From the NCBI GenBank assembly GCA_001769505.1, contig MEOF01000032.1, forward strand, positions 1-64,000: a stretch of 64,000 bases of DNA. The letters run 5' to 3'. The DNA is from Bacteroidetes bacterium GWF2_33_38. Lineage in GTDB: Bacteria > Bacteroidota > Bacteroidia > Bacteroidales > GWF2-33-38. The notes under the pieces were generated by a model. That model ran no database searches, was not told the DNA's origin, and saw only the letters and a program-made list of their open reading frames with translations. Below are positions 1 to 64,000 of the stretch, piece after piece. Position 1 is the stretch's first letter. The number at the start of each line of letters is the position of its first letter. The translations under genes were made by a program, and so were the position numbers.

Positions 1-338
1 CTTGCCGCATAATTTGCCCTAAAATAAGGGATGGGGTATTTTATGCTCATATTGAAACAGGGGAGTTATATATGAGTTTTGTTTCAACTTTTTTGCTTGC
101 ACATGAAATAAGAATTATTAAAAAAACAAAAATGAAATATTTTGTGATTGTATTTTGCCTGTCAACGGTTTTCAATTTTAAATTTACTTATAAATATTTT
201 TAGTTGATTCTTTTATTATGCTTGATTGATAAAGGAACGTATGGCATTTCGAAGCACCTAACTCCCATGCCACTAATCCGTTTTAAATGTCATTTCGTTC
301 AAGTTTAGCATTTATCCACACTATTTTTTTTATTGCGT

Positions 339-1523
339 TTAGTTCCGTAATTTATTTTTCTTAAAATAGTTCATCGCATAATCAATTAATTCATTATTCT
401 TTATGCTGTCATTTACAACCCCTCTGTACACATAAAAATCATCATCCTTCTTTTCTAAATCTGCTATTCCGTTTTCAAAAAATGTGACAAGATTGGTTAG
501 TTTGGCTATAACAATTTTAATGTCACTAAAAGCAGGTTTAACAAACATATTATATTCTGCTTTTGAGATTGTATAATTTGTTTCACCTCCCATATACCTA
601 GTTTTCAATGTATTGAATATGTCAATGTTTGTAAATGTCTGAACAAGCTTTTCTAAAATTTCGCCAGTTTGAATAGAAAGTTTGATGTATTCAGGTTGCA
701 CATAACTTTCTTTTTCATGGTCAAAATACGAAAACTCTCCTTGAGCAATGTAAATGAATATTCTTTGTATTTTTTGAATAAGGTTGTTTTTATTCTGGAA
801 AAATGCAATCAAAGCTATTATCATACCTGCGACTTTTCTGTCTATTGATTGCTGGTCAATAATATTTCCCTGAAATTTTATTTCAGGCAGGTCGATTGTG
901 TCAGTAATGCATTTTAAAGTTTTTTCATCTTTTGAGAAGAACATTCTATATATTTCTAAGAATTCCTTTCTTAAATAGATTTTATATAATGATTGTTTTC
1001 TTGTGGTATCGATGAAGAGTCCGTTTTGATTTGTTTCTAAGACTTGTATGATTTCACTAAATTTATCAAAAGAGTATCTCCATCTGCCCAATATTTTATC
1101 TTCTGTATTATTCAATATTTCATTAATAAAATCTATTTGTAATTGACCAAGTTTTGTGGTGTCATTATTCTTATAATTCTCCCGAGTTTGTTTCCTAACA
1201 AATACAATGAAGTTCAAATTTAGGCCATTTTTTCTTATTTTTAAAAAATGCCTGAATTCTTCAATAGTGACCGTTGTTTCTTTTCCATTATCATCAAATA
1301 TCGTCCCTGGTTCATTGCCAACTATTAGCAAATAATAATCTGACTTTTCAATTTGCATTTTACATGTTGGCAAGGAATCTTGATTACAGTTTACTCCAAA
1401 ATCAGGTTCTTCAGACATTAATACTCTAAATCCGTTTTTCCCTAAAAAATATTTTAGTGCACCTCTTAAGTCGTAAAATTCAGAGATTATCGAACTAATA
1501 AATATTGTTGGTTGTGGATTCAT
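339..1523 (-). CDS. DUF4062-like domain protein, 394 aa
   Basis: N-terminus 'TIFISSIISEFYDLRGALKYFLGKNGFRVLMSEEPDFG' resembles the DUF4062 signature (IFISSvisEf.dlR.al...G); C-terminal half not recognised. Confidence 0.7.
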   Translation of the reverse strand: MNPQPTIFISSIISEFYDLRGALKYFLGKNGFRVLMSEEPDFGVNCNQDSLPTCKMQIEKSDYYLLIVGNEPGTIFDDNGKETTVTIEEFRHFLKIRKNGLNLNFIVFVRKQTRENYKNNDTTKLGQLQIDFINEILNNTEDKILGRWRYSFDKFSEIIQVLETNQNGLFIDTTRKQSLYKIYLRKEFLEIYRMFFSKDEKTLKCITDTIDLPEIKFQGNIIDQQSIDRKVAGMIIALIAFFQNKNNLIQKIQRIFIYIAQGEFSYFDHEKESYVQPEYIKLSIQTGEILEKLVQTFTNIDIFNTLKTRYMGGETNYTISKAEYNMFVKPAFSDIKIVIAKLTNLVTFFENGIADLEKKDDDFYVYRGVVNDSIKNNELIDYAMNYFKKNKLRN

Positions 1524-1564
1524 TGTCTTATCTAATTAAGGCAACTAACTTATGTCAATGTCTA

Positions 1565-4500
1565 TCATTTAAGTTTTATTAATTTCTTTATTTCGTAAAG
1601 TTTATCGTCAAACGAAATATTTAGCAAATAAACACCTTCAGAATAACCGTATTTTTCAGGATTAAAGCTTAATGTATATAAATCCTCATCTTGTTCGTTG
1701 TTGACTAAGCTAGTTATTAAATTTCCCAACACATCGTAGGCTTCTATTTTCACAAACGATTTTTTGTCGAGAAAATACATAATTTGAATTTCATCAGTAA
1801 AAGGATTCGGATACGCTTTCACAAACGAATTATCGTTATTGCTTGTGTTAATTGTCAGTGTTGAATCTTGAACATAAATAAAATTTGGTCGAATCAATGT
1901 GTCAACACAAAACGAATTTTCGACAACCAACATCACACTAAAATATCCAGTATAGGCATATGTTTCGTATGGATTTATATCGGTAGAAATAGTTCCGTTT
2001 CCAAAATCCCAATAATAATTGTTAGCATTCTCCGAAGTATTTGTAAATAAAACGAGTAAAGGTTTTGTTCCTTCGTTTACATTAACCATAAACGAAGCCG
2101 TTGGAGTTTGATTTACAGTAATATAATTATCAAGCAAAAGCGAATCGGAACCATTCGAGCCAAAAGCAACAAGTTTTACATTGTATGTTCCTGAATTTGA
2201 ATAAAAAACAGTAGGGTTTTCGTCAGTGCTTGTAGCCAGATTTCCTCCTTCAAAAGTCCAAAGAAATGAGCTTGCATTTATCGATAAGTTTGAAAAATGA
2301 ATCAATTCATTTGTACATGGTGAATTGTTATCAGCTTCAAAATTCACCGTAATCGGTGCTTTTATCAACACGCCGTCCGACGACGAAATATCAGATTCAA
2401 GTCCTGCTCCGTTAATTGATTTTACCGAAATATAATACGTGTTTTCGAAAACCAAATTTAATCCTAATAAGCTAACTATTGTATCAAGTCCAATACTAGC
2501 CCAATCTACCAAATCGTTACTCCCTTGTGAAGTGCCGATTGCATATATATATTCAGAAATATCGGAATTTTCATCGTACGATGAATTCCAAAAAGCGGAA
2601 TAAGATGTATTATCAAAACTTGTATCAATATCAGCAACTGTGCCGTCGAATATTGCTGAAATGCTTGGCTTAGTCCAATCAATATTCACATTGCGACTTG
2701 CGATTTCCGAAATATTTTGAGCTTCGTCAAAAATTACTGATTTAATTCTTGCAGATGGCGTAGCTGAATTTTCGTTTTGATATCGAATTTCTGAACTTAG
2801 GTCTCCAATCGAAATAAGTTCGCTTTCGCTTCTTGATTTGTAAATTTTAATATCATCATAAAGTACATCTGCATTTCCGGTTCGAAGCGAAATAGCTGTT
2901 GCCGATTGGTATGGAGTAGCATCAGTATACGTTCCAACCAACTCGTTGTTTTGATATACATTCAGCACTCCACTTATAGGATTGAAAGTAGCTTTATAAT
3001 CGTACCAAACATTTGCGTTTGCTGTCAACTGGAAACTTTCTTTCAAATTTATTGTCCCTAATTCAGACCTATATATTTCTAGAGCAAAGTCATCGACTCT
3101 GAAATATAGCATGTAGGCTTCGCCACGATATGTTGCAGTTGGGTCGCTGGCAAAAATATACATTCCGGCACGACGGTTTGTTCCTGTTCCATTAATATTC
3201 ATTTGCCAATGATATAAATACACGTAATTGCTATCTTGCTCAACGGAAGCGTACATATTTGGGTGTGTTACCGTTTGGTCGGTCTGATTCAAATGCCCAT
3301 CGGTAATTACCCACGTTCCCGATTCTGCTGTCCATTCTGAATGTATTTCGTTTTCAAAATTATCGTTAAAAAAACCGAACCCTTTATTAGCACGCCATTC
3401 TGTTCCGTTCCAGTCGAGTACTTGATAAAATCGCTCACTTACAGCAACATTGTCGTTATCTAAAAAAGTTGTCGAAAAATTTGAAGTTTCCCACTCATTC
3501 GCTGCAATTGAAGTTGTTGGTAAAATATTATCAATTGTACATTGCCATATTGCCGAAAATCCGGGTTTTACAGTTGCTCCATCAGAAAAAAAACGGAGCG
3601 TCAAAGCATTGGTCGAAGAAACAATAGTTCCAGGACTAACAGTTCCTGAATAACCTCCAATTAAATTATCGGTACCTATTCCATCGTAAATCCAAAGCGA
3701 GTCCCATCCAGATTCAAGACTGAATGAAGTAAAAGTCAAGGTCAAGCCTGTGGCTCCTGTAGGAGCAATTGAATACGTGTAGTTTTCGTCGTCGTAATGG
3801 TCTTTATTTGGACCGCCCATATCATAAATAGTATCGGTACATTCAACTACAGCACAATCGGTAAATTTTTCACTTATTGCATCCCAATATTCGTCGTAAC
3901 CATCGTCGTATCCCATAGCCCAAATTCCAATCCCTCCTATTCCTCGTTGATTTACAAAATCGAAACGTTTTAACATACTGTATTTATTATCAAAAAAACA
4001 TTGTCGCCATTCTGTACCATTATGAAAAACATAAACAGGATTACAGCTGTTTGTATTAAACTGATAATTTGCAGGAGAATAGTATCCCGACACATTGTTT
4101 TTAATGGTAACATAAGTTCTTGATGCACTATTCGGAGCTCCATTTACTGCTGAAGGAATTGAACTAGATGTTGTTCCGTATTCCCTTCCATAATAAGGTA
4201 ATCCAAGTATAAGTTTTGATGGAGAAACTCCTCTATCTAAATATGAGGTTACAGTTTTTGAAATGGTATAATTATAGGTTGTAGCATCGTTATAAAAATG
4301 GTATAATGGATCGTTTGGTCCAGCTGTTGTGCTTCCAGAATAGTAATAATCATAGCCCATAATGACAAACAAATCGACATAATTATTCAAAACAGGAATG
4401 TCAAAAACACTACTCCAATCAACAGCGTAAAGAGCAACGCTCACTTGAGACCCAGGAATATCAGTATGAAAACGATTGCAGAGAGCAATCATAAAATTAG

Positions 4501-5047
4501 TAAAATCTGCTTTATTAGTAGAGCCTAAACCCTCAAAATCAATATTAACGCCATGTGCTCCACGAGATTGAACCAAACTAACTAAATTATCAATCAAGGT
4601 ATTCATACTGGTAGAACTGCCAAAAAAAGTTGCATGATCTTCAAACAGTGTAACGCACAAATTAACTCTTTTGCCATTTGCAAGAGCTTCATCAACTACA
4701 TTTGCTGTAGCCCAACTACTTGTTGTATTGGCTTCACCAGTGCTTGGATTAACCTGATACGAAAAATAAGATAAGTCAGAGATTAAGTTCCAATCGTAAT
4801 TTACCTCTAATCCATTCGACCATGATGGATGCCAACCAAATACAATTTTATTCAAATTGCACGATTGCATCGCTTTATTTTCTGCTTTCATAGCTGGTTT
4901 ATTCGTAGCCTGATAATATTCGCCCGAAAATCCTAAACTATTATAATATTCAGTTTCTTGTTGGTGTATCGAAATATGATTAGCCGTTTGAGAAAAAATA
5001 TTTATGCTAAACATGAGTAAAATCAACATTAATACTTGTCTTTTCAT
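1565..5047 (-). CDS. Secreted multidomain GH18 (chitinase-like) protein with CUB, LamG-like and PKD domains and T9SS type A sorting domain
   Basis: Signal peptide; GH18 motif 'GAHGVNIDFEGL' (DxxDxE-like: VNIDFEG); 'YDMGGPNKDHYDDENYTYSIAP...GWDSLWIYDG' CUB-like; two PKD motifs (YYWDFGNG..., FLWTFEGG...); C-terminal 'AYPNPFTDEIQI...GVYLLNI' T9SS CTD. Confidence 0.85.
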   Translation of the reverse strand: MKRQVLMLILLMFSINIFSQTANHISIHQQETEYYNSLGFSGEYYQATNKPAMKAENKAMQSCNLNKIVFGWHPSWSNGLEVNYDWNLISDLSYFSYQVNPSTGEANTTSSWATANVVDEALANGKRVNLCVTLFEDHATFFGSSTSMNTLIDNLVSLVQSRGAHGVNIDFEGLGSTNKADFTNFMIALCNRFHTDIPGSQVSVALYAVDWSSVFDIPVLNNYVDLFVIMGYDYYYSGSTTAGPNDPLYHFYNDATTYNYTISKTVTSYLDRGVSPSKLILGLPYYGREYGTTSSSIPSAVNGAPNSASRTYVTIKNNVSGYYSPANYQFNTNSCNPVYVFHNGTEWRQCFFDNKYSMLKRFDFVNQRGIGGIGIWAMGYDDGYDEYWDAISEKFTDCAVVECTDTIYDMGGPNKDHYDDENYTYSIAPTGATGLTLTFTSFSLESGWDSLWIYDGIGTDNLIGGYSGTVSPGTIVSSTNALTLRFFSDGATVKPGFSAIWQCTIDNILPTTSIAANEWETSNFSTTFLDNDNVAVSERFYQVLDWNGTEWRANKGFGFFNDNFENEIHSEWTAESGTWVITDGHLNQTDQTVTHPNMYASVEQDSNYVYLYHWQMNINGTGTNRRAGMYIFASDPTATYRGEAYMLYFRVDDFALEIYRSELGTINLKESFQLTANANVWYDYKATFNPISGVLNVYQNNELVGTYTDATPYQSATAISLRTGNADVLYDDIKIYKSRSESELISIGDLSSEIRYQNENSATPSARIKSVIFDEAQNISEIASRNVNIDWTKPSISAIFDGTVADIDTSFDNTSYSAFWNSSYDENSDISEYIYAIGTSQGSNDLVDWASIGLDTIVSLLGLNLVFENTYYISVKSINGAGLESDISSSDGVLIKAPITVNFEADNNSPCTNELIHFSNLSINASSFLWTFEGGNLATSTDENPTVFYSNSGTYNVKLVAFGSNGSDSLLLDNYITVNQTPTASFMVNVNEGTKPLLVLFTNTSENANNYYWDFGNGTISTDINPYETYAYTGYFSVMLVVENSFCVDTLIRPNFIYVQDSTLTINTSNNDNSFVKAYPNPFTDEIQIMYFLDKKSFVKIEAYDVLGNLITSLVNNEQDEDLYTLSFNPEKYGYSEGVYLLNISFDDKLYEIKKLIKLK

Positions 5048-5071
5048 CTGTTTATTTTTTGAATATTGTTT

Positions 5072-5557
5072 TTATTTGTAAAAAATATTTGTAAATGTAC
5101 CGTTTAAAACCGTAAAAACTAAAACCTGATAGCAGTCAACCTTATTTCCTTTATTTTCAGCAATAGACCATAAATTCGGCATTTTTTTGAGTTTTTCAAT
5201 AATTTTTTCTTCAAGTACTCGCAAACTATCAGGTTGGTTTCCTAAGATATTGTAATTTCCAACTTGTCCCTCACAATTAACTATAAACGAAATATACGAA
5301 CGAAAAACTTGCTCGCTATTTTCGCTGTGATCTAGAGTAATTTTATCGAAATATCTTCTTATTTCCAATGTGCCACCTTCATATTCAGGAGTTGATTTTG
5401 GTTCTTTAATATCTTTTAACACAGCTCTAAGTTGGTAATTATCAACGCTGTAAATATTCTTTTCATCACAAATAGTAAATGGTTTGGTTTCAGAAATTTG
5501 AGCAAATAAATTTACAATTTGCCACAAAAAAATATTTATAAAAAGCAATCGTTTCAT
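5072..5557 (-). CDS. Secreted hypothetical protein, possibly TonB C-terminal-like
   Basis: 161 aa ORF with signal peptide; 'YISFIVNCEGQVGNYNILG' loosely TonB-C-like. Confidence 0.5.
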   Translation of the reverse strand: MKRLLFINIFLWQIVNLFAQISETKPFTICDEKNIYSVDNYQLRAVLKDIKEPKSTPEYEGGTLEIRRYFDKITLDHSENSEQVFRSYISFIVNCEGQVGNYNILGNQPDSLRVLEEKIIEKLKKMPNLWSIAENKGNKVDCYQVLVFTVLNGTFTNIFYK

Positions 5558-5617
5558 TTTAAAATTGATTTAAAACAAATTTATCAAATATTTATGTAAA
5601 AATGAAGATAATTATAA

Positions 5618-5646
5618 TTTGAGATGGAATTTGTTTTTTACTTTTG
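5618..5646 (+). promoter_or_regulatory. Bacteroidetes-type promoter (TTTG-N17-TACTTTTG)
   Basis: TTTG at 5618-5621 and TACTTTTG at 5639-5646, 17-nt spacing, 22 nt upstream of the proposed ATG at 5669. Confidence 0.6.
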
Positions 5647-5668
5647 CAAAGAATTAAAAAATATTTAT

Positions 5669-6130
5669 ATGTTGCAACGTATTCAAAGTATATATCTTTT
5701 ATTATCAGCAGTATTTTCAGGATTAATTTTTATGATTCCACTCGCTGAATATATTGATGGAGCTTCGCAAGTTTACGAATTAAGTTTTTGGAAATTTCAA
5801 AGCTTGTCAGCAGGAGCAGAAATAAGTTTTTTGGTCTATCCTATTGCTTTTTTTGCAGGGCTTTCGACCTTGTTGAATTTAGTATCCATATTTTTGTTTA
5901 AAAAGCGTGTATTGCAAATGCGTATTTCTGTTTTCACAATCATTATGCTTTTAGCATTAATTTCATTTGCTGCTTTTTACATTTTTAAATTTAAAAGTGA
6001 CCTTAACGCTGATGTTGCCATCGGCATTTCATCTTTTTTTCCTCTTATTTCAATAATACTCACATTATTGGCATTCAGAGGTATTGCTAGAGATGAAAAT
6101 CTAGTTCGCTCGGTTGATAGAATTCGATAA
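5669..6130 (+). CDS. DUF4293-like integral membrane protein
   Basis: 'MLQRIQSIYLLLSAVFSGLIFMIPLAEY', four hydrophobic segments; start placed at 5669 rather than 5624 because a promoter lies in the upstream extension. Confidence 0.75.
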   Translation: MLQRIQSIYLLLSAVFSGLIFMIPLAEYIDGASQVYELSFWKFQSLSAGAEISFLVYPIAFFAGLSTLLNLVSIFLFKKRVLQMRISVFTIIMLLALISFAAFYIFKFKSDLNADVAIGISSFFPLISIILTLLAFRGIARDENLVRSVDRIR

Positions 6131-6131
6131 T

Positions 6132-6938
6132 TTATTCGACTTCTTTTTCAGCATAATTCGATTTAGTCTTTTTGTTTTTAATACATACATCTTTCGATTT
6201 GTCTAAAATGTTGATTGTAGGTGTGCCTCGATACTTAACCTGACTGTCGTTTCGTGCTGTTACATTCATAGTTTCGACAACATTTACGTGAGCTTCACCA
6301 ATACCCGAAATATCGATATTACATGTTACAGCGTACATATTAAAGGCTTTCATGTAGCTTTCGTCTTCCATATTAACATTGAATATTTGGGTGGTTCCAT
6401 TTAAAATTGCAAAGCCGAAATCTTGAATGTTGCATGTTAAATTATTTGTCAAAACATTTAATGTAAGAGAAACCTCATCAGTAATTGTTGCGGTTAAATC
6501 ATTGTAATAACCGTTAATAATTATAAATCCGTAACCCGACAAAGTGCAATTGAATGAATTTGTTGTTGTTTTAAGTTTCAAATCGCTGTCACTTTCGGGT
6601 AAGGAAATATGAATATTATCGGCAACATAAGGATAAAAAGTTAAATCTGAATTTCCAACCGCAGTCAGAGTTTTCAGTTTACGAGTGGTAAGAAAAATGT
6701 TAATGGCTCTACCCTCTTTAACTTTTTGAATTGATGAAATAAACAAGGTGGAATCGTGAACATTTGTTTTTAATAATTGATTTGAAAGGCTGTCGGTTTC
6801 GATAACGATTACGTCGCTATTCCCTTCAAACACATAAAGGTTGAAGTTTCCATCAATGTTCAGATTTACAAATGCTTCGGTTTCTCGTTCGTAGGTTAAA
6901 AGACTTGAGGCGGGATTTGGTTGACTAAATGCACACAT
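6132..6938 (-). CDS. GIN domain (DUF2807, head/auto-transporter adhesin-like) protein
   Basis: Repeating beta-helix-like pattern 'FNLYVFEGNSDVIVIETDS...LKTLTAVGNSDLTF...SGIGEAHVNV' typical of DUF2807. Confidence 0.75.
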   Translation of the reverse strand: MCAFSQPNPASSLLTYERETEAFVNLNIDGNFNLYVFEGNSDVIVIETDSLSNQLLKTNVHDSTLFISSIQKVKEGRAINIFLTTRKLKTLTAVGNSDLTFYPYVADNIHISLPESDSDLKLKTTTNSFNCTLSGYGFIIINGYYNDLTATITDEVSLTLNVLTNNLTCNIQDFGFAILNGTTQIFNVNMEDESYMKAFNMYAVTCNIDISGIGEAHVNVVETMNVTARNDSQVKYRGTPTINILDKSKDVCIKNKKTKSNYAEKEVE

Positions 6939-7204
6939 TGTGCTGATTGCTAGGCTGCATAATAGTACTGCTCTTCTTATTATGCAATTTACTTTCGTGT
7001 TTTCATAACTCCATATTTAATTGGTTTGGATTTCTAATTGCTTGTACGTGAAAAGACGTATTTTAGTTTCAGTTTTTTTACTGAAAATATGATTTTTATA
7101 AACTACCTCCTATTAGAGCCGCATTGGTATTAGAATTTTGATAATTGTTTATTTATACCGATAGTGAGAATAAAAAATTGGAGAAATTTTCAATGAAAAA
7201 AATA

Positions 7205-7609
7205 TTATAATTCCACCTTCTTCAAATTATCATTAATAATATTCAATAAATTGCTAAGTGGCGTAGTTGCCATCATTTTAAGTACTGGATTTAAGTCTGC
7301 TTCAAAACTTACTTGGCTTTGACATGAGTTTGCAGAAATTTCTTCAAAAATAAAATTCATTTTTAACTCAAAAGGAGCTTCTCCATTATCTATAAAACTT
7401 ACCTGTGAATATTCAATTTTATCGCTAACTCGTAAACTTAACGATGACAAATTTTTAATACGGAATTTGCAACTGTCTTTGGTTGAAGACCAATTTTCGA
7501 TTTTTTCTTCGGGTAACAATTTTATGAAATTATTACAATTTTCAACAAATTCATAAATTTGTTTTGCTGAAACACTTAATACGTTTTTTTTGCTTTCGAG
7601 TTTTGTCAT
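7205..7609 (-). CDS. SRPBCC-like protein
   Basis: 'MTKLESKKNVLSVSAKQIYEFVENCNNFIKLLPEEKIENW' resembles START/SRPBCC fold proteins next to pyrE in Bacteroidetes; start inferred at MTKL. Confidence 0.6.
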   Translation of the reverse strand: MTKLESKKNVLSVSAKQIYEFVENCNNFIKLLPEEKIENWSSTKDSCKFRIKNLSSLSLRVSDKIEYSQVSFIDNGEAPFELKMNFIFEEISANSCQSQVSFEADLNPVLKMMATTPLSNLLNIINDNLKKVEL

Positions 7610-8241
7610 TATGCTTTCCAATTTGCAGGGTCAACTCTCCATTTTTTTAAGTTCTCGACGTCGCTTTGAGTAATATAATTTGATTCTAGAGCGTAGTCAA
7701 TCAGTGCATTGTAATTGCTTAATGTATATAAAGAACATTTTGATTCAAGAAATGCATCAGCCGATTTTTGAAATAAATACGAGAAAATAGCAACCATTCC
7801 CAAGACTTCGCAGCCTGCTTCACGCAATGCTTCAACCGCCTTTAAACTGCTTCCTCCAGTCGAAATTAAATCTTCAATAACAACTACTTTTTGACCTGCA
7901 GCGATGTCGCCTTCAATCAAATTTTCCATTCCGTGAGCTTTAGCAGACGAGCGAATATAAACAAATGGTAATCCAAGCTTTTCGGCAACCAATGCTCCTT
8001 GTGCTATTGCTCCTGTAGCAACTCCTGCAATAACTTCTACATCAATAAATTTTTCTTTTATTAATTCGCAAAACGAATCTCGAACATAAGTTCTAATTTC
8101 GGGATACGACAAGGTTTTTCGATTATCGCAATAAATTGGAGATTTCCATCCCGATGCCCAAGTAAACGGATTTGTTGGTTCTAATTTTATTGCTTTAATT
8201 TGTATTAGATAACGGGCTATATTTTTTTCGATATTTTTCAT
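7609..8241 (-). CDS. pyrE: Orotate phosphoribosyltransferase
   Basis: 'TNPFTWASGWKSPIYCDNRKTLSYPEIR', PRPP motif 'VVVIEDLISTGGSSLKAVEAL'; start set at MKNIEKNIARYL (ATG complement 8239-8241). Confidence 0.93.
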   Translation of the reverse strand: MKNIEKNIARYLIQIKAIKLEPTNPFTWASGWKSPIYCDNRKTLSYPEIRTYVRDSFCELIKEKFIDVEVIAGVATGAIAQGALVAEKLGLPFVYIRSSAKAHGMENLIEGDIAAGQKVVVIEDLISTGGSSLKAVEALREAGCEVLGMVAIFSYLFQKSADAFLESKCSLYTLSNYNALIDYALESNYITQSDVENLKKWRVDPANWKA

Positions 8242-8242
8242 A

Positions 8243-8866
8243 ATGCAAATGTATAAAGTTTTTTTTAATGAACGATTTGTTTTATTAACTGATAAGATTG
8301 GTTCATTAAATCTTAAAGGAAATGTTTTATATATTGAATATTGGAATAAATCGTCGATTAACATTTTGATTGACAGGTTTAATAAGAACAAAACCATTGA
8401 CAAACTTGTTATTTATTATCACGATTTAAATGAGTTGTGGTTCGTTTTTCAATCTTGTTTTTATTTTATCGAAGCGGCTGGCGGTTTTATCAAAAATCAA
8501 CATGAAGAAATTTTGTTGATGAAAAGAAATAACATGTGGGATTTGCCGAAAGGGAAGCTTGAAAAAAATGAATTGCCTAAACTTGCAGCTATTCGCGAGG
8601 TTTCGGAGGAATGTGGAATACATAATCATGAGATAGTTAATACGTTAAATCCTACATATCACACGTTTTTGATAAACGATGAAAAAATGTTAAAAAAAAC
8701 ATATTGGTATGAGATGAAATATTCGGGCAACGAAAAACTTGTTCCTCAAATCGAAGAGGGAATTACCGACGTTGTTTGGGTTAAACAAGACGAAATTGAA
8801 ATATATTTCCCTAAAATGTACAAATCAATAATTGAGGTTATTAAAGAAGCCTCTCATAAAAAATAA
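8243..8866 (+). CDS. NUDIX hydrolase
   Basis: Nudix box 'GKLEKNELPKLAAIREVSEECGI'. Confidence 0.9.
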   Translation: MQMYKVFFNERFVLLTDKIGSLNLKGNVLYIEYWNKSSINILIDRFNKNKTIDKLVIYYHDLNELWFVFQSCFYFIEAAGGFIKNQHEEILLMKRNNMWDLPKGKLEKNELPKLAAIREVSEECGIHNHEIVNTLNPTYHTFLINDEKMLKKTYWYEMKYSGNEKLVPQIEEGITDVVWVKQDEIEIYFPKMYKSIIEVIKEASHKK

Positions 8867-8870
8867 ATTT

Positions 8871-9293
8871 ATGTTTACTTGGAACGAAAAATACTCTGTT
8901 GGCTTTGATGAGATTGATACTCAGCATAAAAAATTTCTGATATTAACCGACGAAGTCCGTGATTTGATAGGAAAAGGAGAACATGAAAATACGGTTTTGA
9001 ATAAAGTTAATGAGTTGTTTAATTATGCGAAATGGCATTTCGATACGGAAAATATTTATATGAAAAAGTGTCGTTACGAGTACGTTGAAGAACACTCAAA
9101 TGAGCATAAAAAAATTATTGAGAAGATTCAAGTATTAAGAAACGACTTGGGAAAATTCGATGCCGATTTTGGAACCGAATTAATGTTACTTGTCAAAGAT
9201 TGGTTTTTAAATCATTTATTGACTACTGATAGAAAACTCTACAATTGTATTAAGGAGAGAAATATGGAAGACGAGATTATTTTTGACAAGTAA
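8871..9293 (+). CDS. Bacteriohemerythrin
   Basis: 'WNEKYSVGFDEIDTQHKKFL...HFDTENIYMKKCRYEYVEEHSNEHKKII...DWFLNHLLTTDRKL': hemerythrin His/Glu/Asp ligands; start at MFTWNEKYS. Confidence 0.92.
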   Translation: MFTWNEKYSVGFDEIDTQHKKFLILTDEVRDLIGKGEHENTVLNKVNELFNYAKWHFDTENIYMKKCRYEYVEEHSNEHKKIIEKIQVLRNDLGKFDADFGTELMLLVKDWFLNHLLTTDRKLYNCIKERNMEDEIIFDK

Positions 9294-9377
9294 TCTTATT
9301 TAATATTCTAAATATTAGACCGTTATAAAATGTTAAAAAAAATTAATATTTCTTTTTAATCGCTTCTTTTTTTAAGG

Positions 9378-9385
9378 TATCTTTG
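9378..9385 (+). promoter_or_regulatory. Putative -7 element TATCTTTG upstream of bcp
   Basis: Matches TAnnTTTG, 25 nt upstream of ORF start; -33 element not clear. Confidence 0.4.
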
Positions 9386-9409
9386 TAAGAAATCATAAAG
9401 ATTAGCAAC

Positions 9410-9865
9410 ATGATGCAACTAAAAGAAGGCGATTTCGCTCCAATTTTCAAGGCTAAAAATCAACACGGTGAATTAGTTAAGTTGGATTCACTTAAAGGAC
9501 AGAAAGTAGTTTTATATTTTTATCCGAAAGATAATACACCTGGATGTACATCAGAAGCTTGTGATTTGAGAGATAATTATCAAAAATTTATAAAGCAAGG
9601 CTACATTATATTAGGAGTAAGCCCAGACTCTGAAAAATCGCATTCAAATTTTATTTCAAAATACAATCTTCCCTTTGCATTATTAGCAGATACTGAAAAA
9701 GAAATTGCTAAAGCTTATGGCGTATGGACTGAAAAGAAAATGTATGGAAAATCGTATATGGGAATATTACGAACCACATTTATCATATCAGAAGAAGGAA
9801 AAATCGAAAAAATAATTACAAAAGTTGATACAAAAGCACATTCTATTCAAATTATTAATGGTTAA
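9410..9865 (+). CDS. bcp: Thioredoxin-dependent thiol peroxidase (BCP-type peroxiredoxin)
   Basis: 'GQKVVLYFYPKDNTPGCTSEACDLRDNY'. Confidence 0.93.
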   Translation: MMQLKEGDFAPIFKAKNQHGELVKLDSLKGQKVVLYFYPKDNTPGCTSEACDLRDNYQKFIKQGYIILGVSPDSEKSHSNFISKYNLPFALLADTEKEIAKAYGVWTEKKMYGKSYMGILRTTFIISEEGKIEKIITKVDTKAHSIQIING

Positions 9866-9984
9866 TTATAAATTGTTAATTGATTTTATATTTTATTGCA
9901 AATTGAAAATTACTAATTACTAATTGCTAATTAAATTCAACTTTACAAACTTGATGAACTTTACAAACATTTAACTCAAAAAAT

Positions 9985-10998
9985 ATGGCAAAAGAAAAAG
10001 AAGAAAAACAAGCTGTTAACAAAGAGAAACTAAAAGCTTTAGAAAATACCTTAGGCATTTTAGATAAAACCTACGGAAAAGGAACAGTAATGAGAATGGG
10101 CGACAGTGCAATTGTTGACATTCCTGCTATTTCATCGGGTTCTATTTCACTTGATTTGGCATTGGGAGTAAAAGGATATCCACGAGGCAGAGTAATCGAG
10201 ATTTTTGGCCCTGAATCGTCGGGAAAAACAACACTCGCTATTCATGCCATTGCTGAAGCTCAAAAAGCTGGAGGAATTGCCGCATTTATTGATGCAGAAC
10301 ATGCTTTCGACCGTTTTTATGCCGAAAAACTTGGCGTAGATGTAGAAAATTTATTGATTTCACAACCTGACTATGGTGAGCAAGCCTTAGAAATTGCCGA
10401 CCATTTAATTCGCTCGGGAGCTATTGATATTGTAGTAATTGATTCGGTTGCAGCTCTAACTCCAAAAGCTGAAATAGACGGCGAAATGGGAGATTCTAAA
10501 ATGGGCTTGCAAGCAAGATTGATGTCGCAAGCATTGAGAAAACTTACTGCTACGATTAACAGAACACAAACAACTTGTATTTTTATTAACCAATTAAGAG
10601 ATAAAATTGGAGTTATGTTTGGTAATCCTGAAACAACAACAGGAGGTAATGCCCTGAAATTTTATTCTACCATCAGAATTGATATTAGAAAATCGGCTCA
10701 AATAAAAGATGGCGAAGAAGTTACAGGAAACAGAGCCAAAGTGAAAATCGTAAAAAATAAATTAGCTCCTCCATTCAAAAAAGCGGAATTTGATATAATG
10801 TTTGGTGAAGGAATATCAAAAATTGGAGAAATAGTTGACCTTGGCGTAGATAACGAAATTATAAAAAAAAGCGGTTCTTGGTTTAGTTATGGCGAAACCA
10901 AATTAGGACAAGGACGCGATGCTGTTAAAAATTTACTTCAAGATAATCACGAATTAGCCGAAGAAATCGAAAAGAAAATTGTAGCCGCAATTGGTTAA
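9985..10998 (+). CDS. recA: Recombinase RecA
   Basis: '[43 protein letters not shown]...[40 protein letters not shown]'. Confidence 0.98.
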
Positions 10999-11013
10999 AA
11001 AATATAAAGAAAG

Positions 11014-11046
11014 TTGAGTGCATTGTTTTGCACTCAATTTTCCTTT
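11014..11046 (+). terminator. Rho-independent terminator of recA
   Basis: TTGAGTGCA-TTGTTT-TGCACTCAA followed by TTTTCCTTTT. Confidence 0.75.
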
Positions 11047-11059
11047 TAATAAACTGATT

Positions 11060-12085
11060 ATGAATAAATTATTGATTATAAGCATTTTTTTTGTTTTGTT
11101 GTATGCTTGTTCCTCTTCCGATAAAAACAATGACGCAAACACATCTTTGAACGATTCCATTGATTATGTTCAAGAAATTACAATGAAGCTACGTGAAAAT
11201 CCAAATGACCCGGAACTATTTTTTCAGCGTGCCGAAGCTTATCAAAAAATTAATAAGATAGAAAATGCCATAAACGACCTCGAATTTGCTTTAAAAATCG
11301 ATTCGAGCGAAACGAAATATTATCTCAAAATTTCCGATTTTTACATGTATTTGGGAAAATCAGGAAAAGCAAAAGCTAAATTAGAAAAGTGCGAATTGCT
11401 TTATCCTAAAAATACCGAAGTATTATTGAAACTTGCTCAAATTCATTTCTTTGTTCGTCAATATAACGAATCGATAAATTATTTGAATAAAATTCAAGAA
11501 ATCGATCGAAATATTGGCGAAGTATATTTTATCAAAGCTCTTATTTATAACGAAAATGGAGATACAACCAATGCCGTTAGAAATTTACATGTAGCAGTCG
11601 GAGTAAATACGAATTATTACGAAGCCTATGTTTTACTAGGTTTGTTAACTGCAAATGATAAAGACACAGCTAGTTTGGATTATTATCGAAATGCAATTAA
11701 AATAAAACCTCAAAGTTACGAAGCTCACTACAACATGGCTATGTTTTATCAAGAACGAGAAATGATTAAACAAGCGAAAAATATGTACAATTATATAATC
11801 GAGAAAGTTGATTCAACTTCATCGATAACTTATTTTAACTTAGCTTATTTAAGCATGGAAAAAGATAAGGATTATAAAACAGCAATTGATTTTTACTACA
11901 AAGCTCTGCAATATAAGCCCAATTATTTCGAGGCACATATTAATATCGGCTTTTGCTATGAAGCTATGAAGGAATATCAAAAGGCTTACGAAAATTATAA
12001 AATAGCTCTCGATATTGCTCCAAATTACCCACTTGCTATTGATGGAATGAACAGAATTGAAAAATATGTAACCGAAAGAGATTAG
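11060..12085 (+). CDS. TPR-repeat lipoprotein
   Basis: 'MNKLLIISIFFVLLYACSSSD' lipobox and multiple TPR motifs; start moved to 11060 because the ORF extension covers the recA terminator. Confidence 0.8.
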   Translation: MNKLLIISIFFVLLYACSSSDKNNDANTSLNDSIDYVQEITMKLRENPNDPELFFQRAEAYQKINKIENAINDLEFALKIDSSETKYYLKISDFYMYLGKSGKAKAKLEKCELLYPKNTEVLLKLAQIHFFVRQYNESINYLNKIQEIDRNIGEVYFIKALIYNENGDTTNAVRNLHVAVGVNTNYYEAYVLLGLLTANDKDTASLDYYRNAIKIKPQSYEAHYNMAMFYQEREMIKQAKNMYNYIIEKVDSTSSITYFNLAYLSMEKDKDYKTAIDFYYKALQYKPNYFEAHINIGFCYEAMKEYQKAYENYKIALDIAPNYPLAIDGMNRIEKYVTERD

Positions 12086-12132
12086 AAAACTCAATTAATT
12101 TTTTTATATTTTATTGAATAAAACACAAACAC

Positions 12133-14253
12133 ATGACAAAGAATATTTTAGGTTTTATAGCTATTGCCACTATGTTTACCATAGGTGCTTGCAAAAGTGA
12201 GAAAGAAAAAAATGAAACAACTATTCCAAATAAGAACGAAGTTTCAAAGTTAGATTCTTTATCGAAGTTGGAAATCGAAGGGAATAGAATTTCACCTGAA
12301 AACTTATGGAAATTTGGTCGAGTTAGCGATGCACAATTATCACCTGATGGAAAAACTGTAATCTATGGAGTAACTCGTTATAATATTGCAACCAATAAAG
12401 GCTATACTGATATTTTTTTGATTTCTGTCGATGGAGGAAATCCTATTCAATTAACTGATTTTGCTGGAGCTGAATTTAATCATCGTTGGAACGTCGATGG
12501 AAGTAAAATTTACTTTATAGCATATGAAAGTGAAACTGGACAAATTTGGCAGATGAATGCCGATGGAAGCGATAAAAAGCAGATTTCGGAAATAGCCGAA
12601 GGAATCAATAGTTTTGAAATTTCAGCCGACAACAATCAAGTTTTTTACACAAAAGATGTGAAATTTGAAAAAACACCACAAGAAATTCATGCCGATTTGC
12701 CACTTACAAATGTTAGAATTATTGAAGATTTAATGTATCGTCATTGGAACGATTGGAGCGATTATAAATTCAGTCATATTTTTATTTCTGATATAAAAGA
12801 TAATAAAATTATCGATGGTAAAGACATTATGGAATCAGAGGCTTTCGATTCGCCTCTTTCGCCTTATTTCGACAATACTGAAATTACGTGGAGTCCCGAT
12901 GGAAAACATATTGCATACACTTGTAAAAAATTATCGGGAAAAGATTTTGCTTTAAGTACAAATTCTGATGTTTATTTATACAATATCGAAAAAGGGACAA
13001 CCGAAAATATTTCGGAAGGAATGATGGGATACGACAAATATCCAGTCTTCTCGAATGATGGTAAAAAAATTGCCTTCCAAAGCATGGAAACTCCAGGTTA
13101 TGAGTCAGATAAAGACCGATTATTCGTTTACAATATCGACTCAAAAGAAAAAACATATCTAACCGATGGTTTCGACCAAAGTATTTCACACACTGTTTGG
13201 AGCAAGGATGATTCTGAAATTTATTTTATTTCCGGAATTCATGCTACACATCAACTTTATAAAATTAATGTTGCCAATAAACAAGTAACGCAAATTACTA
13301 AAGGTCAGCACGATTATAACTCGTTTTCAAAAACTGACAAAGTGTTGGTAGGCGAAAAAATGTCGATTTCGATGGCAAATGAGATATTTAACATTAATGC
13401 AGAAACCGGAGAAGAAACTCAACTGACTTTTACCAACAAAAATATTTACGACAAAATAGAAATGGGTAAAGTAGAAGAACGTTGGATAAAAACTACCGAT
13501 GGAAAAGATATGTTGGTTTGGATTATTTATCCTCCACAATTCGATGCAAATAAAAAATATCCAGCATTGTTGTATTGCCAAGGTGGACCTCAAAGTGCAG
13601 TAAGCCAATTCTTTTCGTATCGATGGAATTTTCAAATTATGGCTGCAAACGATTATATCGTAATTGCCCCCAATCGTCGTGGCTTACCAAGTTTTGGTTC
13701 TGAGTGGAATGCTCAAATTAGTGGTGATTATGGCGGACAAAACATGAAAGATTATTTATCGGCGGTTGACGAAATGAAAAAAGAACCATTCATTGATGGT
13801 GATAGAATTGGAGCTGTGGGAGCTAGTTATGGCGGATTTTCGGTATTTTGGTTAGCCGGACATCACGAAAAACGATTCAAAGCATTTATTTCACATTGCG
13901 GAATGTTTAATCTCGAAAGCCAATATGCAGCAACAGAAGAAATGTTTTTTGTGAATCACGATTTGGGCGGAGCTTATTGGGAAAAAGAAAACAAGATTGC
14001 TCAAAATTCTTTTGCAAATTCGCCACATAAATTTGTTCAAAATTGGGATACTCCAATTATGATTATTACCGGTGGCAAAGATTTTCGTATTCCTTATACC
14101 GAAAGTTTACAAGCATTTAACGCTGCCAAATTGGTTGGTGTTGATGCAAAATTGTTATACTTCCCCGAAGAAACACATTTTGTATTGAAACCACAGAATA
14201 GCATTCTTTGGCAACGTGAATTTTTTGCTTGGCTTGATAAATATTTGAAGTAA
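12133..14253 (+). CDS. S9 family peptidase (prolyl oligopeptidase/acylaminoacyl-peptidase type), lipoprotein-like
   Basis: WD40-like beta-propeller repeats plus 'RIGAVGASYGGFSVFWLAGHHEKRFKAFISHCG' (GxSxGG), 'GGKDFRIPYTES', 'EETHFVLKPQN'. Confidence 0.93.
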   Translation: MTKNILGFIAIATMFTIGACKSEKEKNETTIPNKNEVSKLDSLSKLEIEGNRISPENLWKFGRVSDAQLSPDGKTVIYGVTRYNIATNKGYTDIFLISVDGGNPIQLTDFAGAEFNHRWNVDGSKIYFIAYESETGQIWQMNADGSDKKQISEIAEGINSFEISADNNQVFYTKDVKFEKTPQEIHADLPLTNVRIIEDLMYRHWNDWSDYKFSHIFISDIKDNKIIDGKDIMESEAFDSPLSPYFDNTEITWSPDGKHIAYTCKKLSGKDFALSTNSDVYLYNIEKGTTENISEGMMGYDKYPVFSNDGKKIAFQSMETPGYESDKDRLFVYNIDSKEKTYLTDGFDQSISHTVWSKDDSEIYFISGIHATHQLYKINVANKQVTQITKGQHDYNSFSKTDKVLVGEKMSISMANEIFNINAETGEETQLTFTNKNIYDKIEMGKVEERWIKTTDGKDMLVWIIYPPQFDANKKYPALLYCQGGPQSAVSQFFSYRWNFQIMAANDYIVIAPNRRGLPSFGSEWNAQISGDYGGQNMKDYLSAVDEMKKEPFIDGDRIGAVGASYGGFSVFWLAGHHEKRFKAFISHCGMFNLESQYAATEEMFFVNHDLGGAYWEKENKIAQNSFANSPHKFVQNWDTPIMIITGGKDFRIPYTESLQAFNAAKLVGVDAKLLYFPEETHFVLKPQNSILWQREFFAWLDKYLK

Positions 14254-14319
14254 TTTAGATACTCACATAATGTTAAAAAGATAAAGCTTTTCATACATTT
14301 ACTCTAAAAAATTTAACAC

Positions 14320-14940
14320 ATGAATAAACTAATTTTCACATTCTTAATATTGGTTAATCTATCGGCTTTTTCACAGAATACAGCCAAAGACTATTTTTAT
14401 CAAGGTGAAATAAAATCAGGTTATTTCGATGCTGAAGGAGCTATTGCCGACTATCAAAAAGCAATCGAATTGGACGCCAATTATATCGAAGCATATTATA
14501 AAATTGGAATTATTTATTACGATAAGCGTATGTTCGATGAAGCGGTAAGTTATTTCGACAAAGCTATTGCAATAGACCAATTGCATAAAAACAGTTTTTA
14601 TTTGCGAGCTCGTTCTAAATTTGAACTAAAAAAATATGCCGAAGCAATCGAAGATTATAATCAAGCTTTTGAAAATAAAAAAGATACAAAAGTTTATTAC
14701 GGAAGAGCTTTGGCAAAATATTTTGCCGAAGACTACAAAGGTGCAGTCGAAGATTTTGATCAAACGGTAAAATACAAATTTAAAGCAAGTAAAAAAGTAG
14801 ATTCATCAGATGCATATTTTTATAGAGCCCTTTCAAAACAAAAGTTAGGAAATGAAACAGAAGCATGTGATGATTTGAAAAAAGCAAAAGAATTCGGGTC
14901 AACCAAAAGCGACGAAGAACTTAAAATTAAATGTAAATAA
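14320..14940 (+). CDS. Secreted TPR-repeat protein
   Basis: Signal peptide and TPR motifs 'AIADYQKAIELDANYIEAYYKIGIIYYDKRMFDEAVSYFDKAIAID'. Confidence 0.8.
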   Translation: MNKLIFTFLILVNLSAFSQNTAKDYFYQGEIKSGYFDAEGAIADYQKAIELDANYIEAYYKIGIIYYDKRMFDEAVSYFDKAIAIDQLHKNSFYLRARSKFELKKYAEAIEDYNQAFENKKDTKVYYGRALAKYFAEDYKGAVEDFDQTVKYKFKASKKVDSSDAYFYRALSKQKLGNETEACDDLKKAKEFGSTKSDEELKIKCK

Positions 14941-14951
14941 ACTTTAAGAAT

Positions 14952-15260
14952 ATGTTTGGTGATTTAATGGGCAAGCTCAAAGAAGCTCAAAAGCAGATGG
15001 AGCAAATAAAAGGTCGTTTGAATAACATATACGTTAATGCAGAATCAACTGATAAAGATATAAAAGTTACAATTAATGGAAATAGAGTTGTTCGAGATAT
15101 AGTTATTGATAAAGCATTATTAATAAATGGCAATACCGAAGAACTACAAAATAAGTTGGTACATACAATTAACAAAGCCATTGAACAAGCTAATAAGCTT
15201 AACGAAAGTGAGATGCAAGGAGCGGCAAAAAGCATGCTTCCTGGATTTCCTGGTTTGTAA
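14952..15260 (+). CDS. ybaB: YbaB/EbfC family nucleoid-associated protein
   Basis: 'MFGDLMGKLKEAQKQMEQIKGRLNNI...AIEQANKLNESEMQGAAKSMLPGFPGL'. Confidence 0.88.
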   Translation: MFGDLMGKLKEAQKQMEQIKGRLNNIYVNAESTDKDIKVTINGNRVVRDIVIDKALLINGNTEELQNKLVHTINKAIEQANKLNESEMQGAAKSMLPGFPGL

Positions 15261-15274
15261 TTCTAAATTTTTGT

Positions 15275-15847
15275 ATGAGCAAAATCGTTTTGATTGGTGT
15301 ATTTCTTAGCATTTGTTCCTTTTCATGTTTTGCTCAACATTGGGAAAAATCGTATATCATTAACTTACAAAACGATACCTTATTCGGCTTTGTAAATTCA
15401 AACAAATACAGTTTTTGGGAGAAAATATTATTCAAAGAAACCGAAAATGATAAACATCGGGTTTACTATTCAAACGAATTGAAAGTTTATAGTTACAATA
15501 ACGAAATATATTATTCGATTCATTTGCCAAAAACAATAACTGGGATTGAATCTTATACATTTGCTAAAAGAATTATTGAAGGAAATATTACATTGTTTCA
15601 TTCTAAATATCGTTATTCAGCATGCTCTTGTGAACCCGAAGGTGCTATTGGGAATGGCTATATATTATTGAAAAAGAACGAAATGCTAATTGTTCAAAAA
15701 AAATCGTTGAATCGAAAAATTAAAAACAAGGATGAATTTTCAGAGTTTCTATCAGATAATGAAGAGTTGTCATCTAAAATTCTTAACAATCAAGTTGATT
15801 TTAACGATATTCCTAAAATTCTGGTGCTATATAACGAAGCAAATTAA
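15275..15847 (+). CDS. Secreted hypothetical protein
   Basis: 190 aa ORF with signal peptide 'MSKIVLIGVFLSICSFSCFAQ'. Confidence 0.6.
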   Translation: MSKIVLIGVFLSICSFSCFAQHWEKSYIINLQNDTLFGFVNSNKYSFWEKILFKETENDKHRVYYSNELKVYSYNNEIYYSIHLPKTITGIESYTFAKRIIEGNITLFHSKYRYSACSCEPEGAIGNGYILLKKNEMLIVQKKSLNRKIKNKDEFSEFLSDNEELSSKILNNQVDFNDIPKILVLYNEAN

Positions 15848-15961
15848 AGCTTACACGGCCTTAAAATGAAGTTGTAAAAACAACATTTTATTCAATTTTA
15901 CGCAAAAAACAATTTTTCAAAAAGAAAAATAGCATTTTCGATATTTTTATTGGTATAAATT

Positions 15962-15991
15962 TTTGAAATATACTTTTTTTTACTACATTTG
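15962..15991 (+). promoter_or_regulatory. Promoter of tRNA-Asp (TTTG-N18-TACATTTG)
   Basis: TTTG 15962-15965 and TACATTTG 15984-15991, 15 nt upstream of tRNA. Confidence 0.7.
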
Positions 15992-16006
15992 CACTCACAA
16001 AATTGA

Positions 16007-16080
16007 GGTGCGGTAGTTCAGTTGGTTAGAATATCGGCCTGTCACGCCGAGGGTCGCGAGTTCGAGTCTCGTCCGCACCG
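16007..16080 (+). tRNA. tRNA-Asp (GTC)
   Basis: GGTGCGG/CCGCACC acceptor stem, anticodon loop CCTGTCACG, T-loop GTTCGAGTC; CCA not encoded. Confidence 0.97.
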
Positions 16081-16087
16081 CCTCGAT

Positions 16088-16113
16088 TAAAAGCCCTTTT
16101 TAAGGGCTTTTTT
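16088..16113 (+). terminator. Rho-independent terminator after tRNA-Asp
   Basis: AAAGCCCTT-TTT-AAGGGCTTT followed by T-run. Confidence 0.8.
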
Positions 16114-16195
16114 CATTTTCATTTGTTTCATAAATTCATTTTTTTTAATGGGTATAATCTTTTACTTTTGTAAAAAATTATAAAAATTATTATTT

Positions 16196-17071
16196 ATGAA
16201 AGCATATGTATTTCCTGGACAAGGAGCACAGTTTGTAGGAATGGGAAAAGATTTGTACGATAATTCTCCATTAGCTAAAGAAATGTTTGAAGAAGCAAAT
16301 AAAATTTTAGGTTTTCGAATTACAGATTTAATGTTTAGTGGAACTGACGAGGATTTAAAACAAACCAACGTAACACAACCAGCAATATTTTTACATTCGG
16401 TAATTTTAGCAAAAACATTGGGCGAAAGTTTTAAACCAGAAATGGTTGCGGGTCATTCCCTTGGCGAATTTTCAGCATTAGTAGCAAACGGAACATTATC
16501 GTTTGAAGATGGTTTGCGTTTAGTTTCAAAACGTGCTCAAGCCATGCAAAAAGCATGCGAAGCAGAACCTTCAACAATGGCTGCAATTTTAGGACTTGAT
16601 GATGAAGTAGTTGAAAAAATTTGTGCTGAAATCAATGAAGTTGTTGTTCCTGCAAACTACAATAGTCCTGGTCAATTGGTTATTTCAGGCTCGCACAAAG
16701 GGATTGATTTAGCAATTGAAAAGTTGACTGCTGCTGGAGCCAAACGAGCTATGAAATTAATGGTAGGTGGAGCATTCCACTCTCCACTGATGGAACCTGC
16801 AAGAGCTGAATTAGCGGCTGCAATAAATAACACAACTTTTAATAAACCTATTTGTCCCGTTTATCAAAATGTTAATGCGAAAGCAGTTGTAGAGCCTAGC
16901 GAAATAAAAGAAAATTTAATTCAACAATTAACAGCTCCTGTTCGTTGGACACAAATAGCAATAAATATGATTGCCGATGGTGCTTCACACTTCACTGAAG
17001 TTGGACCCGGTAAAGTGTTGCAAGGATTAATCAAAAAAGTAAGTCGGGATATTCCAACCGAAAGTGCATAA
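16196..17071 (+). CDS. fabD: Malonyl-CoA:ACP transacylase
   Basis: 'MKAYVFPGQGAQFVGMGKDLYD...VAGHSLGEFSALVANG...GGAFHSPLMEPA'. Confidence 0.96.
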   Translation: MKAYVFPGQGAQFVGMGKDLYDNSPLAKEMFEEANKILGFRITDLMFSGTDEDLKQTNVTQPAIFLHSVILAKTLGESFKPEMVAGHSLGEFSALVANGTLSFEDGLRLVSKRAQAMQKACEAEPSTMAAILGLDDEVVEKICAEINEVVVPANYNSPGQLVISGSHKGIDLAIEKLTAAGAKRAMKLMVGGAFHSPLMEPARAELAAAINNTTFNKPICPVYQNVNAKAVVEPSEIKENLIQQLTAPVRWTQIAINMIADGASHFTEVGPGKVLQGLIKKVSRDIPTESA

Positions 17072-17080
17072 ACACTATAT

Positions 17081-17140
17081 CATTCATCCGCAAGTTTGCT
17101 CCGTTTCTTGTGGATGAATGGCTTTTCGTAAGCCATTTTT
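17081..17140 (+). terminator. Tandem hairpins downstream of fabD
   Basis: CATTCATCCGCAAG...CTTGTGGATGAATG then GGCTTTTCGTAAGCC followed by ATTTTT. Confidence 0.6.
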
Positions 17141-17171
17141 GACCACATTGTAAAATTATTATAAATCAGGA

Positions 17172-17897
17172 CTATTCAAAATGGAACGAAATCATTATTA
17201 ACTTTGAATTCATTCTTTCAATTGCACTCGAATATTGAGTATTATCGGGCTGAAGCATATTAAACATTCCAACTTCGTATTTTATTTCAGTAGAAAATTT
17301 AAAATACGGTAAGTAGAAATCAATTCCAAGTCCAAATTGATAATACAAATCGGTTCTATTGAGACGTATTTTGGGTTTTTCTTCGTCTTTTATTTCTTTT
17401 TGTGCTGCCAAATCGTATTTAAGCGAACCTCCGGCAATCAAATATGGTCGATAATCGTTGTGTCGCAAAGCTCGATATTTAAACACCAAAGGAAAGTCAA
17501 GAAATGTTGACTCAATTTTCATCACTTTTTCGTAAAACGATGAATCTTTGCGTACAATGTAAGTCATATCGCGTTGACCAAAATTTAAACCAGGTAAAAA
17601 ACGCAGATTTAAGCCTTCTACGATTTTTAAATCAGAAATTATTCCAAGATTAAAACCAGGCTGAGGCTGATTTTCAACGCTATAAATTGAATCCAATCCA
17701 AAAAAAGCCCCTGAATTATGAATGGTAAAATCCATTGAATTAATTCCGATTGTAAAACCAAAATGCAATCGTTGAAAATCGTATCGAGGATTGTTTACAG
17801 GTCTCGTTAATTGTGCATTTGCACAAATCACAGAAAATACAAAAAATAATATGAAAGTTATTTGTTTCAAATAAAATATTTTTTTGTCAGTTCTCAA
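17172..17897 (-). CDS. porT: PorT-family outer-membrane beta-barrel protein (T9SS-associated)
   Basis: 'HFGFTIGINSMDFTIHNS...LRFLPGLNFGQRDMTY...ESTFLDFPLVFKYRALRHNDYRPYLIAGGSLKYDLAA'; directly downstream of ubiE, as commonly seen for porT/sprT. Confidence 0.8.
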   Translation of the reverse strand: MRTDKKIFYLKQITFILFFVFSVICANAQLTRPVNNPRYDFQRLHFGFTIGINSMDFTIHNSGAFFGLDSIYSVENQPQPGFNLGIISDLKIVEGLNLRFLPGLNFGQRDMTYIVRKDSSFYEKVMKIESTFLDFPLVFKYRALRHNDYRPYLIAGGSLKYDLAAQKEIKDEEKPKIRLNRTDLYYQFGLGIDFYLPYFKFSTEIKYEVGMFNMLQPDNTQYSSAIERMNSKLIMISFHFE

Positions 17898-17899
17898 AA

Positions 17900-18595
17900 T
17901 TAAGATTTATTCGCTAAATATATGCTTGCTATTCCAAACGTCAAGGGTATTGATTTATTGTTATTGAAACCTGCCTTGTCTAATTTTACTATAAAATTGT
18001 TTCCGTAAGGAAAATTATCAACCGAATGGTACAAATATCGATACGCTTTTTTATCCTTTGAGATAATTCCTCCGATAAATGGAACAAAGTATTTAAAATA
18101 CAGATGATATATGTTACGAAATGGAAAATGCTTCGGCTTCGAAAACTCTATGATAACGGTTTTGCCGCCAGGTTTAATTACCCGATACAATTCTTTTAAT
18201 CCTATTTCTAAATTTTCGTAATTTCTCACACCAAAAGCAACAGTTGCAGCATCAAAAACATTGTCGTCGAAAGGTAATTTTTCGGCATCAGCCAATTTAA
18301 AAATAATATTTTTATCAGAATAGTGTTGCTTAAATTTACTTTTGGCAACATTAATCATCTCCTCTGACAAATCAACGCCTACAACTTCTGCAACACCCGA
18401 CATCGAGATTGAAAAAGCAAAATCGCCTGTTCCGGTCGCTACATCTAAAACTTTTGCAGGATTGTTTTGTTGAAGTATATTAACCGCTTTTTTTCGCCAA
18501 CGTTTATCAATTCCAAACGAAAGCAAATGATTAAGCAAATCGTAACTCTTGGCAATTTTATCGAACATGTTTGTAACTTGTTCTTTTTTGCCCAA
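17900..18595 (-). CDS. ubiE: Demethylmenaquinone methyltransferase UbiE/MenG
   Basis: 'MFDKIAKSYDLLNHLLSFGIDKRWRKKAV...VLDVATGTGDFAF...ATVAFGVRNYENLEIGLKELYRVIKPGG'. Confidence 0.95.
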   Translation of the reverse strand: MGKKEQVTNMFDKIAKSYDLLNHLLSFGIDKRWRKKAVNILQQNNPAKVLDVATGTGDFAFSISMSGVAEVVGVDLSEEMINVAKSKFKQHYSDKNIIFKLADAEKLPFDDNVFDAATVAFGVRNYENLEIGLKELYRVIKPGGKTVIIEFSKPKHFPFRNIYHLYFKYFVPFIGGIISKDKKAYRYLYHSVDNFPYGNNFIVKLDKAGFNNNKSIPLTFGIASIYLANKS

Positions 18596-18639
18596 ACCTA
18601 CTTCCGAATATGGTTTTACTTGGCTAATACGAACTCCTT

Positions 18640-20871
18640 TTATTCTGAAAGTTTTTTTGAAATAGTTGTATTATACACTTTTTTAGCATCTTGTATAAAG
18701 CCATACGAAATATCGTCAACTCGTAATTCGCCTTTTGTAACATGTCCTACAATTGAGAAAGGAAAATCTTTTTCCAACATAAAGTCGATAAATGGGATTT
18801 CTCTCGAAGGGGCAACGGTTACAATAATTCGACCTTGAGCTTCGCCAAACAAATAAGCATCGGTGCGGACTTCTGCGTCGGTAGTAATATCAAAACCCAA
18901 ATTTCGAGGCATTGCACTTTCTAATAGCGAAATATACAATCCTCCCTCAGAAATATCATGAACCGAGCGAACTAAATTTTTCGCAATTAATTGTTTTACA
19001 ATTTGGTGCAAATTATATTCAAAATCAAGATCGAACACCGGAGCAGGAGATTCTTTAATTCCGTGGTAAGAAACTAAATATTCTGACGATGCAATGTCGT
19101 TTTTCGATTCACCTAATAAAAAAATCATATCGCCTTTTGTTTTAAAAGCCAAGGTCATTTGATCGTTCTTTTCTTTTAGCAAACCAAGCATTCCGATAAC
19201 AGGTGTAGGATATATCGGCTCGATTTTTCCGCCAATGGCTGTTTGATTATAAAAACTTACATTTCCGCCGGTAACAGGGGTTTCAAATTTTTCGCAAGCT
19301 TTTCGCATACCATTGATTGCACCAACAAACTGCCAATAAACTTCGGGATTATAGGGATTCCCGAAATTTAAACAATTGGTAATTGCCAAAGGCTCTCCGC
19401 CAGAGCAAACAATATTTCTTGCAGCTTCTGCAACAGCTATCTGAGTTCCGATTTCGGGGTCAGCATTAACATATTTTGAATTGCAATCGACAGTTAAAAC
19501 CAATGCCTTGTTTGTTCCTTTTATATTAACTACTCCTGCATCTGACGGAAAATTTGTAGTCATATTGTTTGTACCAACCATGGTATCGTACTGTTCAATA
19601 ATCCAATTTTTTGAAGCAATATTTGGATTTGCAACAAGTGATTCAGCTACTTCTCTCAAGTTCTGAGGTTCAGGAACGTTGTCGATATTAAATTTTTTAT
19701 ATTCTTGATAATACGCAGGCTCTTTGTATTCTCTTTCGTAAACTGGAGCTCCTCCGCCAAGTACAAGTGTGTCGGCGGGAACGTCGGCAACTAATTTATC
19801 GTGCATGTAAAAATGCAATCGATTTCCTTTAGTTACTTCTCCAATAATTTCACAATGCAAATCCCATTTGTCGAATATTTTTTCTACTATTTTTTCTTTA
19901 CCTTTTTCAACTACAATTAACATTCGTTCTTGCGATTCGGAAAGTAAAATTTCCCAAGGCTCAATATTTTGCTGACGTAAAGGAACTTTATCCAAATTAA
20001 TTTTCATGCCATGTTCGCCTTTTGCCGACATCTCTGATGTAGAACAAATAATTCCGGCAGCTCCCATATCTTGCATTCCAACCACAGCATCGGTTTTATT
20101 TAATTCGAGCGTAGCTTCTAGTAATAATTTTTCTTGAAATGGATCTCCAACTTGTACCGAAGGTATATCGTCGGCTGAATTTTCGTGCAAATCAGCTGAA
20201 GCAAAAGTAGCTCCATGAATACCATCTTTTCCGGTAGATGAACCAACAATGTAAACAGGATTTCCAACACCTTTTGAAATAGCCGAAATCATGTCTTCTT
20301 TTTTCATTAAGCCAACCGACATGGCATTTACCAATGGATTGGTATTGTAACACTCGTCGAAATAAACTTCGCCAGCTACAACCGGAACTCCAAATGCGTT
20401 TCCATAATCGCCAATTCCTTTAACCACACCTTTAAGCAACCATTTTGTTCTATCGTTTTCGAGTTTTCCGAAACGAAGCGAATTTAACTGAGCAACCGGA
20501 CGAGCTCCCATGGTAAAAATATCGCGATTAATTCCACCAACTCCTGTTGCAGCTCCCTGGTAAGGTTCAACTGCCGAAGGGTGATTATGTGATTCGATTT
20601 TAAATGCACAAGCCAATCCGTCACCAACATCTACTAAACCAGCATTCTCCTCTCCTGCCTCAACCAACAAAGCTTTCCCTTTTCTTGGTAAAGTTTTCAA
20701 CCATTTTATCGAATTTTTATACGAAGCATGCTCCGACCACATTACTGAATAAATGCTCAACTCAACAAAATTAGGTTCACGTCCTAATATTTCTTTGATT
20801 TTATCAAATTCATCTGATGTTAAACCGAGTTTTTTTGCAGCATCTACGGTTACTTTAGCGTTATTTGGCAT
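18640..20871 (-). CDS. purL: Phosphoribosylformylglycinamidine synthase subunit PurL (small type)
   Basis: 'EPNFVELSIYSVMWSEHASYKNSI...ESHNHPSAVEPYQGAATGVGGINRDIFTMGARPVA'; start placed at MPNNAKVT. Confidence 0.96.
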   Translation of the reverse strand: MPNNAKVTVDAAKKLGLTSDEFDKIKEILGREPNFVELSIYSVMWSEHASYKNSIKWLKTLPRKGKALLVEAGEENAGLVDVGDGLACAFKIESHNHPSAVEPYQGAATGVGGINRDIFTMGARPVAQLNSLRFGKLENDRTKWLLKGVVKGIGDYGNAFGVPVVAGEVYFDECYNTNPLVNAMSVGLMKKEDMISAISKGVGNPVYIVGSSTGKDGIHGATFASADLHENSADDIPSVQVGDPFQEKLLLEATLELNKTDAVVGMQDMGAAGIICSTSEMSAKGEHGMKINLDKVPLRQQNIEPWEILLSESQERMLIVVEKGKEKIVEKIFDKWDLHCEIIGEVTKGNRLHFYMHDKLVADVPADTLVLGGGAPVYEREYKEPAYYQEYKKFNIDNVPEPQNLREVAESLVANPNIASKNWIIEQYDTMVGTNNMTTNFPSDAGVVNIKGTNKALVLTVDCNSKYVNADPEIGTQIAVAEAARNIVCSGGEPLAITNCLNFGNPYNPEVYWQFVGAINGMRKACEKFETPVTGGNVSFYNQTAIGGKIEPIYPTPVIGMLGLLKEKNDQMTLAFKTKGDMIFLLGESKNDIASSEYLVSYHGIKESPAPVFDLDFEYNLHQIVKQLIAKNLVRSVHDISEGGLYISLLESAMPRNLGFDITTDAEVRTDAYLFGEAQGRIIVTVAPSREIPFIDFMLEKDFPFSIVGHVTKGELRVDDISYGFIQDAKKVYNTTISKKLSE

Positions 20872-20986
20872 GGTGCTTAAATTTTGATTATTGTTGCTCG
20901 CAAGATATAAAATTAAACGCATTATACAAAAATCAAAAATGATGATTTATAAACCGATTCCTTGTCTTTAGTGTAATAAATTTGAT

Positions 20987-22186
20987 GTGTCGACTATCAT
21001 TGATTATTTTAGCGGCATAAATAAATTTGATGTTCAACAAATGTTAAACGATTTTAATTTTACCATTTCGATATTTCAAATTTTCGGTATCATTTCGATT
21101 TTTGTTGCTGGATATTTCACGATTTATTTGCTTAGGCTAAAAAGTGAAAACAAGGCTGCAAATCGTTATTTATCCTTATTCTTTTTTCTGTTTGTATTTG
21201 TACAACTTTTCCTTTTATTTTCTGATTTCAAAATGAATAATGCAGCATATTTGCTTTTGATTTTTTTTGTACCTACATCACTAGCAATTGCTCCCACGGC
21301 GTATCTTTATTTGAAAAAAATAACTTTACACAACTATGTAAATATTCGAAAACATTACTACTTAACAACTATTGTTCTGCTTATTAACCTTATCATTTTT
21401 TCGGTTGTTTATTCCAGCGTAAATAAGGACATTAAATTATCATTTGTTTCAGTCTTAACATATACCAATGTTGGTGGACTGACAGTAATTTTTCTTGTTC
21501 AAAATTTTTATTATATTTATAAAAGCTTTTTACTATTGAAAGCACATTCGAAAAATATTGAGAATATTTATTCGTTTTCATCTTCACAAATTTCATTGAA
21601 ATGGATTAGAGTTTTCATTTTCGGATATATCGGTTTTTTGTTTATAACCATTGTGAGTCACTTTGTTCCAAAAGAAATCGACTCGTTTTTTTTAGATGTG
21701 ATGATTTTAGGATATCTAATTTACATTGGCTATAGAGGAAGCAAACAATCGGAGATATTTTTTGGATTTGAACAACTTAAAAATGCAATTCTTGAAAACG
21801 AAAAAGAAACAAAAAAAGTAGTTGCTATCGTGAATATTGAAAACAATCAAGAGATTCAAGAAAAACTATTAAATTACCTTAAAACCGAAAAACCATATTT
21901 AAATCCGGAACTAAATATTATCGATTTGGCTAAAACTATCGGCACCAATCAAAAATATCTTTCACAAATTATTAATACTGAGTTTGAAATGAACTTTATC
22001 AATTTTATAAATAAATACCGTATCGACGAAGTATTGAAACTGATGAAAGATTCAACCTCAGTAAATTACACTATAGAAACACTGGGAGAAATGGCTGGAT
22101 TCAAATCGAAATCGTCGTTTTACAATGCTTTTAAAAAAATTACAAACGAGACTCCATCAGTATATTTCAAAAAAATAAATGGATAA
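20987..22186 (+). CDS. AraC-family transcriptional regulator with N-terminal membrane domain
   Basis: Seven hydrophobic segments then HTH 'LAKTIGTNQKYLSQIINTEFEMNFINFINKYRIDEVLKLMKD...IETLGEMAGFKSKSSFYNAFKKITNETPSVYFKK'. Confidence 0.9.
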   Translation: MSTIIDYFSGINKFDVQQMLNDFNFTISIFQIFGIISIFVAGYFTIYLLRLKSENKAANRYLSLFFFLFVFVQLFLLFSDFKMNNAAYLLLIFFVPTSLAIAPTAYLYLKKITLHNYVNIRKHYYLTTIVLLINLIIFSVVYSSVNKDIKLSFVSVLTYTNVGGLTVIFLVQNFYYIYKSFLLLKAHSKNIENIYSFSSSQISLKWIRVFIFGYIGFLFITIVSHFVPKEIDSFFLDVMILGYLIYIGYRGSKQSEIFFGFEQLKNAILENEKETKKVVAIVNIENNQEIQEKLLNYLKTEKPYLNPELNIIDLAKTIGTNQKYLSQIINTEFEMNFINFINKYRIDEVLKLMKDSTSVNYTIETLGEMAGFKSKSSFYNAFKKITNETPSVYFKKING

Positions 22187-22189
22187 AAT

Positions 22190-23989
22190 CTATTGTTTTA
22201 CAAATCTTTTAACAACTAGCTGATTTTTTGAAATTAACTTAATAAAATACACGCCACCTGCAAAATTAGATGTATTAATATTGTTTTCGTTAACGCCAAA
22301 CAAAGATGTCGTTTTTTGCTCGCTTAACGCTTTACCATAAACATCAAAAATAAGGATTCTTACATTACCATAGTCGGAATTGAAATTGTATTTCAAATTT
22401 AGCATGTCGTTTACCGGATTTGGGTATAATTCAACATTCGATATGTCAAGTCCTAAATTTTCGGAGTTGTGCTCCAAATTAACTGAAACGATATTTGATG
22501 TTGAATGTAGTCCGCTATAATCGGTTTGAATAAGTCTATAATACGAAGTGCCTGAATAAGGATTTTCGTCAACTTCGGAATAATGAATTTCAGTATTTGA
22601 GTTTCCTGCTCCCATAGATTTAATTAGAAATTCGAAATCAATTCCATTTTTCGACCGCTCAACTGTAAAGAAATCGTTATTAATTTCCGTAGTCGTTACC
22701 CAGCTTATCTCAACTATTTTATTATTCAAGCTACAATTAAAAAACAATAAACTTATAGGCAATATCAAACAATCTTGGACATCAAGAGTTTTGGGTCCCA
22801 GCATATCAAAACATTCACTTGATGACGATACATCGCTCCACGCTCCAAGGTCTTCTATTTCTGTTTGTAAGGTAGCATTGTCGGTATTTACCGCATAAAC
22901 ATCATATTCGCCCGAAGTTAATCCACTAAACGTTCCAGTTGTGTTTGTAGCAACAATATTCCCCGAACTGTTAACTACAATGTATTTTTGCTCAAAGCCC
23001 CCTCCTGCCTCGAAGCCAGATGTTGAAACCACAAGATTTGTGCCTGTACAAATTTGAATATCTGCAGAAGAACACGTAAAAGTTAGTCCAGACTCAGAAT
23101 CATTACAACTTGAATTAGAAGCATCTTCAACCACAATTGTTTGTGTTGAGCCCGAAGCAAATCCAGTAAGCGTATATGTTCCTGTACCAACTGCCGATTC
23201 ATAAGTTGTTGGAGTGTCGTCAATAATATTTACGCTACTAGAAATTCCAAGAGAACTTACATCAACTTCAATATTAAATTCGTTAGAACCACAATTCTCA
23301 ATAACTGTAAAAGTTGCAGAGGGACCAGCGGCAACATTAACATATTTTAGTCCTAAAATATCCAAACAACCACTTGCTGATGAAATATCACTCCAAGCTC
23401 CTAAGTCATCAATTTCTGTTTTTACTGTAGCATCGTCTGTATTAACAGCATAAACAGTATAATCGCCAACTGCTAATCCGCTAAATGTTCCACTTGTATT
23501 TGTAGCAACTATATTTCCAGAGCTATTTACCACTACGTACTTTTGCACATAATTGCCTCCGCTTGTGTATCCACTTGTAGAAACAGTTAAATCTGTGCCT
23601 AAACAAATTTGTTCGCAAAAAGTTACCGCACTTCCTGAATAGGGACCAATATAATCGACACAATAACTTGATACATTGGCAACAAAATTTGCCCAATCGC
23701 TACTTACTGCAATTTCTGTAGGTCGAGAGCCCAAATAGTTTATGGCATAAATTCGATAATTTCCATCAGCCAAGGAACTAAAAATACCCGTAGTATTTAT
23801 TGCCAATATTTCATCAGAAACATCGTTAACCAATATGTATTCTTGTGTATATCCAAGTCCGCTTTCAAATCCTGATGCACTTACAGAAATAGAGCCTGAA
23901 AAATCACATTGAGAAAAAGAAGGGAAATAGAAAGCTAGCAACAAAAATGTTACAATAAAAAATTTTTTATGATTAAGGAAAAATTTCAT
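22190..23989 (-). CDS. T9SS-exported protein with three internal repeats
   Basis: Start at MKFFLNHKKFFIV (signal peptide); three ~95-aa repeats '...KYVVVNSSGNIVATNTSGTFSGL...YAVNT'; C-terminal 'LYPNPVNDMLNLKYN...GGVYFIKL' T9SS CTD. Confidence 0.8.
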   Translation of the reverse strand: MKFFLNHKKFFIVTFLLLAFYFPSFSQCDFSGSISVSASGFESGLGYTQEYILVNDVSDEILAINTTGIFSSLADGNYRIYAINYLGSRPTEIAVSSDWANFVANVSSYCVDYIGPYSGSAVTFCEQICLGTDLTVSTSGYTSGGNYVQKYVVVNSSGNIVATNTSGTFSGLAVGDYTVYAVNTDDATVKTEIDDLGAWSDISSASGCLDILGLKYVNVAAGPSATFTVIENCGSNEFNIEVDVSSLGISSSVNIIDDTPTTYESAVGTGTYTLTGFASGSTQTIVVEDASNSSCNDSESGLTFTCSSADIQICTGTNLVVSTSGFEAGGGFEQKYIVVNSSGNIVATNTTGTFSGLTSGEYDVYAVNTDNATLQTEIEDLGAWSDVSSSSECFDMLGPKTLDVQDCLILPISLLFFNCSLNNKIVEISWVTTTEINNDFFTVERSKNGIDFEFLIKSMGAGNSNTEIHYSEVDENPYSGTSYYRLIQTDYSGLHSTSNIVSVNLEHNSENLGLDISNVELYPNPVNDMLNLKYNFNSDYGNVRILIFDVYGKALSEQKTTSLFGVNENNINTSNFAGGVYFIKLISKNQLVVKRFVKQ

Positions 23990-24002
23990 TAACACAAAAT
24001 AA

Positions 24003-25712
24003 TTAATCCCAAGAACCTGCATTTGCATTACAAGTTGCACAAGTTAAGCTTATCTCAAATTGACCTTCGGCGACACCGTTTCCATCAACATATATGTAAT
24101 AAGTTACTGTATTTGTTGCCGTAAAAGTATAACTTGATGTAGTTCCTGTTCCACTATCAGTATCACCTCCCACACAAGTCAGCGAGCCACAAGAACCGCT
24201 AAAAATATTAATGTCGGTATCGAAATTTGTATTTGCATTATCGGTGCTGATAGTTACTTCGCTCCCCGCTCCAGTAAATGTGTACCAAACACCTGCACTT
24301 GTTGTTCCTCCACCTGAGCAAGCTGTAGGAGCATCTGTTGCAGTAGCCAAAATATTGCTTGCAATATCCGAATCACCACAAATTAAAGCGGTAGCATCTG
24401 CACATAAATCGTTGGGAGGCGTAATCACAACTCCTGAAACAGGCTCAAAATCATAATCACATAAGTCTCCTGCATAACCATCAATACGAATATAGTAGGT
24501 ATTTCCAATCGTTAATCCTGAAAAAGTCCACGTTCCTGTTGTTAGCTCCCCTGTTGGACTTACGCAACTACCAACAATATTTGATAAAGATCCACAATTT
24601 CCGCTGAAAACAGCCAGTTGAACGCCATCATCGTTTGAACAGTCCCCTATCGTATAATCCATTTCAACATCTGTACTACCAGCAATGAAAGTCATCCATG
24701 AATCATTATCAATACTTTGTCCACACACACTTGGACTTCCTGCACTTACAGTATATGAGCAATTTGTACTACCTGCAAATGGTTGAGATAAGTCAATAAG
24801 AGGACCGTCAACGCATTCGTCTTCGGGTAATGATGGATTATCGGTGCAAACATCACATACCGTAAAAACTTCAGAGTCTTTACAAGTTGGGTCGGCATCG
24901 TCTTGAACCGAAATCGTTTTATTTGAAGTTAATCCACTTATTGTATAAGTTCCTAAGCCAACATTATTTTGATATGTCGTTGTGCCATCAGTTATGTCTA
25001 CTCCTGAAGCATCTCCTAAGTCTGTTACAACAACCTCTAATGAATACGATGAAAAATCGGCAGAACATGTTTTAGTTATTGTAGCCACAGGGAAATTACA
25101 AGCAGCTGTTATTGTTAGCTGAACACGAGGCTTATAAGTTCTTGTAGTAGTTGTACTAACCCCACATTGATTTGCCGAAACATTAGCAATTCCTCTAGTT
25201 TGATTGGCCACATTATTGTACATATAAACTTGTCCATTATAACCATATCCAGCATTTACGCCCCAACAAACATCTACTAATAAATTATCGGTGCCATTCC
25301 AATTAAAATTTGAGTCAAAAGTAATTGTTCGCCAGCCAGTGGAACCTGGAGTTAGTGTATGAGCACTTTTAACTGTGGTTAATCCTGCGGCATTGTGTGC
25401 CGAAGCATCGGTTGACGAAGTGTGAGCAAGTCGAACCTCGTAGTTGACCAAATTACCTCCATTTATTTCTGAAACATCCCATGCAATTGCAGAGATTGCT
25501 CCTGAAAAGCCTCCTGCAGCAATAATTTCCGATTGAGTATATACAAATTGAACTCTACGACTTTCCCATGCATAGTTGTATGGAGAAATACCAGAAGTTC
25601 CACTTTGAGTTGTTTGTGCTCCAATGGTAATCGTTGTTTGTCCAAAGCTACGAATATTAGAACTCAATGAACAAATAATTATTACAGATAAATACAACAG
25701 TATTTTTTTCAT
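24003..25712 (-). CDS. Secreted adhesin-like protein (PPC/pre-peptidase C-like repeats), no recognisable T9SS CTD
   Basis: Signal peptide; 'NDLCADATALICGDSDIASNILATATDAPTACSGGGTTSAGVWYTFTG' repeats; ends 'CATCNANAGSWD*'. Confidence 0.75.
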   Translation of the reverse strand: MKKILLYLSVIIICSLSSNIRSFGQTTITIGAQTTQSGTSGISPYNYAWESRRVQFVYTQSEIIAAGGFSGAISAIAWDVSEINGGNLVNYEVRLAHTSSTDASAHNAAGLTTVKSAHTLTPGSTGWRTITFDSNFNWNGTDNLLVDVCWGVNAGYGYNGQVYMYNNVANQTRGIANVSANQCGVSTTTTRTYKPRVQLTITAACNFPVATITKTCSADFSSYSLEVVVTDLGDASGVDITDGTTTYQNNVGLGTYTISGLTSNKTISVQDDADPTCKDSEVFTVCDVCTDNPSLPEDECVDGPLIDLSQPFAGSTNCSYTVSAGSPSVCGQSIDNDSWMTFIAGSTDVEMDYTIGDCSNDDGVQLAVFSGNCGSLSNIVGSCVSPTGELTTGTWTFSGLTIGNTYYIRIDGYAGDLCDYDFEPVSGVVITPPNDLCADATALICGDSDIASNILATATDAPTACSGGGTTSAGVWYTFTGAGSEVTISTDNANTNFDTDINIFSGSCGSLTCVGGDTDSGTGTTSSYTFTATNTVTYYIYVDGNGVAEGQFEISLTCATCNANAGSWD

Positions 25713-25716
25713 ACAA

Positions 25717-26076
25717 CTACTTCTTTAACCTATTAATAATTTCAACCACTTCAGATTGTTTTATTGCGTCCTTTTTTAGCTCTTCCGAAAGCGTTTCAAA
25801 TTCATTATCGAGAACAATGCGACGAATGGCTGTGTTTTTTGTTTGTCTGATTTGAAAAATTACTCGTTCGGTTAATTCGTCGTTTCCTCCGGCTAGCTCA
25901 TTAACCTGAGAAATAAGAGGATTAATTTGCGGTGAAGTTTTATAGTTTACTACTGCTTTGGGTTCTGATTGTATTTGAAGATTTTCATCTAACTGTTGAG
26001 CAACAATAGCACTATTAAAAATACAGGAAAAAAAGAAAGTTATAATTCCTGATTTAATTAAAAAATTTACACTCAT
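25717..26076 (-). CDS. Small secreted hypothetical protein
   Basis: 119 aa, signal peptide, same strand and 4 bp upstream of the adhesin-like gene. Confidence 0.5.
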   Translation of the reverse strand: MSVNFLIKSGIITFFFSCIFNSAIVAQQLDENLQIQSEPKAVVNYKTSPQINPLISQVNELAGGNDELTERVIFQIRQTKNTAIRRIVLDNEFETLSEELKKDAIKQSEVVEIINRLKK

Positions 26077-26358
26077 AAATTTTTATGTATAAATATATAT
26101 TAATATGTTTTTATAATTAATTTGCAAACGTACAAGAGGAACTTCTATTTAGAAATTTTTTTTGATAAAATTCATCAAAAACAAAAATACAGAGATAAGA
26201 ACCATTTCTGTTTTTATGCAGCGAGGAATAAGTTTATATTCATGAATTCAGACGTTATTTTACTGCTTATAAGTGTTTTCATTAATAGAAGCCATTTACT
26301 TTATTAGGGTAATCATACCTATTACGATTCAATGTGACCGACACAATTTAAAAATAAG

Positions 26359-26378
26359 ATACCCGCTTTTGCGGGTAT
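26359..26378. repeat. Perfect hairpin ATACCCGC-TTTT-GCGGGTAT
   Basis: 8-bp arms read directly. Confidence 0.8.
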
Positions 26379-26393
26379 GTGGTAATTTTTTGA

Positions 26394-26439
26394 GGCACAT
26401 TCCCTTGAAAAAGGGAATCTAAAAAATCACATATGTGCC
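26394..26439. repeat. Nested inverted repeat (GGCACAT...ATGTGCC enclosing ATTCCCTT-GAAA-AAGGGAAT)
   Basis: Two nested inverted repeats read directly. Confidence 0.75.
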
Positions 26440-26528
26440 ATATGGAAATAGAATTGGTATCAAAGGCTTAGTTGAGTGATATTTTTTTTCTAAATTCGTA
26501 ATCACTTGTTTTATTTTTGTTTTTACAA

Positions 26529-26670
26529 AAACCACCCCGCCCTTTGGGTGCCCATCCAACGGAGGGGAATTTGTCTTCGTAGTTTAAATTTAACAAACTC
26601 AAATCATTCAATTTTATTCTGCCCAAAAATTCTCCTCCTTTGCAGGAGTGTCGCAGACCGAGGTGGTTTC
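26529..26670. repeat. Imperfect terminal-inverted-repeat element (AAACCACC...GGTGGTTT)
   Basis: Left half AACCACCCCGCCCTTTGGGTGCCCATCCAACGGAGGGGAATTT; reverse complement of right half GAAACCACCTCGGTCTGCGACACTCCTGCAAAGGAGGAGAATTT. Confidence 0.7.
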
Positions 26671-26720
26671 TTTTCTCTACCCCTACAGTTTCAGCCGACT
26701 GCTAGCCGCAAAACTATTAT

Positions 26721-26753
26721 AAACCTCCAAGGTTTTAAAAACCGTGGAGGTTT
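26721..26753. repeat. Hairpin AAACCTCCAAGGTTTT...AAAACCGTGGAGGTTT
   Basis: Read directly; near-perfect inverted repeat. Confidence 0.75.
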
Positions 26754-26877
26754 TTGTTCCAATATTTGTATAAACAATTTTGTTTTCGTTTTAAGCCCCC
26801 TCTTTGGGTATTTATCCAGCGGAGGAAAATTTCGTTTTTCAAAATGACAATCTGGTCAAATAAAAAAACATTTGGAA

Positions 26878-28584
26878 TTACTCCTTAAAAATTAAAATCT
26901 TTTTGCAACCATAAAACGGACTTTCATTGAATCTATAATGCAAAAAGAAAATGCTTTCTCTTAGACCTCTCAACTCAATGTTTTTCAGATTTATATCAAT
27001 AAAATTAAAATATTGATCAGCAATTTGTTCAATTTCAATTTTGCGACCTAACATATCGTACAATTCAAAATCGTAAAAATTTACATCTCCTTTGTGATAA
27101 AACTTAAAATTTCCAGTACTTGGATTTGGATAAATGTAAATTCTGTCTTCTTGAATTTGTTCCGAAATAATATATCTTTCATCAAGTTTAGAAGTTAATG
27201 TCAATGTAGCAAAACGTAAAATGATTGGTTTTTCAAACCCTCTTAAAAATATCCTAACATATCGAATATTTTTAAAATCGTTTATATTTCCTACTTTTCG
27301 TTGAATTGAATCTAATGGAATTGTAAAGTGATACCAAGTAACCCAACTTCTTGTTTCGTTTTCAAAACGGGCATTATACGAAATAGTATCGTCGATAAAA
27401 TTATGCCCGATTTTGAATGAATCGGGCTTTATGTGAATCAAATATTGAAAATAATTTTCTTCTTGGTTGAAAAGTGTATCTCTATTGTAGTCCTCCGAAT
27501 CGGGGGTAATTGTACCCATTGTTTGATAATATTCGGTAGATTGTGATGCTGTTGGCGAATTTCCATCCGAATTATTATAGAACTTATATCTGTCTAATAT
27601 TCCTAACTCTTGTTCGTCATAATCAGAACCTTTGAAATAATGATAATTATCGTGCGAAGGGTCAGTCAATTCTTTTTGATAAGTTTCGTAACCCGAATGT
27701 AAAAAAACCGCATCTAAATAATCATCTAAAAATTCTTGTTCTTCTACCGTTCTTAGTCCATCATATCCAACATCTTGATATTCTCTCATAGTTTCTCCTG
27801 AACTAAAAGCATTATACTGTGGTCTGTTATTTGGCACCAATCCCCATATTGTTGTGTCATGACTTTCTACGATTAATCCCTGTTCATAAAATTGCAATGA
27901 GTCTTTTAAAATATCTTCTGAAATATCTCCCAAATTAACATACAACTCTCCTCCTGAATGTGTAGAATCATAAACAAAAGGATCCATTAACCAAAATTCA
28001 AGAAACTTAATATTTTTTAATTCAAAATTTGAATCTGACCATAGCCCTCGTGCAATTCCGCCCCAACGTGTCTGAGGATTATGCAATTGCCCAAATGTGT
28101 CGATTCCTTCAGAAAATGATGTTGGAAAAACATCGTAATTGTAGTGACCTTTTTCTTCAGGATAAAATGCCAAATTCAATACAGCTATGTTTTGTGGAAT
28201 ATTATTTTCTGGGTATTTATTCGGTGTAATTTCTTTTTCGTACACTTCTCGTACAAAGTGATTCGATTGTAAGTCGGGATTCAATTTTATATGTACCGGT
28301 GTTGCCGAGTTGTTTCTTAAAAACAAAGGGTCGATACAGTACCAAGCTATTTTTGCTCTATTAAACCCATATCCAACACTATCGATTAATTCCGATTCAG
28401 GAAATAAATCGGGTTGCTTCATTGGTAAACTTGATATACTCCAACCGGAAAAGCTTTTAATATCGATAAACTGTTTATCAGGAATCCCCTCTATTGTATT
28501 TTGAGAATTGGCACAAAAGGCGAGCAAAAAGAAATAAAAAATAAACTGAAACTTCAGACGTATTTGTATTTTACTCATACACAA
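26878..28584 (-). CDS. SprA-like domain protein with C-terminal T9SS-type sorting domain
   Basis: 'YGFNRAKIAWYCIDPLFLRN...SNHFVREVYEKEI.PNK...LNLAFYPEEKGHYNYD...RWGGIARGLWSDSNFELKNIKFLEFWLMDPFVYDSTHSGGELYVNLGDISEDILKDSLQFYEQGL...TWYHFTIPLDSIQRKVGNINDFKNIRYVRIFLRGF' closely resembles SprA internal repeats; C-term 'IYIYPNPSTGNFKFYHKGD'. Confidence 0.75.
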   Translation of the reverse strand: MCMSKIQIRLKFQFIFYFFLLAFCANSQNTIEGIPDKQFIDIKSFSGWSISSLPMKQPDLFPESELIDSVGYGFNRAKIAWYCIDPLFLRNNSATPVHIKLNPDLQSNHFVREVYEKEITPNKYPENNIPQNIAVLNLAFYPEEKGHYNYDVFPTSFSEGIDTFGQLHNPQTRWGGIARGLWSDSNFELKNIKFLEFWLMDPFVYDSTHSGGELYVNLGDISEDILKDSLQFYEQGLIVESHDTTIWGLVPNNRPQYNAFSSGETMREYQDVGYDGLRTVEEQEFLDDYLDAVFLHSGYETYQKELTDPSHDNYHYFKGSDYDEQELGILDRYKFYNNSDGNSPTASQSTEYYQTMGTITPDSEDYNRDTLFNQEENYFQYLIHIKPDSFKIGHNFIDDTISYNARFENETRSWVTWYHFTIPLDSIQRKVGNINDFKNIRYVRIFLRGFEKPIILRFATLTLTSKLDERYIISEQIQEDRIYIYPNPSTGNFKFYHKGDVNFYDFELYDMLGRKIEIEQIADQYFNFIDINLKNIELRGLRESIFFLHYRFNESPFYGCKKILIFKE

Positions 28585-28635
28585 ATATATTTATTTTTCA
28601 TCAATAAAATTTTTACTTCAATCATAAAAATACAC

Positions 28636-29283
28636 TTAATGAAACGTAGGACACGAAATACATTTTCGGTTGTTTCGAATCTTTTTACTTATCCAATATC
28701 TGAATCCGAAGTCGAGGTTTAAAGTTTTAAACTGAAAATAATCGATCCCGACAATAAAATCAAGTGTTTTGTTCAGCATATATGCGTATTCGATGCCTGC
28801 TGTAGGTGAAACGGGTTTATACTGAATTGATTCTGATGATAATAAATTTTCTACGTTTTTATACTCAGAAAATATTTCCCACGTCTGTCGATAATAAATG
28901 CTTGCTCCCAGCGAAATATTCATCGAATGTTTGTAATAGTTAAAAAGTCGTTGTCGAAAAGAAAATCCGGTTAAGCCTGTAAGTTTTGAAACTCTATCGT
29001 AAATAATAATTTGTTTAAAATTCAACGATAATTTGTCATCGGAAATAAAATAATCGTAATTAAAAATCAAACTTGGTTCAATTGGTAAATTAGCATTATT
29101 TGCCAAGATATTGTTGTACAAATTAGCATTCTCGTTTGCAAAACTATATCCCAAACTACTCAATTTTAAACTCATATTGCTTTGCGAAAAAGTGTTGACA
29201 CTAATCAACAAAAAGAATATAATATGAAGCTGTTTTCGTATCAAAATGTATTTTTTGTAAAAATATGAAAAAATAGTTCGCAT
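28636..29283 (-). CDS. Putative outer-membrane beta-barrel protein
   Basis: Signal peptide and alternating beta-strand pattern with C-terminal 'NLDFGFRYWISKKIRNNRKCISCPTFH'. Confidence 0.5.
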   Translation of the reverse strand: MRTIFSYFYKKYILIRKQLHIIFFLLISVNTFSQSNMSLKLSSLGYSFANENANLYNNILANNANLPIEPSLIFNYDYFISDDKLSLNFKQIIIYDRVSKLTGLTGFSFRQRLFNYYKHSMNISLGASIYYRQTWEIFSEYKNVENLLSSESIQYKPVSPTAGIEYAYMLNKTLDFIVGIDYFQFKTLNLDFGFRYWISKKIRNNRKCISCPTFH

Positions 29284-29327
29284 ATTTTAATATTTTTATG
29301 GTTTAAAAACAATTTAAAATAAAACAC

Positions 29328-30194
29328 ATGAAAATATTAGCAGTTATTATAATGTTTGTACTGTCAACAGCTTTAGTAAGCGATAAACCAGCATACAATC
29401 TTTTCGATAAATCGGGAAAAGAAGTCGCATACAAAATGATGATAGATGAATTAAATAAGGCTGATGTTGTATTTTTCGGCGAACTGCATAATAATTCAAT
29501 TGCTCATTGGTTACAATTTGAAATTACCAAAGATTTATATACCACACACGATAAAAAAATAGTTTTGGGAGCCGAAATGTTCGAATCGGACAATCAGTTG
29601 ATTATGAACGAATATCTGAAAGGCATTATTTTAGAACCTAAATTTGAGGAAGAAGCTCGATTGTGGCCCAATTACGAAACCGATTATAAACCTCTTGTTA
29701 ATTTTGCCAAAGAAAACAATTTGAATTTTGTTGCTTGCAACATTCCTCGACGTTATGCATCGGTGGTTTTTAGCGGAGGATTTGAAGCCTTGAATAATTT
29801 AAGCAACGAGGCAAAACAATACATTGCTCCGCTTCCAATTGAATATAATCCAGAACTAAAATGTTATAAAGACATGACACAAATGAGCGGAGGCATGGGA
29901 CATAAAATGACAAATGAAAATTTACCAAAGGCACAAGCCGCAAAAGATGCAACTATGGCTCATTTTATTGCTAAAAATCATGCCAAAGGAAGCATTTTTA
30001 TTCATTACAATGGAAGCTATCATTCTGATAATTATCAAGGGATTATAACTTATTTGAAAAAAACGAATCCCGAATTGAAAATTGCAACTATTACAACCGT
30101 TGAAAGTAACGACTTAACACAAATTACCGAAGAAGCAAAACAAAGTGCCGACTTCATAATTAATGTAAACGAAAACGTTACCAAAACTCATTAA
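29328..30194 (+). CDS. ChaN-family (haem-uptake/Tiki-like) protein
   Basis: 'ADVVFFGELHNNSIAHWLQFEITKDL...VLGAEMFESDNQLIMNEYLKG...IHYNGSYHSDNYQGI'. Confidence 0.85.
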   Translation: MKILAVIIMFVLSTALVSDKPAYNLFDKSGKEVAYKMMIDELNKADVVFFGELHNNSIAHWLQFEITKDLYTTHDKKIVLGAEMFESDNQLIMNEYLKGIILEPKFEEEARLWPNYETDYKPLVNFAKENNLNFVACNIPRRYASVVFSGGFEALNNLSNEAKQYIAPLPIEYNPELKCYKDMTQMSGGMGHKMTNENLPKAQAAKDATMAHFIAKNHAKGSIFIHYNGSYHSDNYQGIITYLKKTNPELKIATITTVESNDLTQITEEAKQSADFIINVNENVTKTH

Positions 30195-30201
30195 TCGTTT
30201 T

Positions 30202-31047
30202 ATGATATTAATTGCAGATAGTGGCTCAACAAAAACCGATTGGGCTTTTCTTGAAAACGGCAAGTTGATTTCGGAATTCTCGTCAGAAGGCTTAAATCCA
30301 TATTTTCTAGACGAGTCGCAAATATTTGAAATTATGACAATTACTTTTCAAGATTTTGATAGAAAAACAGAAGTGTCGGATATTTTCTTTTATGGAGCAG
30401 GTTGCAATTCAAAAATCACGAATTCGAAAATCGAAACCGAACTCAAAAAGTTATTTATACATGCTCAAATCGAAGTTGAGAGCGATATGTTGGGAGTTGC
30501 ACGAAGCGTGTTTGCAAAAAAATCAGGAATTGCTGTAATACTTGGAACTGGTTCAAATTCATGTCTTTATGATGGCACTAATATTACCATGCAAGTTGGT
30601 TCGTTTGGATATATTTTAGGTGACGAAGGTAGTGGCTCAAATATTGGAAAATCGTTTATTACATCTTTTTTAAATAATGAATTGCCTAGCGAGATTTCAA
30701 AACTGTTTTATGCAGAATTTAAACTAGATACAACTTCAATCATCGAAAGTGTATATCGTAACCAGTTTCCAAATCGATATTTAGCTTCGTTTACAAAGTT
30801 TATGGCAAAAAATATTGAAAATCAAAGCATAAAAAAAATTGTTAAAAATAGCTTTAGAGAATTATTCAGCCGAAAATTATCAAAATATGATTTACAAAAT
30901 CACGAAATCGCTTTTGTAGGTTCAATTGCTTTTCACTTTTCTGATATTCTGAAAGAGGTTGCCGATGAATATAATGTTACCATCAATCAAATCGAAAAAA
31001 CTCCTATGAAAGGTTTAATGACATTTCATGCTAGTCAATCGATTTGA
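30202..31047 (+). CDS. N-acetylglucosamine kinase-like (BadF/BadG/BcrA/BcrD ATPase family)
   Basis: 'MILIADSGSTKTDWAFLENGK...VILGTGSNSCLYDG...GSFGYILGDEGSGSNIGKSFI'. Confidence 0.85.
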   Translation: MILIADSGSTKTDWAFLENGKLISEFSSEGLNPYFLDESQIFEIMTITFQDFDRKTEVSDIFFYGAGCNSKITNSKIETELKKLFIHAQIEVESDMLGVARSVFAKKSGIAVILGTGSNSCLYDGTNITMQVGSFGYILGDEGSGSNIGKSFITSFLNNELPSEISKLFYAEFKLDTTSIIESVYRNQFPNRYLASFTKFMAKNIENQSIKKIVKNSFRELFSRKLSKYDLQNHEIAFVGSIAFHFSDILKEVADEYNVTINQIEKTPMKGLMTFHASQSI

Positions 31048-31228
31048 GAATTTTTTCAACCTCCGCTTCAGTTTTATAAAGTTTATCTTTGCAAATTTTA
31101 ATTAACTCGGATACTCGCTTAACTTTATCGGCAAGTTCGTCAATATCAAGATCTTCGTTTTCAATTTTTTCAATAATTCCTTCTATTTCTGCGTAAGCCT
31201 CGGTGTAAGTTATACTTTTCTTTGTCAT
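31031..31228 (-). CDS. xseB: Exodeoxyribonuclease VII small subunit
   Basis: 'TYTEAYAEIEGIIEKIENEDLDIDELADKVKRVSELIKICKDKLYKTEAEVEKIL'; convergent 17-bp overlap with the NAG kinase gene. Confidence 0.88.
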   Translation of the reverse strand: MTKKSITYTEAYAEIEGIIEKIENEDLDIDELADKVKRVSELIKICKDKLYKTEAEVEKILKSID

Positions 31229-31374
31229 AAATTAAAATTTGCATAAAGTTAAAAATAAATAATTCAAAAGCCAGAAAGAAAAACAATCACATTTCAAGTA
31301 AATATTGTAAAATATTAAAAATTTACACTTCTTTTTTAACTTTTCGATTATAAATAGAGAATGTTTTTTAACTT

Positions 31375-31382
31375 TAGCTTTG
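31375..31382 (+). promoter_or_regulatory. Candidate -7 element TAGCTTTG upstream of the SpoIIE array
   Basis: Matches TAnnTTTG, 30 nt before ATG 31412; no convincing -33 TTTG at the right distance. Confidence 0.35.
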
Positions 31383-31411
31383 GTTGTTTTTGACATAAAA
31401 AATCAAATCGA

Positions 31412-34400
31412 ATGAAATTTAAGCTGATTATAACAATACCAATATTTTTTTTGATGATTTCGGCAGATATTTTTTCACAGAAATCGAATCTGAAATTTAA
31501 ACATTTGACCAATAAAGATGGACTTTCGCAAAATTCTGGGCGAGCTATCATTCAAGACGACAGAGGTTATATGTGGTTTGGTACCGAAATGGGTTTAGAT
31601 AGATTCGATGGATACTCGTTTTTATCATATACCCATAATCCTCTCGATAAAAATAGCTTACGAAATATTTACATAAATTGTATTGCACAATCGTCGAAAG
31701 GGGAAATTCTGATTGGTACCGATGGAGGAGGACTAAATTGTTTGAATGTTGAAACTAACATTTTCACAAATATTCTGCACGACGAAAACGATAAAAATAC
31801 CATTTGCGGAAACGTAATTTTTGCTGTTTATGAAGACAGAGAGCAAAATTTATGGATTGGAACAACAACCGGATTAAGTAAATACAATCGAGAAACAAAA
31901 TCAGCAAGCAATTTTTACTATAATGAAAATAATGCAACCAGTTTATGCAACGATGTTATATTTGATATAATAGAAGATAAATTAGGGAATATTTGGCTTG
32001 GAACATATTCAGGACTTTGCAAAATAAATAAACAAAATCACAAGATTGAACGAATACCCGAAATTAATTTTTTTGTCCGAAAATTACAGGTAGACAATAA
32101 TGATAACTTATGGGTTTCATCTCCCACTAATGGATTAACATGCTACGATATTAAAAACAATCGTGTAAATACGCAAATTCTAGATTTTGAAAAAATTGCA
32201 AAAATCAGCAATAACAGTATTTGTGATATTATTTTTGAAAACGAAAATAATTGTTGGATTGCCACAACTGATTCTGGGTTGATATATTTCGACAAAACAA
32301 AAAATCTATATTCTACAATCAGGCATAACCCATACATTCAACATAGTATAGCCAGCGATAAAATCCGAAGCATTTATCTTGATAATGCCGGAGTTCTTTG
32401 GGTTGGCACACACTTCAACGGAATAACCTACTACGACACTCATAGCAAACCTTTTAATCATTTTGTTGCAGATAAAGAAAATAAACATTTTTTCAAATCT
32501 ATTACTCCCATCATGCAAGCCTCCGATGGATTAATATACATGGGACTGCAAACAGGCGTTCTTATTTACGATGCAGAAAGAGACAACTCGACATTACTAA
32601 AACACGAACCAACTCAGGCGAATAGTTTAAGCAACGATTTTATCACTTGTTTTTTTGAAGACACAGATGGCGAAGTTTGGATTGGAACCGACGAAGGATT
32701 AAACCTGTATAATCCTAACACAAAAAACATTACTCGTTTTTTTCCCGAAGAAAATAATTCTAATTCACTAGGTGGAGTTTCTGTTTGGGACGTTAAACAA
32801 GATGAAGACGGAATTATTTGGATTGCAACTTGGGGTGGCGGTATTGCCAGCTACAACAAAAAAAACAACAAATTTTCTCGCTATCAACACAACGAAAATA
32901 ATGAGAATTCGCTAAGCGTAAATAATACACATTTAGTATATGAAGATAGCAAGGGATATCTTTGGTTTGGGACATGGGACGGAGGGCTAAATCGTTACGA
33001 TAAAACTAAAAATGAATTTAAAATATATAAACATAAACCTGACGATATAAATAGCTTAGGACACGATATTATCATGTCGGTTTGTGAAGATAAAGATGGA
33101 AATATTTGGATTGGGACATTCGGTGGCGGAATTGACAAATTGGATATAAAAACAAATAAATTTTCACATTTTACCATCGAAAATGGTTTGCCTAGCAACA
33201 CAATTATGGGCATTTTAACCGACCAAAAAAATAACTTGTGGATAACCACAGCAAAAGGAATTTCTAAATATTCAATCGTCGATAATATATTTAGAAACTA
33301 CGATATTTCTGATGGCGTTCAAGGAAACGAGTTCTCGCAGCACGGTTACTTTAAAACTCCAACCAGCAAGTTTCTTTTGTCGGGAGCTGACGGATTCAAC
33401 TTTTTTAACCCTGATAGCATTATCGATAGCAAATACATTCCGAAATTGCTAATCACAAAGTTCAAAGTAAAAAACAAAGAAATTTTGCCAAGCGACAGCA
33501 CATTTCTGAAAGAACCCATTTACAAAACAAAAAACATTGTACTAACTTATCACGAAAATGTTTTTGAATTTGAATTTACAGCTTTTCATTATGCAAATAC
33601 CGATAAAATTCAGTACAAATACATGCTCGAAGGCTTTGAAACAGAATGGAATTATGCTGAAAATTTAAGAATTGCCAAATACACAAATCTTTCGCAAGGC
33701 GAATATGCTTTCAACGTAATGTCGACCAATTGCGACGGTGTATGGTGCGAAAATACGACATCTATACACATTACCATTTTGCCACCATTTTGGAAAACAA
33801 CTTGGTTTTATATAGCATCAATCGCATTTTTAATTTTATTGATTTTTTCTATCATGCGTTTTCGCGAACAAAAATTGCAAAAGGCTAAACGAATATTAGA
33901 ACAAAAAGTAAAAGAACGAACCATTGAAATAGAGCAGCAAAAAGAAGAAATTACAGCTCAACGCGATTCTATTCTAGTACAAAAGGAAGAAATTTTACAG
34001 AAAAACGAAGAAATTACAGCTCAGCGTGATTTAGTTACCGCTCAAAAAAATAAAATTGAACATATCCATCACGAAATTACCGATAGTATTCATTATGCAA
34101 AACGAATTCAAGGTGCCATTTTACCCACACAAGAATTTGCTGAAAAAATTCTTCCAAATCACTTTGTGCTTTTTAAACCAAAAGACATTGTAAGCGGCGA
34201 TTTTTATTGGATGACAAAAGTCGAAAATCAAGTCGTAGTTGCTGTGGCAGATTGCACTGGACACGGAGTACCAGGAGCTTTTATGAGTATGTTAGGTGCA
34301 GCATTTTTAAACGATATCGTTAATAAAGAATATATCACACAACCAGCGGTAATTTTGCGACGATTACGAAAAGAAATCATTCGAGCATTGCAACAAAAAG

Positions 34401-34900
34401 GTGAAGTTGGTGAGCAAAAAGACGGAATGGACATCGCCCTTTGTGCAATTGATTTCGATAATATGAAATTGCAATTTTCAGGAGCAAATAACCCTCTTTA
34501 CATAGTTAAAAGTTTATCAAGTTCATCAAGTAATAAAGTTGAAGAAAACAAAAGTTCCGACTTTATAAACTTTACGAACTTTGAACTTTACGAACTAAAA
34601 GGAGATAAAATGCCAATAGCCATTTATGAACGAATGGACAAATTTACTGTTCACGAAATTGATATACAAAAAGGCGATTGTTTGTATTTGTTCAGCGATG
34701 GTTATGCCGACCAATTTGGTGGTCCAAAAGGTAAAAAATTTATGTCGAAACAATTGAAACAATTATTAATTGACAATTATCAATTACCAATGCAAGAACA
34801 AAAAGAAGTATTGGAAAATGCAATCGAAAACTGGATGAATTACGAAAAAGATATTTACGAACAAATTGATGATATTACCGTGATGGGTATTAAAATTTAA
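31412..34900 (+). CDS. Array gene 1: two-component-type propeller + Y_Y_Y + TM + coiled coil + SpoIIE phosphatase
   Basis: Propeller repeats 'DGLSQNSGRAIIQDDRGYMWFGTEMGLDRFDGYSF'; TM 'WFYIASIAFLILLIFSIM'; SpoIIE motifs SGDFYW, VADCTGHGVPGAFMSMLG, QKDGMD, GANNPL, FSDGYADQFGG, DDITVMGIKI. Confidence 0.9.
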   Translation: MKFKLIITIPIFFLMISADIFSQKSNLKFKHLTNKDGLSQNSGRAIIQDDRGYMWFGTEMGLDRFDGYSFLSYTHNPLDKNSLRNIYINCIAQSSKGEILIGTDGGGLNCLNVETNIFTNILHDENDKNTICGNVIFAVYEDREQNLWIGTTTGLSKYNRETKSASNFYYNENNATSLCNDVIFDIIEDKLGNIWLGTYSGLCKINKQNHKIERIPEINFFVRKLQVDNNDNLWVSSPTNGLTCYDIKNNRVNTQILDFEKIAKISNNSICDIIFENENNCWIATTDSGLIYFDKTKNLYSTIRHNPYIQHSIASDKIRSIYLDNAGVLWVGTHFNGITYYDTHSKPFNHFVADKENKHFFKSITPIMQASDGLIYMGLQTGVLIYDAERDNSTLLKHEPTQANSLSNDFITCFFEDTDGEVWIGTDEGLNLYNPNTKNITRFFPEENNSNSLGGVSVWDVKQDEDGIIWIATWGGGIASYNKKNNKFSRYQHNENNENSLSVNNTHLVYEDSKGYLWFGTWDGGLNRYDKTKNEFKIYKHKPDDINSLGHDIIMSVCEDKDGNIWIGTFGGGIDKLDIKTNKFSHFTIENGLPSNTIMGILTDQKNNLWITTAKGISKYSIVDNIFRNYDISDGVQGNEFSQHGYFKTPTSKFLLSGADGFNFFNPDSIIDSKYIPKLLITKFKVKNKEILPSDSTFLKEPIYKTKNIVLTYHENVFEFEFTAFHYANTDKIQYKYMLEGFETEWNYAENLRIAKYTNLSQGEYAFNVMSTNCDGVWCENTTSIHITILPPFWKTTWFYIASIAFLILLIFSIMRFREQKLQKAKRILEQKVKERTIEIEQQKEEITAQRDSILVQKEEILQKNEEITAQRDLVTAQKNKIEHIHHEITDSIHYAKRIQGAILPTQEFAEKILPNHFVLFKPKDIVSGDFYWMTKVENQVVVAVADCTGHGVPGAFMSMLGAAFLNDIVNKEYITQPAVILRRLRKEIIRALQQKGEVGEQKDGMDIALCAIDFDNMKLQFSGANNPLYIVKSLSSSSSNKVEENKSSDFINFTNFELYELKGDKMPIAIYERMDKFTVHEIDIQKGDCLYLFSDGYADQFGGPKGKKFMSKQLKQLLIDNYQLPMQEQKEVLENAIENWMNYEKDIYEQIDDITVMGIKI

Positions 34901-34902
34901 AT

Positions 34903-37473
34903 ATGAAAAAATATTTTATAATTATAGTAGCATTATTTACTGGTTTAAGCAATAGTTTTGCTCAAAACAAAATTGCGATTGATAGTCTTCAAAATATAAT
35001 TATTTCTGTTGAAAAAGAATGTACTACACTCTGCGAGAAAGACACACTCAGAATAAAAGCATACATAGAATTAAGTTCTTTGATACTAAATAGTCAACCA
35101 GATTCTTCATACAAACTAAAACAAAAAGCTAAAAATCTTTCGAAAGAATTGTTAAAATCTACCAACCTGAACGTCAAAAATGTTTCAGGAATTAAGAATG
35201 ATTTAGCAGCAGCAATTATTGGCTGTGGATTGTATTATGAAATTAAGGGCAAAAATGACAAAGCAATTGAAGCGTACAATGAAGCAATAATAATTTTTGA
35301 AGAAACAAATAATAAAGAAGGCATTTCAAAATGCTTAAACAATATTGCAACCATTAATTTTAGAGCTGGAAAAATTATTGAAGCCTTAAACTATTTTAAT
35401 AAAAATTTGATAATTCTTCAAGAGTTAGGAAATAAGCAAGGTATAGCTGTTACATTGAATAACGTTGCTCATATATGTTTAAATCAGGGAGACGTTAAAA
35501 AAGCATTAGATTATTTTTCAAAAAGCCTTAAAATACTTGAGGAAATTAATGACAAAAAAAGTTTGGCAACTTTACTTAACTCTATAGCAGGAGCATATGC
35601 TGATCAAGGAGACTACGATAAAACTCTCGAATTTATTAACAGAAGTCTATCAATTTTTGAAGAACTAAACGATAAAAAAGGAATTGCAGAAATATTAAAT
35701 AATTTAGGAAATATTTATGAAAAACAAGCTAAAATTGATACTGCAATAATTTATTACAATAAATCATTATTAATCAGACAAGAAATTGATGATAAAAGGG
35801 GTATTTCAATTTGCTTTAATAATATAGCAGGAATTAAACTTAAATTAGCCAATAAAGCTAAATTGGAAAATGATATATCTAAATCTAAATTATTGATAAA
35901 TGAAGCTGAAGATTTTTACAAAAAGAGTTTAGAAATTAAAACAGAGATTAATGATAAAATTGGTCAGGTTAATGTTTTAATAAATCTTGCAAAAATTGCA
36001 AAGTTAAATAATCAATTATTAAACAAAGTTACAATAGTTTCAGAAGCATACAGAATTAGTAAAGATTTAGGTTTTCCAAAAGAGATTCAAAATTCGGCTT
36101 CTTTAATGAAAGATATAGCATTATTAAAGGGAGATATTACCAAAGCTTATTTCTATTTATCAGAAGAAATTACAATGCGAGATAGCATACAAAACGAAGA
36201 AAATTATAAAGCCATCCAAAAACAGCAAGTAAGGTATGAATATGAAAAAAAATCCACAGCTGATAGTATATATCACGCAAAAGCTATGGAAATTAAAAAC
36301 TTGCAAATGGCAAAAATTGAAAAAGAAAAAGAGAATCAACTAATATTGATTTATTCATTCATAGTCGGATTTATTATAATTTTAATTTTTTCAATAGTTA
36401 TTTTTCGTCTATTTATCCAAAAAAAGAAAGCTAACATTAACCTTGCTGAACAAAAATTAAGAATTCAACATCAAAACAATAGCTTAATACAAGCCAATGA
36501 AGAAATTAATGCACAAAAAGAAGAAATTTTAACTCAGCGCGACGAAATTGAAGCACAACGAGATTTAGTTGTGGAACAAAAAAGCCATATCGAAGAAATT
36601 CACAAAGAAGTAACCGACAGTATTATTTATGCTAAACGCATTCAACAAGCAATGTTGCCTGATTTTTCGGTAAGCAGTAATCAGTATTCAATATTCCAAA
36701 AAACTACCGATTACCAATTACCAATTACTGATAACTTTATTTTATTCCGCCCCAAAGATATTGTTTCAGGGGATTTTTATTGGACTGCACAAATTGAAAA
36801 TCATTTGATTTTTGCAGTAGCCGATTGTACCGGTCATGGTGTACCTGGTGCATTTATGAGTATGCTTGGGATTAGCTTCTTAAACGAAATTGTGCATAAG
36901 CAACACGTTATTCAAGCAAATCAAATTTTAAATGAATTGCGAAAAGAAATAATAAATGCCTTACAGCAAAAAGGCGAATCGGGCGAACAAAAAGATGGAA
37001 TGGACATGAGCCTAGTGGTAATTGACAATTCACAATTTGCAATTAATAATTATTGTTACGCCCAATTTGCTGGAGCAAATAATCCGCTTTGGATAGTGAA
37101 AAGTGATAAGTTAAAAGTGAAAAATGAAGAAAATACTAAACTTGATGAACTTTCAACTTTTAACTTTCAACTTGACGAAGTCAAAGCCGACAAAATGCCT
37201 ATTGCTATCTACGAACGAATGGACAATTTTACCAATCATGAAATTGAAATAAACCAAGGTGATTGTTTATATTTGATGTCTGACGGATACGAAGACCAAT
37301 TTGGAGGTCCAAAAGGCAAAAAATTCTTATCCAAAAACCTAAAACAATTACTTTTGGACAATTCACAATTGCCAATGAAGAAGCAAAAAGAAATTTTAGA
37401 AAAAACCATAACAGATTGGATTGGAAATGGAGAACAAATTGACGATATTACAGTATTAGGAATTAAAATTTAA
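34903..37473 (+). CDS. Array gene 2: TPR + TM + coiled coil + SpoIIE phosphatase
   Basis: TPR repeats; TM 'LILIYSFIVGFIIILIFSIVIF'; full SpoIIE motif set. Confidence 0.9.
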   Translation: MKKYFIIIVALFTGLSNSFAQNKIAIDSLQNIIISVEKECTTLCEKDTLRIKAYIELSSLILNSQPDSSYKLKQKAKNLSKELLKSTNLNVKNVSGIKNDLAAAIIGCGLYYEIKGKNDKAIEAYNEAIIIFEETNNKEGISKCLNNIATINFRAGKIIEALNYFNKNLIILQELGNKQGIAVTLNNVAHICLNQGDVKKALDYFSKSLKILEEINDKKSLATLLNSIAGAYADQGDYDKTLEFINRSLSIFEELNDKKGIAEILNNLGNIYEKQAKIDTAIIYYNKSLLIRQEIDDKRGISICFNNIAGIKLKLANKAKLENDISKSKLLINEAEDFYKKSLEIKTEINDKIGQVNVLINLAKIAKLNNQLLNKVTIVSEAYRISKDLGFPKEIQNSASLMKDIALLKGDITKAYFYLSEEITMRDSIQNEENYKAIQKQQVRYEYEKKSTADSIYHAKAMEIKNLQMAKIEKEKENQLILIYSFIVGFIIILIFSIVIFRLFIQKKKANINLAEQKLRIQHQNNSLIQANEEINAQKEEILTQRDEIEAQRDLVVEQKSHIEEIHKEVTDSIIYAKRIQQAMLPDFSVSSNQYSIFQKTTDYQLPITDNFILFRPKDIVSGDFYWTAQIENHLIFAVADCTGHGVPGAFMSMLGISFLNEIVHKQHVIQANQILNELRKEIINALQQKGESGEQKDGMDMSLVVIDNSQFAINNYCYAQFAGANNPLWIVKSDKLKVKNEENTKLDELSTFNFQLDEVKADKMPIAIYERMDNFTNHEIEINQGDCLYLMSDGYEDQFGGPKGKKFLSKNLKQLLLDNSQLPMKKQKEILEKTITDWIGNGEQIDDITVLGIKI

Positions 37474-37490
37474 GAAATACAAGCAACAAA

Positions 37491-40031
37491 ATGAGAGAAA
37501 ATATTTTTAATAACGATTTTAAAAAATTAATATTTATACTGATAATTTTAATCAATATCATTATAATTCAAACTGTTAATGGGCAAAATTGTGATTCATT
37601 GTGGAATATATATAATAATGCAAAAAACGATACCACTCGAATAAAGTTATTAAACGAAGAAATTGGCTATATATACGAAACAATCAATATTGATTCAGCA
37701 ATATTTTTCTACAACAAAGCAATAGCATTAGCCGATAAAAATATAATGCAAAAAACAAAAAACGAAACCACATTTCTTAACCTAAAAGCAACATCTTTAC
37801 GTTATATAGGCATTGTATATATTGACAATGAACAATTTGACAAAGCAATAGAATATTACTTAAAATCATTAAAAATATTTACTCAGATTGGTAATAGCGA
37901 AGGAATGGCGAGCTGTTATACAAATTTAGGAAACGCTTACAATAATAAAAGCGATTATTACAAAGCAATCGAGTTTTTTCTGAAGTCTTTAAAAATTGAC
38001 GAAAAAAGTGGAAATAAAAAAGGAGTTTCAATGTGCTATACAAATATTGGAGCTGTCTACGCTTCTTTAGGAAATTATGATAAGTCAATCGAGTATTTTC
38101 TAATGTCATTAAAAATAAAAGAAGAATTGAAAGACATTAAAGGTATTTCCAATTGCTATAACAATATTGGGATTATTCATAAAGAGCAAGGAAATTACAA
38201 GAAATCTATTGAGTTTTTACTAAAAGCATTAGAAATTGATGAAAAAAATGGAGATCAAATTGGAGCCTCCTATTGCATAACAAATATTGCCAACGTATAT
38301 AAAAATCAAGGAGATGATGACAATGCATTATCGTACTATTTTAAAGCATTAGATTTTTTCGAAAAATATGATGATAAAATAGGAATGACTTCATGTTATG
38401 GTAATATTGGAAGTATGTACCTTCGAAAAGCTGAATATGACAAGGCTAGTGAATTTTTCTTAAAGTCATTAAAAATTAACGAAGATTTAGGATTTAAAGA
38501 GGGAATTGCACAAATATATTTTCAACTCTCATCTCTTAATGTAACTCTCTCGGAACAAAAAAATATTAGTGCCCAAATAAAATTAAATTATGTGAGTAAA
38601 TCTATCGATTACGGACTAAAATCTATGTTTGTAGCACAAGAGATAAAAGCACTTCCTCGTATTTATGATGCAGCAGAAGTATTAATGGAAAGCTATAAAA
38701 TATCTCACAATTACATAAAATATATGGAATATGCAGAAATATTCATTGCAACCAAAGATAGTATGTTTTCGGAAGAAAAAACAAAGGCTCTTACCGAAAT
38801 GGGGACGAAATACGAATCTGAAAAAAAGCAACTTGAAATAGATAAAATGCAAAAACAAAAAGAACTTGATAATAAAACAATTGAGGCTCAGCAAGCGGAA
38901 AATAAAAAGCAACAAATTATCATAGTTTCTGCAATTGGAGGGTTTTTGATAATATTGGTTTTTTCTATAATTATTTTGAGAATGTTTGGTCAAAAACGAA
39001 AAGCAAATATCTTGCTTGCCTCTCAAAATGCTGAAATCACTCAACAAAAAGAAGAAATATCGGCTCAACGCGACGAAATTGAAGCTCAAAGAGACACTGT
39101 TGTTTTACAAAGGGATCACATCGAGGAACAAAATAAAGAAATTACTGACAGTATAAATTATGCTAAACGAATTCAACATGCTGTCCTACCCGACTTCGAT
39201 ACTATGAACATGATACTTGGCGAACATTTCATTTTATTCAAACCCAAAGACATTGTTTCCGGAGATTTTTATTGGGCTACGATTTTCAAAAATTGGCAAA
39301 TATATACTGTGGCAGATTGTACTGGACACGGTGTTCCGGGTGCATTCATGTCGATGCTCGGAATTAGTTTCATTAACGAAATTGTGCGAAAAGAAGAAGT
39401 TTCTCAAGCCAGCCACATACTTGATCATCTCAGAACTAGAATCATTGAATCGCTCAAACAAAAAGGAATTTCGGGCGAACAAAAAGACGGAATGGACATC
39501 AGTATGTGCGTATTAAATTTGGAAACACAAAAACTTCAATTTGCAGGTGCAAATAATCCGCTTTGGATAGTGAAAAGTGAAAAGTTAAAAGTGAATAGTG
39601 ATGAGTTACAAGATGAAAGTTTATCAAGTCCTTCAAGTTATAAAGTAGATAAAAAATCAAATTCCTTTGCTGTCATTCCAAACTCTCCCCCTGTCATTCC
39701 GAACGAACGTGAGGAATCTAACTTTCAACTTTATGAACTAAAGCCCGACAAAATGCCAATAGCCATTTACGAACGCATGGACGAATTCACTAATCATGAA
39801 ATTGAAATAAACCAAGGCGATTGCCTATATTTAATGTCCGACGGATACGAAGACCAATTTGGAGGTCTTAAAGGCAAAAAATTCTTATCCAAAAACCTTA
39901 AACAATTACTTTTGGACAATTCACAATTGACAATGAAGAAGCAAAAAGAAATTTTAGAAAAAACCATAACAGATTGGATTGGAGATGGCGAACAAATTGA
40001 CGATATTACGGTAATGGGAATTAAAATTTAA
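37491..40031 (+). CDS. Array gene 3: TPR + TM + coiled coil + SpoIIE phosphatase
   Basis: TPR repeats; SpoIIE motifs; in-frame 'VIPNEREESNF' repeat peptide. Confidence 0.9.
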   Translation: MRENIFNNDFKKLIFILIILINIIIIQTVNGQNCDSLWNIYNNAKNDTTRIKLLNEEIGYIYETINIDSAIFFYNKAIALADKNIMQKTKNETTFLNLKATSLRYIGIVYIDNEQFDKAIEYYLKSLKIFTQIGNSEGMASCYTNLGNAYNNKSDYYKAIEFFLKSLKIDEKSGNKKGVSMCYTNIGAVYASLGNYDKSIEYFLMSLKIKEELKDIKGISNCYNNIGIIHKEQGNYKKSIEFLLKALEIDEKNGDQIGASYCITNIANVYKNQGDDDNALSYYFKALDFFEKYDDKIGMTSCYGNIGSMYLRKAEYDKASEFFLKSLKINEDLGFKEGIAQIYFQLSSLNVTLSEQKNISAQIKLNYVSKSIDYGLKSMFVAQEIKALPRIYDAAEVLMESYKISHNYIKYMEYAEIFIATKDSMFSEEKTKALTEMGTKYESEKKQLEIDKMQKQKELDNKTIEAQQAENKKQQIIIVSAIGGFLIILVFSIIILRMFGQKRKANILLASQNAEITQQKEEISAQRDEIEAQRDTVVLQRDHIEEQNKEITDSINYAKRIQHAVLPDFDTMNMILGEHFILFKPKDIVSGDFYWATIFKNWQIYTVADCTGHGVPGAFMSMLGISFINEIVRKEEVSQASHILDHLRTRIIESLKQKGISGEQKDGMDISMCVLNLETQKLQFAGANNPLWIVKSEKLKVNSDELQDESLSSPSSYKVDKKSNSFAVIPNSPPVIPNEREESNFQLYELKPDKMPIAIYERMDEFTNHEIEINQGDCLYLMSDGYEDQFGGLKGKKFLSKNLKQLLLDNSQLTMKKQKEILEKTITDWIGDGEQIDDITVMGIKI
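39691..39719 (+). repeat. In-frame copy of intergenic-type repeat CTGTCATTCCGAACGAACGTGAGGAATCT inside array gene 3
   Basis: Encodes VIPNEREES; absent from the nine paralogs. Confidence 0.75.
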
Positions 40032-40035
40032 GCTA

Positions 40036-42435
40036 ATGAGAAAAAATATCACTTTATTACTTTCATTAATTATATTTATTACAGGATTAAAAGCTGATGA
40101 TGAAATCCATTATAATGATAGCCTGTACCATAAAATAGTCACAGACAGTCTTTTTAATATTTTTAATAATGCAGAAAATGATACTATAAAAATCAATCTT
40201 TTAAATGATGAAATAGGAATAATATACGAAAGTATTAATATAGATTCTGCCTTATTTTTTTATGAAAAAGCTATTAAAATTGCAGATAAACACCTAAAAA
40301 AATCTCCGTTTGAAAATAATGTAAACTTAACCGATTTTATTTCTAAAAATGAACATAAAAAAAAATCTTTTTCAAATGAAATAAAAACCTATGCAAATCT
40401 GAAAGCACAATCACTAATGTATATTGGGCTTATTTTTCAGGACAGAGGAAATTTTTCTTACGCAATTGAAAAAATTCTTTTTTGCTTAAACATTTATAAA
40501 CTTACCGATAATAAGCAAGGACTTATTGCATGCAATGGTAATTTAGGAAATATTTTTACAATTCAAGGTAATTATCCCAAAGCTATAGAATATTATTTAA
40601 ACTCTTTAAAAATTTCAGATGAACTGCTAAGTATTGCTAAAGAAGATTATGAAATTAAGCAATTAAAACAAAGTATGTCATATTGTTATATAGGAATTGG
40701 AAATATTCATATTGAACAGAAAAATTATACTACTACAATCGAATATTTTAAAAAATCTCTTGAAATTGCTCTCGAGTTAGATGACAAAAGTGGGATTGCT
40801 CTTTCATACAATAATATCGGTAATGTATATAATGAAAATAATAATTCTGATTTAGCGATAAACTTTTATCTCAAAGCACTGGCTATTCAAATAGAAATTA
40901 ATGATAAAAATAGTATAGCTACTTGCTATGGAAATATAGGCACAATATACAAAGACAAAGGAGACAAACTACAGAGTTCTGATTCTCATACAGATTCAAT
41001 TTATAAGTATTATAACTTAGCGTTAGATTATTTTCAAAAATCATTTTCAACATTTGAAGAATTAGAAAATAAAAATGGAACAGCTTATACGTTAGTTAGC
41101 ATTGCATCGCTTCATAATGCATTGTCCGAATATTTGGAAGGAGAAAAAGAAAAAAAACATTTAATTCTTGCATTAGAAAATGGGACTAAAGCTTTTAATA
41201 TTGCAAAAGAAATTAATTCTCTTCCAATTGAAATTAAAGCTGCATATGAATTAAAAACCATATATATTAATCTTAAGGATTATGAAAAAGCCATAAAATT
41301 TTCTGAAATTTATATTGCACTTAAAGATAGCTTGTTTAAAGAAGAAAAAACAAATGCAATTGCTAAAGCAGAAATGCAATTTGAATCCGAAAAAAAACAA
41401 AATGAAATTAAACTTCTTAATAAAGAAAAAGAACTGAAAGAAATTGAAATTTCTAAACAAAAAACAACTAAAAACTATTTAATTGGAATAGTCTTACTTA
41501 TAATAATTTTTTCAATAGGAATTATAATTGCATATCGTAATAAAAGAAAAAATAATATTTTATTAAAGTTTCAGAACATTGAAATTAGTGAAAGAAATGA
41601 AGAAATAAGACAACAAAAAGAAGCAATATCTCTGCAAAGTGAAATGCTTGAAAATACTAATAAAATACTTGAAAGAAAAAATATTCAAATTATAGATAGT
41701 ATAAACTACGCAAAACAAATTCAGGATTCAATCCTACCATCAGAGGCAGTCATAAATGAAGTATTCGGGGAATCTTTTATATATTTCAAACCTAAAGATA
41801 TTGTTAGTGGCGATTTTTACTGGTTTACTGAAATTGAAAATCAAAAATTTATAGCTGTAGTTGATTGCACCGGTCATGGAATTCCCGGAGCATTTATGAG
41901 CATGATTGGAAATACTTTATTAAACGAAATAGTAAACCAAAAAAAGATTTTTGACCTCGATAAAATTCTTCTTGAGATGCACGAAGGCATATTATATTCA
42001 ATGAGTCAAAAAAGCAAAGAAACCACGAATAATGACGGAATGGAGATTTCAATTTGCAAAATTAAAGATGACAAACTCGAAATTACTTCAACAAATCAAA
42101 ATGTTATTTTAATAACAAATAACAATGTTATTGAAATTGAGGGAGGATTATATTCTATCGGATCATTTTTTAAAGTTGACTTAACATCATTTCCCATTAA
42201 AACTTTTGATATTCAAGCTCCTTTACTTATTTATTTGTTCTCCGATGGATTTCATGATCAGTTCGGTGGACCTAATAATAAAAAATTTTCTTATAACCAA
42301 TTACGAGACTTGTTAATTGAAAATCAATCTTCAACATTAACAGAGCAGGTAAATGTTTTGGAAAAAGCATTAAACGATTGGATTGGAGACGGAGAACAAA
42401 TTGATGATATTACTATATTGGGAATTAAAATTTAG
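40036..42435 (+). CDS. Array gene 4: TPR + TM + coil + divergent SpoIIE phosphatase
   Basis: TPR; SGDFYW, VVDCTGHGIPGAF, DGME, FSDGFHDQFGG, DDITILGIKI; lacks GANNPL and the variable linker. Confidence 0.87.
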   Translation: MRKNITLLLSLIIFITGLKADDEIHYNDSLYHKIVTDSLFNIFNNAENDTIKINLLNDEIGIIYESINIDSALFFYEKAIKIADKHLKKSPFENNVNLTDFISKNEHKKKSFSNEIKTYANLKAQSLMYIGLIFQDRGNFSYAIEKILFCLNIYKLTDNKQGLIACNGNLGNIFTIQGNYPKAIEYYLNSLKISDELLSIAKEDYEIKQLKQSMSYCYIGIGNIHIEQKNYTTTIEYFKKSLEIALELDDKSGIALSYNNIGNVYNENNNSDLAINFYLKALAIQIEINDKNSIATCYGNIGTIYKDKGDKLQSSDSHTDSIYKYYNLALDYFQKSFSTFEELENKNGTAYTLVSIASLHNALSEYLEGEKEKKHLILALENGTKAFNIAKEINSLPIEIKAAYELKTIYINLKDYEKAIKFSEIYIALKDSLFKEEKTNAIAKAEMQFESEKKQNEIKLLNKEKELKEIEISKQKTTKNYLIGIVLLIIIFSIGIIIAYRNKRKNNILLKFQNIEISERNEEIRQQKEAISLQSEMLENTNKILERKNIQIIDSINYAKQIQDSILPSEAVINEVFGESFIYFKPKDIVSGDFYWFTEIENQKFIAVVDCTGHGIPGAFMSMIGNTLLNEIVNQKKIFDLDKILLEMHEGILYSMSQKSKETTNNDGMEISICKIKDDKLEITSTNQNVILITNNNVIEIEGGLYSIGSFFKVDLTSFPIKTFDIQAPLLIYLFSDGFHDQFGGPNNKKFSYNQLRDLLIENQSSTLTEQVNVLEKALNDWIGDGEQIDDITILGIKI

Positions 42436-42441
42436 TTGATT

Positions 42442-44670
42442 ATGCAAAAAAAAATTGGATTACTATTCATATTTATCGTGTCAGTAGTGCTAATTTCAGC
42501 ACAGAATTTACACGTTCTTGACAGTCTTAATAAAATTATTAAAAGTCAAGCTCACGATACCATAAAGATTAAAACACAATTCTTGTTTGGGTGTGAATTA
42601 GCAGACTCTAATCCTGACTCAGCCAACACAGTATTTAATCAAATACTAACTAATTGCCTCGAAAAACAGAAACAGAAAAGCAATAAATTTTATGAAATAT
42701 TCGAAGCTCATGCTTTAAAAAAACTTGGTTATGTTGCATTTCTAAAAGGGAATTATCCATCATCACTTGAACGCTATCTATCATCATTGAAAAAATTTGA
42801 AAAACTGAATATATATAATGAACAAGCTTATGTTTCCCAATACATTGGACTTGTCCACCATTATCAAAGCCCCGAAACATTCGATGAGGCATACGTTTGG
42901 TATAAAAAATCTAAAAAATTAATGATTCAAGTTGGCGATAAGCTTGGAAATGCTCGTGTAAATAGAGATATAGGCAGCTTATTTTCAGATCCTATTTCGT
43001 TAGAATTTTTCAATATTGATTCTGCATTGTATTATTATAAAATTTCGTATGCAGTGATTAGTGAAATTGGCGAACCCGACGAAATAGCTGGGTTTGATCT
43101 AATTTTATCATGGTTAATGCTTGAAAATGGAGATTATAAAGGTGCGATTGAAAAAATAAATAAATCACACGAATATTTTATAAAAGTAAATAACGAATTT
43201 GGAATATTTTCTTGCATCAGAGCACTTGCATCGGTTAATGCAAAAATGAATAATTTTGATGAAGCTGAAAAATTATATTTAACAGCACTCAAAATGGCTG
43301 AAAAAATTCAACACCTCGACGGAATAAACAATATTTACGAATCTCTTTCAATCGTAAAATCAGATCAAAAAGACTACAAAAAAGCAATGGAATACTACAA
43401 ATTTTCAGTAGAAACAAAATTCAAGATTTATTCGCAAGAAAAAATAAATGCAATGACCGAAATGCAAACTAAATATGAAACCGAAAAAAAAGAACTCGAA
43501 ATCGAAAATCTAAATAAAGAAAAAGAAATTCAGAACCAAGTAGTTGAAAAACAAATGGTATTAATTTACTCTTTTATCCTCGGCTTTTTAATTGTGTTGG
43601 TTTTTTCAATAATAATCACAAAACAGTACAGCGATAAACGAAAAGCAAATTTTAAACTTGCACAGCAAAACACCGAAATTTCACAACAAAAAGAAGAGAT
43701 TTCTGCCCAACGTGACGAAATTGAAACTCAACGCGACGAAATTGCAAAACATCGAGATTTAGTTATTGAACAAAAAGACGAAATCGAATCGAGCATTAAT
43801 TACGCTAAACGTATTCAAAATGCAGTTCTTCCCGATTCAGAAATTCTTAAAATGATTCTCGGCGAACATTTCATATTATTTAAACCAAAAGATATTGTTT
43901 CGGGCGATTTTTATTGGGCAACTATTTTCAAAAATTGGCAGATTTTTACTGTTGCTGATTGCACAGGACATGGCGTCCCAGGTGCATTTATGTCCATGCT
44001 TGGGATAAGTTTCATCAACGAAATTGTACGAAAAGAAGAAATTATACAGGCCAATCAAATTTTACATCACTTACGAATTAGAATTATTAATTCACTTCAA
44101 CAAAAAGGCGTATCGGGCGAACAAAAAGACGGAATGGACATCAGTATGTGCGTATTAAATTTAGAAACACAAACACTTCAATATGCCGGAGCAAATAATC
44201 CTCTTTGGATAGTGAAAAGTGAAGAGTTAAAAGTGAAGAGTGAAGAATTAAGAGGGGAAAGTGAAAAGTTAAAAGTGAAAAGTAATGAGTTACAAGTTGA
44301 AAGTTCATCAAGTTATAAAGTAGACGAAAAAATAAATTCCGACTTTATAAACTTTACGAACTTTCAACTTTACGAACTAAAAGGAGATAAAATGCCTATT
44401 GCGATATATCTAAAAATGGATGAATTTACTAATCACGAAATTGAAATAAATAAAGGCGATTGTTTGTATTTGATTTCAGATGGGTACGAAGACCAATTTG
44501 GAGGATCAAAAGGCAAAAAATTTATGTCGAAAAACCTTAAACAATTATTCATTGACAATTGCCATTTATCAATGAATGAGCAAAAAGAAGTTTTAGAAAA
44601 AACATTAACGGATTGGATTGGAGATGGTGAGCAAATTGACGATATTACAGTAATGGGAATTAAAATTTAA
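42442..44670 (+). CDS. Array gene 5: TPR-like + TM + coiled coil + SpoIIE phosphatase
   Basis: ATG at 42442 (track start 42436 uses TTG); full SpoIIE motifs. Confidence 0.88.
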   Translation: MQKKIGLLFIFIVSVVLISAQNLHVLDSLNKIIKSQAHDTIKIKTQFLFGCELADSNPDSANTVFNQILTNCLEKQKQKSNKFYEIFEAHALKKLGYVAFLKGNYPSSLERYLSSLKKFEKLNIYNEQAYVSQYIGLVHHYQSPETFDEAYVWYKKSKKLMIQVGDKLGNARVNRDIGSLFSDPISLEFFNIDSALYYYKISYAVISEIGEPDEIAGFDLILSWLMLENGDYKGAIEKINKSHEYFIKVNNEFGIFSCIRALASVNAKMNNFDEAEKLYLTALKMAEKIQHLDGINNIYESLSIVKSDQKDYKKAMEYYKFSVETKFKIYSQEKINAMTEMQTKYETEKKELEIENLNKEKEIQNQVVEKQMVLIYSFILGFLIVLVFSIIITKQYSDKRKANFKLAQQNTEISQQKEEISAQRDEIETQRDEIAKHRDLVIEQKDEIESSINYAKRIQNAVLPDSEILKMILGEHFILFKPKDIVSGDFYWATIFKNWQIFTVADCTGHGVPGAFMSMLGISFINEIVRKEEIIQANQILHHLRIRIINSLQQKGVSGEQKDGMDISMCVLNLETQTLQYAGANNPLWIVKSEELKVKSEELRGESEKLKVKSNELQVESSSSYKVDEKINSDFINFTNFQLYELKGDKMPIAIYLKMDEFTNHEIEINKGDCLYLISDGYEDQFGGSKGKKFMSKNLKQLFIDNCHLSMNEQKEVLEKTLTDWIGDGEQIDDITVMGIKI

Positions 44671-44690
44671 TTGTTAAACATTAAATAATA

Positions 44691-46943
44691 ATGCTATTTC
44701 AAAAAAATATTTATAAAATAGTTTTAAGCTTTATACTTCTTACAACCTTAACAAGTAAGGCCGATAATAAAATTATTTTAGACAGCAGTTATGAGTCCAT
44801 CGTAGTTTTTGATAAAATTACATATTTTGTTGATTCAACAAGGAATCTTGCTGTTAATGATGTTTTTCAAAAATACAAAAGCTGTTCTTTTATACTCAAT
44901 TACGAAGGAATTATTTTTGAAAATCAAAATTTGGGAGATATTTGGTTTGGCTGTTCAATTCTGAACAATACAAATCAAAAATTAAATTATGTACTTAATT
45001 TACCTTCGTTCGATACAATTAACGTTTTTATTTATTGTAGCGATTCTATTGTAAATAAAATTTTAACAGGAAACGGATTTTCGGTTGACCAAAAAGAGAT
45101 AAAAGATGTTCGAAATCTAATGAAATTGTCCATTGATTCTCAAAATGAATTAATTCTGATTTTTAAAATTTCGGGGAATTTTTCTAATATTAAAGACCAT
45201 AATTTAAAATTTGATATAATCAATGAGTATTTATTTACTCAAAATGATAATTCGGAAAGGTACTTTCAAGGTATTTTTCTTGGCGTAATATTAATAATGA
45301 TTTTATACAACTTATTTTTGTTTTTTTCGGTTAAGCATATTAGTTATTTGTATTATGTTTTAATGCTTTTAGGTAGTGGTTTGATTTGGATAAACAATCT
45401 CCATTATCAATTTGAATATTTTATTACTTGGTTACCGCCGATTTCATTAGAATTTTTTGGGCTTGTTGTATCTGCTTTTTTTGGAGTATTCCTTATTTTA
45501 TTTACAAAAAGTTTTTTGGATACTAAAACGAAATTCAAAAAATGGAATATATACCTTAATGTTGTTATCCTGATTATTGTCGTAATTCCTCCTATTCCAT
45601 ATATAGCTCCCAATTTAGGCAAAATATGTTTTTTCGCCTCATTTTTAAGTGGCATTTTAGCCTTTGTTTCTATTTTGGTAATTTCAATTTACGCCTTTAT
45701 AAAAAAATATCGTCCAGCTAGGTATTTTTTACTTGCAAATATTTTTTTCAGCTTCGGTACAATTGCATTTATTTTAGGAAATATTGAAATAATACCTTCT
45801 AATTACTTCACATTTCATGGTATGCAATTTGGAAATATTATAGAAATAGCATTGTTCTCATTAGCTCTTGCTGATAGAATAAATATATTAAAAAAAGAAA
45901 ATGAGCAAAATCAATTGCTAATAATTCAGCAACTTACAGAAAATGATAAGCTAAAAGATAAGGTAAATCGTGAACTAGAAGAAAAAGTAAAAGAAAGAAC
46001 AGCTGAAATATATCAACAAAAAGAAGAAATCGAAGCCCAACGTGATGAAATTGAAGCTCAACGCGACATAGTTATCCAACAAAAAGAACAAATTGAAGAA
46101 ATTCACCAAGAAGTAACCGATAGCATAAACTATGCTCGAAGAATACAAGAAGCCATGTTGCCTGATATAAACATGACAGGTTTTGAAAACCTGTCATGTT
46201 TCATTCTCTTCCGCCCCAAAGATGTTGTAAGTGGTGATTTTTATTGGACTGCTAAAATAAACAATAAACTAATCATTGCTGTTGCTGACTGCACTGGGCA
46301 TGGTGTTCCCGGAGCCTTTATGAGTATGCTGGGCATAAGTTTTTTAAATGAAATTGTACATAAACAAGAAATTACCCTAGCAAACCAAATACTGAATCAA
46401 CTTCGAATTGAAATAATTAATGCCTTACAGCAAAAAGGCGAATCGGGCGAGCAAAAAGACGGAATGGATATGAGCCTCGTGGTAATTGACAATTCACAAT
46501 TTACAATTAATAATTATTGTTCCGCCCAATTTGCAGGAGCTAATAATCCTCTTTACATAGTTAAAAGTTTGTCAAGTCCATCAAGTTATAAAGTTGAAGA
46601 AAACAAAAGTTCTGACTTTATAAACTTTACGAACTTTGAACTTTATGAACTAAAGGCAGACAAAATGCCTATTGCGATATATTTAAAAATGGATGAATTT
46701 ACTAATCACGAAATTGAAATAAATACGGGCGATTGTTTATATTTGATGTCCGATGGATACGAAGACCAATTTGGCGGACCAAATGGAAAAAAATTCTTAT
46801 CTAAAAACCTTAAACAATTATTAATTAACAATGTTCAATTATCAATGCAAGAACAAAAAGAAATTCTGGAAAGTACAATGAATAAATGGATTGGAGATGG
46901 AGAGCAAATTGACGACATTACCATAATGGGAATTAAAATTTAA
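44691..46943 (+). CDS. Array gene 6: 7TMR-DISM sensor + coiled coil + SpoIIE phosphatase
   Basis: N-terminal extracellular domain, then about seven TM segments ('YFQGIFLGVILIMILYNLFLFFSVKHISYLYYVLMLLGSGLIWI...'), then coil and SpoIIE. Confidence 0.88.
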   Translation: MLFQKNIYKIVLSFILLTTLTSKADNKIILDSSYESIVVFDKITYFVDSTRNLAVNDVFQKYKSCSFILNYEGIIFENQNLGDIWFGCSILNNTNQKLNYVLNLPSFDTINVFIYCSDSIVNKILTGNGFSVDQKEIKDVRNLMKLSIDSQNELILIFKISGNFSNIKDHNLKFDIINEYLFTQNDNSERYFQGIFLGVILIMILYNLFLFFSVKHISYLYYVLMLLGSGLIWINNLHYQFEYFITWLPPISLEFFGLVVSAFFGVFLILFTKSFLDTKTKFKKWNIYLNVVILIIVVIPPIPYIAPNLGKICFFASFLSGILAFVSILVISIYAFIKKYRPARYFLLANIFFSFGTIAFILGNIEIIPSNYFTFHGMQFGNIIEIALFSLALADRINILKKENEQNQLLIIQQLTENDKLKDKVNRELEEKVKERTAEIYQQKEEIEAQRDEIEAQRDIVIQQKEQIEEIHQEVTDSINYARRIQEAMLPDINMTGFENLSCFILFRPKDVVSGDFYWTAKINNKLIIAVADCTGHGVPGAFMSMLGISFLNEIVHKQEITLANQILNQLRIEIINALQQKGESGEQKDGMDMSLVVIDNSQFTINNYCSAQFAGANNPLYIVKSLSSPSSYKVEENKSSDFINFTNFELYELKADKMPIAIYLKMDEFTNHEIEINTGDCLYLMSDGYEDQFGGPNGKKFLSKNLKQLLINNVQLSMQEQKEILESTMNKWIGDGEQIDDITIMGIKI
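46169..46201. repeat. Perfect 33-bp palindrome (16-bp arms, 1-nt centre) inside array gene 6 coding sequence
   Basis: AACATGACAGGTTTT G AAAACCTGTCATGTT plus one flanking A/T pair. Confidence 0.9.
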
Positions 46944-46945
46944 GT

Positions 46946-49336
46946 ATGAAAAAAACACTGCTCATTTATTTTATTCTCATAATAAGTTCATTTTCGTTCG
47001 CAGCAAAAATTGATTCATTAAATCAAAAGCTAAACGAAACACATAGCAATATTTTAAAGGCTAAAATTCTAAGAGAAATTTGTCAACACTATTATACAAT
47101 TAGTAATGATTCAGTTGTAAAATATTCCAAAATAATTACTGATTTTACATCGAATGATACCACTACAATGCTTTGCAAAGCTAAATCTTACGAAGATTTA
47201 GCTTATGTCGCAAATCAAAACAAAAAATTTGAAGATGAAGAAAAATATTATTTAAAAGCAATTGAGCTATTTTTAAAATTAGAGAAAAAAAGTGATTTAA
47301 TAAAGAATTATGGAAACTTAGCAAATTTATTCTTACATACAGCACGTTATGACGAAGCTTTAAAATCTTACAGAAAATCATACGAAATTGCTGAAATATT
47401 AAATGATAGTACAAGCATAATTATATCAAATATAAATATTGGAAATGTTTTTAAAGTACAAGGGAAATATAGCGAAGCCATTCAATGCTATATGTTAGCT
47501 TTAAAAAATTCGGAAAAAATTAAAAACGAAAAATATCAGGCAATTAGTTTAAATAGTATTGGCGTCGTACATTGGGGAAATAAGTCGTATGAAAAAGCTA
47601 TCCAATATATTGAAAAATCACTCGATTTAAGAAATAAACTTAAAGATAAAAAAGGAGCTTCTGTCTGCTACTTGAATATTGGGATAATATACGACGAACA
47701 AGGTAAATTTGACGATGCAATTATAAATTATCAAAAATCGTTGAAATTAAAACGAGAAGTTGATGATAAATCTGGAATTTCAAAATGTTACAACAATTTA
47801 GGTCTAAGTCTCAAAAATAAAAAAAACTATAGTCAAGCAATTGAATACTATTTAAAATCATTAGAAATAAAAAGAGAATATAGCGACAAAGAAGGGATGT
47901 CGTTAGTTTTAGGAAATATCTCAAATCTATATAACACAATAGCTGACTCATCAAATATTTCCGCAAGCGAAAAAAGAGAAAATTATCATAAAGCAATCGA
48001 ATTTGGATTAGAATCATTTCAAATTGCAAATGAAATTAAATCAAATCAATCGCTTCTTTTTGCTGCAAATGCAATTATGTATAGTTATACAAAATTAGAA
48101 AATTTTGAAAAAGCTATTGAATTCGCATACAAAGTAATCGCATATAAAGATTCCTTATTTTCTGATGAAAAAACAAAAGTCATTACTGAAATGGATGTAA
48201 AATATCAAAGCGAAAAACATATACTCGAAATAACAAATCTAGAAAAACAATCACTTCTCGACAAAAAAACAATCGAAATTCAAGATGCACTTAGCAAAAA
48301 ACAACAAATCTTGATTTTTTCTTTTATATTCGGATTCATTATTATACTTACGTTCTCGACCGTTTTGTATCGTTTATTTATCCAAAAGAAAAAGGCTAAC
48401 ACTCTTCTTGCACAACAAAATCAAGAAATTTTACAACAAAAAGAAGAAATTATTGCTCAGCGTGATGAGATTTCTAAACACCGAGATTTAGTTGTTGCTC
48501 AAAAAGAGGAAATTGAAGATAGTATAAACTATGCTAAACGAATTCAAGAAGCCGTACTTCCTATAAGCGAGGCTTCGCGTGCGATGTTGGAAAATCATTT
48601 TATCTTATTTCGTCCAAAAGATATTGTATCTGGAGATTTTTATTGGATTGCAAAAATTCAAAACAGAACAATTATTGCCGTTGCCGATTGCACAGGACAC
48701 GGTGTTCCTGGAGCATTTATGAGTATGTTGGGGATAAGTTTTTTAAACGAAATTGTTCGAAACCAAGAAATTGTAAAAGCAAACCAAATTTTAAATAAGT
48801 TGCGGGAAGAAATTATTAATGCCTTGCAACAAAAAGGCGAATTTGGTGAACAAAAAGACGGAATGGATATGAGTCTTATAATAATTAACAATTCACAATT
48901 AGCAATTAAAAATTTTATTCAAGCCCAATGGGCAGGAGCAAATAATCCGCTTTACATAGTGAAAAGTGAAAAGTTAAAAGTAAAAAACGAAGATAATACT
49001 AAAGTTGACGAACTTTCGACTTTTAACTTTCAACTTGACGAAGTTAAGCCCGATAAAATGCCAATTGCCATTTACGACCGAATGAACGATTTTACAAATC
49101 ATGAATTTGAACTTCAAAAAAACGATTGTATATATTTGCTAAGCGATGGATATGCCGACCAATTTGGAGGACGTAATCACAAAAAATTTCTTTCTAGAAA
49201 TCTTAAGCAATTGTTAATTACAAATTGTCAATTGCCAATGCCAGAGCAGAAAATTATATTAGAAACTACTCTTCTAAATTGGATTGGAGATGGAGAGCAA
49301 ATCGATGATATTACCATTGTGGGAATAAAAATTTAA
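46946..49336 (+). CDS. Array gene 7: TPR + TM + coiled coil + SpoIIE phosphatase
   Basis: TPR repeats; full SpoIIE motifs. Confidence 0.9.
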   Translation: MKKTLLIYFILIISSFSFAAKIDSLNQKLNETHSNILKAKILREICQHYYTISNDSVVKYSKIITDFTSNDTTTMLCKAKSYEDLAYVANQNKKFEDEEKYYLKAIELFLKLEKKSDLIKNYGNLANLFLHTARYDEALKSYRKSYEIAEILNDSTSIIISNINIGNVFKVQGKYSEAIQCYMLALKNSEKIKNEKYQAISLNSIGVVHWGNKSYEKAIQYIEKSLDLRNKLKDKKGASVCYLNIGIIYDEQGKFDDAIINYQKSLKLKREVDDKSGISKCYNNLGLSLKNKKNYSQAIEYYLKSLEIKREYSDKEGMSLVLGNISNLYNTIADSSNISASEKRENYHKAIEFGLESFQIANEIKSNQSLLFAANAIMYSYTKLENFEKAIEFAYKVIAYKDSLFSDEKTKVITEMDVKYQSEKHILEITNLEKQSLLDKKTIEIQDALSKKQQILIFSFIFGFIIILTFSTVLYRLFIQKKKANTLLAQQNQEILQQKEEIIAQRDEISKHRDLVVAQKEEIEDSINYAKRIQEAVLPISEASRAMLENHFILFRPKDIVSGDFYWIAKIQNRTIIAVADCTGHGVPGAFMSMLGISFLNEIVRNQEIVKANQILNKLREEIINALQQKGEFGEQKDGMDMSLIIINNSQLAIKNFIQAQWAGANNPLYIVKSEKLKVKNEDNTKVDELSTFNFQLDEVKPDKMPIAIYDRMNDFTNHEFELQKNDCIYLLSDGYADQFGGRNHKKFLSRNLKQLLITNCQLPMPEQKIILETTLLNWIGDGEQIDDITIVGIKI

Positions 49337-49395
49337 CACACCGCATTATTTCAAGAATTATTAATATATTTGGATAAACTTGAATTATATATTTA

Positions 49396-52300
49396 ATGAG
49401 ATATTGGAGCTACATATTTATATTAGTGTTTATATTCTTACAATCAGAACTACTAATTGCCCAATATAAACGAATAGGAATACCCTTTGTTACAAATTTT
49501 TCGCCTATCGAATATAAAGCCGGAAATCAAAATTGGGCAATCACACAAGATTCTAGGGGTGTAATGTATTTTGGAAATATTGCAGGCCTGCTCGAATTTG
49601 ATGGAACATCGTGGAAAATTATTGACCCTGTACTTGCTATTGCATTTGCGAAAGATAAAGATGAAACTATTTTTGTCGGTGGCAGAAGCGACTTTGGGTA
49701 CTTAGCTCCCGATTCAATTGGAAATATAAAATATGTTTCTTTACTTCCTCTTGTTCCAGAACCACATAAAAATGTTGATAATATTTGGTCATTAACTTGT
49801 TCCAACAATAAAGTATATTTTTCAAGTGTTAATGGAAAATTATTCATCTATGAAAATGAAAAAATATCAGTTCTTGAAATCGACAAATATCTTGGAGATA
49901 TAACAATATTTAACAATAAAATATTTATCGAATTATCAAGTGGACTTTATACTCTCAAAAACAATTTTCCTATCGAAATTATAGGTGGCGAACTTTTGAG
50001 TAATGCCAACATTCGCAACATGTTTCCATTCGGCGGTGATACGTTGCTAATTGTTACAAGAAGTGAAGGTTTATTTATCTATCACAACAACAAAATCTCT
50101 TCATGGGAAACAGAAACATCTTCATTTTTGAAAGATTATCAAGTTTACCTTGCAACTCAATTACAAAACGGATATATCGCCTTTGGAACTGTCGAAAGCG
50201 GGGTAATTATTATGGATAAAAAAGGCTTTCCAACGCAACATATTAACCGACTAGGTGGAATGATTAACGATGATCACTGTGGAATTTATACTGATAAGCA
50301 AGGAAACATTTGGAGCGGACTTGAATTTGGAATCTCGTACATTCATGTAAATTCTCCTTGGTCAGTTTTTAATGAACTTGCAGGACTTTCAACAGCGTCG
50401 TTTTTATCGGTCGCACTACACAACAACAGACTATATGCAGGAAATGCTCAAGGTTTATTCAGTAAAAATTGGAAAAACGACGATAACCCTCTCCTTCCCG
50501 ATTGGAATTTTGCCAAACAAGCAGGCTTAGATGCACGGAAAGTCTGGGATATTTTACCAGTTAAAAATGATTTATTATTTAGCAGTAGCAATGTTGGCAC
50601 ATATTGTTTAAATGAAAAGTCGTTCTATAAAATATCCGATTTTATCGCTCCTTTTAAATTATTCAAAGAAAGTTATGGAAATTATATATTAGGTGCTGGT
50701 GAACACGCAGGAATACAAATTTTTGAACAAATTAATGATAAATGGGAATTTGTTTCTGAAAATCAAAAAATTGGATATATAAGTGCAATTGAAGAGGGTA
50801 ACAATCATCACTTTTGGGCTTGTCAAGACGAGCAAACAATATTGGAACTAGAACTCATAAAAGACTCAATATCAATTATTCGTACATACGACACATTATT
50901 TGGACTCCCCTCCGAATCATCGGTTTCAATATTAAAATTATTCGACAAAATTCTTTTTGGAACAGAAAAAGGAATCTATATTTTTGATGAAAACAGTAAA
51001 AAATTTCACCCTTACGATGAAATAAATTCACTTATCGGAGCCAATATTTATATTACAGCAATTAAAAATGACAAGAATGGAAAAGCGTGGTTTTGGGCTT
51101 ACGATAATCTTTACGATTTATGTGGATATTTTGAAAAAGACAAAAATGGAAAATTTTCTTGCAAGCTATTTGATAAACCTGTAAATAAAATAAATAGCTT
51201 CACAAACAATACTTTTTTACCTATCGACGAACACAATATTTTGATTGGTTCGAGCAATAATTTAGTTCACTTCGATCCATCTATTTCAATCGAAAAACCG
51301 TTTTTCAATGCTTTAATCCGGAAAGTTTCTTTACCTATTTCAAACGATTCAATAATTTTTAATGGTGCTTTTCTGAATGAAAAAGGCGAACTTATTAACG
51401 AACAAAATAACCACGAAAAAATTGTAATTCCTTACGAATCTAATTCAATAAAATTCAATTTTTCATCAACATATTACGAAGAATATCAACGTAATACATA
51501 TAGCTATAAGTTAGAGGGTTTCGATACCAACTGGTCTTCATGGTCAAATAAAACAGAAAAAGAATATACCAATCTACCTGAAGGAAACTACGTTTTTATG
51601 ATTAAATCACGTAATTTATACGACTTTGAAACGATACCTGCAGCATATCGATTTTCAATTAATCCTCCTTGGTACAGAACAGCTTTAGCTTTCTTTATTT
51701 ATATAATTTTGTTCATTGCATTTGTTTATTTTATCGTAAAAATCAGTATTCGCAAAATCGAAAAAGAAAAAATAAAACTCGAAAAAATCGTTCAACAACG
51801 AACTGCCGAAGTTGTAAAACAAAAGGATGAAATTGTTCTCAAAAATACTGTTTTGGAACAACAAAAAGAGGAAATATCAACTCAAAACGAGGTGCTTAAT
51901 CAACAAAATGAAGAAATTACTTCTCAACGCGACGAAATCGAATCGCAACGAGATATGGTGCTTAAACAAAAAGAGCATATCGAATTAATAAACAAAGAAG
52001 TTACCGACAGCATTAATTATGCACGTCAAATTCAAAATGCATTACTCCCTAATAATGAGATATCGAAAGAGTTAATTGGCGAACATTTCATAATATACAA
52101 ACCTAAAGATATTGTTTCGGGTGATTTTTATTGGCTAGTTGAAGTCGAAAACATAACAGTAGTTGCCGTGGCAGATTGTACAGGACACGGAGTACCGGGT
52201 GGTTTTATGAGTATGCTAGGCATGTCGTTGTTAAAAGAAATCGTTGTAAAAGAATACATTACCAATCCTGCCGTAATTTTAAGACGATTGCGAAAAGAAA

Positions 52301-52806
52301 TAATTAACTCCTTAGGGCAAACTGGAGCAAGTGGAGAACAAAAAGATGGGATGGATATTGCACTTTGTGCTATTGATTTCAAAAACATGAAATTGCAATT
52401 TTCGGGGGCAAATAATCCGCTCTACATAGTTAAAAGTGAAAAGATAATAGTGAAAAATGAAGAAAATACTAAACTTGATGAACTTTCAACTTTTAACTTT
52501 CAACTTGACGAAGTCAAAGGAGATAAAATGCCTATCGCTATTTACGAACGAATGGACAAGTTTACTCTACACGAAATTGATTTACAAATTGGCGATAGCC
52601 TATATATGTTCAGCGATGGTTTCTCAGATCAATTTGGCGGACCAAGGGGCAAAAAATTTATGTCAAAACAATTGAAACAAATATTAATTAATAATTCTCA
52701 ATTATCAATGCAAGAACAAAAAGAAGTTTTAGAAAAAACTTTGTCAGATTGGATTGACGACGGAGAACAAATTGATGATATTACAATTCTAGGAATAAAA
52801 ATATGA
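49396..52806 (+). CDS. Array gene 8: propeller + Y_Y_Y + TM + long coiled coil + SpoIIE phosphatase
   Basis: 'NWAITQDSRGVMYFGNIAGLLEFDGTSW', 'YSYKLEGFDTNWSSWSNKTEKEYTNLPEGNYVFMIKSRN' (Y_Y_Y); SpoIIE motifs. Confidence 0.9.
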   Translation: MRYWSYIFILVFIFLQSELLIAQYKRIGIPFVTNFSPIEYKAGNQNWAITQDSRGVMYFGNIAGLLEFDGTSWKIIDPVLAIAFAKDKDETIFVGGRSDFGYLAPDSIGNIKYVSLLPLVPEPHKNVDNIWSLTCSNNKVYFSSVNGKLFIYENEKISVLEIDKYLGDITIFNNKIFIELSSGLYTLKNNFPIEIIGGELLSNANIRNMFPFGGDTLLIVTRSEGLFIYHNNKISSWETETSSFLKDYQVYLATQLQNGYIAFGTVESGVIIMDKKGFPTQHINRLGGMINDDHCGIYTDKQGNIWSGLEFGISYIHVNSPWSVFNELAGLSTASFLSVALHNNRLYAGNAQGLFSKNWKNDDNPLLPDWNFAKQAGLDARKVWDILPVKNDLLFSSSNVGTYCLNEKSFYKISDFIAPFKLFKESYGNYILGAGEHAGIQIFEQINDKWEFVSENQKIGYISAIEEGNNHHFWACQDEQTILELELIKDSISIIRTYDTLFGLPSESSVSILKLFDKILFGTEKGIYIFDENSKKFHPYDEINSLIGANIYITAIKNDKNGKAWFWAYDNLYDLCGYFEKDKNGKFSCKLFDKPVNKINSFTNNTFLPIDEHNILIGSSNNLVHFDPSISIEKPFFNALIRKVSLPISNDSIIFNGAFLNEKGELINEQNNHEKIVIPYESNSIKFNFSSTYYEEYQRNTYSYKLEGFDTNWSSWSNKTEKEYTNLPEGNYVFMIKSRNLYDFETIPAAYRFSINPPWYRTALAFFIYIILFIAFVYFIVKISIRKIEKEKIKLEKIVQQRTAEVVKQKDEIVLKNTVLEQQKEEISTQNEVLNQQNEEITSQRDEIESQRDMVLKQKEHIELINKEVTDSINYARQIQNALLPNNEISKELIGEHFIIYKPKDIVSGDFYWLVEVENITVVAVADCTGHGVPGGFMSMLGMSLLKEIVVKEYITNPAVILRRLRKEIINSLGQTGASGEQKDGMDIALCAIDFKNMKLQFSGANNPLYIVKSEKIIVKNEENTKLDELSTFNFQLDEVKGDKMPIAIYERMDKFTLHEIDLQIGDSLYMFSDGFSDQFGGPRGKKFMSKQLKQILINNSQLSMQEQKEVLEKTLSDWIDDGEQIDDITILGIKI

Positions 52807-55337
52807 TTGCACGTTTTCATATTATCTCAATTCTTTTTTTGTGTTTTTTCACAATACAAGCCCAAGATTATTCAACTAAATCAATAGATTCACTAAAATT
52901 ATTACTTGAAAAATCAAAAAATAAAAATGAACAAATCAATTTAAATCACCAACTTTCTGAAATCTACAAGCAAACAAATATTGATTCTGCTTTTGTATAT
53001 CGAAAAAATTCTATAAAAATCAATGAGCAAATATTAAAAAACCAAGCCAACAATCAAGAATTATTATTATTAAAGGCAAAAAACATAAATGCATTGGCTG
53101 TGTTATATTTCAAAAAAGGAGAATATAAAGAATGTCTTAAATATCTACTAAATGCAAACAATATTCTTCAGAGTTTAACAAAAAAAAACGGGACAGATAA
53201 ATACTACAACAGTCTTGTAAAGTTATATGCCGACTTAACTGCCGTTTATGTCAATACTAACGAATATAAACAAGCTCAGTATTATAATATGCAGACCTAC
53301 TTACTTGATAGTATTAACAACAATAAATTCGGAATGTCTGAATATTATTTAAACCTTGGAATAATTGAATACAAGCAAGGAAATTATCAGAAATCAAAAG
53401 ATTTATTTTTGAAAACGTTAAATTATAAAAAACAATACAAAATTGAAGATGGTCTCGACAGAGTATATACAAATGCAGGAAATGCATGTATGTCAATGGG
53501 AGATTATTCTTCATCCTTAGATTTTTACTTCAAAACGCTAAAAATTGACGAAAAAAACAATCTGCCATATGAAATTGCAGGTGATTATAATAGCATTGGA
53601 AACGTTTATTATTACCTTAATGAATTCGATAAATCAATTGAATATTATAAAAAACACAGCGAAATTTGCGTAAAAATAGGAAATACTGATGGATTGGCTA
53701 CATCGTACGGAAATATTGCAAATATTTTAGCCGAATCAGGAAAACTCTCCGAATCGTTAATCTATTATCAAAATGCAATCAATATTTTGAAAAATACAGA
53801 AAACGAAAAACACCTATCCTCTGTTTACAACAATATCGGACAATCTTATAACGAACTTAAAGAATATGGCAAGGCTTTCGAATATTTCAATTTATCTCTT
53901 TCGATAAAAGAAAAATTAAACGATAAACAAGGTATTGCAATTTTATGTGGAAATATTGCCGATATGTATATTCAGAAAAAAGACTATATACTTGCCATAT
54001 CATATGCACAAAAAAGTGTCAAAACAGCTAAAGAAATAGGTTCAATATACGACGAAAATTATTCATATGGTTTACTAACTACGATTTTCGAGCATCTTGG
54101 AAATTATCAAAAATCACTCGAATACTATAAACTTTATAAGGAAACTAATGACTCAATATACAATAGCGAGAAATCTGAACTTATTACCACTATTGAAGCT
54201 CAGTTCGAAAACGACAAAAAACAAAAAGAAATTGAACTTCTAAATAAAGATAAAAAATTAAAAGAGTTTGAATTAGGTGAAAAACAAAAAAAGATTAAAC
54301 AACAACGTATTTTTTCAATCTTCGTTATTTCGGGTTTTATATTAATATCTTTTTTTATGATTCTTTTATATCGACAGTATAAAGCCAAACAAAAAGCAAA
54401 TTTCGAACTAAATTTAAAAAACAAAGAAATTGAACAAAAAAATATTGAAATTACTACACAACGAAACGAAATTAGAAAACACCGAGATCTAGTTCTTGCA
54501 CAAAAAAACGAAATTGAAGGCAGTATTACGTACGCAAAACGAATACAAGAAGCAGTTTTACCAATTAGCGAAATGTCAAGATCAATTTTACCCGAACATT
54601 TTATATTATTTAAACCCAAAGATATTGTATCGGGCGATTTTTATTGGTTCGCCGAAATAAATAATAAAATAGTAATTGCCGTCGCCGATTGTACTGGACA
54701 TGGAGTGCCTGGTGCATTTATGAGCATGCTTGGTATAAGTTTTTTAAATGAAATTGTTCGGAAACAAGAAGTTACAAAAGCCAACCAAATTCTAAACGAA
54801 CTCCGTATAGAAATAATTAATGCATTACAACAAAAAGGCATTTCGGGCGAGCAGAAAGATGGAATGGACATGAGCTTAGTGGTAATTGACAATTCACAAT
54901 TTATAATTAATAATTATTATCACGCCCAATTCGCTGGAGCAAACAATCCTCTTTACATAGTGAAAAGTGAAAAATTAAAAGTAAAAAACGAAGAAAATAC
55001 TAAACTTGATGAACTTTCAACTTTTAACTTTCAACTTGACGAAGTCAAAGGGGATAAAATGCCTATTGCTATTCATTTACGAATGAACGATTTCACAAAC
55101 CATGAATTTGAATTGCAAAAAGGCGATTGCCTATATATGCTAAGTGATGGATACGCCGACCAATTTGGTGGAAAAAATCTTAAAAAATTCCTTTCTCGAA
55201 ACCTAAAGCAATTATTAATTAATAATTCTCAATTACCCATGCATGAGCAGCATAAAGTGCTCGATAAAACTTTGTCAGATTGGATTGGAGATGGAGAGCA
55301 AATTGATGATATTACAATTTTAGGGATTAGAATATAA
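52803..55337 (+). CDS. Array gene 9: TPR + TM + coiled coil + SpoIIE phosphatase
   Basis: Overlaps gene 8 by 4 bp (ATGA); TPR and SpoIIE motifs. Confidence 0.9.
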   Translation: MIARFHIISILFLCFFTIQAQDYSTKSIDSLKLLLEKSKNKNEQINLNHQLSEIYKQTNIDSAFVYRKNSIKINEQILKNQANNQELLLLKAKNINALAVLYFKKGEYKECLKYLLNANNILQSLTKKNGTDKYYNSLVKLYADLTAVYVNTNEYKQAQYYNMQTYLLDSINNNKFGMSEYYLNLGIIEYKQGNYQKSKDLFLKTLNYKKQYKIEDGLDRVYTNAGNACMSMGDYSSSLDFYFKTLKIDEKNNLPYEIAGDYNSIGNVYYYLNEFDKSIEYYKKHSEICVKIGNTDGLATSYGNIANILAESGKLSESLIYYQNAINILKNTENEKHLSSVYNNIGQSYNELKEYGKAFEYFNLSLSIKEKLNDKQGIAILCGNIADMYIQKKDYILAISYAQKSVKTAKEIGSIYDENYSYGLLTTIFEHLGNYQKSLEYYKLYKETNDSIYNSEKSELITTIEAQFENDKKQKEIELLNKDKKLKEFELGEKQKKIKQQRIFSIFVISGFILISFFMILLYRQYKAKQKANFELNLKNKEIEQKNIEITTQRNEIRKHRDLVLAQKNEIEGSITYAKRIQEAVLPISEMSRSILPEHFILFKPKDIVSGDFYWFAEINNKIVIAVADCTGHGVPGAFMSMLGISFLNEIVRKQEVTKANQILNELRIEIINALQQKGISGEQKDGMDMSLVVIDNSQFIINNYYHAQFAGANNPLYIVKSEKLKVKNEENTKLDELSTFNFQLDEVKGDKMPIAIHLRMNDFTNHEFELQKGDCLYMLSDGYADQFGGKNLKKFLSRNLKQLLINNSQLPMHEQHKVLDKTLSDWIGDGEQIDDITILGIRI

Positions 55338-55347
55338 AATAAATACC

Positions 55348-57762
55348 ATGAAAATATTAAGGATAATTATTATTGTACCTTTCTTTTTTATTATTCTGCT
55401 CACAGTTAATGGACAAGATAGAAAAAAAATCGATTCTTTATGGTGCGAATTTCAGAAAGCAAAACACGATACTACGTGCATCCAATTATTTATCGATATT
55501 GGCGTTGAATACGATGCCAAAATGCCTGATTCCGCTTTGTTTTACTACATAAAAGCAATGAATTTAACGGACAAAGTTATAAGCTCATTCCCTGATAATA
55601 AAAACAAGCAAAAAAGTAAAGATGAAAAAAAGTTAGATTTTGGAAAAATTAGACTTTCTGCTTTTAAAGCCATCTCCCTTCGAAATGTAGGAAGTGCATA
55701 CACTAACTTAGGTAATTATAATTTAGCAAATGATTTTTTTATAAAATCATTAAAAATATACCAAGAAATCAAGGATGAATATGGAATATCAAAATGTTAT
55801 TTAAACATTGGCACTATTCACTATCGTCAAGGAACTTACGACAAAGCAATTAGTTATTTTATTAGATCGTTACAAATTTATGAAAAATTAGGCTTTAAAA
55901 AAGGCATAGCCGACGGTTCAACTACTGTAGGACTTATTCATTATCAACAGCATAATTATGATAAAGCCTTAAAATATTTTGAAAATTCTTTGAAAATTTA
56001 TGAAGAATTAAATGAAAATAGAGGAATTTCAATCTGTTACATGAATATTGGCAACGTGTATAAAGATCAAGGCTATCATGAAAAAGCGATTGAATATTAT
56101 TCAAATTCTATAAAAATTGCTGAGAAAATAGGCGACAAACAAGGAATTTCAAGGTGCTACACAAATATGGGAATTGTTTTTTATAATCAAAAAAATTATG
56201 AAAAGGTTATTACTTATTTTCTAAAATCATTAAAAATTAAAGAAGAACTCGGTGATAAATATGGAATCGCAGTGGTGTGGGGAAATATAGCAGGATTACA
56301 CGTTACTATTGCCGATTCAGTGTCTTATACAAAAAATGATAAGAATGCACATTACAATGAAGCAATTAATTATGGACTTAAAGCCTTTTACGTTGCAAAA
56401 GAAATTAATTCAATTTCATTGCAAAATGAAATTGCTGTATTTCTTAAAAATGCATATAAATCACTTGGAAATTCATCTAAATCTTTGGAATACGCCGAAA
56501 TATTTATAGCAACACAAGATAGTTTATTCTCCGAAAGAAAAAACAAAGCATTAGCTGAAGTAGAAGTTAAATATGAAGCCGAAAAGAAACAGCTACTGAT
56601 TGACAATCTTAATAAAGAAAATGCTCTCAAAAAGGCAGAACTTATTCAAAGCGAAGAAAAACGTAGCAAACAACTTATACTCATATATTCTTTTGTAGTC
56701 GGATTCATTATCATTCTTGTTTTTTCCAGCATCATTTTTCGTTTATTCATGCAAAAGAAAAAAGCAAATACTGTACTTGCTTTACAAAAAAATCAAATCG
56801 AAATTCAAAATTCAAAATTAAATCAAGCTAACGAAGAAATCACTGCACAACGAGACTTAGTCACAGAACAAAAGGAACATATAGAAAAAATTCACAAAGA
56901 TGTAACCGACAGTATTAATTATGCAAAAAGAATCCAAGAGGCTATTTTACCTATTACCAAAGAAACAAGGTCTATTTTAGGTGAACACTTTATTTTATTT
57001 AAACCTAAAGATATTGTCTCTGGTGATTTTTATTGGTTATATAAAAGAGATAGTATTTTATATGTAGCTGTGGCAGATTGTACAGGGCATGGTGTACCCG
57101 GAGCCTTTATGAGTATGCTAGGAATTAGTTTTTTAAATAAAATCGTTCAAGAAAATAAAAAAATACAAGCCAACCAAATCCTTGATAAATCACGTAGCGA
57201 AATAATACTTGCTCTTAAACAAGGTGGTTTAGGTGGAGAACAAAAAGATGGAATGGACATAGCAATATGTATAATAGATACAAAAAATAATATTATCCAA
57301 TTTTCAGGAGCAAATAACCCAATTTACATCATAAAGTCCAAAGGTGGAAATATTTTAAAAGAATTTTCCGTTAAATCAACCTCATGCTGTTATAAAGAAA
57401 ATACGAATGAACTCATTGACAATTCCAAATCAAGTATTTTAAACCCCGTAAATTCTATATTTTATGAAATAAATGCAGATAAGGAACCAGTCGGAATTAG
57501 CCCTCAAATGAAGCCTTTTACCAATCATGAATTTCAACTTCATTCTGGAGATTGCCTTTATTTAAGAACCGATGGCTTTCAAGACCAATTTGGTGGACCT
57601 AAAGGAAAAAAATTCCTTTCTAAAAATCTAAAGCAATTACTAATTACAAATTGCCGATTGCCAATGCCAGAACAGAAAATTATGTTTGAAACTACACTTA
57701 CAAATTGGATTGGAGATGGTGAACAAATTGACGATATAACCTTATTGGGAATAAAAATATAA
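55348..57762 (+). CDS. Array gene 10: TPR + TM + coiled coil + SpoIIE phosphatase
   Basis: TPR repeats; SpoIIE motifs with variant 'KEPVGISPQM' and 'RTDGFQDQFGG'. Confidence 0.9.
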   Translation: MKILRIIIIVPFFFIILLTVNGQDRKKIDSLWCEFQKAKHDTTCIQLFIDIGVEYDAKMPDSALFYYIKAMNLTDKVISSFPDNKNKQKSKDEKKLDFGKIRLSAFKAISLRNVGSAYTNLGNYNLANDFFIKSLKIYQEIKDEYGISKCYLNIGTIHYRQGTYDKAISYFIRSLQIYEKLGFKKGIADGSTTVGLIHYQQHNYDKALKYFENSLKIYEELNENRGISICYMNIGNVYKDQGYHEKAIEYYSNSIKIAEKIGDKQGISRCYTNMGIVFYNQKNYEKVITYFLKSLKIKEELGDKYGIAVVWGNIAGLHVTIADSVSYTKNDKNAHYNEAINYGLKAFYVAKEINSISLQNEIAVFLKNAYKSLGNSSKSLEYAEIFIATQDSLFSERKNKALAEVEVKYEAEKKQLLIDNLNKENALKKAELIQSEEKRSKQLILIYSFVVGFIIILVFSSIIFRLFMQKKKANTVLALQKNQIEIQNSKLNQANEEITAQRDLVTEQKEHIEKIHKDVTDSINYAKRIQEAILPITKETRSILGEHFILFKPKDIVSGDFYWLYKRDSILYVAVADCTGHGVPGAFMSMLGISFLNKIVQENKKIQANQILDKSRSEIILALKQGGLGGEQKDGMDIAICIIDTKNNIIQFSGANNPIYIIKSKGGNILKEFSVKSTSCCYKENTNELIDNSKSSILNPVNSIFYEINADKEPVGISPQMKPFTNHEFQLHSGDCLYLRTDGFQDQFGGPKGKKFLSKNLKQLLITNCRLPMPEQKIMFETTLTNWIGDGEQIDDITLLGIKI

Positions 57763-57870
57763 ATCCGTTCATCAATTTGTTAATAAAAACACATTTGCCA
57801 AAATTTTTAATCTTTGTCGAAAATTATTTTATTATTACCTTAGCTGATTACAAAATTTAATATTTAAAAT

Positions 57871-59679
57871 ATGAAACATCTTTTTTACTTTTTTACATTC
57901 ATTTTTGCTTTTTATAATATTTCTTCAGCTCAAGACACCTTAAGTTTTAACGATTTTGAAGACGAAACATTAGGAACATGGTCTGAGATTAGTGTTATTG
58001 GCGACCAAAATTGGTACGTATCGTCGTTTAATGCTAATAAATTTGCATATATTAACGGGTACTCATCAGGTAACGTTGCTAATGAAGATTGGTTAATTTC
58101 TCCTCAAATTAATTTTACCGATAACGCTCCAGTCTCTTTTAGCTTTAAAAGTGCAACAACATATACCGGAGACAATATTCAGGTATTAGTATCTACAAAT
58201 TACGATGGATTTAGCAATCCAAATACCGCAACATGGACAAACTTATCAGCATCATTGTCAACAGGAAGCTATGTTTGGGTGGAATCGGGAAATATTAATT
58301 TATCATCATATACCGGAAACGGATACGTAGCTATTAAATATACCTCGTCAACAAGTGCAGCCAGAGTTTGGGAAGTTGATGATTTATTTATCTCTGGTTC
58401 ACAAGGAACTGTTGAGCCTCCTGTAAATTCAGGCAGCGACACGGTTACTGTTATGCATTATAATCTACTGGCTTATACTTCAAGTACCTACATTACTTGC
58501 AATCAAACAAATAACAACATCACAACTAAAGATGGATATTTAAAAACTATTTTACAATATGTTAAACCTGACATTTTTGAGGTTAACGAAATTAGCGATA
58601 ATTCATCTGATCACGACAGACTTAAAACAAACTGTCTGAATGTTGACGGAATAACATACTACAAACGTGCCGTTATGACCAATAATACGACATCTTGGAT
58701 TGTAAATGAATTATACTACAATTCTGAAAAGTTTGAGTTAGTTATGCAAGATGTAATTTTAAACGATTTAAGGGATATCAATGTTTACAAATTAAAATAC
58801 ACAACAAACGATGTTGATGGAAATCCGATATATCTATACTGTATTTCAGCACACTTAAAAGCTGGAGAAACCGAAACCGTTGCAAGAGCCGAAATGACAA
58901 GCAGTATTATGACTTATCTTGACAACCTTGGTGCTGCTGGCAATTATATAATTATGGGCGATTTTAATCTTTACACAAGCACCGAAACTGCTTATCAAAA
59001 CATGATTAGCCATACCAATTCAGATACAAAAATGAACGACCCAGTAAACAAGCCTGGCGACTGGGATAATAATTCAAGTTTTGCATATTATCACACTCAA
59101 TCAACTCGTTACGACTTCGACGGAGACACCGAATGTTTTACTGAAGAGTGTGGAAGTGGTTGTGGTTCTGATGGTAGATTTGATTTTATTTTAGCTTCAA
59201 ATAGCATTATGAATGGAGATATGAAAGTTTCATATATTTCAAATTCATACAAAACTATTGGACAAGACGGTTTACATTTTAATGAAGCCATTACAGATAG
59301 CCCAACAAACACATCTGTTCCTTCTAATTTAATCACCGCACTTTACAATGGTTCTGACCATTATCCAGTAACATTAAAATTATTTATTGAAGCTGATACA
59401 TCTTCATCAATTGCAGATAAAGTTAATACTAACACAACAAATATTTTTGCTATGCCAAATCCTGCATCATCATCTGTAAATTTTGTATTGTCTGATGTAG
59501 CAAAAGACTCCAAAATAAGTATTTACAATACTCAAGGACAAGTAATTGATATTCTTAATGTTCAGAACGGACAATCAAGCATAAACTTCAATATTTCAAA
59601 TTACGAAAATGGAATCTATTTCTATTCTTTAGAAAACGAGTCCGCAAAAATTACAAAACGATTTATAGTTGTAAAATAG
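57871..59679 (+). CDS. T9SS-exported endonuclease/exonuclease/phosphatase-fold protein with N-terminal choice-of-anchor J-like domain
   Basis: 'NDFEDETLGTWSEISVIGDQNWYVSS...NEDWLISPQINF'; 'VMHYNLLAYTSS', 'IIMGDFNLYTSTE', 'NGSDHYPVTLKL'; C-term 'AMPNPASSSVNFVLSD...NGIYFYSL'. Confidence 0.85.
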   Translation: MKHLFYFFTFIFAFYNISSAQDTLSFNDFEDETLGTWSEISVIGDQNWYVSSFNANKFAYINGYSSGNVANEDWLISPQINFTDNAPVSFSFKSATTYTGDNIQVLVSTNYDGFSNPNTATWTNLSASLSTGSYVWVESGNINLSSYTGNGYVAIKYTSSTSAARVWEVDDLFISGSQGTVEPPVNSGSDTVTVMHYNLLAYTSSTYITCNQTNNNITTKDGYLKTILQYVKPDIFEVNEISDNSSDHDRLKTNCLNVDGITYYKRAVMTNNTTSWIVNELYYNSEKFELVMQDVILNDLRDINVYKLKYTTNDVDGNPIYLYCISAHLKAGETETVARAEMTSSIMTYLDNLGAAGNYIIMGDFNLYTSTETAYQNMISHTNSDTKMNDPVNKPGDWDNNSSFAYYHTQSTRYDFDGDTECFTEECGSGCGSDGRFDFILASNSIMNGDMKVSYISNSYKTIGQDGLHFNEAITDSPTNTSVPSNLITALYNGSDHYPVTLKLFIEADTSSSIADKVNTNTTNIFAMPNPASSSVNFVLSDVAKDSKISIYNTQGQVIDILNVQNGQSSINFNISNYENGIYFYSLENESAKITKRFIVVK

Positions 59680-59700
59680 CAAAATACTTTCAGATGCAAA

Positions 59701-59734
59701 GCGACCGATGCTTAAAATATCGGTCGCTTTTTTT
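59701..59734 (+). terminator. Rho-independent terminator
   Basis: GCGACCGAT...ATCGGTCGC followed by TTTTTTT. Confidence 0.85.
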
Positions 59735-59890
59735 ATTTATCTTTTATTCTCTCAACTTCAAAATGTCAGGCAAAATTTTAATTCTTAAAACTAAAACTGT
59801 CACACGTTTGTATTCAAATATGTTTTATAAAAGATTGATGATTAAAACAAAACCATATATTTATAACTGAAAAGATAAACAAAAATATAT

Positions 59891-60412
59891 ATGCGAATTA
59901 AACGAATATTTTCGACTCAACACGTTGAAAAAGAGCAAAATACAATCGACATTTCTCTTCTCGATAAATTAATCGAAAAATACAAAGGAAAAAAAGGAAA
60001 TCTAATTCCTTTGCTTCAAGGAGCCCAAGCCATTTACGGATATCTTCCAAACGAAGTTTTTGAACATTTTTCGAAACAATTAGGTTTGAAATTGAGCGAT
60101 ATGTATGGAGTTGCAACTTTTTATTCTCAATTTAGACTAAAAAAAGCAGGAAAACACATCGTAAAAGTTTGTCACGGAACAGCTTGCCACGTTCAAAATG
60201 CTGATGCAATCACAGATGCAATTAAAGAAACGCTGAATGTTTCGGATGGCGAAACCACTCCCGATGGAATGTTCACTCTGGAATCGGTAGCATGTTTGGG
60301 TTGTTGCTCTTTAGCTCCTGTAATGATGATTGGCGATAACACTTTCGGAAAACTCAAATCAACTGATGCAGTGAAAGTTATACGTGAAATCAAGTTGCAA
60401 GAAGCAAATTAA
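59891..60412 (+). CDS. NuoE-like [2Fe-2S] subunit (HydC/HndA type)
   Basis: 'LIPLLQGAQAIYGYLPNEVFEHFSKQLGLKLSDMYGVATFYSQFRL...VCHGTACHVQNAD...ESVACLGCCSLAPVMMIGDNTFGKL'. Confidence 0.92.
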   Translation: MRIKRIFSTQHVEKEQNTIDISLLDKLIEKYKGKKGNLIPLLQGAQAIYGYLPNEVFEHFSKQLGLKLSDMYGVATFYSQFRLKKAGKHIVKVCHGTACHVQNADAITDAIKETLNVSDGETTPDGMFTLESVACLGCCSLAPVMMIGDNTFGKLKSTDAVKVIREIKLQEAN

Positions 60413-60436
60413 TTTTAATTCTTTAAAATCTAAAAA

Positions 60437-62215
60437 ATGTCAAAAACAAAAGTTATTGTTGGTCTTGGAAGTTGTGGAATTGCAGCTGGAGCTAACAAAG
60501 TTTATGATAAATTATCAGCATTAAAAATATCAGAAAATCTAGATTTCGAACTTGGAAAAACAAGTTGTGTTGGAATGTGTTTTCGCGAACCTTTGGTTGA
60601 AATTATCGACGAAACTGGTTCGTATTTGTATGGCGAAATTGACGAGAAAAAAGTAGATGAAATTATTGAAAAACATATAAAACTATTTTCTCCAATTAAA
60701 GAATATGTTGTTAAAACCGATTTGTTCGAAACCAAAGACGATAATTTTTTCAAAGGACAAGTAAAAATCGCTTTGCGAAATTGCGGTTTTATAAATCCTG
60801 AATTTATTTCAGAATACGAAGCAAGAGATGGTTACAAATCGTTGAAAAAAATAATTTCAGACAAAATTTCTGATCAAGATGTTATCAAAACTGTTCTCGA
60901 TTCTGGCTTGCGAGGTCGTGGAGGCGGTGGATTTCCAACTGGTTTGAAATGGCGATTTGCAAACAACAATAAATCCGACGAAAAATATATAATTTGCAAT
61001 GCCGACGAAGGTGATCCTGGTGCATTTATGGATCGTTCATTGTTAGAAGGCGACCCACATTCGGTAATCGAAGGAATGATAATTGGAGCTTACGCGATGG
61101 GTTCAAACGGTGGTGTAATCTATTGTAGAGCCGAATATCCATTGGCAATAAAACGATTAAATATTGCGTTGGAACAAGCTCGAAATGCTGGATATTTAGG
61201 AAAAAACATTTTAGGTTTAGAAGGTTTCAATCTCGATATTTATGTAAAAGAAGGAGCCGGAGCATTTGTTTGTGGCGAAGAAACTGCATTAATTGCATCG
61301 GTTGAAGGCGAAAGAGGAATGCCTCGAAAACGTCCACCATTTCCTGCCGAAGCTGGTTTGTGGCGTAAACCAACCAACATAAATAATGTTGAAACTTTGG
61401 CAAATATTCCTTGGATAATTTTGCACGGAGCCGACGCTTATGCAAAATATGGAACCGAAAAAAGTAAAGGAACAAAAGTTTTTGCTTTAACAGGAAAAAT
61501 TCAAAATGGAGGTTTGGTTGAAGTTCCAATGGGAATTTCTATTAAAGATATTATTTTCAAATTGGGTGGTGGAATTCAAAATGGAAAAAAATTCAAAGCA
61601 GTTCAACTTGGCGGACCATCGGGCGGTTGCATTCCTGAACATTTATCTGACACTTTAGTTGATTACGATAGCGTAAATGCAACAGGTGCAATTATGGGTT
61701 CGGGCGGTATGGTTGTTATGGACGAAACCACTTGTATGGTTGATATGGCTCGATTTTTCTTGAATTTTACGCAAGAAGAAAGTTGTGGAAAATGTACTTT
61801 TTGCCGAATTGGAACCAAACGAATGTTAGAAATTTTAACTCGCATCACGCAAGGTGAGGGAAAACAAGGCGATATTGAATTGTTAGAAGAATTAGCTTAT
61901 CAAATTAAAGATAGTTCGTTGTGCGGATTAGGACAAACTGCTCCAAATCCTGTTTTAACAACTTTAAAATATTTCCGTCACGAGTACGAAGCACACATAA
62001 ACGACAAAAAATGTCCTGCAAAGAGCTGTAAACAACTTTTAACTTACGAAGTTGACAAAGTAAATTGCACTGGATGTACGGTTTGTGCTAAAAATTGTCC
62101 GGTTAACGCAATTGACGGAGCAAGAAAAGAAATGCACTTTATTAGACAAGATGCTTGTATTAAATGTGGCGTTTGTTATAGTAAGTGTAAATTTAACGCA
62201 ATTAAAATAAGTTAA
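60437..62215 (+). CDS. NuoF-like flavoprotein with thioredoxin-like [2Fe-2S] N-terminus and C-terminal 2x[4Fe-4S] ferredoxin (HydB/HndC type)
   Basis: 'GLRGRGGGGFPTGLKWRFA', 'NADEGDPGAFMDRSLLEGDPHSVIEGM', 'ESCGKCTFCRIGTKRMLEIL', 'CTGCTVCAKNCPVNAI...CIKCGVCYSKCKFNAIKI'. Confidence 0.94.
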   Translation: MSKTKVIVGLGSCGIAAGANKVYDKLSALKISENLDFELGKTSCVGMCFREPLVEIIDETGSYLYGEIDEKKVDEIIEKHIKLFSPIKEYVVKTDLFETKDDNFFKGQVKIALRNCGFINPEFISEYEARDGYKSLKKIISDKISDQDVIKTVLDSGLRGRGGGGFPTGLKWRFANNNKSDEKYIICNADEGDPGAFMDRSLLEGDPHSVIEGMIIGAYAMGSNGGVIYCRAEYPLAIKRLNIALEQARNAGYLGKNILGLEGFNLDIYVKEGAGAFVCGEETALIASVEGERGMPRKRPPFPAEAGLWRKPTNINNVETLANIPWIILHGADAYAKYGTEKSKGTKVFALTGKIQNGGLVEVPMGISIKDIIFKLGGGIQNGKKFKAVQLGGPSGGCIPEHLSDTLVDYDSVNATGAIMGSGGMVVMDETTCMVDMARFFLNFTQEESCGKCTFCRIGTKRMLEILTRITQGEGKQGDIELLEELAYQIKDSSLCGLGQTAPNPVLTTLKYFRHEYEAHINDKKCPAKSCKQLLTYEVDKVNCTGCTVCAKNCPVNAIDGARKEMHFIRQDACIKCGVCYSKCKFNAIKIS

Positions 62216-62263
62216 AAGTTTATAAAGTTATAAAGTTGAAAAGGCAAAAGAAAAACAATCAAA

Positions 62264-62401
62264 AATAGTACGTCATTGCGAACGGAATGAAATGGAGTGT
62301 GGCAATCTCACAAATTGAAAATATTGAAGTCTAAATTTTCGTCTTCAATAAAAGCAAAAAAATTACTACATTTCTCTCACAATGACGAACAAATTGAAAA
62401 A
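62264..62401. repeat. Palindromic-type repeat unit, left copy (CGTCATTGCGAACGGAATGAAATGGAGTGTGGCAATCTCA ... AATGACGAACAAATTGAAAAA)
   Basis: Shares 'aaatagNacgtcattgcgaa', 'gtggcaatctca' and a 21-bp identical end with the right copy at 62734-62861. Confidence 0.75.
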
Positions 62402-62413
62402 GTTACAAACGTT

Positions 62414-62713
62414 ATGGAAAAAGGCGGATATGTTTATATAATTACAAACAAAAATAATACAGTTTTATATACAGGTGTAACGTCAGATTTGTCGAAAAGA
62501 ATAGCAGAACATAAAGAAACAATTTATAAAAAATCGTTCACAACAAAATATAATTTAGATAAACTTGTTTATTTTGAGCATTTTAATCTTATTATTTTTG
62601 CAATTGAAAGAGAAAAACAAATAAAAGCAGGAACTCGAAAGAAAAAATTAGATTTAATAAATAGTTTAAATCCTGAATGGAAAGATTTATTCGAAGATAT
62701 AATTCATTGGTAA
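62414..62713 (+). CDS. GIY-YIG endonuclease domain protein
   Basis: 'GGYVYIITNKNNTVLYTGVTSDLSKRIAEHKE...FTTKYNLDKLVYFEHF...AIEREKQIKAGTRKKKLDLINSLNPEWKDL'; start moved to MEKGGY because upstream residues are repeat DNA. Confidence 0.92.
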   Translation: MEKGGYVYIITNKNNTVLYTGVTSDLSKRIAEHKETIYKKSFTTKYNLDKLVYFEHFNLIIFAIEREKQIKAGTRKKKLDLINSLNPEWKDLFEDIIHW

Positions 62714-62733
62714 TTAATAAAATAAATATTATA

Positions 62734-62861
62734 AATAGAACGTCATTGCGAATGGAGTGAAACGAAATGTGGCAATCTCATTCAAAATGTTCAGAACTTC
62801 GTAGGTTTGAGATTGCCACACTTCACTTTGTTACGTTCGCAATGACGAACAAATTGAAAAA
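62734..62861. repeat. Palindromic-type repeat unit, right copy (CGTCATTGCGAATGG...GGCAATCTCA / TGAGATTGCCACACTTCAC...CGCAATGACG)
   Basis: Two ~40-bp inverted arms at 62741-62780 and 62808-62847. Confidence 0.85.
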
Positions 62862-62896
62862 ATTATGTCATCACAATTTGTGATGACATAATTTTT
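62858..62896. repeat. Perfect 39-bp palindrome AAAAATTATGTCATCACAA-T-TTGTGATGACATAATTTTT
   Basis: 19-bp arms around single T at 62877. Confidence 0.9.
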
Positions 62897-62962
62897 AAAA
62901 AAGTAAACAAAATAAAACAAATCATTTTCCAAACCCCTTGGGGTTGGGGCAAAAAACAATAT

Positions 62963-64000
62963 ATGAACGAACAATTAAATATAATTCTTAACGGAAATAA
63001 TGTTAAAGGAAACAAAGGCGAAACAATTCTTCAACTTGCAAAAAGATTAGGAATTGAAATTCCAACACTTTGCAACGACCCAAGATTAGAACCATATTCA
63101 TCTTGTTATGTTTGCGTGGTTGAAGTTGCCGGAATGAGAGGTTTGCAACCATCTTGTTCAACTCGTTTAACCGAAGGAATGACCATCACAACCGAAAACG
63201 ACAAAATCCGTACAGCACGAAAAACTGCTTTAGATTTGTTGCTAAGCAATCACTACGCCGATTGTGCCGCACCTTGCAAGCAAACTTGTCCTGCAGGAGT
63301 TGATGTACAAGGCTATATTTCATTTGTCGAAAAAGGTTTATACCACGAAGCAGTTGCTTTAATTAAAGAAACAAACCCCTTCCCTGCTGTTTGCGGACGA
63401 GTTTGTGTTCGTCCTTGCGAACTTGCGTGTCGTCGTAATTTACTCGACGAAGGAACCGCCGTTGGAATCGACTACATGAAACGTTTCGCTGCAGATTTCG
63501 ATTTAAATTCAAAATCGAAATACGTTCCCGATATTAAAAAACCAACAGGAAAAAAAGTTGCAATAATTGGAGCCGGTCCTGGAGGATTATCAAGTGCTTT
63601 TTTTCTACGTAAAGAAGGACATACCGTTGATGTTTTCGAAGCTGCTCCTAAAGGCGGTGGCTGGTTACGCTATGGTATTCCCGAATATCGATTACCCAAT
63701 GATGTTTTGCAAAAAGAAATTGATAACATAACCGAACTCGGAGTAAATATTTATTACAACAAACGCTTAGGCGAAAATATCTTGTACAAAGAAATTAAAG
63801 ATAATTACGATGCAATGATTCTTGCTATTGGCTGTCAAACAGGGACACGTATTGGTTGCGAAGGCGATGACGCATTGAATGTTTTTTCTGGAATTGATTT
63901 CTTGAAACAAATGGAACTTTCGGGCAAAAAACACGATTTTAGTGGAAAAACTGTTGGAGTTATTGGCGGCGGAAACACAGCAATGGACTGTTGTCGTACG
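62963..64000 (+). CDS. [2Fe-2S] NuoG-N-like + GltD-like FAD/NAD(P)-dependent oxidoreductase (truncated by window end)
   Basis: Open frame of 346 codons to window edge: 'TLCNDPRLEPYSSCYVCVVEVAGMRGLQPSCST', 'HYADCAAPCKQTCPAGVDVQGYISF...FPAVCGRVCVRPCELACRRNL', 'KKVAIIGAGPGGLSSAFFLRKEGHTVDVFEA'. Confidence 0.9.
   Translation, partial: MNEQLNIILNGNNVKGNKGETILQLAKRLGIEIPTLCNDPRLEPYSSCYVCVVEVAGMRGLQPSCSTRLTEGMTITTENDKIRTARKTALDLLLSNHYADCAAPCKQTCPAGVDVQGYISFVEKGLYHEAVALIKETNPFPAVCGRVCVRPCELACRRNLLDEGTAVGIDYMKRFAADFDLNSKSKYVPDIKKPTGKKVAIIGAGPGGLSSAFFLRKEGHTVDVFEAAPKGGGWLRYGIPEYRLPNDVLQKEIDNITELGVNIYYNKRLGENILYKEIKDNYDAMILAIGCQTGTRIGCEGDDALNVFSGIDFLKQMELSGKKHDFSGKTVGVIGGGNTAMDCCRT

Follow-up and report, generated by a model that had tools for sequence, protein, structure and literature searches.

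The DNA analyzed here (64,000 nucleotides from Bacteroidetes bacterium GWF2_33_38; hereafter, the window) contains an array of ten SpoIIE-type phosphatase genes that, judging from sequence, represents a new form of the Sia partner switch, greatly expanded relative to the one known from Pseudomonas biofilms. We consider it quite likely that its products are membrane-anchored SiaA-type sensor phosphatases that dephosphorylate SiaC, with SiaB opposing them and an effector downstream.

Organization of the Array

The array consists of ten PF07228 genes, all intact, located head-to-tail on the + strand at 31412-57762. The intergenic gaps are, in order, 2, 17, 4, 0, 20, 2, 59, -4, and 10 bp; the coordinates thus bear out an earlier note on this DNA, which described ten consecutive same-strand ORFs with gaps of at most 60 bp and one 4-bp overlap. 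The features are as follows; unless indicated otherwise, gene assignments are based on Pfam, NCBIfam SiaA, TM segments, and motifs.

31048..31411, +: gap upstream of ORF1, 364 bp, the sole long gap adjoining the array (ORF coordinates)
31412..34900, +: ORF1, Reg_prop beta-propeller, Y_Y_Y, TM, coiled coil, SiaA-type PP2C (NCBIfam SiaA, 183.5 bits)
34903..37473, +: ORF2, TPR, TM, coiled coil, SiaA-type PP2C
37491..40031, +: ORF3, TPR, TM, SiaA-type PP2C
40036..42435, +: ORF4, TPR, TM, divergent SiaA-type PP2C from a separate catalytic clade, without the long loop (Pfam, identity, AU test, NCBIfam SiaA)
42436..44670, +: ORF5, TPR, TM, SiaA-type PP2C; start called at TTG, the in-frame ATG two codons downstream (42442) being the probable start
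44691..46943, +: ORF6, 7TMR-DISM with DISMED2, coiled coil, SiaA-type PP2C
46946..49336, +: ORF7, TPR, TM, SiaA-type PP2C
49396..52806, +: ORF8, propeller/Y_Y_Y, TM, SiaA-type PP2C
52803..55337, +: ORF9, TPR, TM, SiaA-type PP2C; overlaps ORF8 by 4 bp
55348..57762, +: ORF10, TPR, TM, SiaA-type PP2C
34511..57477, +: variable loop inserts within the PP2C domains, 27-171 bp each (from ORF1, 34511-34603, to ORF10, 57337-57477)

All ten ORFs exceed the PF07228 cut-off of 25 bits (Pfam, 49-67 bits) and contain the metal-site motifs DCTGHG, DGM[D/E], [S/T]DG, and DDIT, the PP2C metal-site residues being intact. The claim that every gene ends in a SpoIIE-type domain with one set of motifs therefore stands for the domain, but not for every motif, as ORF8 reads PGGFMSMLG.

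The gap upstream of ORF1 is the probable promoter region of the array. Terminator-like sites on the + strand were not found in the array gaps. Promoter-like counts equal those in shuffles in the first half of the array, and in the second half they amount to 100 vs. 74 in shuffles, mostly inside genes. On these grounds, we rejected unusual internal regulation of the array. Local HMMs found no STAS, RsbW, SiaB, or SiaC genes in the window, in agreement with the earlier statement that it holds no STAS or HATPase-type partner. The suggested multi-input operon converging on a few off-locus targets is thus right as to the cluster and the lack of a partner in the window, while convergence and co-transcription of the ten genes stay presumptive.

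Affiliation of the Catalytic Domain

The catalytic domains belong to the SiaA type rather than to the RsbU/SpoIIE type. A PDB sequence search with the ten-domain profile yielded 6K4E, P. aeruginosa SiaA, as the sole match (E 3.4e-44), and the same structure was the top match in the fold search with the AF2 model (E 5.8e-22, TMt 0.87; the runner-up was RssB at 1e-10). The NCBIfam SiaA model scores 146-184 bits in 10/10 ORFs, with alignments spanning the linker and PP2C. Only its C-terminal part is matched, and scores stay below the full-length equivalog cut-off of 700 bits, which is to be expected because the sensors differ from that of SiaA; the array proteins are, by these matches, SiaA-type rather than SiaA itself.

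The phylogenetic tree splits five RsbU-type rows from 93 on the Sia side with support 100; the latter contain both the array and P. aeruginosa SiaA, whose branch is long. Phosphatases adjoining siaB/siaC score 185-324 bits against the array profile, vs. 30-48 bits for those adjoining rsbW/STAS, and neither by these scores nor in the tree do the array domains group with rsbW/STAS-linked phosphatases. The RsbU and Sia branches may be incompletely separate, given genome G039, where an RsbU-type (C1-type) phosphatase is located directly upstream of siaC.

Sensor Swapping and History of the Array

Pfam calls agree with the seven TPR, two propeller/Y_Y_Y, and one 7TMR-DISM N-termini noted previously: TPR sensors belong to ORFs 2, 3, 4, 5, 7, 9, and 10, Reg_prop/Y_Y_Y to ORFs 1 and 8, and 7TMR-DISM with DISMED2 to ORF6. 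The swapping of sensor modules, proposed from the same N-termini, was confirmed by the phylogeny of the catalytic domains. Those of ORF6 (7TMR) and ORF2 (TPR) are sisters (support 98/91), and trees that force all 7TMR proteins, or all propeller proteins, into one clade are rejected by the AU test (p 0.0005 and p 0.0002, respectively).

One origin for all ten array genes is disfavoured (AU p 0.0125) because ORF4 sits in another catalytic clade; a clade of nine of the ten genes is not rejected (AU p 0.24). Recent whole-gene duplication was also rejected, as the catalytic domains agree at only 49-72% of their silent sites. Short tracts are nonetheless common to the copies, with exactly identical DNA patches as long as 71 bp; the loop inserts are such patches common to several copies, and the insert of ORF3 is predicted to be disordered in the structure model. 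Two further genomes from the family have arrays of 8-9, 6, 5, and 4 such genes, and an assembly artefact is therefore unlikely.

Probable Partners of the Array

With a size of 3.93 Mb, the genome contains 39 SpoIIE genes, most of which stand alone. No SpoIIE cluster in it is larger than the array, the only other tandem being one pair (C50), and this clustering is far above chance. Sia-type phosphatases number 38, with TPR, propeller, 7TMR-DISM, PAS, or REC sensors; a separate RsbU-type phosphatase (C1, 408 aa) groups with RsbW-linked ones in the tree. Six SiaC and five SiaB proteins are encoded, none of which is listed when the genome is searched with the generic STAS (PF01740) and HATPase_c_2 (PF13581) models. 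The SiaC phospho-site NT(S)SS is kept and aligns with the T68 position of the solved SiaC; T or S occupies it in 55/57 SiaC frames. Sensor-bearing phosphatases adjoin siaB and siaC at C65:76280-79825 of this genome (G000) and also in relatives, where tandem sets are among them. No siaB or siaC adjoins the array, and its substrate is thus deduced from family membership: the targets are probably SiaC phosphoproteins opposed by SiaB kinases.

Co-distribution was analyzed in 41 genomes of the order with statistics that ignore kinship. At least five SpoIIE genes, SiaB, SiaC, and TerB-ABC occur in an identical set of 20/41 genomes (Fisher p 4e-12, kinship not corrected). The number of SpoIIE genes per genome correlates with SiaB (rho 0.85) and SiaC (0.54), but not with RsbW (0.09) or STAS (-0.20), again without correction for kinship.

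SpoIIE-type PP2Cs usually dephosphorylate STAS anti-anti-sigma factors against RsbW-type kinases, the background given in the earlier note. Genome-wide search did reveal one stand-alone STAS (C11:8386-8736), which retains the DSSG phospho-site motif, and one RsbW (C47:66872-67306). With each gene present once, an RsbU-like array acting on this STAS against this RsbW would amount to an anti-sigma switch of the classical kind, fed by about 39 inputs, in line with the textbook role. We nevertheless find this improbable and reject the pair as array partners: profile, fold, and tree all place the array domains with SiaA, the genome has its own RsbU-type phosphatase, gene linkage points to SiaB/SiaC, and it is these, not STAS or RsbW, that track array-type phosphatases. 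Moreover, genomes G016 and G020 have 12 SpoIIE matches each and no HATPase_c_2 match at E<=1e-9, whereas G014, G025, and G030, with rsbU-rsbW-STAS operons, hold one SpoIIE gene each. Equally unlikely, in our estimate, is a private target for each array phosphatase outside the Sia and STAS families, the pathways being independent and merely co-located. The sensors are highly unlike each other, no substrate gene adjoins the ten genes, and six SiaC proteins would allow some partitioning. However, the catalytic domains of nine ORFs are 57-81% identical (43-48% between ORF4 and the others), vs. 22-40% among the TPR-class sensors, and the exact DNA patches fit a common surface kept alike.

Candidate Output of the Switch

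No GGDEF proteins were found in the genome, while positive controls were detected; the SiaD output is therefore absent, and we rejected c-di-GMP output via SiaD for this genome. The operon siaA-siaB-siaC-TerB/ABC-lipoprotein-small protein is conserved in at least 12 genera; its lipoprotein and small protein have no family from Pfam or PHROGs. Because TerB-ABC shares the set of 20 genomes with SiaB and SiaC and is placed after siaA-siaB-siaC, the TerB-ABC-ABC2 exporter seems the best output candidate. An earlier guess of a non-canonical output is thus plausible, with GGDEF absent and an ABC exporter as the linked gene, which the switch may control. TerB-ABC rows lie within 2 kb of siaB in 28/68 cases vs. 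0.7 expected; the other 40/68 are not near siaB. This remainder is consistent with SiaC being the substrate but acting on other partners, e.g., another enzyme or transcription, as are the siaC genes on C45, C49, C21, and C62 (four of six) and a SiaBB-SiaC pair located at C65:64220-65735, none with a TerB-ABC neighbor. We take this alternative seriously, although the perfect co-occurrence in 41 genomes and the conserved operon incline us toward the exporter.

In the mechanism with SiaC as the substrate, an input would be detected by the TPR, propeller/Y_Y_Y, or 7TMR-DISM sensor, which is probably located in the periplasm, and the signal would pass via the TM segment and a coiled-coil switch helix to the PP2C domains, dimerized in the cytoplasm. 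The activated PP2C would strip the phosphate, added by SiaB kinases, from the conserved Thr/Ser of off-locus SiaC, and unphosphorylated SiaC would bind the effector, in the absence of a diguanylate cyclase most plausibly the exporter. A bolder generalization is possible but rather doubtful: the Sia switch of these Bacteroidota as a lineage-specific alternative to two-component systems, in which dozens of sensor phosphatases, having expanded through tandem duplication together with exchange of sensors and local gene conversion, converge on few SiaC that directly gate TerB-ABC-ABC2, with neither a sigma factor nor c-di-GMP involved.

Comparison With Known Systems

In the literature searched, we found nothing linking Bacteroidota phosphatases with SiaB/SiaC, the term DUF1987 occurred in a single paper, and no partners were assigned to large Bacteroidota SpoIIE-type sets. 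The array connects these sets with the SiaB/SiaC switch, explaining why the partners escape generic STAS and HATPase_c_2 searches, and the linked exporter, rather than c-di-GMP or sigma-factor control, is the output it seems to favor. If all Sia-type phosphatases converge, 38 of them would feed six common SiaC targets countered by five SiaB kinases, a case of extreme many-to-few signalling.

The sensors have counterparts elsewhere. Bacteroidota Reg_prop/Y_Y_Y hybrid kinases and FimS-type TPR kinases share the propeller/Y_Y_Y and TPR modules (NCBIfam FimS matches the TPR part of ORFs 2, 3, 4, 7, 9, and 10), but their output is a histidine kinase and that of the array a Ser/Thr phosphatase. 7TMR-DISM/S-helix receptors joined to PP2C have the same sensor, coiled-coil linker, and PP2C as ORF6 (PMC1592074); that study covers linker and domain combinations, and arrays and Sia partners are outside its content. 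The RsbU/RsbW/RsbV and SpoIIE/SpoIIAB/SpoIIAA systems share the PP2C superfamily and the partner-switch logic; the array differs in the phosphatase branch, in the kinase (SiaB/DUF6272 vs. HATPase_c_2), and in the substrate (SiaC vs. STAS), and this genome also has an RsbU-type set of its own, dispersed over C1, C47, and C11. The closest system is SiaABCD of P. aeruginosa, in which SiaA is the phosphatase, SiaB the kinase, and SiaC the phosphoprotein (PMC7647112, PMC8457831); its fourth component, SiaD, is a diguanylate cyclase. Common to both are the catalytic domain with the switch-helix region, the SiaB and SiaC families, the Thr/Ser phospho-site, and, in the C65 operon, the siaA-siaB-siaC order. 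Unlike SiaABCD with its single phosphatase, the system described here comprises 38, with diverse sensors and tandem arrays, lacks a GGDEF protein, and has the TerB-ABC exporter at the operon place of SiaD.

Organization of the Array

The interval 31412-57762 is occupied by ten ORFs, all on the + strand and separated by 2, 17, 4, 0, 20, 2, 59, -4, and 10 bp. All ten pass the Pfam cut-off for SpoIIE and retain an intact PP2C domain; by Pfam, their sensors are TPR (seven ORFs), Reg_prop/Y_Y_Y (two), and 7TMR-DISM (one). Thus, the ten-gene array described in the earlier note is real. Co-transcription is likely, since no terminator-like site was found on the + strand in the gaps. Most of the ORFs have an N-terminal hydrophobic segment. 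In every ORF except ORF6, which has several, a single hydrophobic segment precedes a charged coiled coil. The helix SIxYAxxIQxAxLP is present in every ORF, with the second A replaced by S in ORF4. A palindrome with 15-bp arms (46169-46201) lies early within the PP2C domain of ORF6, where it replaces the usual ILGEHF residues. Elsewhere in the window, one protein (26878-28584, - strand) combines a partial SprA_N domain with a Por_Secre_tail sorting domain whose weak match falls below the cut-off, which is an unusual pairing in a T9SS component.

The window covers positions 1-64000 of a contig that is 126.6 kb long, and the genome (3.93 Mb, 70 contigs) is 99% complete. Among named relatives, those nearest to it are metagenome genomes of Bacteroidetes/Bacteroidales, with GWA2_31_9 (58% identity) ranking first. 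Counted from search matches, the genome has 39 SpoIIE ORFs, including the ten array genes and a tandem pair on contig C50. Sensors outside the array are TPR (some with PAS), propeller/Y_Y_Y, a second 7TMR-DISM, PAS, GAF-PAS, and a receiver domain. Two genomes of the same family also contain arrays, of eight to nine (C25) and six (C148) genes in G002 and of five (C254) and four (C156) genes in G001. Adjacent array genes in G002 (L302:5911-10688 and L309:3569-8695) have nearly identical catalytic domains, with tree branch lengths of 0.02-0.03 and 0-0.14, and are evidently products of very recent duplication or conversion.

Probable Assignment to the Sia Switch

The profile built on the ten catalytic domains matched a single PDB sequence, SiaA of P. 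aeruginosa (6K4E, E 3.4e-44). The NCBIfam SiaA model (NF038263) spans the linker and PP2C in all ten ORFs with 146-184 bits; of two RsbW-linked controls, one had no match and the other scored 87 bits. The structure closest to the AF2 model (pLDDT 76, pTM 0.77) is again 6K4E (E 5.8e-22, TMt 0.87), with RssB, SpoIIE, and RsbU at 1e-10 or weaker. In a tree of 98 rows, a fully supported branch places the array, P. aeruginosa SiaA, and every siaB/siaC-linked phosphatase on one side, and the RsbW/STAS-linked phosphatases with the RsbU-like C1 protein of this genome on the other; because the branches are long, the tree was read jointly with the array-profile scores.

The genome encodes one RsbW and one STAS protein, whose neighbors we take, from sequence, to be a ybeY-like gene and a ribonuclease Z-like gene, respectively. 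SiaC proteins number six in the genome, and SiaB proteins five, of which two are double. The comparison covered 41 genomes of the order, most of them the sole representative of their family. Five or more SpoIIE matches occur in 20, exactly those with SiaB and SiaC; the remaining 21 have 0-2. Within these 20 genomes, with kinship ignored, the number of SpoIIE matches per genome (highest values at least about 61) tracks SiaB (rho 0.85) and SiaC (0.54) and is unrelated to RsbW (0.09) and STAS (-0.20). In many relatives, array-type sensor phosphatases, tandem sets among them, adjoin siaB and/or siaC.

Sensor phosphatases located by siaB/siaC
C65:64220-68019, this genome: TPR phosphatase convergent with a siaBB-siaC pair
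C65:79825-76280, this genome: GAF-PAS phosphatase at the head of siaA-siaB-siaC
L356, L359, L360, L361, L362, L363, L249: loci of relatives

The STAS/RsbW background from which the earlier note reasoned gives way to the Sia switch (SiaA phosphatase, SiaB kinase, SiaC phosphoprotein), an assignment with good support from profile, fold, tree, and partners. In P. aeruginosa, T68 of SiaC is phosphorylated by SiaB and dephosphorylated by SiaA (PMC7647112); each of the genome's six SiaC proteins carries Thr or Ser at the aligned position. Given the ratio of phosphatases to SiaB to SiaC (38:5:6), the phosphatases likely converge on few targets. In genome G039, an RsbU-like (C1-type) phosphatase gene (L347:1916-3595, 427 aa) is directly followed by siaC, an arrangement absent at eight other C1-type loci; cross-talk between RsbU-type and Sia switches is possible there.

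Evolution of the Array

Catalytic domains of nine array ORFs share 57-81% identity, and the TPR-class sensors 22-40%. ORF6 (7TMR) and ORF2 (TPR) are sisters in the catalytic tree, and tree testing rejected a single 7TMR clade or a single propeller clade; sensors have been swapped. Nor is the array a single simple duplication series, because the ORF4 catalytic domain derives from a separate clade. Identity along the catalytic domain is patchy (ORF5/ORF6, 85-98% just past the loop vs. mostly 42-76% before it), and exact tracts of 61-71 bp link ORFs 2, 8, and 9, which suggests local gene conversion.

The PP2C loop is predicted to be disordered. Loop inserts in the ten domains (34511-57477) are 27-171 bp of low-complexity or repeat-like coding DNA, nearly exact between array copies. 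In a search with one loop-like sequence, the ten best matches were SpoIIE genes of this genome; the five elsewhere were short and weak. The ORF3 loop holds GTCATTCCGAACGAACGTGAGGAATCT (39693-39719). Single-copy within the window, this sequence resembles a dispersed intergenic repeat that is translated in frame with the ORF.

Candidate Output

SiaD, a diguanylate cyclase of P. aeruginosa, is activated by SiaC when SiaC is unphosphorylated (PMC8457831). No GGDEF proteins were found in this genome; the same search found them in eight control genomes. Located 3' of siaC is the gene for a protein of 1030 aa in which a TerB domain is combined with ABC ATPase and ABC-2 membrane domains, followed by those for a putative lipoprotein (301 aa) and a secreted-looking protein (146 aa). 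The order siaA-siaB-siaC-ABC-lipoprotein-small is conserved across at least 12 genera, and, among the 41 genomes, homologs of the ABC protein occur in all 20 with SiaB and SiaC and in none of the rest. Of 68 TerB-ABC homolog rows, 28 lie at most 2 kb from siaB, with 0.7 expected. Two paralogous sets near siaB (L159:11811-16265 and L164:1548-6071) each comprise a TerB-ABC-type exporter, a 301-aa lipoprotein, and a small secreted-looking protein.

We infer that SiaC may control the TerB-ABC exporter, the most interesting claim raised by the array. Such action would fit the proposal that DUF1987 (SiaC) proteins may generally modulate adjacent proteins (PMC8457831).
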